Virus record (IMG/VR): IMGVR_UViG_3300037132_000243
Location: 1-29,486 of that record
Length of the DNA stretch: 29,486 bases
DNA from: a virus
Strand: one strand, 5' to 3'
In this document: positions 1 to 29,486 of the stretch, in pieces
Position numbering within the stretch: position 1 is the stretch's first letter
Layout: each line of letters begins with the position of its first letter
Position numbers and translations under genes: made by a program
Notes under the pieces: generated by a model
Databases searched by the model: none
What the model saw: only the letters and a program-made list of their open reading frames with translations
Told to the model about the DNA's origin: nothing

Positions 1-247
1 AGCGTCTGGCCGTATCGAGTTTCTTAGCGTGCGGACGACACGTTCGCTTCCCGTTGCTCTCCACCTCCGTTTGCACGGACGCAGTTACGTTCCACTACCG
101 CCCGGTCAGCGAACCGGTCGGGGGAGGACTTACACCTCCCTGCCATAGCACCCTCACGGGCGCACTAGGGCGCGCGCGCCGCGAGCGCCGGGGATGTGTC
201 CAGCGTATTGGGTGGTGACCGGCGGGCGCGGCGCGCCCGCCCTACCA
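1..247. other. Intergenic stretch, no gene seen; small hairpins
   Basis: I see no convincing gene here. The sequence is GC-rich and can fold. A perfect 6-bp stem (GGGAGG/CCTCCC) with a 7-nt loop lies at 122-140, just after a CCGGT/ACCGG inverted pair near 105-120. The layout resembles the end of a repeated intergenic element, but I cannot name it. Confidence 0.4.
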
Positions 248-303
248 GCCCTTCGGATTTCTGAATTCGGTGTTCGATGTTGGATGTTCAGTGCTCGATG
301 TTC
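248..303 (-). repeat. Degenerate 7-bp tandem repeat at the 3' end of the GH43 gene
   Basis: Read on the minus strand from 303 down to 248, the DNA divides into eight consecutive 7-mers: GAACATC, GAGCACT, GAACATC, CAACATC, GAACACC, GAATTCA, GAAATCC, GAAGGGC. The core word is GAACAYC. The repeat supplies the last codons and the stop of the hydrolase gene. Similar heptads that translate as NIEH/RTP-like runs are, as I remember, common between genes of Verrucomicrobia-type genomes. That link is recollection, not a search result. Confidence 0.7.
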
Positions 304-1325
304 GCCTTTTTCTCCAGCCGCCAGCTGTCGCGCCACGGCACTTCGAAGCCGGCGGCGGTCAGCTGCACGGGCAACCAGAGGTAGCGCGAGTCGGGGAGGT
401 CGAACTGTTTCCACCGGTCGCCGATGAAGATGAACGTGCCGGGCTGGCCGGCGACAGGCAGGATGCAGGCGCTCTGGCCGTGGAAGGTCAGCACGGCGTC
501 CGGGCCGCGGCACGGGTTGCCCAGTTCCCGCCACGGACCCCAGATCGAGTCCGCCACCGCCGAGCGCGCCGCGTTCGGCGCCCAGCCCGTGCAGTCCGAG
601 GCCATCAGGTAATAACGCCCTTGGTGCTTGAACACCGCGGGCGCCTCCATCGAGCGCCCCTCGAACACGCGCGCAAATTTCCCGGACGGCTTCAGGTAGT
701 CGTCGCTCAGCAGCGCGATGTGCATCGTCTTGTTGTCTTCCGACGCGTGGAAGAGGTAGGCCTTGCCGTCGTCATCCTGGAACACGGTCATGTCGCGGCT
801 CATCGCACCGTCGGGCCGGCAGCTGCCGAGGTAGCGGAACGGGCCGGTGGGTTTGTCGCTGACCGCGACGCCGGCATGCGCGAGCTGATAGTCCTCGGAA
901 TCAATATGCAGCCACATGACGAACTTTTTCGTCGCCTTGTTGAAGAGCACCTTCGGGCGCTCGACGACCTTGCTCTTGTGCAACTCGTGCTGTGGATCAT
1001 CCTGCACCGCGGGCAGCACGTTGCCTTCGCTCTTCCAGTTGAGCAGGTCCTTGGACGAATAGCAGGAGATCCCGATCATTTCCACGCGCGTGCCGCCCCA
1101 GCCCTCGTTGGACTTCGGCGACCAGGTCTGTCCGGTCTTGATCTCGCCATACCAATAATAGGTCTGGTCGTGATAGAGCAGACCGCCGCCGTGTGCGTTG
1201 ATCGGCGCGCCGCTGGTGTCGGTCCAGATTTCGCCCGGCTTGAATTCGGTATGGGTGGCCGGTGCGGCCCGCAGGATGCCGGACAGCAGCCCGGCCGCAA
1301 AGCAGATGCACGCAGTGAATTTCAT
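288..1325 (-). CDS. Secreted glycoside hydrolase family 43-like protein
   Basis: The 345-aa protein starts with an N-terminal signal peptide (MKFTACICFAAGLLSG, cleavage probably near the AAPA at about 20-23). A five-bladed beta-propeller-like pattern follows. GH43-type landmarks are NAHGGGLLYHDQTYYWYGE near residues 43-61, ERPKVLFN near 122, MSRDMTVFQDDDGKAYLF near 175, and SMEAPAVFKHQGRYYLMAS near 225. Such proteins cut arabinose-, xylose- or galactose-containing polysaccharides outside the cytoplasm. The exact substrate cannot be read from the sequence; GH43 subfamilies acting on galactans are possible. The last residues (ANIEH) come from a tandem repeat, so the original C-terminus may have been altered. 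The gene faces away from the phage genes and is taken as chromosomal. Confidence 0.8.
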   Translation of the reverse strand: MKFTACICFAAGLLSGILRAAPATHTEFKPGEIWTDTSGAPINAHGGGLLYHDQTYYWYGEIKTGQTWSPKSNEGWGGTRVEMIGISCYSSKDLLNWKSEGNVLPAVQDDPQHELHKSKVVERPKVLFNKATKKFVMWLHIDSEDYQLAHAGVAVSDKPTGPFRYLGSCRPDGAMSRDMTVFQDDDGKAYLFHASEDNKTMHIALLSDDYLKPSGKFARVFEGRSMEAPAVFKHQGRYYLMASDCTGWAPNAARSAVADSIWGPWRELGNPCRGPDAVLTFHGQSACILPVAGQPGTFIFIGDRWKQFDLPDSRYLWLPVQLTAAGFEVPWRDSWRLEKKANIEH

Positions 1326-1416
1326 GGCGGCGTTCTAGCACGCGGCGGCGGAGCACGGCAAGCCGCACGACGGTGGTTGCGTGAGTTTATGCGGCGAACA
1401 GTCCGCTCTGCTGTGT

Positions 1417-1475
1417 AGCCGCGTTCGTGAGAACGCGGCCTGTCTTGACGACTCCGCATTCTCACGAGTGTGGCT
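1417..1475. repeat. REP-like pair of inverted palindromes
   Basis: A perfect hairpin (CCGCGTTC, GTGA loop, GAACGCGG) occupies 1419-1438. A second hairpin at 1454-1473 (CCGCATTC, TCAC loop, GAGTGTGG) is held by two G-T pairs. The two 22-nt arms (1417-1438 and 1454-1475) are reverse complements at 18 of 22 positions, so the whole can also fold into one long cruciform. This matches REP/BIME architecture, with two head-to-head palindromes between genes. It lies between the GH43 gene and the integrase, near where the left attachment site should be. Confidence 0.7.
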
Positions 1476-1523
1476 TCGGAGCTTAAACTGTCCTTGTTGC
1501 AGGATAGATAGTTACGCTAGGTA

Positions 1524-1542
1524 GTGACAAATCAATTGTCAC
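1524..1542. repeat. Inverted repeat overlapping the integrase stop
   Basis: A perfect 7-bp inverted repeat (GTGACAA, 5-nt spacer, TTGTCAC) spans the integrase stop codon. It could be a weak terminator for the leftward operon or part of the left attachment region. No second copy of a possible att core is visible, because the right end of the element is outside the window. Confidence 0.45.
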
Positions 1543-2627
1543 TGGAGGCGGAATCCGAAATAGAGTTCGGCATCCGCCGGCTTCACGAGCGAGCGATAAT
1601 GTTTGAAAATCATCGTGGGGCTGGTCCCGGCTTCGAACGCGACTTTCCCAACATCTTGAATGGCAGCCACGCGATAACTGATGAAGCTATGCCGCATCAC
1701 GTTCGATTTCCAAGCCGGCAGTTTGGCGTCGTCCAGATCCCCCTGCTTGGTCGTCCATGCAAGGCGGGCTTTCGTCTTCACAGGCGCGATGAGTTCGTCG
1801 GCTGCGCCCCGCGGGCAATGGTCCAAGATGTTCCGCAGGGGCGGCAGGATCGGAATTATGCGCGTGCTGCGCTTCTTGGCTATGCGGGCGGGTATCGTGA
1901 TTTCTTCGCGGAAGTCTGCCCAGGTCAATCGTTCCAGTTCCGCCGTGCGGATACCACCGAAGAAGCCCGCTCCATAGAAGACTAACAATTCCGGACGATG
2001 CTGGGCGATGTGGTTCAGCCACGCGTGGGCCTCGATGGGCGTGAAGATCTCCGGTTCTTCGTCGTCGGTGCGGGCCTTGGTGATCGCTTTCGCTGGATTC
2101 TCCAGCAGCCAGCCGCTCTTGATGCAGAACTCGAAGAACGTCACCCACCCGCGGCGGCGGTTGTTGCGGGCGACCGGCCCCACCCTGCCATCCACCAGCA
2201 GCTCGCGCAGCGCGGCCACGGTAATCTCTTCCAGCTTGCGCCCGGGCAGTTTCTCGATCATGTGATGCAGCACGGAACAACGCAGCGCCGCTAGCGAGGC
2301 TTCGCGGAGTCCCGCGGCCTGTCGATCTTTCAGAAATTCCTCCCACGCCGTTTGCAGGAGCTGGCCTTTTTGAACGTGATGCAGGCAATAGAACTTGGCG
2401 GCGTCCACGAGACGGACACCCTTCGGTAGCATCTCGACGGCTTCGGTGGCGTCGAGCCGGTCGCGCTCGGTGAAGAGACGCACAGGGACGCGGCTCTCGG
2501 CCTCGATACGGCGGATGCGCAGCCAATCTTTCGCCTGCTCCGGCGTATCGAAGTTTGCGCGCTGCCGGCGCAGACCTGTGACGGCGAAATCAGCCTGCCA
2601 TTTGCCGCTGGGTAGATTCCTAATCAC
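1539..2627 (-). CDS. int: Phage-type tyrosine recombinase (integrase)
   Basis: This 362-aa protein has an N-terminal arm-binding-like part (1-60), a core-binding helical domain (about 70-185) and a catalytic domain (about 195-362). Visible catalytic positions are R227 in GGIRTAEL, the beta-hairpin lysine at 251/252 (KKRSTR), R312 in NVMRHSF and the nucleophile Y344 in IFKHYRSLV. The position normally held by His in the HxxR box is N309, and the His/Trp position nine residues before the tyrosine is T335. Both changes are tolerated in some integrase groups. The enzyme would integrate and excise the element. It starts inside the end of the preceding gene (8-nt overlap) and is last in a leftward three-gene operon. 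Its stop faces the chromosomal gene, as expected for an integrase at a prophage edge. Confidence 0.93.
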   Translation of the reverse strand: MIRNLPSGKWQADFAVTGLRRQRANFDTPEQAKDWLRIRRIEAESRVPVRLFTERDRLDATEAVEMLPKGVRLVDAAKFYCLHHVQKGQLLQTAWEEFLKDRQAAGLREASLAALRCSVLHHMIEKLPGRKLEEITVAALRELLVDGRVGPVARNNRRRGWVTFFEFCIKSGWLLENPAKAITKARTDDEEPEIFTPIEAHAWLNHIAQHRPELLVFYGAGFFGGIRTAELERLTWADFREEITIPARIAKKRSTRIIPILPPLRNILDHCPRGAADELIAPVKTKARLAWTTKQGDLDDAKLPAWKSNVMRHSFISYRVAAIQDVGKVAFEAGTSPTMIFKHYRSLVKPADAELYFGFRLQ

Positions 2628-3003
2628 GGTGGCCGCCTTTCCGGCGGGCGGGTTTGGCCGCGTCTTCGGTGCGCGCGGCGATCAGGCGCTGGCGGCGCTG
2701 TTCGGCGGCGTGGCCGAGGCGGACTAGGTTGGTCAGGAACTTCTCCTCGTCGGTGAGTTTGATGATGCGGCCGGCGAAGCGGGCACGCCGGCGGGCGATG
2801 GCAACGCTAACGGTGTGCAGGTTGATCGAGCGGCGCCAGCCGCGGAGCTGCACGCAGTACCAGATCTCTTTGTCGGCGTGCGCGGGCGCGTCGATGGCGG
2901 CGTGCTTGGTCACGCCCCTGACATCGTAGCGGCGATAGAAGTAACCCTTAACCGGACGGCCGCGAACGGCATCAGTTGCAACCTTTCGCTTTTTCATGTT
3001 CAT
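2620..3003 (-). CDS. Hypothetical 127-aa basic protein in the integrase operon
   Basis: I do not recognise this protein. It is very basic, with Lys/Arg clusters at both ends (MNMKKRK and the PARRKGGHRD tail) and a central part with VQLRGWRRSINLHTVSVAIARR and TDEEKFLTNLVRLGHAAEQRRQ. Its start overlaps the stop of the upstream RHH gene as ATGA, and its end overlaps the integrase start by 8 nt, so all three are probably translated in a coupled way. Basic charge and place suggest a DNA-binding partner of the integrase, for example a directionality or accessory factor, but that is inference. The second Met (MKKRK) could also be the start. Confidence 0.7.
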   Translation of the reverse strand: MNMKKRKVATDAVRGRPVKGYFYRRYDVRGVTKHAAIDAPAHADKEIWYCVQLRGWRRSINLHTVSVAIARRRARFAGRIIKLTDEEKFLTNLVRLGHAAEQRRQRLIAARTEDAAKPARRKGGHRD

Positions 3004-3179
3004 CTCCTCGTACCTTTTTTCGCCGCGGCTTCCCTCTCCAGCATCATCTTGGTCAATTCCATATTGACGAATGGCGAGCGGTCCAGCCCGAGGCCGGCGC
3101 GTTCTGCGTCAATCCACCTGACGACCTCTGTAGAGAGGGTGAACGTAAGAGCGGGCTTAATTCGGCGTCCCTTTTTCAT
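3000..3179 (-). CDS. Ribbon-helix-helix (Arc/CopG-type) DNA-binding protein
   Basis: This 59-aa protein is short enough to be missed by usual length filters. The sequence runs MKKGRRIKPALTFTLS, then TEVVRWIDAERAGLGL, then DRSPFVNMELTKMML. That is the RHH order: a beta strand that enters the major groove (PALTFTLS), helix A, a turn and helix B with the SPFVN signature. RHH proteins act as dimers or tetramers on repeated operators. An AGGGAACAGG stretch lies just before the ATG. The stop overlaps the next gene as ATGA. It is the first gene of the leftward operon and sits next to four operator-like words, so self-regulation and control of the integrase are likely. Confidence 0.85.
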   Translation of the reverse strand: MKKGRRIKPALTFTLSTEVVRWIDAERAGLGLDRSPFVNMELTKMMLEREAAAKKGTRR

Positions 3180-3205
3180 CCTGTTCCCTTGTCGCTTTCC
3201 ATGAG

Positions 3206-3273
3206 TGCGTCACAATGTATCACACACTGCATGACAAGCAATATGATTCGGGTTTATTTTCGAGTGTATGACA
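3206..3273. promoter_or_regulatory. Four copies of a 9-bp operator-like word in the divergent control region
   Basis: The words TGCGTCACA (3206-3214), TGTATCACA (3216-3224), TGCATGACA (3228-3236) and TGTATGACA (3265-3273) fit one consensus, TGYRTSACA, all in the same orientation. Start-to-start spacings are 10, 12 and 37 bp. The first three overlap a candidate leftward promoter and the fourth overlaps a candidate rightward one. Direct repeats at near helical-turn spacing are typical of RHH operators, and RHH genes lie on both sides. Confidence 0.65.
3214..3241 (-). promoter_or_regulatory. Candidate leftward sigma70-type promoter
   Basis: On the minus strand TTGCTT (3241-3236) is followed after 16 bp by TACATT (3219-3214). 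This lies about 35 bp before the ATG of the leftward RHH gene and is covered by the operator-like words. Confidence 0.4.
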
Positions 3274-3282
3274 GTTTATTAT
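3253..3282 (+). promoter_or_regulatory. Candidate rightward promoter
   Basis: A TATTAT -10-like box lies at 3277-3282 with a weak TTTATT at 3253-3258 (18-bp spacing). It is about 36 bp before the rightward RHH start, in the most AT-rich stretch nearby. The fourth operator-like word lies in its spacer. The -35 match is poor. Confidence 0.3.
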
Positions 3283-3317
3283 TGAGTCATGCTGTGCCAC
3301 AGAATAGAGATGCACGC

Positions 3318-3521
3318 ATGTCAAACACACTCGACCGACCGAACAAGGTGCCGAACAAAACCCAAAATCTACACCTCCGCATCAGCGGCTTTGTGCGGCA
3401 CCGCCTCGACCGTGAGGCCCTAGACTCCGGCAGAACCATCAGCAGCCTCGTGCAAGAGATGCTGCACCAGCGCTGCCGCAGCAAGCGCAAGTTCCGCGGG
3501 ACCACGGTGCTCGTGGGATGA
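3318..3521 (+). CDS. Second ribbon-helix-helix protein, rightward
   Basis: This 67-aa protein carries the pattern QNLHLRIS (strand), FVRHRLDREALDSG (helix A) and RTISSLVQEMLHQR (helix B), which is a standard RHH fold with an N-terminal tail of about 15 residues and a basic C-terminus (RSKRKFRG). The chosen start is MSNTL; the reading frame is open farther upstream, but that would run into the control region. It is divergent from the other RHH gene, with the operator-like words between them. Two opposed RHH genes recall the Mnt/Arc immunity region of phage P22. A role in the lysogeny switch is inference, not proof. Confidence 0.8.
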   Translation: MSNTLDRPNKVPNKTQNLHLRISGFVRHRLDREALDSGRTISSLVQEMLHQRCRSKRKFRGTTVLVG

Positions 3522-3531
3522 ATCGACGACC

Positions 3532-3714
3532 ATGAAAATGCTTTCGATACCGGAAGTGGCCGTCGAACTGCGCGTGAGCGAAAAGACCATCTGGCGCGAA
3601 CTCCAGGGGACGCCGCCGGCGATGTCCTCGACCAAGATCCGCGGCAACGTGCGGGTTAGTCGTGAGACCGTGAACCGTTACATCGCGCTGCGGACCACGC
3701 AGGGGCAGTGCTGA
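3532..3714 (+). CDS. Excisionase/MerR-like helix-turn-helix protein
   Basis: The 60-aa protein begins MKMLSIPEVAVELRVSEKTIWREL, a clear HTH_17/excisionase-type winged helix: a first helix (IPEVAVEL), then the recognition helix VSEKTIWRELQ. The wing is KIRGNVRVSRETVNRYI, which is the usual R-x-x-x-V-S-R-x-x-V-x-x-Y ending. Such small proteins bend DNA as excisionases or act as early regulators. It lies 10 bp after the RHH gene and is probably in the same transcript. The integrase in this element needs a directionality factor, and this is the best candidate in the window. Confidence 0.8.
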   Translation: MKMLSIPEVAVELRVSEKTIWRELQGTPPAMSSTKIRGNVRVSRETVNRYIALRTTQGQC

Positions 3715-3742
3715 ACACCAAACGCGGAAAGGAAGTTGCCGT

Positions 3743-4192
3743 ATGAGCGACCAAGTAGATAGAGCGTTGATTACCGTGTGGGGTTCGATCCCGGCGGAGG
3801 ATGCGACCAAGCTGGCCGGCGCGCTGCTCTCCCGCGCGATGCTGCTGGAGATGTTCAAGGTGCGGTGGGAGGAATTGATTGAGGCCAGTTTCGCTCATCC
3901 CGTCAAGTGCTTGTTCACCAACCAAATCTTCGCCCTCTGTCTGCACGCTGGCGCGGACATTTCCGGTTGCATCCGCGAAAACTCTGGCCGGATGGAGATG
4001 CGGCTGGAGCCATGTTCCATCGCCGCGGCGCCGGATGGATTGTTCCACGTGGCATATGGCACGGCGCACGCACGGCGGTTGATACGGGTAGGTTTCGACC
4101 GCGTGCGATGCCAGGTGTCCTGCACCCAGCTCCTGCCCACCCCGCAAGCGACGCCCGCCGCGGTGCCCGCCGTCGAGGCAGTGTACGTATGA
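3743..4192 (+). CDS. Hypothetical 149-aa early protein
   Basis: I do not recognise a family. The start has an AAAGGAAG ribosome-binding site about 7 nt upstream. The N-terminal half is helical (ALLSRAMLLEMFKVRWEELIE) and the middle has a cysteine-containing stretch (FALCLHAGADISGCIREN). The end is Ala/Pro/Val-rich (TPQATPAAVPAVEAVYV). The stop overlaps the next ATG as ATGA. It stands at the head of a run of overlapping small genes. No membrane segment is seen. Confidence 0.65.
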   Translation: MSDQVDRALITVWGSIPAEDATKLAGALLSRAMLLEMFKVRWEELIEASFAHPVKCLFTNQIFALCLHAGADISGCIRENSGRMEMRLEPCSIAAAPDGLFHVAYGTAHARRLIRVGFDRVRCQVSCTQLLPTPQATPAAVPAVEAVYV

Positions 4193-4356
4193 GCCGCAAG
4201 AAGAGGCCCACGGCCGCGGCGGTGCGGCGGGCGACGAAGTTCGGGGAGGCGGGCTGGACCGACATTCTCGGCTACTTCGGCTACCTCAAAAGCATCTCAA
4301 AGCTCGGCCAGCAGGCTGACCGCGAGTTGACGAAACGGGCGAAGGCCAAACGATGA
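4189..4356 (+). CDS. Hypothetical 55-aa basic protein
   Basis: The protein starts MSRKKRPTAAAVRRATKF and ends RELTKRAKAKR, so both ends are basic. The centre has an aromatic-rich stretch (WTDILGYFGYLKSI). The start overlaps the previous stop as ATGA and the end overlaps the next start (ATGA), which supports coupled translation. Function unknown. Coupling and strict phase with both neighbours are the main support, since the gene is short. Confidence 0.6.
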   Translation: MSRKKRPTAAAVRRATKFGEAGWTDILGYFGYLKSISKLGQQADRELTKRAKAKR

Positions 4357-4550
4357 AGCCGCAACCGCACACGCTGGCAGTGGGCGACCGCGTCGCACTG
4401 CCGGTTGATTCCATGGGTAAGCGCTGCACCAAGCCCGTTTATGGCACCGTGCTCCGGCTCACCGGTCTCTATGCCTTGGCGCAGAACGGTCGTAACGAGG
4501 ATTGGTTCATGGTGACAACGTTGCGGTTTAAACCCGAGGAGCCGGCATGA
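4353..4550 (+). CDS. Hypothetical 65-aa protein, possibly SH3/KOW-like
   Basis: The sequence LAVGDRVALPVDSMGKR, then VYGTVLRLTGLYALAQ, then DWFMVTTLRF looks like a small beta-barrel of the SH3 or KOW kind, in which GDxV begins the first strand. This is a weak structural guess. It overlaps both neighbours by 4 nt (ATGA at each end). Function unknown. Confidence 0.6.
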   Translation: MKPQPHTLAVGDRVALPVDSMGKRCTKPVYGTVLRLTGLYALAQNGRNEDWFMVTTLRFKPEEPA

Positions 4551-4804
4551 CAGCAGATCACTGGCAAGCGGCGGCGGGATGGTGTCTGTACGGGATTTCG
4601 CTGGCAGCTAGCGCGGGTATTTTCGCGCGGCGGATGCAACAACGACCGCTGGAGCGAATCAAGGCGGCGCACCGTGAATACTATCGCCAGAGCCGTCCGA
4701 TGGTCACGGCCGTCATCAAGCAGGGGTTAACCTCCAAGCATGATATGCCTACGGAATACGGCAGATTGGTAAAACATCGCGGAGCAAGAACAAGGAGGCG
4801 CTGA
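4547..4804 (+). CDS. Hypothetical 85-aa protein with one N-terminal membrane segment
   Basis: Residues about 9-27 (AGWCLYGISLAASAGIF) form a possible transmembrane segment followed by basic residues (ARRMQQRPLERIK), which suggests the C-terminus stays in the cytoplasm. The rest is basic and ends RTRRR. One copy of the recurrent GCCT/AGGC-like hairpin motif lies inside this gene at 4746-4763, near its 3' end. It overlaps the previous gene as ATGA; the next gene starts on its last base. Function unknown. Confidence 0.55.
   Translation: MTADHWQAAAGWCLYGISLAASAGIFARRMQQRPLERIKAAHREYYRQSRPMVTAVIKQGLTSKHDMPTEYGRLVKHRGARTRRR
4746..4763 (+). repeat. Recurrent hairpin motif, copy 1
   Basis: TGCCTACGGAATACGGCA shows the conserved TGCCTACGGA and a closing GGCA that pairs with TGCC. 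This copy is inside a coding region, about 40 bp before the next gene start. Confidence 0.5.
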
Positions 4805-5037
4805 TGAACGAGCAAGAACAGAAGCTAACGCACGGGACCAAGGACGAGCTGCGGTACCTGCACAACATCGGTGAAGAGGGGTTGTCCAAGCTGCCGCGGT
4901 CGCAGCGGCTGCAGAACTACATCGACGCGGCGCAGTTGCGTGTGCATTGGGGCAATCTCGACAAGGATCTGCTGCTGGCCGAGGCGGCCAAGATGCGGAT
5001 CGACGCGTTGCTCGAAGAAAAGAAGCGGGGGCGGTAA
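4804..5037 (+). CDS. Hypothetical 77-aa charged helical protein
   Basis: The protein is almost wholly helical and charged (KDELRYLHNIGEEGL, LPRSQRLQNYIDAAQL, KDLLLAEAAKMRIDALLEEKKRGR). The start shares a base with the previous stop region (TGATG), and an AAGGAGG-like site lies in the upstream gene end. No family recognised. It could be a small adaptor or inhibitor, but nothing in the sequence tells which. Confidence 0.6.
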   Translation: MNEQEQKLTHGTKDELRYLHNIGEEGLSKLPRSQRLQNYIDAAQLRVHWGNLDKDLLLAEAAKMRIDALLEEKKRGR

Positions 5038-5136
5038 ATGGCAACCACTGTGCGAAGGGTTCCGCGCCGGAGTGTTCGCGACGGCGGGCAAGGTGGACCC
5101 CGCGAAGGCGGTGGGGTCGTGATCTGCTGGGCATGA
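5038..5136 (+). CDS. Possible 32-aa leader peptide coupled to the methyltransferase
   Basis: The open frame starts directly after the previous stop (TAA-ATG) and ends with a TGA inside the ATGATGA where the methyltransferase begins. The peptide is Arg/Gly-rich (ATTVRRVPRRSVRDGG). Perfect end-to-start joining at both sides is the only support. It would deliver ribosomes to the methyltransferase, which lacks an obvious ribosome-binding site. Confidence 0.35.
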   Translation: MATTVRRVPRRSVRDGGQGGPREGGGVVICWA

Positions 5137-5873
5137 TGAAACCCTACTATCAAGACCAGTATGTCACGCTCTTCCATGCACGGCTGGAGGACTTCGCCGA
5201 GCTGCCGCGGGCGGACGCCGCGGTGGTCGATCCCCCTTACGGTTCGACGCGGCTGGCGTGGGACCGGTGGCCGGCGAACTGGCCAAGCTGGATGCTGGCG
5301 GCGGTGCCACAGATGTTCGTCTTCGGCACGCTGCGGGTGTGGATGAACCACGCGCACGAGTTCCAGGGCTGGAAGCTGGCGCAAGACCTCGTGTGGGAGA
5401 AACAGAACGGCAGCGGGCTGCACAACGACCGGTTCCGCTGCGTCCACGAGAGCATCATCCATGTCTACCGCGGGCTGTGGTCGTCGCTCTACCACAAGGC
5501 GCAGGTGACGCACGACGCGCAGAAACGCACCATCCGCCGGCAGCAGAAGCCGGCGCATTGGGGGCAACTCTCTAAGGAAGGGGATTACAGCGTGGCCGAG
5601 GGCGGGCCGCGGCTGATGCGGTCGGTGCTGTTCTGCAAGAACGGCCACAGCGTCGGCGAGAACGAAACCGCCAAGCCGGAGGGCATCATCCGCCCGCTGG
5701 TCGAGTATGCGGTGCGCCCGGGCGGGACGGTCTTGGATCCAATGTGCGGCAGCGGGACGGTGCTGGCGGTCGCCAAGAGCAGCGGGCGGCACGCGATCGG
5801 CATCGAGATGCGCGAAGATCAATGTGAAGTGGCAGCACGGCGCTGCACGCAGGTGATGGCGTTGGTGGTATGA
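5133..5873 (+). CDS. Orphan DNA N4/N6-adenine or -cytosine methyltransferase, beta class
   Basis: The product is 246 aa from the first ATG of ATGATG. Counting from the second ATG, the catalytic motif DPPYG is at 32-36 and the AdoMet-binding motif LDPMCGSGTV at 200-209, with an acidic residue E224 (GIEMRED) beyond it. Catalytic motif first and AdoMet motif last is the beta-class order of the N6_N4_Mtase family. The target-recognition part between them is short, about 100 residues. It transfers a methyl group from AdoMet to an adenine or cytosine amino group. No restriction enzyme gene is near, so it is an orphan phage enzyme that may protect phage DNA or mark it. The longer upstream open frame is rejected as lacking family similarity. 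Confidence 0.88.
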   Translation: MMKPYYQDQYVTLFHARLEDFAELPRADAAVVDPPYGSTRLAWDRWPANWPSWMLAAVPQMFVFGTLRVWMNHAHEFQGWKLAQDLVWEKQNGSGLHNDRFRCVHESIIHVYRGLWSSLYHKAQVTHDAQKRTIRRQQKPAHWGQLSKEGDYSVAEGGPRLMRSVLFCKNGHSVGENETAKPEGIIRPLVEYAVRPGGTVLDPMCGSGTVLAVAKSSGRHAIGIEMREDQCEVAARRCTQVMALVV

Positions 5874-5901
5874 CGGTCAACAAACAAACAGAGGAATGAA
5901 G

Positions 5902-6453
5902 ATGATGAACATGATTGGCGATCCGCGGAAGAAGTTTGGTCGGTTGAATGGCTTGCAGAGTCATAAGCTCATTACGATTTTGCAGGAGTTTCCGTTGAAA
6001 GATCTGAAACTGCTCACGGTGGATCAGTTGACGACGCTGCTGCGCACTCCTGAGTATATGGATATGCCCGATCTGTCGAGCGCCTGTGTCGATCATCGGC
6101 TGAAGATGATCGCCGACGAACGCAAACAGGATGCGGAAAAGGCCCAGCAAGCCAAGCTCGCGTCGAAGCTCGCGGCGAAGGTCGCGGCGGTCTCTGCGGC
6201 GAGTCCGGCGCCGGTGACGGTGCAGCCCCTACTGCCGACGGAAGGCAGGACACCGATGCAGTTGCAGCCGGGGCTGACCGCCGTGTCATATTACAAGGAT
6301 TTCGCGTCGCACAAGGAGCTGTACTCGATGGTGCGGCAGGTGGCGCGCGTGCTGCAAAACCTGATTGTAGAACTGTGCGGTAAAGCGTCCGCATCCGAGG
6401 ATCTCGCCGCCATTATCAACCCGCCGCCGCCGCCGGTCGCTAAGAAGGCGTGA
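5902..6453 (+). CDS. Hypothetical 183-aa protein before the RdgC-like gene
   Basis: A GAGG at 5891-5894 favours the ATG at 5902, although 5896 and 5905 are possible. Residues up to about 70 form a compact helical part (LQSHKLITILQEF, LKLLTVDQLTTLLRTPEYM). An Ala/Lys-rich coiled coil follows (AEKAQQAKLASKLAAKVAAV), then a Pro-rich linker, a C-terminal helix (YSMVRQVARVLQNLIVELCG) and a PPPPP tail. I do not recognise the family. Its stop overlaps a GTG of the next gene, so the two probably work together in DNA metabolism. Confidence 0.65.
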   Translation: MMNMIGDPRKKFGRLNGLQSHKLITILQEFPLKDLKLLTVDQLTTLLRTPEYMDMPDLSSACVDHRLKMIADERKQDAEKAQQAKLASKLAAKVAAVSAASPAPVTVQPLLPTEGRTPMQLQPGLTAVSYYKDFASHKELYSMVRQVARVLQNLIVELCGKASASEDLAAIINPPPPPVAKKA

Positions 6454-6458
6454 CCGCT

Positions 6459-8108
6459 ATGGGCTTCAAAAACAAAACGCTGGCGTTCCGCGTGGTGCAG
6501 GTGGGCAGCGAGGGCTGGGAGCGGGAGAAGGCCCTGCTGCCCAAGCTCGCCGATCTGGACCGGAAGCCTGATCCGCTGCCTGTCGTGATGGGCTGGGCGG
6601 CGTGGCGGCACGCCAGGCAGGACGCGACGGGCGACACGGCCCAGCTGTGCGAAGGGGCGGGCGTGGAGCTGCTGCAGCTCGTCGCGGCCTCGAAGAAGGT
6701 GCCGCCGAGTCTGCTGGCGACGGAGCTGGCGCAGGCGGCGGAGGATAAGGAAAAGGACACCGGCAGCCGGATGACGCGCAAGGAGGCCAAGGCGTCCAAG
6801 CAGAACATCTCGGAAATGCTACGCGACGAGGCGCAACTGAGCTATGCCGCGCTGGAGCTGGCTTGGATCAAGCGCGGGCTGGTCGAGCTGGGGCTGACCA
6901 CGGCGGTCAGCGATGTCAACCAGGACACGCTGCGGGCGTGCTCCGCGGGCCTGCATCTGGTGGTCAATCCCGTGACGGCCGCGGGGCTGCTCGGCGAGCA
7001 GGTGCGGGAGTGGCACTACGCCGACTTCGCCACGGGCAACTCCGGCGAGCTGGTGGCGGACGACTACCTGCGCGACTTCCTGCTCTATCTGATGTGGACG
7101 GGGCAGCAGCAAGAGGGCCGCTGGCGCACGGGCGACAACGGCACGCTGGTGGTGCAGCTCGGGTTCGAGATCGGCGGCATGGTGCTGGTCCGTCCTACTG
7201 ATAGCGGGAAAATGAAGGCGGTGACGTTCAAGGCGGGACGCGACTACAAGCTGGCCGAGGTCTGCGCGAAGCTGGCCGAGGGCTACAAACCCAGCAGAGC
7301 CCGCCTGCTGCTGGCGGTGCTGGAAGGTCCGGGCAAGTCGGCCGCGTTCGACTTCGAGCCGGATACCTGGACGTTCCGCGGCGTCAAGCTCGTGGACGCC
7401 GAGGACGCGCCGAGCTGGGCAAACAAGGGCGCGGAGGTGGCGGCGCGGGTGCTAGACGGCATCGCGCTGCACCAGACGCTGGCGGCGCTGCTGCGCGCGT
7501 ATGCCGAGCTGCGTAATGACGGCCCGCGCTGGACGAATATGGTGGAATCCATCAAGTGGTGGGCGTCGGCGGAGACGGCCAAGGCACGCACCGACGACCT
7601 GCTGGCGGCGGAGGGGCTGCGGCGGAAGAAGGATCAACCGGCCGAAGAGGACGACGACGCGCGAGAGAGCCGCGAGGCTGGCGAGTCGGCGCAGCTGACG
7701 CCGGCGGATGTCGCGGATGCGCTGGGACTGGCGTGCCAAGTCATCCAGGATACCGGCAGCGCCACCGAGAAGACGCTGATGCGTCACTTGAAGTGTAGCG
7801 GCAAGGTCGCGGAGATGTTCCTCGCCGCGCTACAGGTCAAGGGCGTCATCGGGGCTAAGACCGGCAGCAAGCCGCGGGAGATCCATCTGTCGGTCCTCAA
7901 CAGCGTGCTGGCTGACCTCAAGAAGCACGGCATCAAGCCGCTGGGCAGCGTCCTGGGCGAAGTGGCGGCGGCGTGCGGGGGCATGGTGACGGGCACGGTC
8001 GGCAGCATCGAGATCAATATGGATAAGCCGTGCTCGAAGTGCGGCAAGGGCGGGGCGTGCGGCAATGGGAAGTGCCTGACCTGCAACACACCGAAACGCG
8101 GGAAGTGA
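6459..8108 (+). CDS. RdgC-like protein with C-terminal FtsK-gamma-like winged helix and Cys cluster
   Basis: From the ATG at 6459 the protein has 549 aa, longer than the roughly 300-aa bacterial RdgC. The start MGFKNKTLAFRV matches the FKNL-type RdgC start. Residues 82-165 follow the RdgC pattern: PPSLL, a charged helix with RMTRKEAKASKQ, a stretch like SEMLRDEAQL, then a strand-rich part. Residues 205-285 include FLLYLMW and FKAGRDYKLAEV. Residues about 433-477 (ATEKTLMRHLKCSGKVAE, then GVIGAKTGSKPREIHL) resemble the gamma winged helix of FtsK, including the GSKPRE ending. Residues 525-542 hold five cysteines (CSKCGKGGACGNGKC, then LTC), probably a zinc site. RdgC binds double-stranded DNA and restrains RecA. 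A recombination or replication role is likely; the fusion is unusual. The upstream GTG at 6450 is an alternative start. Confidence 0.68.
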   Translation: MGFKNKTLAFRVVQVGSEGWEREKALLPKLADLDRKPDPLPVVMGWAAWRHARQDATGDTAQLCEGAGVELLQLVAASKKVPPSLLATELAQAAEDKEKDTGSRMTRKEAKASKQNISEMLRDEAQLSYAALELAWIKRGLVELGLTTAVSDVNQDTLRACSAGLHLVVNPVTAAGLLGEQVREWHYADFATGNSGELVADDYLRDFLLYLMWTGQQQEGRWRTGDNGTLVVQLGFEIGGMVLVRPTDSGKMKAVTFKAGRDYKLAEVCAKLAEGYKPSRARLLLAVLEGPGKSAAFDFEPDTWTFRGVKLVDAEDAPSWANKGAEVAARVLDGIALHQTLAALLRAYAELRNDGPRWTNMVESIKWWASAETAKARTDDLLAAEGLRRKKDQPAEEDDDARESREAGESAQLTPADVADALGLACQVIQDTGSATEKTLMRHLKCSGKVAEMFLAALQVKGVIGAKTGSKPREIHLSVLNSVLADLKKHGIKPLGSVLGEVAAACGGMVTGTVGSIEINMDKPCSKCGKGGACGNGKCLTCNTPKRGK

Positions 8109-8301
8109 TTTCAACCGCGAGGGGGCAGGGTTTGCGTCTAATGGCGCATAGGTTCTGTCCCTGCGTGTCCGGCGCGAGCCGATTATGACACCGGAGCCGG
8201 TGCGGCTATGCCGCTGTCCGGCATCCGCCCCCGCGGAAGAATTGGAAGAGGGGAGCAAGGGTTATGGGTGTTCACTATAGGAAAGCGCAGAGGCCCACGG
8301 G
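8109..8301 (+). other. Intergenic leader with possible tiny coupled ORFs
   Basis: No recognisable gene. A 31-codon frame at 8185-8280 and a 13-codon frame at 8264-8305 are open; the latter follows a GAGGGGAGCAAGG-like site and ends in a TGA that overlaps the next ATG. They may couple translation into the replication gene. A CACCGG/CCGGTG hairpin lies near 8188-8201. Confidence 0.3.
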
Positions 8302-9354
8302 ATGAGCGTCAAGACCCTCGGGCACTATCATTGGCATAAGGTGTGGCACGACGATCTGATGTCGGACGGGGGCTATGCCCGCGTCGGTCTGTTGGAGCGC
8401 GGTGCATATTCGACGCTGTGCAACTTGGCCGGATCGACCAATAACAGCGGCAGTATGAGGGTTGGCATGGACGCGGCGCTGAACATCCGCACGGCCGCGG
8501 AGTGGTTGGTGGACGTCGTTCCCGGCGCCGGAGAGCGTAAAGACCGCTGCAAGGCTAACCGTGCGTTGCTGCGTACGCTGGTCAAGGCGGGGCTGCTGGT
8601 GGTGCGCGGCGAGAAGCTGTGCATCAGCTCGTGGGCGGAGGAGCAGAAGTGTGCGCCCAGCATGGAGGCGGCGCGACAGCGACGTTGCCGTGCGTTGCGT
8701 AACAAGGATCTCAGCGCCGGCGATGAGGGGGGGCGCGGAATGGGAGAATCTCCGCGCGAATTTTTCGCGGCCGTTCCTCCGCCGGCCGCCGGCCCCAGAG
8801 GGGCGGCAGAGCCGCCCCTCCCCCCCTCGACTTCGACCGATTTCGAGGGGATTGTGACACATCACGCAGAGCGTGACATGTCACACAGAGGAGAGGCAGA
8901 GGAGATCGAAGACGAAAGACGAAAAAAAGAGTCCTTCGACTCTCGAACTTCGATTTCGAAAGAAGGCGCGGACGCCTCGACGGGGGGGAGGGGCGGCTCT
9001 GCCGCCGGAAGCGATCGGAGCAGCCCCATGCGTGCCCTGGTGGATCCCAAGCTGTTCCCGTTCTGGCCGCAAGACGAAAAGGATGAAGCAGCTTTTGAGA
9101 GATTGGAATACGAGCAGCTCGTCGCCGCGGCGATGGATCTGTGCAAGACCTGCAAGACGTTCGATAAAAACACCTACAGCCGCCAGCTGCGGCTGATGGA
9201 AGCCCGCTACGGGCAGGAGCAAGCGGCGTGGTGGTTCAAGAAGGCGCTGGGGAAGGTGCACCGCGCCATCGTCGACAAGATCGCCCGCAAGCCTGCCGCG
9301 TTGATGAATCATGAGCTTGAAAAGTGTGCGCAAGGACTCCCAAACAGCCCGTAA
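8302..9354 (+). CDS. Phage replisome-organizer-like replication protein
   Basis: The 350-aa protein has an N-terminal winged-helix-like domain (about 1-125). It starts WHKVWHDDLMSDGGYARVG, goes on with RGAYSTLCNLAGSTNNSGSM, and ends LLRTLVKAGLLVVRGEKLCISSW. This is the layout of phage replisome-organizer N-termini that bind the origin. A long linker of low complexity (about 160-240) follows, then a helical C-terminal domain (PFWPQDEKDEAAFERLEYEQL and QEQAAWWFKKALGKVHRAI) that could recruit the helicase. The linker DNA carries strong palindromes and short repeats, as in lambda O, where the origin lies inside the gene. The place after the RdgC-like gene and before a nucleotide phosphohydrolase fits replication. 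The family call is by pattern only. Confidence 0.55.
   Translation: MSVKTLGHYHWHKVWHDDLMSDGGYARVGLLERGAYSTLCNLAGSTNNSGSMRVGMDAALNIRTAAEWLVDVVPGAGERKDRCKANRALLRTLVKAGLLVVRGEKLCISSWAEEQKCAPSMEAARQRRCRALRNKDLSAGDEGGRGMGESPREFFAAVPPPAAGPRGAAEPPLPPSTSTDFEGIVTHHAERDMSHRGEAEEIEDERRKKESFDSRTSISKEGADASTGGRGGSAAGSDRSSPMRALVDPKLFPFWPQDEKDEAAFERLEYEQLVAAAMDLCKTCKTFDKNTYSRQLRLMEARYGQEQAAWWFKKALGKVHRAIVDKIARKPAALMNHELEKCAQGLPNSP
8797..9006. other. Candidate replication origin inside the replication gene
   Basis: The stretch holds a perfect 10-bp stem with a 3-nt loop (8798-8820) and a 14-nt hairpin with 12 matches (8854-8867 with 8871-8884, loop AGA). It also has a 25-bp perfect long-range inverted repeat (8802-8826 with 8982-9006) and three CTTCGA-to-TCGA words (8831-8846, 8934-8946, 8948-8959). 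A purine-rich, A-rich run lies at 8885-8932. It encodes only a low-complexity linker, so the DNA, not the protein, seems constrained. Confidence 0.5.
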
Positions 9355-9369
9355 AACGAAAGTTGAACT

Positions 9370-9933
9370 ATGACGAAGAACTACAAAATGACCCCCTGGT
9401 GCCAGACCTACACCGGCGTGCTGTTCTACCCGCTCGAACCGGACGCGGAGGATATTTGCATCGAGGACATCGCGCACCATCTGGCGATTATCAACCGCTT
9501 CGGCGGGGCGAGCCGCGTACCGATTTCGGTGGCGGATCATTCCGTTCTCGTGGCCGGCGAAATGCCGGCGCATCTGGCCCTGTGGGGGCTGCTGCACGAT
9601 GCCAGCGAGGCGTATCTGATCGACCTGCCGCGGCCCGTTAAATACAGCCCCGAGCTGGTGGGCTATCGGAAGGTCGAGGCGATGCTGCAGGCGATGATCT
9701 ACGCGAAGTTCGGCTTGACCGGTCCCGAGCCGGCGGAGTTGAAGCTGGTGGATGACCAGATGCTGATGACCGAGCAGCGCGACCTGATGGGACCGCAAAC
9801 CGAGCCCTGGGCGTGCCAAGCTCAACCGTATACGTCAATCGTCTATCCGCTGTCGTGGCAGTCGGCGGAATCCGTGTTTCTGTTTTGGATGCGCCGGCTG
9901 ACGAATGGGAGCGCGCATGGCCACGCCCGCTAA
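9370..9933 (+). CDS. HD-domain phosphohydrolase, YfbR-like nucleotidase
   Basis: The 187-aa protein has the HD pattern: H57 in VADHSVLV, H76-D77 in LLHDASEAYLIDLPRPVK, and an acidic pair D128/D129 in KLVDDQML. The sequence ISVADHSV and HDASEAYLIDLP is typical of the YfbR/5'-deoxyribonucleotidase group, which removes phosphate from dNMPs with a divalent metal. In phages such enzymes tune nucleotide pools. The gene follows the replication gene after 15 bp and precedes a small unknown gene that overlaps its end. Specificity cannot be read from the sequence. Confidence 0.75.
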   Translation: MTKNYKMTPWCQTYTGVLFYPLEPDAEDICIEDIAHHLAIINRFGGASRVPISVADHSVLVAGEMPAHLALWGLLHDASEAYLIDLPRPVKYSPELVGYRKVEAMLQAMIYAKFGLTGPEPAELKLVDDQMLMTEQRDLMGPQTEPWACQAQPYTSIVYPLSWQSAESVFLFWMRRLTNGSAHGHAR

Positions 9934-10291
9934 ACATCTCCCCGACTGCGACACGCAGGATCGCAACCCCGAGGGCATCGTCAAGCCGTGCAACTGCAAG
10001 GGGCGTGAGTGTGTGCCGGGGACTTTCTCCGTCAACCCGCTGCTGGCGCCGCCGGCGAAGGCGAAGCGGAAGACGAGCGTGCCGCGGCTGACACTGCTGG
10101 AGCGGATACGGTTCGAGCTGGTCAAGGCGTACGCGCCCACGGGGATGCTCGGCGCCGGCCAGCAGCCGGCGCCGGTCTGCGCGCGGCTGACGATCAGCCT
10201 GGCGGACGAAACCCTGCGGCAGCTGTATGCGACGCCGTTCAGCTTCGAGCCGGTGCGGGATGATGGGCTGATGGAAACGGGCGGTCGGTAG
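9917..10291 (+). CDS. Hypothetical 124-aa protein with N-terminal cysteine cluster
   Basis: The ATG at 9917 is preceded by GGGAG at about 6 nt; an in-frame ATG at 9905 is an alternative. The N-terminal part (HLPDCDTQDRNPEG, then KPCNCKGREC) has four cysteines that could hold zinc. The C-terminal part (LTLLERIRFELVKAY, then LADETLRQLY) is helical. It overlaps the end of the HD gene. Family unknown; it closes the replication block before a recurrent hairpin motif and the terminase genes. Confidence 0.55.
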   Translation: MATPAKHLPDCDTQDRNPEGIVKPCNCKGRECVPGTFSVNPLLAPPAKAKRKTSVPRLTLLERIRFELVKAYAPTGMLGAGQQPAPVCARLTISLADETLRQLYATPFSFEPVRDDGLMETGGR

Positions 10292-10312
10292 TTTTGACTT
10301 CTACGCTTGCGC

Positions 10313-10330
10313 TGCCTACGGAAGATGGCA
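10313..10330 (+). repeat. Recurrent hairpin motif, copy 2
   Basis: TGCCTACGGAAGATGGCA, with TGCC pairing to GGCA, lies between the replication block and the small terminase, 46 bp before the terminase ATG. A T-rich run (TTCTTTTT) follows. Confidence 0.55.
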
Positions 10331-10375
10331 CTATTCTTTTTCGCAGTCGGTGTGAGAACCAGCGTGGAGGTTCCG

Positions 10376-10966
10376 ATGACGACGAAGAAGAAACCAGCAG
10401 CGCGAGCGCGGAAGGCCGTCCAACCGGAACGGCGACCCCGCAAATCCCCAAGCCGGCGCGACAACGCGCAGCCGCGGGCGGGCACGCACACGTGGCTGCC
10501 CGCGCGGCTACCCGCACGCGTAGCAAAAAACATGCCACTGACCGACCGCCTCGCCGGCTTCCTCGATGAACTTAGCGAGGGCGGCTTCTATACGCCGACG
10601 GCGGCGCGGTGGCGGTTGAGCTGGTCCCGCGACATCAAACCGCTACTCACCCACGGCAAGAAATTCAACACGGCTTTCGAGCAGCTCTACACCGAAGCCA
10701 AAAAGACGGGCAGTGAGCGCCGCAACGAGTTGCGCGAGGACTGCGCAGACATGAAGGCGATGGTGGGCTGGGACGAACCGGTCTTTCAGCAAGGTAAGTA
10801 TGTGGGCTCGGTGCGGCGGTTTTCCGACCGGCTGCACGAGATCATGCTGCGCGCCGGAAATCCCGCGAAGTTCGCCGACCGGCACGAGCTGACCGGCGCG
10901 AATGGCACGGCGTTCACGGGTGGCGTCATCGTCTTGCCGGCGGACATCCCGGCGCCGCGGGAGTAA
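10376..10966 (+). CDS. Putative terminase small subunit
   Basis: The ATG at 10376 has GGAGG eight nt upstream, which decides the start against an in-frame ATG at 10307. The 196-aa product begins with a basic tail of about 50 residues (TTKKKPAARARKAVQPERR). The rest holds helices (DRLAGFLDELSEGG, WSRDIKPLLTHGKKFNTAFEQLYTE) and a C-terminal region RRFSDRLHEIMLRAG, then KFADRHELTGANG and GGVIVLP. Ends of the form ADRxELTGxxG are frequent in phage small terminases. The gene lies 6 bp before the large subunit. In packaging the small subunit recognises the pac or cos site and loads the motor. Confidence 0.65.
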   Translation: MTTKKKPAARARKAVQPERRPRKSPSRRDNAQPRAGTHTWLPARLPARVAKNMPLTDRLAGFLDELSEGGFYTPTAARWRLSWSRDIKPLLTHGKKFNTAFEQLYTEAKKTGSERRNELREDCADMKAMVGWDEPVFQQGKYVGSVRRFSDRLHEIMLRAGNPAKFADRHELTGANGTAFTGGVIVLPADIPAPRE

Positions 10967-10972
10967 AGCCTG

Positions 10973-12394
10973 ATGGCTGACCCGCTCAAGATTCATTGGC
11001 AGGCGTTCCCTGGCAAGCAGAAGTTCACGCTGTCGGTCGGCGGCGTGCGCGAAATGAATTATGGCGGGGCGCGCGGGGGCATGAAGACCACCACGGGCAT
11101 TGCCTGGCTGGTCAAGCCGCCGCACATCGAGCATCCCGCCTACCGTGCGCTGGTCCTGCGGCGCAACAGCGACGACCTATCCGATTGGGTGGATCGCGCC
11201 ACGCGAATGTGGGCTCCGCTGCGGCCACGCAAGACCGGCAAGCCGGCGGTGTTCGAGTTCCCCTCGGGCGCCATCGTGCGCTGTAACCATCTCAAAGACC
11301 GCGAGGCGTACACCAAGTACCAGGGACACGAGTACCACAAGATGCTCGTGGAAGAATTGCAGCAGATCCCGCGCGAGATGGATTACTTGAACCTGATTTC
11401 GGCGTGCCGCACGACCGTGCGCGAGCTGCCGGCGCAAATCTTTGTCACCTGCAACCCGGGCGGCATCGGGCACAGTTGGATCAAGGCGCGCTGGCATATC
11501 GGCAAGCTGTCCGACCGCAAACCCTGCGTGGCCTATCCCATCCCTGGCGACGAGGGGCGGCTGATGATGTACGTGCCGGCGACCATCGACGACAACCCAC
11601 TGCTGATGCAGATCGACCCGGGCTATGTGAAGTTCCTCGAAAGCCTGCCCGAGCCTATCCGGTCGGCGTGGCGGTTCGGCGATTGGGACATTTTCAGCGG
11701 GCAGGTGTTCGAACTGCTGGAGGGACTGCACATCATCGACGGCGCCGAGGTGCCCGCGGGCGCGGAGATCCTGATGACCTTCGATTGGGGCAGCGGCAAG
11801 CCGTTCTCCTGCGGCTACTGGTGGCAGGACGCGGACGGGCGGCTGTACCGCTTTCAAGAGCTGTACGGCTGCGGCCCCGAAGCGAATACGGGGCTACACC
11901 TGACCGACGAGGAAACCGCGGAGCGCATCGTCGCGTTCGAGAAGAAGCTCGGCATCCACGATCGCATCAAGCGCCGGCTGGCCGGCTCGGATTGCTTCGC
12001 CAAGCGTGTCAGCGCCGACAATGGCATCGGCCCGTCCACCTACGAAACCTTCGCCAAGCAGAAGATTTTTCTGGAGCAGGGCGACTGCGGACCAGGCTCG
12101 CGCAAGCGCAAGCTCGACGCGCTCAAGCAGCGGCTGCGGGTGCGCCGCGACTCCGAGGGCAAGCCCGTCGAGCTGCCCATGCTCGTCGTCTACCGCTGCT
12201 GCAAGCACTTCACGCGCACCGTGCCGCTGCTGGTCTACAACCTCGACAACCCCGAGGACGTGGACACCGAGCTGGAAGATCACGCCTACGACGACACGAG
12301 TTTTATCGTTCTCGCGCGCGTGCTGAAAGACAACACCTCGGCGCCGCCGGCAGCGGCCCGCATGGCGAAGGTGGGCAAGAAGAAAATGTTTTGA
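10973..12394 (+). CDS. terL: Terminase large subunit
   Basis: The 473-aa motor protein shows an ATPase domain with Walker A GGARGGMKT (31-39), an adenine-side motif near ALVLRRN (59-65), Walker B MLVEE (124-128) with the catalytic Glu, and a coupling motif CNPGG (160-164). The nuclease domain starts at MTFDWGSGKPF with D271 as the first metal ligand. More acidic positions follow (GSDCFAKRVSADNG, and DTELEDHAYDDTSF near the end). It pumps DNA into the prohead and cuts the concatemer. The gene has the order and spacing expected after the small subunit, and it is of usual length. Confidence 0.93.
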   Translation: MADPLKIHWQAFPGKQKFTLSVGGVREMNYGGARGGMKTTTGIAWLVKPPHIEHPAYRALVLRRNSDDLSDWVDRATRMWAPLRPRKTGKPAVFEFPSGAIVRCNHLKDREAYTKYQGHEYHKMLVEELQQIPREMDYLNLISACRTTVRELPAQIFVTCNPGGIGHSWIKARWHIGKLSDRKPCVAYPIPGDEGRLMMYVPATIDDNPLLMQIDPGYVKFLESLPEPIRSAWRFGDWDIFSGQVFELLEGLHIIDGAEVPAGAEILMTFDWGSGKPFSCGYWWQDADGRLYRFQELYGCGPEANTGLHLTDEETAERIVAFEKKLGIHDRIKRRLAGSDCFAKRVSADNGIGPSTYETFAKQKIFLEQGDCGPGSRKRKLDALKQRLRVRRDSEGKPVELPMLVVYRCCKHFTRTVPLLVYNLDNPEDVDTELEDHAYDDTSFIVLARVLKDNTSAPPAAARMAKVGKKKMF

Positions 12395-12402
12395 GGACCA
12401 CC

Positions 12403-12666
12403 ATGACAACACTCCCCCATTTCGCAGCGCAACAGAATCCGGCTGCACATAGAAAGCACCAGGGCAACAAGATGAACCCAAAACCGCAACACTCCGCGCA
12501 ACAAAAACGCAACACGTTGCAGCCGTTCAGCGACCCCTCCAGCGACCGCGTCGGCGCGGCGTGCCGGCGCATCCGCAACCTGGTCAACGCCAAGCTGCGC
12601 GAGATCCGCGCCAAGCGCAAGGCGGGGCTACTGCCCGAGGATGATGACGCCGCGGTGGACACTTGA
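12403..12666 (+). CDS. Hypothetical 87-aa basic protein
   Basis: The ATG at 12403 follows GAGGACCACC. The N-terminal half is Gln/His/Asn-rich and probably disordered (HFAAQQNPAAHRKHQGNK). The C-terminal half is one long basic helix (ACRRIRNLVNAKLREIRAKRK) with an acidic tail (PEDDDAAVD). An internal ATG at 12472 is an alternative start. It overlaps the next gene by TTGA. No family recognised; a packaging or head-accessory role is a guess from place. Confidence 0.55.
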   Translation: MTTLPHFAAQQNPAAHRKHQGNKMNPKPQHSAQQKRNTLQPFSDPSSDRVGAACRRIRNLVNAKLREIRAKRKAGLLPEDDDAAVDT

Positions 12667-13298
12667 CCACGGCCGAAGAACTGCGCGAGCGCCGGCCCAG
12701 CGCCGTCACCTGGACGCCGCGGGACACGCGGCTCCTCCAGTTCCCGTCGGGCAAGGTCGTGGACATGTACGTCCGCGGGGCGATCTGCTGGCCGACGCCG
12801 CCGCAGCGTGGCGGCGATGTGGGCGGCTATGCGGTGCTGGGCTGCCAGAACCAAGCGACGGGCATCATCCATGTGATGGAAGAGACCGCGTTCATTACCA
12901 TCGAGAACCATCTCGACGAAGAGGGACGCATCCACACGCGTGGGCTCGCCGGCTGGCTGAACATGGCCCACGCGCTCTATGGCCTCGACCGGCTGTATTG
13001 GCATCAGGATTGGGAGCGGTTCGAGTTCTACAGCAAGCGAGTGCGAGAGTGCGGGATGCTGCTGCCCAAGCCGCGGCTGGTCGAGCTGCTGTGGCAGGAT
13101 GATTCCCTAGCGGAGACGCTGTTCTGGACCGCCTACGCCACCGAACTGATACAGATCTACGAGGACGCCCACAGTTACGACGCGCTGCAAATCTGGAAGG
13201 GCCACCCGGGCGAGGATGTCGCACGCGATCCCGCGGTGTGGGCGCTGTGCGTGTTGGCGATGGGTTTCGCGCAGCGGCCTTGGCGGAAACGAGTTTGA
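12663..13298 (+). CDS. Hypothetical 211-aa protein, last gene of the packaging block
   Basis: The likely start is a TTG that overlaps the preceding TGA (TTGA); the first in-frame ATG is at 12765. The protein has a beta-rich first half (LLQFPSGKVVDMYVRGAICWP, VGGYAVLGCQN) and a helical second half (GWLNMAHALYGLDRLYW, TLFWTAYATELIQIYED). I do not recognise it. DNA after its stop drops in GC and carries an antisense gene, so it ends a transcription unit. Confidence 0.6.
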   Translation: MTTAEELRERRPSAVTWTPRDTRLLQFPSGKVVDMYVRGAICWPTPPQRGGDVGGYAVLGCQNQATGIIHVMEETAFITIENHLDEEGRIHTRGLAGWLNMAHALYGLDRLYWHQDWERFEFYSKRVRECGMLLPKPRLVELLWQDDSLAETLFWTAYATELIQIYEDAHSYDALQIWKGHPGEDVARDPAVWALCVLAMGFAQRPWRKRV

Positions 13299-13354
13299 AT
13301 ATGGGTTCGGCACGGCGACATCATTTATCGTGATGAATGAGTCATGGTTGACAG

Positions 13355-13390
13355 CCCCGCCAGGATTCAAGCGGGGGTCAGTCCCACTTC
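13355..13390. repeat. Hairpin with GGTCAGTCCC motif, REP-like
   Basis: CCCCGC (13355-13360) pairs with GCGGGG (13371-13376) around a 10-nt loop, followed at once by GGGTCAGTCCCACTTC. GGGTCAGTCCC-type words are, as I remember, part of widespread REP-like repeats. It lies between two convergent genes and may also stop transcription from either side, though no T-run follows. Confidence 0.45.
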
Positions 13391-13393
13391 AAA

Positions 13394-13591
13394 TTATTTG
13401 CGTCGTAAAATATTTCTGCAAAGCCAAACAAGAAAAAGAACAGCACCTATACGTGCCAGGTTATACAAAGTGTGGTTGGGTTCCCGTTCAATTCCAAAGC
13501 CAACGCGCACGATGTAAGGGGCCAGTATTATAAGAAAAAGCCCGACTACACTTAACACGAACAGTATAAATGCGATTATTTTCGAAGCCAT
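13394..13591 (-). CDS. Small two-helix membrane protein, antisense moron candidate
   Basis: The 65-aa product is strongly hydrophobic in two stretches: residues 4-28 (KIIAFILFVLSVVGLFLIIL) and about 46-60 (IGAVLFLVWLCRNI), joined by a short polar loop with IEREPNH and ending in RRK. The gene is the only one on the minus strand within the structural region. Its DNA is much poorer in GC than its neighbours. A TTGACG-N17-TACGCT promoter lies just upstream and a GGCGG precedes the ATG. Autonomous, reversed, compositionally foreign genes in prophages (morons) are often expressed from the lysogen, for example to block superinfection. The role is inference. Confidence 0.55.
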   Translation of the reverse strand: MASKIIAFILFVLSVVGLFLIILAPYIVRVGFGIEREPNHTLYNLARIGAVLFLVWLCRNILRRK

Positions 13592-13617
13592 TTCTTGCCG
13601 CCGAAGTTCTTTCGCGC

Positions 13618-13646
13618 AGCGTAGGCTTGGAAGTCAGGCGCGTCAA
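13618..13646 (-). promoter_or_regulatory. Candidate sigma70 promoter for the antisense membrane gene
   Basis: On the minus strand TTGACG (13646-13641) and TACGCT (13623-13618) are 17 bp apart, about 27 bp upstream of the membrane-protein ATG. Confidence 0.45.
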
Positions 13647-13933
13647 GCACGGCACGTTCACCCGCAAACGGTTTTCAGAGGTTCGGCTCGTCGGCGGCGT
13701 TTTTCGTGACAGATGACGTAGCCAACCCTGCAAAACTAATCCTTGCCGTCCTGCCGTGTTCACCCCCGCGCAACGGTCGAAGCGCAGGCCCGCGCTGCCG
13801 ATCAAGCGGCTGCAGCAGGGCATTATTTCCGCGCTACGGTTGGGCCTGCGCGCTCTGATTTGTAATAACTGCCCCGCCCGCCACGGCGCGAAAACCCAGC
13901 AAAACACGCACAAAACATCATTTCCGCCGGCCA
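13647..13933. other. Gene-free structured stretch
   Basis: I find no convincing gene in either direction; open frames here have unnatural composition. A perfect 10-bp inverted repeat (13782-13791 with 13842-13851, GCGCAGGCCC/GGGCCTGCGC) encloses 50 nt with further pairing. The stretch ends in a strong terminator on the plus strand, so it may be a 3' untranslated region or a small RNA. Confidence 0.45.
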
Positions 13934-13966
13934 CGGCGCGCCCCCTCGGGTGCGCCGTTTTTTTTT
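13934..13966 (+). terminator. Rho-independent terminator before the portal gene
   Basis: A 10-bp stem (13934-13943 with 13948-13957, one G-T pair) with a CCTC loop is followed by nine T. This is the clearest terminator in the window and separates the packaging block from the head genes. Confidence 0.92.
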
Positions 13967-13977
13967 CCGCTAGACGC

Positions 13978-13993
13978 GCCTACGGATTGCGGC
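13978..13993 (+). repeat. Recurrent hairpin motif, copy 3
   Basis: GCCTACGGATTGCGGC lies 11 bp after the terminator T-run and 53 bp before the portal ATG. Here only GCC/GGC can pair. A TTAAT follows. Confidence 0.55.
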
Positions 13994-14030
13994 AAGTCTT
14001 AATCCATCGACCACCGATAGCGTGAAACTT

Positions 14031-16154
14031 ATGGCGGAGAACGGAAATCAGTCGTTGGGCGCGCTCGAACAGCACCTCAAGAGCATGTTCGACCGCTATG
14101 CCAACAACCGTGCGGCCCTGCTGGAGCCGAAGTGGCACCGGTATCGCGCCAGTTTCGCCCGCGACCCCACCCTCGACGCCAAGACCTGGACCGCCAGCGA
14201 GCGGGACAGCCGCAAATCCAAGACCGTCTTCGACCTGACGAAAAACAAGTGTCTCGCCGCGGTCACGATCATCTACGACATGCTGACGCAGGGCGGTCGG
14301 CTGGCGCTGATGTTCATGCCCGAGGATGTGCAGCAGGCGAAGCTGCTGACGCAGAAGCAGCAGTCCGAAGGTTCCGGCGTGGCCGTCGAGGGGCTGGACC
14401 CGACGGTCTCGGATGCGCTGGAGGCACAGACCAACGTCGTTGACCGCCAGCTGGAGAACTGCGACGGCCGTCTGCAACTGCTCAAGTGCCTGCTGTCCGG
14501 CGCCGAGTACGGCATGTTCTGGAGCAAACGGTTCACCACGACGCTCAACACCAGCGGTTTCAAGCGCATTGCGCCGGATCTCTACCAGCACGTCAAGAGC
14601 GCCGAGCCGGCCCCAGGCGTGGAGTTCAAAAGCGTCTGGTCGATGTTTTGGGACATGGAAGCGGCCTCGCCGGAGCAACGCGAGGGCGTCATCGAGCGCG
14701 ACTTTGTCAGCGCCTACGAAGTGCGGCAGCTCAAGGGGCAGCAATTCTACATCGACACACAGCTCGACCTCGTCCTCGGTCGGATGGCAGGGCCGCAGCG
14801 AGCCGCCGCGGGCGCGCAGGGCGGTCCCAACTCCAATATGCCGCCGGCACTCGCCGAGGTGGCCGAGCGCACCCGTACCGCCGAGATCCGCGAGTTCTGG
14901 TGCCGTGTGCCGCTGAGTGCCACGCTGGATTTCGAGGGCGGTCTGACGGATCAGGTGCTGGAAACATGCGGCATCGAGCCGCCGGGCGCCGCGCAGCCCG
15001 ACGAAGCCGAAGCGACTGCCGAAGCGCCCGCCCCGAAACCCAACGAAAAGACCGACGCCCCCGGCAACGAGGTGTTCATCCACGCCATCACCATCGACAA
15101 CCTCGTCGTGCGCTATGTCCATGTCGAGCGCGAGGATTGGCCCTATTTTGACGATGTGTGGGAGCTGAACCTCGACGGCAACGGCGGCATCGGGGTGGCC
15201 GAAAACGTCGAGCAGGAGCAGATCGTCCTCAACGGCGCGGTGCGGGCGCTGGAGGAAGCCACCAAGCTGCTCGGCCAGCTCATTCTCGCCGGCAAGCGCG
15301 AGAGCCTGCAGACCGATTTCGTGCAGCTGAAAACCGGTCTCTTCCTCGACCTGGATGCCGACTGCCGCAGCATCGCCGAAGCCATCCAGCAGCTCAAACT
15401 CGACGACACCACCGGCCCGCTCTACAAGATCATCGAGCTGTTCATGCAGCTCGGCGACCTCTCCAGCATGATTCCTCGCATCGAGCAGGGGCAGCAGACG
15501 TTCGAGACGCAGACGCTGGGCGAGCTGCACGAGCGGCTCGACAAGGCGGGCAAATACTTGGGCATGGTCATCCAACGCTACGACCGCATGGTCGAACAAT
15601 GGGGGCTGTGCTTCTACCGCGTCAATATGCTCAACCCCGCGCTGGCCTCGGCGATGGGTAGCTTCAAGGTCAAGGCGTTGGGTTTCACGTCGTTCATGAA
15701 CAAGACCGTCCGCCTCAAGGGCCTGTTCGACATCATGGCGTTGGCGAAGTCCGACCCCGACCTCAAGCTCATGACGCGGTTCTCCGAGATCTACAAGGAG
15801 ATCATCAAGGGCTACGACATCGACCCGCAGCAGATCCTCAAGACCGCGCAGGAGATGGATGCCGAGGCCCAGCAGCTCCAGGCACAGCTCGACCAGATGC
15901 AGGCGCAGGGCGCAGCCGGCGGCGGCGGTGGTGGCGCGGGCAAGTCGCAAGAGGAAACGATGGCGAAGATACAGCGGCTGCAGGCCGAATCGCGCAGGGC
16001 CGACGCGCAGACCGCCGCCATCTCCGAGGGCATGGTCCTCAAACGTGCCGAAGTGGTCACCAAACTTGAAAAGGAGCGCGCGGCCCCGCCGACAGCGGCA
16101 ACGCCGCCGGAGCCGGCCGCCGCTCCCCCCACCCTCGAAAGGAACACCCCATGA
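14031..16154 (+). CDS. Portal protein (head-tail connector)
   Basis: The 707-aa protein (or 710 aa from a GTG at 14022; neither start has a clear ribosome-binding site) has the size of podovirus/P22-type portals. N-terminal helices (LEQHLKSMFDRYANNRAALLEPKW) lead into a wing and stem body with FDLTKNKCLAAVTIIYDMLTQG and a strand-rich middle (VFIHAITIDNLVVRYVHVERED). A long helical crown region follows (NGAVRALEEATKLLGQLI, IIELFMQLGDLSSMI). Residues after about 600 form a coiled coil (EMDAEAQQLQAQLDQMQAQ), a Gly run and a Pro/Ala-rich tail. Portals form a twelve-part ring through which DNA enters. Place after terminase and before scaffold and capsid supports the call; direct motif evidence is modest. 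Confidence 0.75.
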   Translation: MAENGNQSLGALEQHLKSMFDRYANNRAALLEPKWHRYRASFARDPTLDAKTWTASERDSRKSKTVFDLTKNKCLAAVTIIYDMLTQGGRLALMFMPEDVQQAKLLTQKQQSEGSGVAVEGLDPTVSDALEAQTNVVDRQLENCDGRLQLLKCLLSGAEYGMFWSKRFTTTLNTSGFKRIAPDLYQHVKSAEPAPGVEFKSVWSMFWDMEAASPEQREGVIERDFVSAYEVRQLKGQQFYIDTQLDLVLGRMAGPQRAAAGAQGGPNSNMPPALAEVAERTRTAEIREFWCRVPLSATLDFEGGLTDQVLETCGIEPPGAAQPDEAEATAEAPAPKPNEKTDAPGNEVFIHAITIDNLVVRYVHVEREDWPYFDDVWELNLDGNGGIGVAENVEQEQIVLNGAVRALEEATKLLGQLILAGKRESLQTDFVQLKTGLFLDLDADCRSIAEAIQQLKLDDTTGPLYKIIELFMQLGDLSSMIPRIEQGQQTFETQTLGELHERLDKAGKYLGMVIQRYDRMVEQWGLCFYRVNMLNPALASAMGSFKVKALGFTSFMNKTVRLKGLFDIMALAKSDPDLKLMTRFSEIYKEIIKGYDIDPQQILKTAQEMDAEAQQLQAQLDQMQAQGAAGGGGGGAGKSQEETMAKIQRLQAESRRADAQTAAISEGMVLKRAEVVTKLEKERAAPPTAATPPEPAAAPPTLERNTP

Positions 16155-16318
16155 GCATCGAATCCGATCTGTTGGAACGCAGCGCCCGCCAATTCCGAAG
16201 CGCGGCCGACGTAGACAAGCCCGGGCATCCGGAGGCCGTCGTGCCTGCCGCGAAGCCCGTCGTGCCGCCGGTCGTCGTCGCACCGAAGGCCAAGGGCAAG
16301 GGCAAAGCCAGGGGCTGA
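16151..16318 (+). CDS. Hypothetical 55-aa protein after the portal gene
   Basis: It starts MSIESDLLERSARQFRSA and goes on with a Pro/Val/Ala-rich linker (VVPAAKPVVPPVVVAPK) and a basic Gly/Lys tail (AKGKGKARG). The ATG overlaps the portal stop as ATGA. The helix plus disordered basic tail is similar to small head-completion or internal proteins, but no family is recognised. Confidence 0.55.
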   Translation: MSIESDLLERSARQFRSAADVDKPGHPEAVVPAAKPVVPPVVVAPKAKGKGKARG

Positions 16319-16356
16319 TCAACTTTCCCGCATGAGGGAAGAGAAATAAGGAAACC

Positions 16357-17031
16357 ATGAGAAACGTAGTCACGCAGCGCGGTAATCTGGAGCAGATGTG
16401 CGAGAGCCTGGGCCTGGCCGCCACGGTACAGCCCACTGATCACGCCGACGCCACGGCTGTCCGGCAGTTCAAATACTGGTGCGGTCGCAACCTCGAAGTG
16501 GCGCGGCGCGAGCTGGTGCATACGCAGAAGCTCCAGCGCGCCGAGCTCAAACCCATCGCGGGCATGGAACATTTCATCGCCGCGAAGGAACAGTCCGCGC
16601 TGAAATTCTGCAAGCGCGACGCGCAGGGCAGCCCGATCTACGCGCAAGACCCTGCCACCGGCCGCACGGGCATGGAGATCCTGCCCGAGAAGAACGGCGA
16701 CTATCGCCGCGAGCTGCTGGAGCTCGCCAAGCAATTCGCCGGCATCGTCAAGGACATGGACACCAACCAGCGCAACGCCGACAACGTGCTCCACCAGGAC
16801 GTGACGCTCAAGATGTTCACCATCGACTTTACCGGCGCGCCCGAGCGCATGGCCGGCGGGTTGATCGCGGACCTGCGCTTCATGCTGGACAACGTGCCGG
16901 AAGAAGCCGCCCCGCAGAATTTGATGGCGGCGCGCTACTTCGGCACGCAGGCGCCGGACGCGAAAAAGCCGTGGTATGTGCGGCTGAATGAGCGGTTGCA
17001 GGTGCGGAAGGTGCAGCGCGCGGGCGCGTGA
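16357..17031 (+). CDS. Hypothetical 224-aa head-region protein
   Basis: An AAGGAA site lies before the ATG. The protein is mainly helical (CGRNLEVARRELVHTQKLQ, YRRELLELAKQFAGIVKDMD) with a C-terminal part MFTIDFTGAPERMAGGLIADL. Family unknown. It lies between portal and scaffold, so it may be a head assembly protein or a head-packaged protein. A copy of the recurrent hairpin motif follows its stop by one base. Confidence 0.6.
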   Translation: MRNVVTQRGNLEQMCESLGLAATVQPTDHADATAVRQFKYWCGRNLEVARRELVHTQKLQRAELKPIAGMEHFIAAKEQSALKFCKRDAQGSPIYAQDPATGRTGMEILPEKNGDYRRELLELAKQFAGIVKDMDTNQRNADNVLHQDVTLKMFTIDFTGAPERMAGGLIADLRFMLDNVPEEAAPQNLMAARYFGTQAPDAKKPWYVRLNERLQVRKVQRAGA

Positions 17032-17032
17032 T

Positions 17033-17048
17033 GCCTACGGATTGAGGC
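17033..17048 (+). repeat. Recurrent hairpin motif, copy 4
   Basis: GCCT-ACGGATTG-AGGC begins 2 nt after the TGA of the previous gene and ends 4 nt before the next ATG. Its GAGG may serve as ribosome-binding site here. Confidence 0.6.
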
Positions 17049-17051
17049 TTG

Positions 17052-17327
17052 ATGAACGTAAAGCGATACATCAGCGGGACGCCGGCGCAGACCACTGCGG
17101 CCACGATGGCGCTGGTCAGCCTCGACCAGACCGGCGGCGGCAAGGCCCTGCTGGCGGCCATCCTCCAGCGGCAGCAGGAGCTGGCGGCGAAGCGCGCGCG
17201 CGAGTGCCTCGTCGTGGCGCAGGGCGACTACCGGGAGGATTTCCGGTGCGTCCACGGGCAGGAGCTGGGGCTGGAGTGGGTGTTCGAATTTCTCAAGACG
17301 GTAAAACAGGAACGGAGCAAAACATGA
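17052..17327 (+). CDS. Hypothetical 91-aa protein
   Basis: The ATG at 17052 is preceded by GAGG of the hairpin motif. The protein has an N-terminal helix pair (AATMALVSLDQTGGGKALLAAILQRQQELAAKRARE) and an end with VHGQELGLEWVFEFLKTVKQ. Family unknown. Its stop overlaps a tiny downstream frame as ATGA. Confidence 0.55.
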   Translation: MNVKRYISGTPAQTTAATMALVSLDQTGGGKALLAAILQRQQELAAKRARECLVVAQGDYREDFRCVHGQELGLEWVFEFLKTVKQERSKT

Positions 17328-17380
17328 ACTTCCTCGTGTCCTCCAACCGTGCTTGCAAGGTCAGCAACAGCGTGAATTGA
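17324..17380 (+). CDS. Possible 18-aa microprotein
   Basis: MNFLVSSNRACKVSNSVN is open from an ATG that overlaps the previous stop (ATGA) and follows GGAGC. Length is too short for any comparison; it could be a coupling leader or chance. Confidence 0.25.
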   Translation: MNFLVSSNRACKVSNSVN

Positions 17381-17419
17381 GCAGAACCGAAACAACTGAG
17401 CAGCCATAGGAGCTACCAC

Positions 17420-18409
17420 ATGGACCCCGTACCGTTGAATGCAGCAGAAGCCAGCAGCGCACAGACCGCCTTCGCGGCGGGTGCGGCCACGCTTGCCCAG
17501 GCCCCCGCCGCCGCGGCCCCCGCCGTCGCGCCCGTAGTGCCTACTGATAAAGGCGTATTGCCGTCCGCGGCTCCGCAGCCCGCCCCCACCCCCGAAGGCG
17601 ATGCCGCGCCCGAGGGCGACGGCAAACCCGTCAGCACCCTCGCAGCCATCCACGCCGAAGCCGCCGCCGAGCAGGCCGTCGAACGCCAGCGTGCACTGGA
17701 CGCCGAGGCCGACCGGCTGCGCCGCGAAGCCAGCGCCGCGGCCACCGCCGCGCCGGCCCCGCAGGCCGAAGCGATCGCGCAGACGCTTGCCGCGCTGCCC
17801 CAGCTGCTCGCTGGCATCAAGGATGTGGTCGTTGATGACCCCAGCGTCACCGAGGGCGCGACGCCAGGCAAGTCCACCGTGGGCGAAATCATGCAGGGCT
17901 ATCCGGCCATCGCGCAATCCATGATGGCGCTGATTCAAGCGGCGGTCCCGCAACTTCTGGCACGGGAGCTCGGCCACACCGTCATGCCGACGATCAACGC
18001 TTTCCACCAGCAGCAGACGGCCGCGAAGGTCGATACGCTCATGGGCGCGCTCGACGAAGCCGGCCACACCGACATCCGTGACCTGTACGCCGATGACGCC
18101 AAGTGGGGCGAGATCCAGGCGTTTGCCGATGGCGACCCCGTGTTGAAGCGCTATTTCGATTCCGACGACGCCGGCAAGCTCGACAAGGTGCTGCAGGCGT
18201 GGCGCGAGAGCAAAGGCGAGGCGATGCCCGCCGCGGTGGCGAAGGTGCGCAGCACGAACGACGCCCAGCGTCAGCGCACCGCGGCCTTGCATGGTGGCAC
18301 GCTGCGCAACCGCCAAGGCGCCGCGCCCGCCGGCAACCAGCGCGAACCTACGGCGGCGGAGAAACAGCGCCTGTTCGATGTTGGGCAACGCGGAGTCACA
18401 GGGCAATAA
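17420..18409 (+). CDS. Putative scaffolding protein
   Basis: The 329-aa protein is low in aromatic residues. It has a disordered Ala/Pro-rich N-terminus (about 1-75), a coiled-coil stretch (AEAAAEQAVERQRALDAEADRLRREA, 80-110), a middle helical part, and a charged helical C-terminus ending in NQREPTAAEKQRLFDVG. Composition, acidity and place directly upstream of the capsid gene fit a scaffolding protein, which directs prohead assembly and then leaves. Copy 5 of the hairpin motif lies inside its N-terminal coding part (17539-17554) and reads VPTDKGVL. Confidence 0.65.
   Translation: MDPVPLNAAEASSAQTAFAAGAATLAQAPAAAAPAVAPVVPTDKGVLPSAAPQPAPTPEGDAAPEGDGKPVSTLAAIHAEAAAEQAVERQRALDAEADRLRREASAAATAAPAPQAEAIAQTLAALPQLLAGIKDVVVDDPSVTEGATPGKSTVGEIMQGYPAIAQSMMALIQAAVPQLLARELGHTVMPTINAFHQQQTAAKVDTLMGALDEAGHTDIRDLYADDAKWGEIQAFADGDPVLKRYFDSDDAGKLDKVLQAWRESKGEAMPAAVAKVRSTNDAQRQRTAALHGGTLRNRQGAAPAGNQREPTAAEKQRLFDVGQRGVTGQ
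17539..17554 (+). repeat. Recurrent hairpin motif, copy 5 (in-gene)
   Basis: GCCT-ACTGATAA-AGGC lies inside the scaffold gene. With its flanks (CCGTAGT before, GTATT after) it is nearly the same as copy 6, which lies between genes. Confidence 0.6.
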
Positions 18410-18410
18410 G

Positions 18411-18638
18411 ATGGGCGACACCCTCCAAGTCAGTCCGCGGCAGCCCTCCCCTGCGGGGTTGATCGAGACGCCGCCGCTGGACCTGATCCGGTGCGAGCAT
18501 CTGGTCGAGCACACGGGCAAGGCGGGTGTGATGAAGCGGTGCGGCACGCCCTTGTGCGAGGCGCAGGTCGGGCGGGGCTCGGTGCTCCGCATCCGCTGCC
18601 GGCATTGTAAGAAGGATACGACGGTGTTCGGTCTATGA
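18411..18638 (+). CDS. Com-like zinc-finger protein between scaffold and capsid
   Basis: The 75-aa protein has cysteines at 28, 44, 49, 63 and 66. The last part (KRCGTPLCEAQVGRGS, then LRIRCRHCKKDTTVF) matches the spacing of the phage Mu Com family, in which a Cys-pair and a later CxxC hold zinc. Mu Com binds mRNA and activates translation of mom. Here the gene sits one base after the scaffold stop and before a folded capsid leader, so an RNA-binding role is attractive but unproven. Confidence 0.55.
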   Translation: MGDTLQVSPRQPSPAGLIETPPLDLIRCEHLVEHTGKAGVMKRCGTPLCEAQVGRGSVLRIRCRHCKKDTTVFGL

Positions 18639-18683
18639 ATACTTTTTGAGCGGCGTGTGCCGCAAAAAATAGCGCGACGAAGG

Positions 18684-18757
18684 GCCGTTTGAGTCTGGTT
18701 GCGATGGAAGTGGTTGCCGGCAGTCCGGCGACCAAACAACCACCAGGAGCAAACGGC
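18684..18757 (+). promoter_or_regulatory. Structured mRNA leader of the capsid gene
   Basis: GCCGTTTG (18684-18691) is exactly complementary to CAAACGGC (18750-18757), just before the capsid ATG. Inside lies a second stem (18712-18720 with 18725-18733, one G-T pair, CAGT loop). The AGGAG ribosome-binding site (18744-18748) is next to the closing stem, so folding could control access. Confidence 0.55.
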
Positions 18758-18758
18758 A

Positions 18759-19769
18759 ATGAACAGATACGGCGATATTAGTTACGAGACGCAGTACGCG
18801 CTCGTCGGTCGTCTTCTGGCTGCCTTCTATCCGATGTGCGTTTGCGCGCGCTTCGGGCAGGCGGAAGTCCAGAAGTCCAACAGCGGCCTCATTCGGAAAT
18901 GGCGGCGTTACGATCCGATTCCGCCCGCCACGGCCCCCGTCGCGGAAGGCATGACGCCCCCGGGCCAGAAGATCACCTGCACCGACTACTCGGCGACGCT
19001 GGAAGAGTTTATCCATATCGTCGAGCTGACGGATGTCATTCAGGACACGCATCAGGATCCGATCCTACAGGAACGCACCGACGCGCTCGGTCAGGCCAAC
19101 GGGCAGACCGTCGAGCTGGTGACGATCAGCGTGCTGGTGGGCGGCACGCAGGCGATGTACGCCAACGCGGGCAGCAGCAACCGCGCCACGGTCAACGGCC
19201 CGCCGGCCAACGGCGACTTCCTCAAGATCCTCCGCGCCTTGGACAACAACCTCGCGCAGCCGATCAGCAAGATCATCAACGCGGGCAGCAGCATCGCCAC
19301 GCAGGCCGTCGCGGGCGGTTTCTACGCCTTTACCCATACGGACGTGATTGCGGACCTGGAGCACATCACCGGCTTCCAGAAGCTGACGAGCTACGCCAAT
19401 CCTGGCATGGCCGTTCCCGGCGAGTTCGGCGCGCTCGGCCGCATCCGCTATATCGCTACGCCGAATTTCAAGCCGTGGGTGGCCGCCGGTCTGTCCGGTT
19501 CGACCTACCTGACCAACGGCGCCGCGGGCACGGGCAAGTGCGACGTGTATCCGGTCATCGTGTTCGGCAAAGACTGCTACGCGACGGTCAAGCTCAACGG
19601 CTACGACTCCGCGGAGATCTTCGTCCTCAAGCCTGGGCAGGCTCGTGGCGGCGATCCGGCCGGTCAGCGAGGCAGTGTGTCCAGCAAGCTGTGGTACACC
19701 AGCGCCATCCTCTGCCAGCCGCATCTGGTGCGCTACGAAGTGGCCGTCACCGCCAACCCGAATTGGTAA
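18759..19769 (+). CDS. Major capsid protein, N4-gp56 family
   Basis: From the ATG at 18759 (AGGAG ten nt upstream) the protein has 336 aa. The start RYGDISYETQYALVGRLLAAFYP, then FGQAEV, IRKWRRYDPIPPAT, VAEGMTPPGQKIT, DYSATLEEFIHIVELTDVI, and DTHQDPILQE follow the N4-gp56 capsid family very closely. The HK97-like fold of this family makes the icosahedral shell. An ordinary length and its place after the scaffold support the call. The 5' leader is folded and a 10-bp stem follows the stop. Confidence 0.93.
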   Translation: MNRYGDISYETQYALVGRLLAAFYPMCVCARFGQAEVQKSNSGLIRKWRRYDPIPPATAPVAEGMTPPGQKITCTDYSATLEEFIHIVELTDVIQDTHQDPILQERTDALGQANGQTVELVTISVLVGGTQAMYANAGSSNRATVNGPPANGDFLKILRALDNNLAQPISKIINAGSSIATQAVAGGFYAFTHTDVIADLEHITGFQKLTSYANPGMAVPGEFGALGRIRYIATPNFKPWVAAGLSGSTYLTNGAAGTGKCDVYPVIVFGKDCYATVKLNGYDSAEIFVLKPGQARGGDPAGQRGSVSSKLWYTSAILCQPHLVRYEVAVTANPNW

Positions 19770-19776
19770 ACCCGAC

Positions 19777-19802
19777 ACCGGAGGCTTGAAAGAGCCTCCG
19801 GT
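19777..19802 (+). terminator. Terminator-like hairpin after the capsid gene
   Basis: ACCGGAGGCT and AGCCTCCGGT form a perfect 10-bp stem with a 6-nt loop, 8 bp after the capsid stop. No T-run follows, so it may be an mRNA-end or stability hairpin, or a leaky stop. Confidence 0.65.
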
Positions 19803-19838
19803 ATCCAACCCCAACGAAACCCCAAAAAGGAAAAGATC

Positions 19839-20282
19839 ATGAAGTATTCCTTCTACCTCTCGAACACCGGCGCAGCGGTCACGCTCGCGCTCGGTTTCAA
19901 ACCGCACCGTGTGCGGGTCACCAACATCGTGTCCGGCGAGACGCTGGAATGGCATCGCGGGATGCTCAACAACGCCGCGACGCTGGAAGGCGTCAAGACC
20001 GTGGCCGCGGGCACGCGCTCGCTGCTCGGTGCCGGCGCCGGCATCTCGCTGTTCACCGGTGGCGCGCGCGTGGCGACCTCTGCGGCGGCCGTGCAGACGC
20101 CGGTCTTCACGCAGCCCTTGACGCTGATGGCGAATCAGCGCGCCAACGGCGTCAGCAAGCTCGGTGCGGCCCCCGTGGGCCAGACGCTGCCCGACGGCAT
20201 CGTCATCTCCGAGACCGCGGACGTCAACGCGGTGAGCGAGTTCAGCATCGTCGAGGTCGAGCGCGACGACGACATCGTCTAA
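19839..20282 (+). CDS. Hypothetical 147-aa head-associated protein
   Basis: A beta-rich protein begins MKYSFYLSNTGAAVTLALGFKPHRVRVTN and continues with a Gly/Ala-rich middle (GAGAGISLFTGGARVATSAA). The C-terminal part ends FSIVEVERDDDIV. Place directly after the capsid gene suggests a decoration or head-fibre protein, but I recognise no family. A perfect 12-bp stem follows the gene. Confidence 0.6.
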   Translation: MKYSFYLSNTGAAVTLALGFKPHRVRVTNIVSGETLEWHRGMLNNAATLEGVKTVAAGTRSLLGAGAGISLFTGGARVATSAAAVQTPVFTQPLTLMANQRANGVSKLGAAPVGQTLPDGIVISETADVNAVSEFSIVEVERDDDIV

Positions 20283-20292
20283 GTCACGGAAA

Positions 20293-20321
20293 GCCGGCGG
20301 CGGGACAGCCCCGCCGCCGGC
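20293..20321 (+). terminator. GC-rich hairpin between head genes
   Basis: GCCGGCGGCGGG and CCCGCCGCCGGC form a perfect 12-bp stem with an ACAGC loop. It lacks a T-run. Copy 6 of the recurrent motif begins 15 bp later. Confidence 0.6.
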
Positions 20322-20335
20322 CCACCGTCCGTAGT

Positions 20336-20351
20336 GCCTACGGATACAGGC
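20336..20351 (+). repeat. Recurrent hairpin motif, copy 6
   Basis: GCCT-ACGGATAC-AGGC follows a GC-rich hairpin and precedes the next ATG by 19 bp. Its flanks (CCGTAGT before, GTAAT after) match copy 5. Confidence 0.65.
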
Positions 20352-20370
20352 GTAATACATCAGGAGCTAT

Positions 20371-20976
20371 ATGAGCGACGAACCCCAAATCATCCTTGCC
20401 AAGAACGGCAAGGCCTTCCCCACCGAAGAAGCCGCCCGCACCGCCAGCGTGGACCAGAAGCTGACCGAGGCTTGGCAGCCCGTTCCGGTCGGCGAAGGCT
20501 TTGCCCTCGTCCGCATGGTCATGCGTCCACCCACGAGCGGTGAACCGCAGCCTGGACCCGCCCCCGCCTCGCGCTACCGCTATTTCCGCGTCATCTTCCA
20601 GGAGCGCACCGACGACCGCCAGAGCGTGGATGTGTGGCTCAACAACATCAGCGCCGGCCAGGCCCTCAAGTTCCAGCGCGGCGTCGAGGTCATCGTCCCC
20701 GAACCCTATCTGCAACTCGCGCAGGATGCCCACTACTACAAATACGTCGCCGTCGCCGGTCAGGCCTACAAGCAGGGCCGCAAGGTGCGCGAGTATATGT
20801 GGCAGATCGAAGGCACCAAACTGCCCGACGGCAGCACCGCCACCGAGGCGGAGTTCAACACCGCGCTGCGCAGCGGCAACCGCATCCAAAACGCCTACCT
20901 CGAAGGCCGCGGGCTGGGCAGCGACCAGCAGGTCAAGGACGGGCAGGAAGCCGCCGTCGCCGCCGCCCCCATGTAA
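20371..20976 (+). CDS. Hypothetical 201-aa structural-region protein
   Basis: CAGGAG lies before the ATG. An N-terminal part (PQIILAKNGKAFPTEEAART) and a middle strand region (RYRYFRVIFQERTDDRQSVDVWL, then GVEVIVPEPYLQLA) lead to a C-terminus with a helix and Ala tail. The middle resembles a small beta-domain of a head-associated protein. Family unknown; it is between the capsid and the connector genes. Confidence 0.6.
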   Translation: MSDEPQIILAKNGKAFPTEEAARTASVDQKLTEAWQPVPVGEGFALVRMVMRPPTSGEPQPGPAPASRYRYFRVIFQERTDDRQSVDVWLNNISAGQALKFQRGVEVIVPEPYLQLAQDAHYYKYVAVAGQAYKQGRKVREYMWQIEGTKLPDGSTATEAEFNTALRSGNRIQNAYLEGRGLGSDQQVKDGQEAAVAAAPM

Positions 20977-20987
20977 GGATCTGAACC

Positions 20988-21578
20988 ATGTCCACCCCCT
21001 CCATCAACGACCTCCTGCCGCGCCTGCTGGTCGAAGTCCCGGGCGCACCCCTCAACCTGATGCTGGATCAGCTCCGGCAAGCGTGGCGGGCGTTCTGCGT
21101 GGAGGCGGAGGCATGGCGTCCGACCTGCGACCTGACGCTCGTGCAGAATCAACGTCTGTACGACCTCGTCCTCGGCGACCCCGCCCCCGCCGCCGAGGTG
21201 CAGCGCCTCGATGGCGCGTTCTACCTCGACGACAACGGCGAACCGACGGCCGAGCTGGCGCAGGAGTCCTACGAGTTTGTCGATGGCGTCACGCCGAAGG
21301 TGCGCTTTGCCTCTCCGCCGCAGGGTGGCGAGCTGCGCCGCGTGCGGATGGTGCTGGCTCCGCTGTTCGGTACGACCGAGTTCAACCTCGATCTGATCAT
21401 GCCCTATGCCGAGCCGGTCATCGCCAAGGCCGCGGCGGAGATGCTGCTGCTGCCCAAGCGTAACTGGACCGACCCCAAGCGCGCCGCGGTCAAGCTGGCC
21501 GACTATCGCGCCGGCAAGGGCTACTGCCGGCGGTCGATGCTGGTGCAGCGCTACGGCAATTCGAATATCACCGTGTAA
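20988..21578 (+). CDS. Putative head-tail connector (adaptor) protein
   Basis: The 196-aa protein starts STPSINDLLPRLLVEVPGAPL, then LMLDQLRQAWRAFCVEAEAWRP. Early sequences of the type LLPRVxxxVPGxPxxxxxxALRxAAxEFC are common in phage adaptor and neck proteins. A helical C-terminal part (EPVIAKAAAEMLLLPKR, KRAAVKLADYRAG) follows. It would bind below the portal ring. The call is by pattern and place. Confidence 0.6.
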   Translation: MSTPSINDLLPRLLVEVPGAPLNLMLDQLRQAWRAFCVEAEAWRPTCDLTLVQNQRLYDLVLGDPAPAAEVQRLDGAFYLDDNGEPTAELAQESYEFVDGVTPKVRFASPPQGGELRRVRMVLAPLFGTTEFNLDLIMPYAEPVIAKAAAEMLLLPKRNWTDPKRAAVKLADYRAGKGYCRRSMLVQRYGNSNITV

Positions 21579-21589
21579 CAAGGAGAACT

Positions 21590-21952
21590 ATGAAAACAGT
21601 GCAAATTCAACTGCTCGGCCTCGCCGCCGCGCTCGTGCTGGGCCTGACCGCCCGCGCGCTCGACCCGACGCACCTCGCCGGCAAGGAGCTGCGCTTCGGC
21701 CATGAGGTGGTCTCGGTAGGCTTCTCCAGCCCTGCGCGCGTGGTCAGCATTGTCAATCTGGGCACCGGCACGGTCTATGTGGCGGTCAACTCGGCCTCGA
21801 ACACCGTCGCCGCAGCGATTTCCGCGGGCGAGGCGCTGCCGATTCCGGCGGGCCAGCCGTTCACCATCGACAACATCCCGGGTGGCATCGCTTCGATCCA
21901 TATCGGCAGCACGGCGGCGACCAATGCAGTGACGTATGGGGTGCTGCCATGA
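21590..21952 (+). CDS. Exported beta-rich 120-aa protein
   Basis: AAGGAG precedes the ATG. Residues 1-23 form a Sec signal peptide (MKTVQIQLLGLAAALVLGLTARA, cut probably after ARA). The mature part is beta-rich (VVSVGFSSPARVVSIVNL, GTVYVAVNSASNTV, and PAGQPFTIDNIPGG) with a C-terminal strand. It overlaps the next gene as ATGA. Exported proteins are rare among tail genes, so this may be a surface-conversion or lysis-time protein. Confidence 0.65.
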   Translation: MKTVQIQLLGLAAALVLGLTARALDPTHLAGKELRFGHEVVSVGFSSPARVVSIVNLGTGTVYVAVNSASNTVAAAISAGEALPIPAGQPFTIDNIPGGIASIHIGSTAATNAVTYGVLP

Positions 21953-23442
21953 AGTACCTGCGCATCTTTGCGGTGTGGCTGCTGGTGGCTGGCTGCGTCC
22001 ACGCCGCTGGCTATGGCGTTGGCTCCGGCTATGGTAGTTACGCGGCCTCCGCTGGCGGCGGGGGTGGCGGTACGAACTACGTCACCAATGTTCCGGCTGC
22101 CTTGATCCTGACCAACACGGTCAACGCAACCAATGCCCTTGATGCGCAGCCCTTCGCCTCCATTGTGGCAACCAATTCTTTGGGTACGGTTGCGTTCAGC
22201 GACAACCTCAATACGTTGGGCAACATCACCAATACCCTCACCCTTTCCACTTGGACCAACAACATCCTGGTGAGTCTGCTCGGCAAGGGCAGCTTCGCGA
22301 CGAATATCTATACCCCCGGCAACTCCCTTACCATCGCCAACAGCAGCGAGCCGGACTTCAACGGCATCTTTGCGGGGCCTCCGGGAAATGCGTGGTACAG
22401 GGGCGATTTTATCTTCCTGCACAATTACGGGTATGACGGTGGCCAATACATCGCCATCAATGCAAGCGTCGGATTTATCTATCTGTTCCACGCGACCACT
22501 GTCGGCGATCCTTGGGTGAGTCCATATTTCGATTCGGGCGACAAGGTGCTTACGGGCAGCGGTACCGCTCTCAGCTTCCATGAATTTCACAGCGCCACCG
22601 ACGCCACCGACTTCACCAACAGCGAGGGCTTTATTATTTCCGATCTTGGCGCCGGGGATTACCCGTGCGTGCTTCGGTCGCGCTACGACTATGGCACCTT
22701 CATTTCCTCCAACACCACGCTGACCGGGACGTGGCCGGATGCCACCGACATCAACATCACCCACCTGGATATACCCAGTGGGATAAGTGCCGCGGGCGCC
22801 TACCTGCGTGCTGGGGATTATTGGGTGCGCGATACCTACTGGCGCGTGGACGCCTCGGGGAATGTGTTCTTCAACCCAACGGGTGCCGGTGATTGGTCAA
22901 GCAGCTTTGGCATTGCCTGGAATGGGTCCTCTACGCCGGCAGGCAGCCTGACGCCGGCCAATACGTATTTCATCTGGAACAACTCGGGGAGCGGGGAAGG
23001 TGCCTACCCATGGAGTGATTCGGCTGGAAGGTATCAGAAGGATGACGGCTGGTATTTGGACCTTGATGCTGGCACCGTAAATGATCCGGATGGGAATGCC
23101 TACGGCCCCGGCCTTGCTAGCATCAGCCACCTGTTGCCGACAGACGAAGGTGCCACGCTCTCAACCTACGCCAGCGAAGGCCCGTATCATTTGGGGAAAG
23201 TCTATCGGCTGGACACCACCACTCCGCCCGACGCTGGCTCGTGGACAATCTTCACGAACACGGAGTACGTCGCCCGGCATGTGTTCAAGTTCTCCTCCAA
23301 TATCGTAGCCACCAATAGCGGGTTCTCGGCGGGCACTCTGCCCCTGACTACCTCCACAAATACCGTGGGCGACGCCGTGTTGCTGGTGCCTTCGACCGGC
23401 GGAACCATGGACGCTCATGTGCTCAAGAATACGAAACACTGA
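21949..23442 (+). CDS. Putative lipoprotein/tail-fibre-like 497-aa protein
   Basis: The N-terminus MKYLRIFAVWLLVAGC has a lipobox (VAGC, Cys16), so the protein should be lipidated and exported. After a Gly-rich linker (AGYGVGSGYGSYA, then GGGGG) it is rich in Asn, Thr, Ser and Gly with repeated TNxxxTN-type words (ALILTNTVNATN, NITNTLTLSTWTNN). The later part has many Trp/Tyr/Asp-rich strands, as in fibre or binding domains. DNA is less GC-rich than its neighbours. A fibre with a lipoprotein signal is contradictory, so either it is a host-surface protein expressed from the phage, or the fibre gene was captured with its signal. Confidence 0.6.
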   Translation: MKYLRIFAVWLLVAGCVHAAGYGVGSGYGSYAASAGGGGGGTNYVTNVPAALILTNTVNATNALDAQPFASIVATNSLGTVAFSDNLNTLGNITNTLTLSTWTNNILVSLLGKGSFATNIYTPGNSLTIANSSEPDFNGIFAGPPGNAWYRGDFIFLHNYGYDGGQYIAINASVGFIYLFHATTVGDPWVSPYFDSGDKVLTGSGTALSFHEFHSATDATDFTNSEGFIISDLGAGDYPCVLRSRYDYGTFISSNTTLTGTWPDATDINITHLDIPSGISAAGAYLRAGDYWVRDTYWRVDASGNVFFNPTGAGDWSSSFGIAWNGSSTPAGSLTPANTYFIWNNSGSGEGAYPWSDSAGRYQKDDGWYLDLDAGTVNDPDGNAYGPGLASISHLLPTDEGATLSTYASEGPYHLGKVYRLDTTTPPDAGSWTIFTNTEYVARHVFKFSSNIVATNSGFSAGTLPLTTSTNTVGDAVLLVPSTGGTMDAHVLKNTKH

Positions 23443-23458
23443 ACGGAGTTGTTGTCCC

Positions 23459-23851
23459 ATGAATGGAACAAACACGATGAGCGAAGAAAAAGTAGCGGTC
23501 GACCTGGTGTTGCAACAGGCCGAAGACCTGGGCCGCCAGCTGCACGACTGCAAGGAGCCAGAGCTTGCAGCGTGCGGCGTACACCGGCAGGCGACGGCGC
23601 TGACGCTGAAGATGATCGCCCCGCTCTACAAGGCGTTCAACAACGGCGGACTGCCCTCGAAGAAAGCCGGCGCCAGCATCAAGATCGGCCCCTTGGAGAT
23701 CACCGGCGAGCGCGCGTTTCGCGCCGTGCTGCTGACGCTCGTGGTGTTTATCGCCGCCATGCTGTGCGGCTTGCGGGTGCAGTACGACAACGGCCAGCTC
23801 AACATCGGCTCGGACAGAAGCCATAGCGCGACGGCCAAGATTCAACCCTGA
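23459..23851 (+). CDS. Single-membrane-span 130-aa protein, holin-like candidate
   Basis: A CGGAG lies ten nt before the ATG at 23459; MSEEK at 23477 is an alternative start. The first 85 residues are helical and charged. Residues about 87-106 (FRAVLLTLVVFIAAMLCGL) form one transmembrane span, followed by a short polar tail. A single span with the next genes encoding a lipoprotein and a cysteine peptidase suggests a lysis role (holin or pinholin), but this is only from context. Confidence 0.5.
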   Translation: MNGTNTMSEEKVAVDLVLQQAEDLGRQLHDCKEPELAACGVHRQATALTLKMIAPLYKAFNNGGLPSKKAGASIKIGPLEITGERAFRAVLLTLVVFIAAMLCGLRVQYDNGQLNIGSDRSHSATAKIQP

Positions 23852-23889
23852 TTTCAATGTGTGAAGGTCCAAACCCCTAGGAGAACTCG

Positions 23890-24387
23890 ATGAAGAAGCA
23901 GATGCAGATCGCGGTGATGGTGGCAGTGATGGTCGGCGCGGCGCTGGTTTCGGGCTGCGCGACGGGCATGACGGAACGTCGGACGGCCTTGGAATGGCAG
24001 CGGCGGGGCTACACGATCAACGAGCGCAACCCCGATATGCTCCAGCTCGACATTACGCCGGAGAAGCGGCTGGCGCTCGCCAAGCAGGGCGTGACTATCG
24101 ACGACCCGCTCAAGACCTCGAAAAATGAAGCCGCGTGGATCTCACACCCGATTCAGATGGCGCTGGATTGGGCGTGGGATTACGTCGTCCTTCCCGTCGC
24201 TGGCACGGGCGCCGCGGTCTACGGCGGCAGCAAGCTGATGAGTGCCGGCGGCGGTGGCAACAGCCAGAGTACCAACTATACGGCCAACAACGGTGGCCAG
24301 ATCAACGTCAATCACGGCCCCGGGCAGGCGAACCAAGCCGGCCCGAGCACGACCTCCACAAGCAGCACCACGGGCGCGGGTCAATAA
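23890..24387 (+). CDS. 165-aa lipoprotein, possible spanin-like
   Basis: AGGAG precedes the ATG. The signal MKKQMQIAVMVAVMVGAALV ends in the lipobox VSGC (Cys23). The mature part has a hydrophobic stretch near 86-110 (WISHPIQMALDWAWDYVVLPV, then GTGAAVYGG) and a disordered Asn/Gly/Thr/Ser tail of about 45 residues. A lipobox plus an internal hydrophobic span suggests a protein linking inner and outer membranes, as in unimolecular spanins. The tail after the span is not typical for those, so the idea is tentative. Confidence 0.55.
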   Translation: MKKQMQIAVMVAVMVGAALVSGCATGMTERRTALEWQRRGYTINERNPDMLQLDITPEKRLALAKQGVTIDDPLKTSKNEAAWISHPIQMALDWAWDYVVLPVAGTGAAVYGGSKLMSAGGGGNSQSTNYTANNGGQINVNHGPGQANQAGPSTTSTSSTTGAGQ

Positions 24388-24422
24388 AGAACCTCCGTTC
24401 CTCCATCATCAAAAGGAAGACA

Positions 24423-25193
24423 ATGAAGAATAAACAACGTCTCTGCCTCGGCAAGTTGCCGTTCGTCGCCAAGTCCACCGACCTGATGTTCGCCAGCTAT
24501 CGCACGAAGGTGGCGCTGCCGCCGCACCCGAAAACGTTCGGCCATGCCAGCAGCGTTCCGCGCTCGGCGTGGGGGATGCTCGGTAATGATCAGCTTGGAG
24601 ATTGCGCCATTGCTGGACCCATGCATATGTCCATCTGCTGGACCGTCTCGGCCGGCTTGGGTGTGACCTTTACCGTGGCCGATGCCATCAGGGCCTACTC
24701 GTCGGTCAGCGGCTATCGGCCGGGAATCCCGGCGACCGACCGCGGCTGTCAGATGCGGGATGTGCTGCGCTATTGGCAGAAGACCGGCTTTCGTGATGCC
24801 AAGGGCAAGCTGCACACCATCGGCGCCTATATCAATATCCCGACAACCGACCTCTCCAGCATGCAGGAGGCGATGTGGCTGTTCGGAGGCGTCAACTCTG
24901 GTCTGATGGTGCCGCAGTCGATGCAGACGCAGTTCCAGAATGGAAAACCGCTGACGGTCGTCAAGGGTTCGCCGATCGAGGGCGGTCACTGTATGCCGCT
25001 GCTTGGACGCAACGCCAGCGGCTACGACGCCTGCACCTGGGGCTCTGTCGTCACGGCAACCGATGCCTTCGTCAAGAAATACTATGATGAGCATTGGGCG
25101 GTGCTGTCTAACGACCAACTGAACGGCAAGGGCGTCTCTCCGGAGCTGTTCAACATGGCGCAGTTGCAGGCGGATCTCAACGCGCTGGCTTGA
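24423..25193 (+). CDS. Papain/C39-like cysteine peptidase or amidase
   Basis: AAAAGGAAG precedes the ATG at 24423. The 256-aa protein shows the cysteine-peptidase pattern: GNDQLGDCAIAGPMHM with Cys61 at the start of a helix, GGHCMPLLG with His189, and YDACTWGS near 201-208. A KKYYDEHWAVLS end completes the fold. Such proteins occur often in phages and actinobacteria as C39- or C1-like peptidases. Here it follows a membrane protein and a lipoprotein, so it may cut peptidoglycan peptides at lysis, or process a virion protein. No signal peptide is seen. Confidence 0.68.
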   Translation: MKNKQRLCLGKLPFVAKSTDLMFASYRTKVALPPHPKTFGHASSVPRSAWGMLGNDQLGDCAIAGPMHMSICWTVSAGLGVTFTVADAIRAYSSVSGYRPGIPATDRGCQMRDVLRYWQKTGFRDAKGKLHTIGAYINIPTTDLSSMQEAMWLFGGVNSGLMVPQSMQTQFQNGKPLTVVKGSPIEGGHCMPLLGRNASGYDACTWGSVVTATDAFVKKYYDEHWAVLSNDQLNGKGVSPELFNMAQLQADLNALA

Positions 25194-25213
25194 GGTTTCG
25201 GGAAAGGAGCAAC

Positions 25214-25561
25214 ATGGCGACCACGATTGCAACGATGCTTACCGCGCTGACCGACCAGCTGACCGGCGATGGGGCCGACGCCACCGAGTGGGCCAGCACC
25301 GTCTACCTGGCGCGGCTGCAGGACGCTGTCAATCTGGTCGCCAGCAAACTGCCGGAGCTGCTGCTGGACGGCAACGGCGCGCTGGGCGCGGTCCCGACGC
25401 TAACGCTGGGCGGCAACTGGCCTTGGGATGCGCCGACGGAGATCGCGTGCGAGGCCTACGTCATGCACCGGTTCTATCTGCGCGACTCCGAGGATGAACG
25501 CGACGCCAAGCGTGCCGCCGCGCACTACCTGACCTTCGCCAATTTCTGCGGAGTGGGCTGA
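25214..25561 (+). CDS. Hypothetical 115-aa protein, possible neck/tail completion
   Basis: AAAGGAGC lies five nt before the ATG at 25214, which decides the start against an upstream frame. The protein is helical (IATMLTALTDQLTGDGADA, LARLQDAVNLVASKLPELLL) and ends with helices carrying DSEDERDAKRAAAHYL. It shares one base with the next start (TGATG). Family unknown; place and size fit head-tail completion proteins. Confidence 0.55.
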   Translation: MATTIATMLTALTDQLTGDGADATEWASTVYLARLQDAVNLVASKLPELLLDGNGALGAVPTLTLGGNWPWDAPTEIACEAYVMHRFYLRDSEDERDAKRAAAHYLTFANFCGVG

Positions 25562-26598
25562 TGTCCACCGATTGGAGCAAGGCCAAGCGGTTGCTCGCCG
25601 GCAAGCAGACGCGCCGCGTCAATTACGTCGCCCTGCCCGAGCTTGGCCTCAAGGTGCTGACGCGCCAATGGCAGCGTATCAGCGATCTGGAGCAGCTCGG
25701 CTGCCTGCTCTACGCGCAGCAGTACACCGACCCCGCCAACTATCCCAGCTCCACGGAAAGTGTCGAGACCGTGTTGAGCGTGTTGAATCCGCGCGCCGGC
25801 AAGAAACCCTATCCCGGCACTTGGTATCAGATCAGCACCCGCGCCGGCCCCGTCAAGGGCGTCACCGACACGCCAGGCATCGTGCAGGTGCTGGTGCAGT
25901 ACGACGACGATCTGACGCTGACCACCCGCAACGATGGCGAAGTGCTCGTCACCGAGCAGCACAAGGGCTATGCCACGCGCGGGCTCGCTGTGGCGTGGCT
26001 CGTCACGCAGCTGGGCACCAAAGTCACGGGCGCCATCAAGACCGGCGGCGTGCATCAGGCTGAAAATGGCTGGGTGGCGGAGCTGGGCACCTCGACGCCG
26101 CAGGCGTGGGACACCGAAGACTACAGCTTCGCAGATATGTGGGGTTCGACGACCGTGCGGATGTGGGGCAATCAAACCAAGACTTTCAGCGATTTGCGGA
26201 AAGCATCCCTCGTCATCGGCATGAACAATAGTTTCGATCACCGGCTGGACCCCGCGACGGGCCTCTACAGCGGCAATTATTCGAAGCGCTACCCTACCGG
26301 CGGCTCGGCCAATTCCAACGAGTGGGCCGACTTCAATAAAACGTGGCAGGCCAAAATCCCCAGCTATGGCATGGTGGGCAACGTCCGCAAGCGCCGGCTG
26401 ATTTCCGTAACGTGCGGCATCCTGCACACGATGAGCGCGGCGGTGGCGCAACTCTGGCTCAAGCCCGCGGACGTCACCCACATGAACACGAATTGGAACT
26501 CGATCAACGGCGGGCGCCATATCGAGTGCACCTACATGGACATCACCGCCTTCGGCGCTTGGGAGAACGACGACGCCTCGGCCACGCCGTTTACGTGA
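25561..26598 (+). CDS. Hypothetical 345-aa structural protein
   Basis: The ATG shares its first base with the preceding stop. The protein has a beta-rich first half (LGLKVLTRQWQRISDLEQLG, GIVQVLVQYDDDLTLTTRND) and a second half with many aromatic and Asn residues (KRYPTGGSANSNEW, HMNTNWNSINGGRHIECTY). It looks like a virion protein, perhaps of the tail, but no family is recognised. Confidence 0.6.
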   Translation: MSTDWSKAKRLLAGKQTRRVNYVALPELGLKVLTRQWQRISDLEQLGCLLYAQQYTDPANYPSSTESVETVLSVLNPRAGKKPYPGTWYQISTRAGPVKGVTDTPGIVQVLVQYDDDLTLTTRNDGEVLVTEQHKGYATRGLAVAWLVTQLGTKVTGAIKTGGVHQAENGWVAELGTSTPQAWDTEDYSFADMWGSTTVRMWGNQTKTFSDLRKASLVIGMNNSFDHRLDPATGLYSGNYSKRYPTGGSANSNEWADFNKTWQAKIPSYGMVGNVRKRRLISVTCGILHTMSAAVAQLWLKPADVTHMNTNWNSINGGRHIECTYMDITAFGAWENDDASATPFT

Positions 26599-26606
26599 GG
26601 CGCACC

Positions 26607-27314
26607 ATGCCACCGACCAACGATATTCCGCGGACAGAACCCGACCGCGTGCTGGCCGAAGTCAACACGCTGAAAATCATGTGCGCCAAGCTGGAGCAGC
26701 AACTCCAGCAGCTCCGCGGCGGCGGCGGAGATGACATGGGCTGTTTCTCCGGCAACCGTTTCCAGCTCCCTCCCGAGCTGGGCGCAGGTGGCGACTCCCT
26801 GACGCTGCCTTTCGCCTACTTCGGACCCGACCCCGCCAGCGCGCCGGACAACAACGTCGCCCTACTGCGCGTGGGCTGGGTGGAAGTCACCACGCCAGCG
26901 GACAAGGCCGCGATTGGCACGCCCGCCGCCGGCGACGACCTGACCACCGACGCCGACGTCGCCGACGACACCACCAAAACAGAACCTGTCACGCTGCTGG
27001 AGGGCGACAATTTCATCTGCGCGCACTTCGCCCGCAACGCCACCGTGGCCGACTCGACGCTGGAGCTGGTGCGCTTCGACTCCTGGGCGGACATCCCGAC
27101 CAACACCAACGACGATTACTATTACCCGCTCGCGCTCGTCACCCTGACCTCGACGACCGACGAGGACATCACCACCGGCGTCCAGCGGTTGGTCCGGCCC
27201 TTCCGCGCCGGCAACATCGCGTGGATTCCCACGCCCAAGACGCTCAATTACTGCGACGGCGGCATCTCGCACGCCTACGACATCCCCGCCTACGAGGCCC
27301 CGCCACCGGAGTAA
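26607..27314 (+). CDS. Hypothetical 235-aa protein with N-terminal coiled coil
   Basis: An N-terminal coiled coil (DRVLAEVNTLKIMCAKLEQQL) is followed by a Gly run and a long acidic beta-rich part with Thr/Asp repeats (DDLTTDADVADDTTKTEPVT, LVTLTSTTDEDITTGV). A trimerising coil plus a beta-rich acidic body is usual for appendage or tail proteins. The start is at 26607, after a weak GAGGCGC. Family unknown. Confidence 0.6.
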   Translation: MPPTNDIPRTEPDRVLAEVNTLKIMCAKLEQQLQQLRGGGGDDMGCFSGNRFQLPPELGAGGDSLTLPFAYFGPDPASAPDNNVALLRVGWVEVTTPADKAAIGTPAAGDDLTTDADVADDTTKTEPVTLLEGDNFICAHFARNATVADSTLELVRFDSWADIPTNTNDDYYYPLALVTLTSTTDEDITTGVQRLVRPFRAGNIAWIPTPKTLNYCDGGISHAYDIPAYEAPPPE

Positions 27315-27317
27315 CCG

Positions 27318-27935
27318 ATGAGCTTCCCCCTGCGCGAGAGCATCGACGTGGATATGTGGACAGGCGCCGGCGCGTCCACGTTCGCATGCTTCAACCCGCA
27401 GATCTTCAACTGCCCCCTCCGCGGCGGGGCCTGTTGCATCGCGTTTGTTGAAATCCTGTGCTGCCCGACCGGTACGCACACGGCGCGACTGCTGGGCATC
27501 ACCACCTTTGGAGAAGTCGGGCCTGATTGGGCTCTGAGCGAAAAGCATGACGAAGCTGCGGGCGATCCGTGGGATGGTTCCTATTGGATGCCCTACGCGT
27601 TGGCGGTGTCGTTGAGCGAAGCGTTGCCTTATGGATGGCACGATGCGGACGGCGTGCGCCACACGATGGCGCCGGCGTCGGTGCTGCCGGTCCTCGTGGG
27701 TGCGCTCCCGGGCACGCTGGTCAGCGCCGGCCCGCCGCCGGTTTGGGGGCCTACCTCATTACCCATCACCGCCCCGGAGGATGTGCCCGCAGGTTGCTCC
27801 GTCTCCTACGTGGCGATCAGCTCGCGGGAGTGGATCGACGTGATCCAATCCGATGGCGTCGATGGCGAAGGCCAACCGAAGTACAAGACCAACTGCCACA
27901 TGGGGTGCAGTAAAACCGATCCGGTGTTCCATTGA
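27318..27935 (+). CDS. Hypothetical cysteine-rich 205-aa structural-region protein
   Basis: Nine cysteines occur in 205 residues, six of them within the stretch ACFNPQIFNC to ILCC near residues 24-49. The body has strands with Trp (GPDWALSEKHDE, SYWMPYALAVSLSEALPYG) and ends NCHMGCSKTD. Its stop overlaps the next TTG start. No signal peptide. Family unknown. Confidence 0.6.
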   Translation: MSFPLRESIDVDMWTGAGASTFACFNPQIFNCPLRGGACCIAFVEILCCPTGTHTARLLGITTFGEVGPDWALSEKHDEAAGDPWDGSYWMPYALAVSLSEALPYGWHDADGVRHTMAPASVLPVLVGALPGTLVSAGPPPVWGPTSLPITAPEDVPAGCSVSYVAISSREWIDVIQSDGVDGEGQPKYKTNCHMGCSKTDPVFH

Positions 27936-28903
27936 GCAACGACTGTCAGAGCGACCCGCTGCCCTGCGGCGCGCACGGCGCCGGCACGGATGACGAGGTG
28001 GCCTCGATTTGGGGCGACACCAATCCCTACGATGCGGACTATCTCCAGACGCTGGCCGACGCCGTCGTCTGCGCCGCGGCGTGCTATGCGTGGCGGCAGA
28101 AATGGATTTGGGACTGCACGCTGACGCCGCACGCGTGGGCGCCGGATGCCGAAGCGGCGGCGATTGTGTCTGTCCCGTGCGACCAGGCGGCGAATCTCGT
28201 CGTGGCGCTTGACGGCTGCTCGGCGTGGGCCTACGGCACGCCGGCCGTGTGGGCGTCGCTGCCGGAAACCTCGGATGTGCCCACCGCTCCCGATCTGCCC
28301 GCGGTGGACGATGGCACCTGCTGTCCAGAGAGCGTGCAGGAATGCCAATGGTACGCGCGTTTCCGGTTTGATCAGGACACTTGCACATGGGTGCTGGTAG
28401 ATGGCCCTACGATCATCCCGCACGCACCGACGCAAGCGGCTGGCGATTTCTGCCTGGCCGGCACGGGCGCCGAAGCGGGCAACCTCTACATCGTCCGCTA
28501 CAGCGAGGTGCTCTACTCCACTGCGGGGCAGACGTGCGAGGAAACCTACTCCGAAGCGCCATCAAGCTTTGTCACTCCCGCGCCCAACCCCGCCGTGTTC
28601 TACCTGGTCTGCGCGCAGGCGTTCAGCGACACCAGTTGTGAAACGGTGAAGGAGCAGAAGCGCGTCATTATCGCCGTGGAAACCGGTGGACCCTGCCCGG
28701 ATTATCCGTTCAGCGCCTTCGGTGTTTGCTACGGCGCGTATGAGTGTCCAGGCGAACTGGGCTTTCCCCGCCCTGGCTATGATTACAACGGCTGCAAGAT
28801 CACGCTGCTGGGTGGCGGACCCTTTTGCAGCGTGGATGAAGCCGGAGCCTGGGGCGACGCCAACGACAGCCTCTGCCCGTTCGTGGCGGCACCACCGGTA
28901 TGA
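27932..28903 (+). CDS. Hypothetical very cysteine-rich 323-aa protein
   Basis: The start is a TTG that overlaps the previous TGA (TTGA). I count 21 cysteines in 323 residues, spread over the whole length, many in short pairs (VVCAAACYAW, DGTCCPESVQEC, VCYGAYEC). Trp and Tyr are also frequent. Such content is unusual for a cytoplasmic phage protein and suggests a disulfide- or metal-stabilised virion part. It overlaps the next gene as ATGA. Family unknown. Confidence 0.6.
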   Translation: MSNDCQSDPLPCGAHGAGTDDEVASIWGDTNPYDADYLQTLADAVVCAAACYAWRQKWIWDCTLTPHAWAPDAEAAAIVSVPCDQAANLVVALDGCSAWAYGTPAVWASLPETSDVPTAPDLPAVDDGTCCPESVQECQWYARFRFDQDTCTWVLVDGPTIIPHAPTQAAGDFCLAGTGAEAGNLYIVRYSEVLYSTAGQTCEETYSEAPSSFVTPAPNPAVFYLVCAQAFSDTSCETVKEQKRVIIAVETGGPCPDYPFSAFGVCYGAYECPGELGFPRPGYDYNGCKITLLGGGPFCSVDEAGAWGDANDSLCPFVAAPPV

Positions 28904-29238
28904 ACATCATCCGTCATGTGACCAGCGCGCGCGGTTATCCGGTCGTGATTGTGGCTCGCACGGAGGCGGGTGCCGCGGCGATCATGGCGCAACTCGCCGC
29001 GGAAGCGCACTCAGCTCCGGTCCGATCCGGCGCACGACCGCCGCACGCACCGCGGGCCACTCCAAAACCCCTGGAAGAAACGGCGATACTTTCGCGCGAG
29101 GCGGTCTGTGGTGGGTGTGAACATTTCCTGGGCGGCTTCAAGCGCGAACAGTACCGGTGCCTCGCGAAAAAGGGCTGTACGCGGCTGCGGATCGCCGCGC
29201 CACACGAGCATTGCGAGCAGCAAAAGTGGGGCTCATAG
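28900..29238 (+). CDS. Hypothetical 112-aa protein with C-terminal Cys/His cluster
   Basis: The N-terminal half has a small alpha/beta pattern (IIRHVTSARGYPVVIVARTE, AAAIMAQLAAEA). The C-terminal part carries VCGGCEHF, RCLAKKGC and HEHC, which gives five cysteines with histidines and could bind zinc or an iron-sulfur cluster. It overlaps the preceding gene as ATGA. Family unknown. A gene-free gap with motif copy 7 follows. Confidence 0.6.
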   Translation: MNIIRHVTSARGYPVVIVARTEAGAAAIMAQLAAEAHSAPVRSGARPPHAPRATPKPLEETAILSREAVCGGCEHFLGGFKREQYRCLAKKGCTRLRIAAPHEHCEQQKWGS

Positions 29239-29278
29239 CGTGCGTTTGACTTATCTCCTTGCGGTCAGCGGTGTGTGT

Positions 29279-29294
29279 GCCTACGCTTTGAGGC
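29279..29294 (+). repeat. Recurrent hairpin motif, copy 7
   Basis: GCCT-ACGCTTTG-AGGC lies 40 bp after a stop and 56 bp before the last ATG. A TTAAA follows. Confidence 0.6.
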
Positions 29295-29350
29295 ATTAAA
29301 CGACAGCCGCCCGAGTGAGGCGCAGACATTAGAATAGAAAGGCGGCGGTT

Positions 29351-29486
29351 ATGGCGGGACTTTTGAGGAAGCAACCTAACGCGGCGGATCTCGCAGAGGC
29401 TTTGCAGTTTGGCAAGATCACCCCCGAGCAATTCAAGGAACTGATGGCGCAGGCCGCCCCACCCGCCAATGTCGCCCCCGCCAAGA
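29351..29486 (+). CDS. Start of a tail-region gene, cut by the window end
   Basis: The ATG follows AAAGGCGGCGG. The visible 45 residues begin MAGLLRKQPNAADLAEALQ and continue with ITPEQFKELMAQAAPP, an amphipathic helix and an Ala/Pro-rich stretch. The gene runs off the right edge, so family and length are unknown. After the tail-region genes it could be a tail or tape-measure protein. Confidence 0.5.
   Translation, partial: MAGLLRKQPNAADLAEALQFGKITPEQFKELMAQAAPPANVAPAK

Follow-up and report, generated by a model that had tools for sequence, protein, structure and literature searches.

A divergent pair of ribbon-helix-helix genes as a candidate lysogeny switch in a temperate tailed phage

A prophage locus of a temperate tailed phage carries two small divergent genes for ribbon-helix-helix (RHH) proteins, RHH1 at the head of an integrase operon and RHH2 at the head of an early operon, and we put at about 55% the probability that this locus is the immunity or early-decision switch of the phage, with the two RHH proteins replacing CI and Cro. 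To our knowledge, nearly all of the bacterial prophages that have been studied are kept dormant by helix-turn-helix repressors. Many prophage repressors of that kind are cut in the SOS response. Here we describe the gene order and gene overlaps at the locus, the RHH identity of its two proteins (firm for RHH2, moderate for RHH1) and a family of over-represented words between them, in a window that is without a CI-type gene; the architecture recurs beside other integrases and alternates with XRE/CI modules in the same slot. We regard it as an even bet that these features mark a widespread class of Verrucomicrobiota-type temperate phages in which divergent RHH pairs serve as the primary switch, RHH and XRE/CI cassettes interchange and induction proceeds without CI-type autocleavage. 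A recurrent, exchangeable RHH-pair module would, if real, be an independent solution to the lysis–lysogeny decision; searches for CI would miss the immunity genes of the phages that carry it, and it would leave to be explained how a repressor of 59 aa is inactivated when it has no domain of protease type. The pair and its words are also small, testable parts for a synthetic bistable switch.

Setting, gene order and protein identity

The window, by which we mean the whole stretch of 29,486 bp that was analysed, is a virus record of the class linear or fragment. Its bases from 1 to about 1,500 resemble host flank; a tailed-phage prophage begins at the integrase and extends rightward through early genes, a DNA methyltransferase, terminases, a portal-type connector and a major head protein, and the window runs out within late genes, the right end of the prophage being absent from the record. 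An ORF of the host flank (288–1325, minus strand) matches one in an Opitutae genome, with 61–65% identity over the matched pieces only, which suggests a Verrucomicrobiota host; we take the virus to be integrated in a bacterium of Verrucomicrobia type. The only named phages that the integrase of the window matches are Akkermansia phages, and its relatives in genomes are mostly from Verrucomicrobiota. TerL relatives are too distant to say anything on the RHH locus. Other genes of the prophage include an orphan DNA methyltransferase gene of N6/N4 type among the early genes (5139–5873; PF01555, E = 1.5e-23), a gene for a 552-aa protein (6450–8108) with weak RdgC-like and FtsK-gamma-like stretches, for which a single-sequence scan gave no relative among phages or viral contigs, and a gene (9370–9933) whose product matches phage deoxyribonucleoside 5′-monophosphate phosphatases (phrog_318, E = 2e-53).

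Three genes make up the leftward operon. RHH1 (59 aa; 3000–3179, minus strand), a probable RHH repressor, is preceded by a Shine–Dalgarno-like AAGGGAA, and its end overlaps the start of orf127 (2620–3003, minus strand), which in turn overlaps the last gene, a tyrosine integrase (1539–2627, minus strand; phrog_1 integrase, E = 4e-29). On this layout, RHH1–orf127–integrase is predicted to be a translationally coupled operon headed by RHH1. We found no family match for orf127 in Pfam, PHROG or NCBIfam, toxins included, and its slot holds different ORFs in two related loci with RHH pairs (L075 and L082; related loci are given L numbers throughout); it is possibly a lysogenically expressed accessory gene. 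In three related loci with XRE repressors (L040, L044 and L090), small signal-peptide- or lipoprotein-like genes sit between the repressor and the integrase, a position analogous to that of orf127, and these are possible lysogenically expressed exclusion genes.

The rightward operon is headed by RHH2 (67 aa; 3318–3521, plus strand), an Arc-like RHH gene in a Cro-like position, and its second gene (3532–3714, plus strand) encodes a 60-aa excisionase-like HTH_17 protein (PF12728, E = 4e-6; phrog_66, E = 2e-6; TIGR01764, E = 4e-4). The excisionase-like gene stands where an ant antirepressor gene would be expected downstream of an Arc-like gene; no recognisable ant gene is there, and none of the early ORFs scanned has a family match that suggests Ant, although an antirepressor of divergent sequence may escape such a match. 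An earlier note on this DNA, made from the letters and ORFs alone, had placed a 59-aa RHH gene at the head of the leftward integrase operon and a 67-aa RHH gene at the head of the rightward early operon, and both placements are borne out, with the RHH identity of the first being moderate. The same note saw no CI-type repressor and advised a search for a larger one in the rest of the element; our search of the window in all six frames for HTH_3 and Peptidase_S24, with positive controls included, was empty throughout, the window being a prophage fragment that lacks its right end.

RHH2 is, as judged from its sequence, clearly an RHH protein. It matches phrog_582 ‘Arc-like repressor’ (E = 9e-4) and, weakly, PF07878 (E = 0.02), and it reaches 14.2 bits against an RHH_1-derived hidden Markov model (HMM) built from 28 PF01402 matches, a score that none of 3,000 shuffles of the protein equalled; its NCBIfam match to BrnA (E = 0.008) is far below the curated cut-off. 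RHH1 is probably an RHH protein, with moderate support. Against the same 28-sequence HMM it scores 8.1 bits, reached by 2 of 3,000 self-shuffles; a smaller HMM, made from 8 diverse phage sequences, gave it no support (371 of 2,000 shuffles as good), Pfam and PHROG gave no match, and its NCBIfam matches are weak and far below curated cut-offs (VapB, E = 0.005; MazE, E = 0.12). A single-sequence model of RHH1 shows an extended segment followed by two helices (pLDDT 73), and an alignment with 17 further RHH proteins from phages covers its strand and helices. Foldseek searches with single-sequence models returned non-significant matches only, many of them to RHH proteins (ParD1 for RHH1; Arc, CopG, AtaR, CdbA, AvtR and MatP for RHH2).

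Close homologues of the two proteins were found neither in viral contigs nor in a sample of 338/388 genomes of the phylum, and named phages gave no significant match, the single hit for RHH2 being at E = 0.3. The two proteins are 16% identical to each other, the level of random pairs drawn between loci (17%); BLASTP gives no alignment between them, and inspection by eye shows different residues in their predicted strands.

Operator-like words and candidate promoters

RHH1 and RHH2 share an intergenic region of 138 bp in which the word TGYRTSACA occurs exactly four times on the plus strand, beginning at 3206, 3216, 3228 and 3265. All four emerge from the word count and the motif search: word 1 (TGCGTCACA, 3206–3214), word 2 (TGTATCACA, 3216–3224), which contains TATCACA, word 3 (TGCATGACA, 3228–3236) and word 4 (TGTATGACA, 3265–3273). 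Words 2 and 3 overlap candidate promoters described below. The whole window holds seven occurrences, against 1.68 expected. When the window was scanned with a position weight matrix (PWM), the intergenic region was the top cluster and two weaker copies were added, a fifth with palindromic arms (TGTGCCACA, 3293–3301, plus strand), which the motif search also recovers, and a sixth at the start codon of RHH2 (TGTTTGACA, 3319–3327, minus strand).

To judge significance, we shuffled these 138 bp with dinucleotides preserved and looked for the best word in each shuffle. The strictest of the early tests, which accepted every 9-mer pattern that was fixed at six columns and present four times, gave a P value of about 0.03. 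An information-content motif search for four sites on one strand was equalled by 0 of 60 and 1 of 60 shuffles in two runs; with both strands allowed the four-site result was weaker (5 of 60 and 3 of 60), and with five sites no shuffle of 60 was as good, also when both strands were allowed. The earlier note had stressed that the four copies share one orientation. The copies themselves stand and beat shuffles, but the word is a near-dyad, TGY-N3-RCA (TGT-N3-ACA), that matches on both strands, so a common orientation carries little information and we dropped it as evidence. Words 1–3 are spaced by 10 and 12 bp, which puts them on about one helix face, and word 4 lies 37 bp further. A second small cluster (8853–8887) lies within the coding region of a 350-aa ORF and is made up of two minus-strand words, TGTGTCACA and TGTGTGACA, with a copy bearing one mismatch in between, and of the palindrome GTGACATGTCAC; it is either chance or a distant second operator.

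Two sigma-70-like candidate promoters were found in the region against 0.5 expected, both of them rightward and defined by consensus match only: ATCACA-17-TATGAT (3219–3247, plus strand), whose −35-like box is overlapped by word 2, and ATGACA-18-TATTTT (3231–3260, plus strand), whose −35-like box is overlapped by word 3. No leftward site resembling the sigma-70 consensus was found between RHH1 and RHH2, and the claim that the words overlap candidate promoters for both directions is accordingly retained for the rightward direction alone.

RHH pairs and XRE/CI regulators in related prophages

Relatives of the integrase were gathered from viral contigs and from genomes; for the contigs, a single-sequence scan gave no matches and an alignment-based search succeeded. 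At five of the closest of these loci (L039, L040, L041, L044 and L090), Pfam identifies the same-strand regulator upstream of int as XRE/CI type, either adjoining int or one or more ORFs away. That of L039 carries HTH_3 and S24, with S24 confirmed for L039 only, and L039 and L041 also have a divergent HTH_17 excisionase-like gene. A scan with home-made HMMs adds XRE regulators at L042, L043, L047, L078–L080, L147, L169 and L179. Upstream of many integrases of the family that come from genomes, no regulator at all can be recognised. The divergent regulators of the window, between the int operon and the early/xis operon, occupy the same slot as XRE/CI in these sister prophages, which places RHH1 in the CI slot and RHH2 with its HTH_17 neighbour on the Cro/Xis side.

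A phrog_582 search of related records and HMM scans showed that at least five further integrase clades have RHH pairs next to the integrase, four of them divergent and one tandem. The divergent groups are L075/L231/L232/L233 (integrases 64–69% identical), L082, L081/L083/L084 and L073/L076, and the tandem one is L065. When about 11,000 ORFs from all loci were scanned, the close RHH pairs reported were those of these groups and one convergent combination in L084. A search of named phages with the RHH proteins of L082 and L076 gave no match. L075 and L082 share the order of the window, int-orf-RHH with a divergent RHH gene, and in both the small gene after the second RHH gene looks HTH-like by eye, with no Pfam match; an HTH_17 gene follows the pair in L081 and also, by HMM, in L065. 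At L081/L083, L084, L073 and L076 the integrase points toward the RHH pair and is not co-transcribed with either gene. The 38.9-kb record of L065 has no HTH_3 repressor; in it, two RHH genes and an HTH_17 gene (7256–7823) immediately follow the integrase in a tandem arrangement.

Exchange is seen at L082. Its integrase shares 70% identity with the integrases of L078 and L079, yet L082 has an RHH pair and the other two have XRE-orf-int. As RHH pair and XRE replace each other at one locus, they probably do the same job. No HTH_3 match was found in any of the 11 RHH-pair records, the window included, several of which are 34–39 kb long (up to 38.9 kb); the ten XRE comparison records were all HTH_3-positive by selection, so only the 0 of 11 figure is informative.

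The two RHH partners within a locus are 24–44% identical in eight of eight other loci, against 17 ± 6% between loci, which suggests shared operator recognition in those eight. The window pair, only 16% identical, makes a shared operator less certain there than in the relatives; of our own findings, this one counts most against the switch model for the window phage. Several of the RHH-pair loci have repeats of their own, spaced by 10–12 bp. Repeated words beat shuffles in L073, L075, L076 and L081/L083, and in L082 when both strands are counted; the same test gave no significant repeat between the RHH genes of L084 and L232. Between the RHH genes of L073 lie three exact copies of ATTACGTAA; L081/L083 have 10-bp tandem repeats and the words of L082 are 10 bp apart. 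In L076 (2880–2992), palindromic words of the TGCGCATTC type occur in four copies at spacings of 39, 12 and 12 bp, which mirror the 10, 12 and 37 bp of the window.

The proposed switch, its alternatives and known systems

The RHH pair of the window probably carries out CI/Cro-like logic with RHH proteins. What we infer from the arrangement, namely binding, direction of control, bistability and a route of induction, would run as follows. In the lysogen, RHH1 would be co-transcribed with the integrase, and its dimers would occupy the TGT-N3-ACA array cooperatively, about one helical turn apart, keeping the rightward early promoter or promoters off while also tuning the promoter of RHH1 itself. 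After infection or induction, RHH2 would be made first from the rightward operon, together with the excisionase-like protein; acting like Cro or Arc, it would shut the RHH1–orf127–int operon and later limit its own. Because the searches gave no S24 domain, induction would have to take another route than CI-type autocleavage. A lysogeny switch built from two Arc/Mnt-type proteins had been suggested in the earlier note, and we retain the switch as the best available reading, its mechanism being inferred: the CI slot, the recurring divergent RHH pairs and the lack of HTH_3 speak for it, and the 16% identity of the window pair leaves a shared operator less certain. Also counting against the switch are the moderate RHH assignment of RHH1, the failure to find a leftward promoter-like site or close homologues of either protein, the missing right end of the prophage and the non-significant repeat searches at L084 and L232. 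‘Arc/Mnt-type’ holds as an analogy, in that the pair is divergent and RHH, and not as membership, there being no identifiable ant or C2-type repressor gene.

Several other readings of the locus have to be weighed. It could be a secondary immunity region like immI of P22, with the primary repressor encoded further right, in the part of the prophage that the sequence does not reach, as the record is a fragment that ends in late genes and as in P22 the Mnt/Arc pair exists alongside C2 (PMC11016777). We consider this unlikely, because the pair lies at the end where the integrase is, in the position that CI/XRE holds in sister prophages, the ten other RHH-pair records, several of 34–39 kb, are without an HTH_3 match, and the gene after RHH2 is excisionase-like, with no family match in the early region that points to Ant. 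Somewhat more doubtful still is that RHH1 and RHH2 are two separate autoregulators, of the integrase operon and the early operon respectively, without cross-repression or bistability. Autorepression is common among RHH proteins (PMC5569661) and the two proteins are not paralogue-like; against this, one word family spans the shared 138 bp and overlaps the rightward −35-like boxes, and the partners in relatives are paralogue-like, so that operators are probably shared there.

The words might also be chance or the site of a host regulator, with the RHH proteins acting elsewhere, for which the P value of the strictest early test and the second cluster in coding sequence can be cited. We think this very improbable given that the motif search beats nearly all shuffles, that the intergenic cluster is the best of the window and that analogous repeats occur at other RHH-pair loci. 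Equally improbable is that RHH1 is an antitoxin-type protein, orf127 its toxin and the proximity of the integrase incidental: the weak NCBIfam matches of RHH1 (VapB, MazE) and RHH2 (BrnA) point that way, whereas orf127 has no toxin-family match, the ORF in its slot differs in L075 and L082, and recurring divergent RHH partners suit a switch better. With no recognisable toxin gene paired with RHH1, the toxin–antitoxin reading was rejected.

The switch that we favour has partial counterparts among known systems. In phage P22, mnt and arc are encoded divergently. The likeness of immI to the window lies in two small RHH proteins of a temperate phage, Mnt being linked to lysogeny and Arc to the lytic cycle (PMC11016777, PMC7549136). 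The P22 region differs as a secondary one that regulates ant, with the C2 repressor elsewhere; the window pair lies beside int/xis in the primary CI/Cro slot, RHH1 belongs to the integrase operon, and neither an ant nor a C2-type gene is identifiable in the window. Lambda-type CI/Cro and the XRE/CI modules of L039, L041, L044, L078 and L079 hold the same position upstream of int, and some of these modules have, like the window, a divergent small regulator and HTH_17 on the early side; the window differs from them in having an RHH fold in place of helix-turn-helix and no S24 autocleavage domain.

Our literature search, which was thin on subscription journals, turned up no report of a bacterial phage whose primary switch is a divergent RHH pair. 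RHH dimers bind cooperatively at multiple operators, and one RHH lysogeny repressor, F55 of SSV1, has been studied by experiment (PMC5569661, PMC9608457). This 55-aa protein resembles our proposal in keeping lysogeny through repeated short operator words at early promoters and its own (PMC9608457, PMC5569661), with sensing through RadA proposed there; it differs in that one RHH protein acts, a divergent RHH partner not having been reported, in an archaeal host and on another operator. A point against our reading is that f55 can be deleted from SSV1 with infectivity kept (PMC9608457). In Pf prophages, insertion of an Arc-family gene removes the repressor C gene in 6.6% of cases, which, according to the authors, may imply a distinct regulatory mechanism (PMC7549136); these are filamentous phages, with an Arc-family gene at the locus and a divergent pair not described. 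Omega (ParB) of plasmid pSM19035 is an RHH protein that acts on arrays of short 5′-WATCACW-3′ repeats (PMC9499535). Omega differs as a plasmid partition and copy-number regulator with contiguous 7-bp repeats, and the TATCACA contained in word 2 of the window is a resemblance that we take as a lead only.

Follow-up and report, generated by a model that had tools for sequence, protein, structure and literature searches.

Why does a short sequence recur seven times, always on the same strand, along one fragment of a viral genome? The question is raised by IMG/VR record IMGVR_UViG_3300037132_000243, all 29,486 bases of which make up the window analysed here. An earlier note on this DNA had offered three readings of the repeat: a promoter specific to the phage, a site of RNA processing, or a small element that spreads. 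We found a real, phage-specific and oriented repeat at the starts of gene blocks, and this repeat is most likely a transcription-control site. The idea of phage control is thus upheld, whereas a promoter in particular is only possible and a selected fold finds no support.

The repeat and the phage that carries it

The record covers the left part of a podovirus-like temperate phage, GC-rich and integrated; as a record it is complete at 29,486 bases, but the last gene runs off its end and the phage sequence is therefore incomplete. Judged by sequence, positions 1-1500, which include a gene for a GH43 glycosyl hydrolase, look like host DNA. They are followed by a leftward integrase gene (1539-2627; phrog_1 match) with small leftward genes next to it, and an A+T-rich gap (3181-3317, 43% GC) then divides the integrase-side genes, read leftward, from genes read rightward. 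The rightward run encodes DNA-binding-like small proteins (one of them, at 3532-3714, with an HTH_17 match), a DNA methyltransferase, the small and large terminase subunits, a portal/head-tail connector, a major head protein (phrog_1357) and an SU10-adaptor-like protein. A lower-GC stretch at 13299-13976, which separates the packaging genes from the portal gene and ends in a strong rightward terminator, has the appearance of inserted cargo (a moron); a possible small leftward ORF at 13394-13591 has a weak DUF4260 match, below the cut-off (E = 0.017). The 549-residue protein encoded at 6459-8108 has no PDB relative by sequence and contains a weak FtsK gamma-domain-like stretch, below the Pfam cut-off (E = 0.0011). 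FtsK gamma domains recognise oriented DNA motifs, and by analogy a link between this protein and the repeat is conceivable.

We counted copies as 18-mers beginning at the T or C that precedes GCC. Direct reading and alignment recovered all seven copies in the places reported earlier, and 7/7 lie on the + strand, in the direction of transcription; the earlier coordinates are exact for copies 1 and 2 and one base late, as 18-mers, for copies 3 to 7. Each copy consists of GCC, TAC, seven variable or semi-conserved bases and GGC, in that order. The columns GCCTAC and GGC are invariant in all seven, and the aligned copies give the consensus TGCC-TACGGAtnna-GGC, which we write as TGCCTACGGATnnAGGC when comparing it with known repeats. 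The distance between the arms, described before as nearly fixed, is exactly 10 nt from GCC to GGC in every copy. Within the 18-bp element the outer GCC/GGC arms are symmetric and the TACGGAt centre is asymmetric; a simple dimeric operator is disfavoured because this conserved centre lacks symmetry.

The repeat is strongly over-represented. The 10-mer TGCCTACGGA has four occurrences against 0.04 expected, ranking first among the 10-mers of the window, and the 9-mer GCCTACGGA, for which an order-3 Markov model predicts about 0.2 occurrences, is present five times on the + strand and absent from the - strand. A looser form, GCCTAC[GT]-N4-6-GGC, matches nine times on the + strand and not at all on the - strand, compared with 0.5-1.2 matches in Markov nulls; the two extra matches (14711 and 23097) are weak and lie inside coding sequence. 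With a position-weight model the seven copies score 23.3-26.1 bits, and 150 Markov-3 windows held in total one site of at least 20 bits. Leave-one-out models found each held-out copy (18.1-23.7 bits) above every non-copy site of the window, though for copies 2, 5 and 7 the margin was narrow (1.0-2.2 bits); copies 5 and 7 are hence the weakest members by sequence. It might be argued that chance together with coding bias produced the repeat, since GCCTAC encodes the frequent pair Ala-Tyr, and the hexamer is indeed found 23 times on the + strand against three times on the - strand, often in coding frames. However, the majority of the seven copies fall outside coding sequence, and the pattern of the full 18-mer lies far above the Markov nulls, which leaves this explanation scarcely credible.

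Outside the window the motif appears to be absent from comparable DNA. Related phage DNA amounting to 466 kb, chosen by protein similarity and not by motif, contained no site above 17.4 bits. It is also true, as the earlier note observed, that no copy lies in the chromosomal part of the window, but that part measures only about 1.5 kb and the observation consequently carries little weight. No close relative of the phage was found in the collections searched, which may omit records very near the window. In IMG/VR the terminase search reached no more than 47% identity (on the best segment), and the best phage record stands at 38%; the portal search returned one relative (27% identity), those with capsid and integrase returned no close relatives, and a scan of genome contigs gave two distant loci only. 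None of the relative loci selected through these four proteins holds the motif. When IMG/VR was scanned for exact matches to three versions of the motif, 25, 85 and 0 stretches came back. On local rescoring these proved to be single matches in diverse surroundings, or repeats in tandem within coding sequence (L059, L080 and L139), rather than dispersed copies, and we regard them as chance matches. A literature search for TGCCTACGGA retrieved unrelated matches only, mostly in eukaryotic and plant-virus papers.

Placement relative to genes and hairpins

Five of the seven copies are wholly noncoding, whereas from position 3200 to the end only 5.1% of 18-mer positions are noncoding according to our hand-made gene calls (binomial P about 7e-6). 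The start listed in these calls at 23461 is not in frame, the correct one being 23417 or a different start upstream; the seven sites are unaffected. As the earlier note had it, the five noncoding copies (2, 3, 4, 6 and 7) all lie in gaps shortly before genes. Copy 2 (TGCCTACGGAAGATGGCA, 10313-10330, 23.3 bits) is found in an 84-nt gap upstream of the small terminase subunit gene (ATG 10376), and copy 3 (CGCCTACGGATTGCGGCA, 13977-13994, 24.7 bits) past an intrinsic terminator and ahead of the portal gene (ATG 14031 or GTG 14022). Copy 4 (TGCCTACGGATTGAGGCT, 17032-17049, 26.1 bits) occupies a 20-nt gap from the stop at 17031 to ATG 17052, and its GAGG could double as the ribosome-binding site of that start. 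Downstream of a large hairpin, copy 6 (TGCCTACGGATACAGGCG, 20335-20352, 24.7 bits) has ATG 20371 a further 18 nt on, while copy 7 (TGCCTACGCTTTGAGGCA, 29278-29295, 23.4 bits) lies in a 112-nt gap upstream of ATG 29351. A correction concerns the other two copies, which lie inside reading frames: copy 1 (TGCCTACGGAATACGGCA, 4746-4763, 25.8 bits) is within the 3' end of ORF 4547-4804, with ATG 4804 41 nt downstream, and copy 5 (TGCCTACTGATAAAGGCG, 17538-17555, 23.8 bits) falls at about codon 40 of gene 17420-18409. The distance from motif to start codon ranges from 2 to 55 nt. No copy is present in the large gaps 8109-8301 and 18639-18758, the latter of which precedes the major capsid gene, or in the divergent gap 3181-3317.

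Terminator-like hairpins had been reported ahead of copies 3 and 6. This is correct for copy 3, which follows an intrinsic terminator on the + strand (13933-13967) composed of a hairpin with an 11-bp stem (13933-13958) and a T-run. This terminator, the only strong one on the + strand, ends about 10 nt before the copy, which thus sits within the roughly 60 nt separating it from the portal gene. The hairpin upstream of copy 6 (20286-20328, 19 bp) is strong but has no T-run. It is one of two strong hairpins without T-runs, the other at 19774-19805, that stand on both sides of the gene following the major head protein gene.

The DNA adjoining the copies is biased in composition. The 10 nt downstream of the motif are 69% A+T, compared with 33% for the 10 nt upstream and 43% for noncoding DNA overall, and none of 20000 random sets of noncoding 10-mers matched this downstream richness, to which overlap with ribosome-binding regions could contribute. 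Some copies resemble each other over longer stretches: copies 5 and 6, rightly described before as having shared flanks, are 79% identical over 42 nt, and copies 1 and 2 are 73% identical over 37 nt. These shared stretches, and the position of copy 3 at the border of the apparent cargo segment 13299-13976, would suit short spreading or recombination-linker repeats that mark module boundaries and have no regulatory role. Passive linkers, however, would not be expected to keep to a single strand, to hold a fixed spacing and a conserved centre, or to be followed by A+T-rich DNA; moreover, no target-site duplications were seen and other IMG/VR phages do not carry the sequence in multiple copies. 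We consider such an origin improbable.

A signal in DNA or in RNA

The number of copies, their common strand, their placement before gene blocks, the A+T-rich DNA downstream and the absence of the motif from 466 kb of related phage DNA together support control by the phage. The reading that we favour, tentatively, is a DNA-level transcription signal for the middle and late blocks that is read by a phage regulator. A phage-encoded regulator, either an activator or an alternative sigma-like factor, would bind the 18-bp element and direct RNA polymerase to start in the A+T-rich DNA that adjoins it downstream, so that transcription would begin at the head of each middle or late gene block. In its favour are the over-representation and single orientation of the motif, the gaps in which most copies lie, the A+T-rich DNA on their downstream side, the asymmetric core, and copy 3, which sits past a terminator, where a new start is needed. 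No motif-holding gap contains a sigma-70-like -35/-10 pair (16-18 nt spacing), whereas the divergent gap 3181-3317 has no copy of the motif but two sigma-70-like candidates that overlap. Together with the placement of copy 3, this contrast points to blocks expressed after the first genes.

Several observations weigh against a transcription signal. The gaps 8109-8301 and 18639-18758 lack the motif. Sigma-70-like pairs are rare throughout the window, at counts near the shuffled-sequence level, and the -10-like sequences downstream of the motifs are poor and in no fixed register. As copy 4 lies only 2-4 nt ahead of a start codon and copy 5 is intragenic, transcripts starting from them would begin inside reading frames. 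Furthermore, among the loci searched no relative has the motif, and no regulator was recognised in the window. Neither a single-subunit (T7-like) phage RNA polymerase nor a clear sigma factor was found in this truncated contig, which ends inside the phage. The closest annotated relatives of the capsid include Pseudoalteromonas phage vB_Pun_Y3, whose capsid is assigned to the N4-gp56 family and in which no RNA polymerase is annotated. An N4-type hairpin promoter was considered, as copy 6 can also fold CCGTAG-TGC-CTACGG, and rejected, as the other copies cannot.

A less likely alternative, and with stoperator-like silencing (below) one of the two main rivals, is that the element acts at the RNA level, as a hairpin in mRNA leaders whose conserved UACGGAU loop is bound by a protein or cut, with effects on translation or mRNA processing of the sort proposed for the Start Associated Sequences (SAS) of mycobacteriophages. 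Every copy is transcribed in the sense direction, GCC/GGC pairing around a constant 10-nt loop is possible in 7/7, and the 3' arm of copy 4 overlaps a likely ribosome-binding site. The earlier note saw a selected fold in arms that change in copies 1 and 2 and still pair. This was not confirmed: none of the seven copies departs from the three G-C pairs of GCC/GGC, the difference lies in the outermost pair only, and no compensatory change is seen. Three copies have T-A at that outermost pair, two have T-G and two are unpaired there; the inner T-A pair is intact in four copies and broken in three. Thus, edge pairs are broken in 2/7 and 3/7 copies, and compensatory changes affect none of the 4-5 pairs in the seven-copy alignment, three of which never vary and are hence uninformative. 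The invariant pairs neither favour an RNA hairpin nor rule one out. Folding is near the shuffled level in most copies (z-scores of -0.01 to -2.1), an Rfam covariance scan of the window gave no match up to E = 1, and both the varying distance to the start codon and the intragenic position of copy 5 sit poorly with a leader element. We dropped a CsrA-type interpretation of the loop (A-C-GGA) because GGA is absent from copies 5 and 7. In favour of an RNA element, the start-associated SAS repeats of mycobacteriophages also combine symmetric ends, an asymmetric core and a single orientation (PMC3203893).

Comparison with repeats of other phages

Middle and late promoters activated by phage proteins, such as P2 Ogr, T4 MotA and lambda CII, carry a short element in place of the -35 region, or next to it, at several operons. 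The element described here resembles them as a short element at several operons of one phage, and its sequence is unrelated to theirs. A distant relative, L065 (MW202566.1), has the 9-mer CTGAACGTG at three sigma-70-like promoters (1196, 37452 and 38910), where it lies directly before, beside or close to the -10; a fourth occurrence is coding. This 9-mer is possibly an operator of that phage. It is different in sequence from the element in the window and comparable in arrangement, with one repeat at several gene starts, which we count in favour of a transcription signal. Two other repeats were excluded as analogues. In L018, a phage contig with a related terminase, a palindrome with TTGGAAAATTTTCCAA core is present six times at 518-11819 and looks like a repressor operator; it was set aside as palindromic. 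In L005, L006 and L007, AAGGAACAGC stands directly upstream of start codons on the opposite strand, in an unusually uniform ribosome-binding region, and was set aside as a series of ribosome-binding sites.

In Cluster O mycobacteriophages a palindromic 17-bp repeat is present in more than 30 copies (PMC4351075). As in those phages, the window element is repeated throughout, with many copies intergenic and some in coding sequence; unlike those near-perfect palindromes, which have no clear orientation, it has an asymmetric core and occurs on one strand only. The SAS of Cluster K mycobacteriophages are 13-bp asymmetric repeats with symmetric ends, found in one orientation 3-7 bp upstream of starts (PMC3203893). 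The window element likewise is a short asymmetric repeat with symmetric ends (GCC-N10-GGC, compared with GGG-N7-CCC in SAS), has a single orientation, lies close upstream of starts and is missing from most other phages. It differs in its distance to the start (2-55 nt, with only copy 4 as close as SAS), in that most copies have a separate ribosome-binding site whereas SAS include the Shine-Dalgarno core AGGAG, and in its presence at structural genes, SAS being confined to the non-structural half. The SAS consensus GGGATAGGAGCCC does not match TGCCTACGGATnnAGGC.

The stoperators of Cluster A phages such as L5 are asymmetric, repressor-bound sites of 13 bp in promoters and short intergenic gaps, more than 20 in number, and their orientation follows transcription and is essential for function (PMC9283540). 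By analogy, a prophage repressor might bind the oriented intergenic sites in the window and block elongation or initiation by RNA polymerase in the lysogen. The phage is temperate, as its integrase and its junction with the host-like GH43 gene indicate, and its seven asymmetric copies (7/7 on +) follow transcription, mostly in short gaps, just as in L5. Nevertheless, silencing of this kind is unlikely: stoperators are also found at early promoters, where a repressor should act first, and there is no copy in 3181-3317, assuming that the early promoter lies there. In addition, the element is 18 bp long with only seven copies in about 26 kb of a partial genome, no repressor of the type that binds stoperators was recognised, and the downstream A+T bias is left unexplained.

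The element resembles both SAS and stoperators in action or in placement, but as it departs from SAS in start-codon distance and from stoperators at the early promoter, we assign it to neither. It is possible, and we suggest it with reservation, that it belongs to a previously undescribed control system in which one regulator, through an 18-bp oriented element, starts or stops transcription at the boundaries of middle and late blocks. The sequence is new, and the kind of signal is known from other phages. Already in its present state the finding extends the pattern of stoperators and SAS to a phage apparently unrelated to the mycobacteriophages in which they were originally described; if confirmed, the element would offer a handle on the ordering of gene expression in this temperate phage and serve as a specific tag by which relatives could be found.
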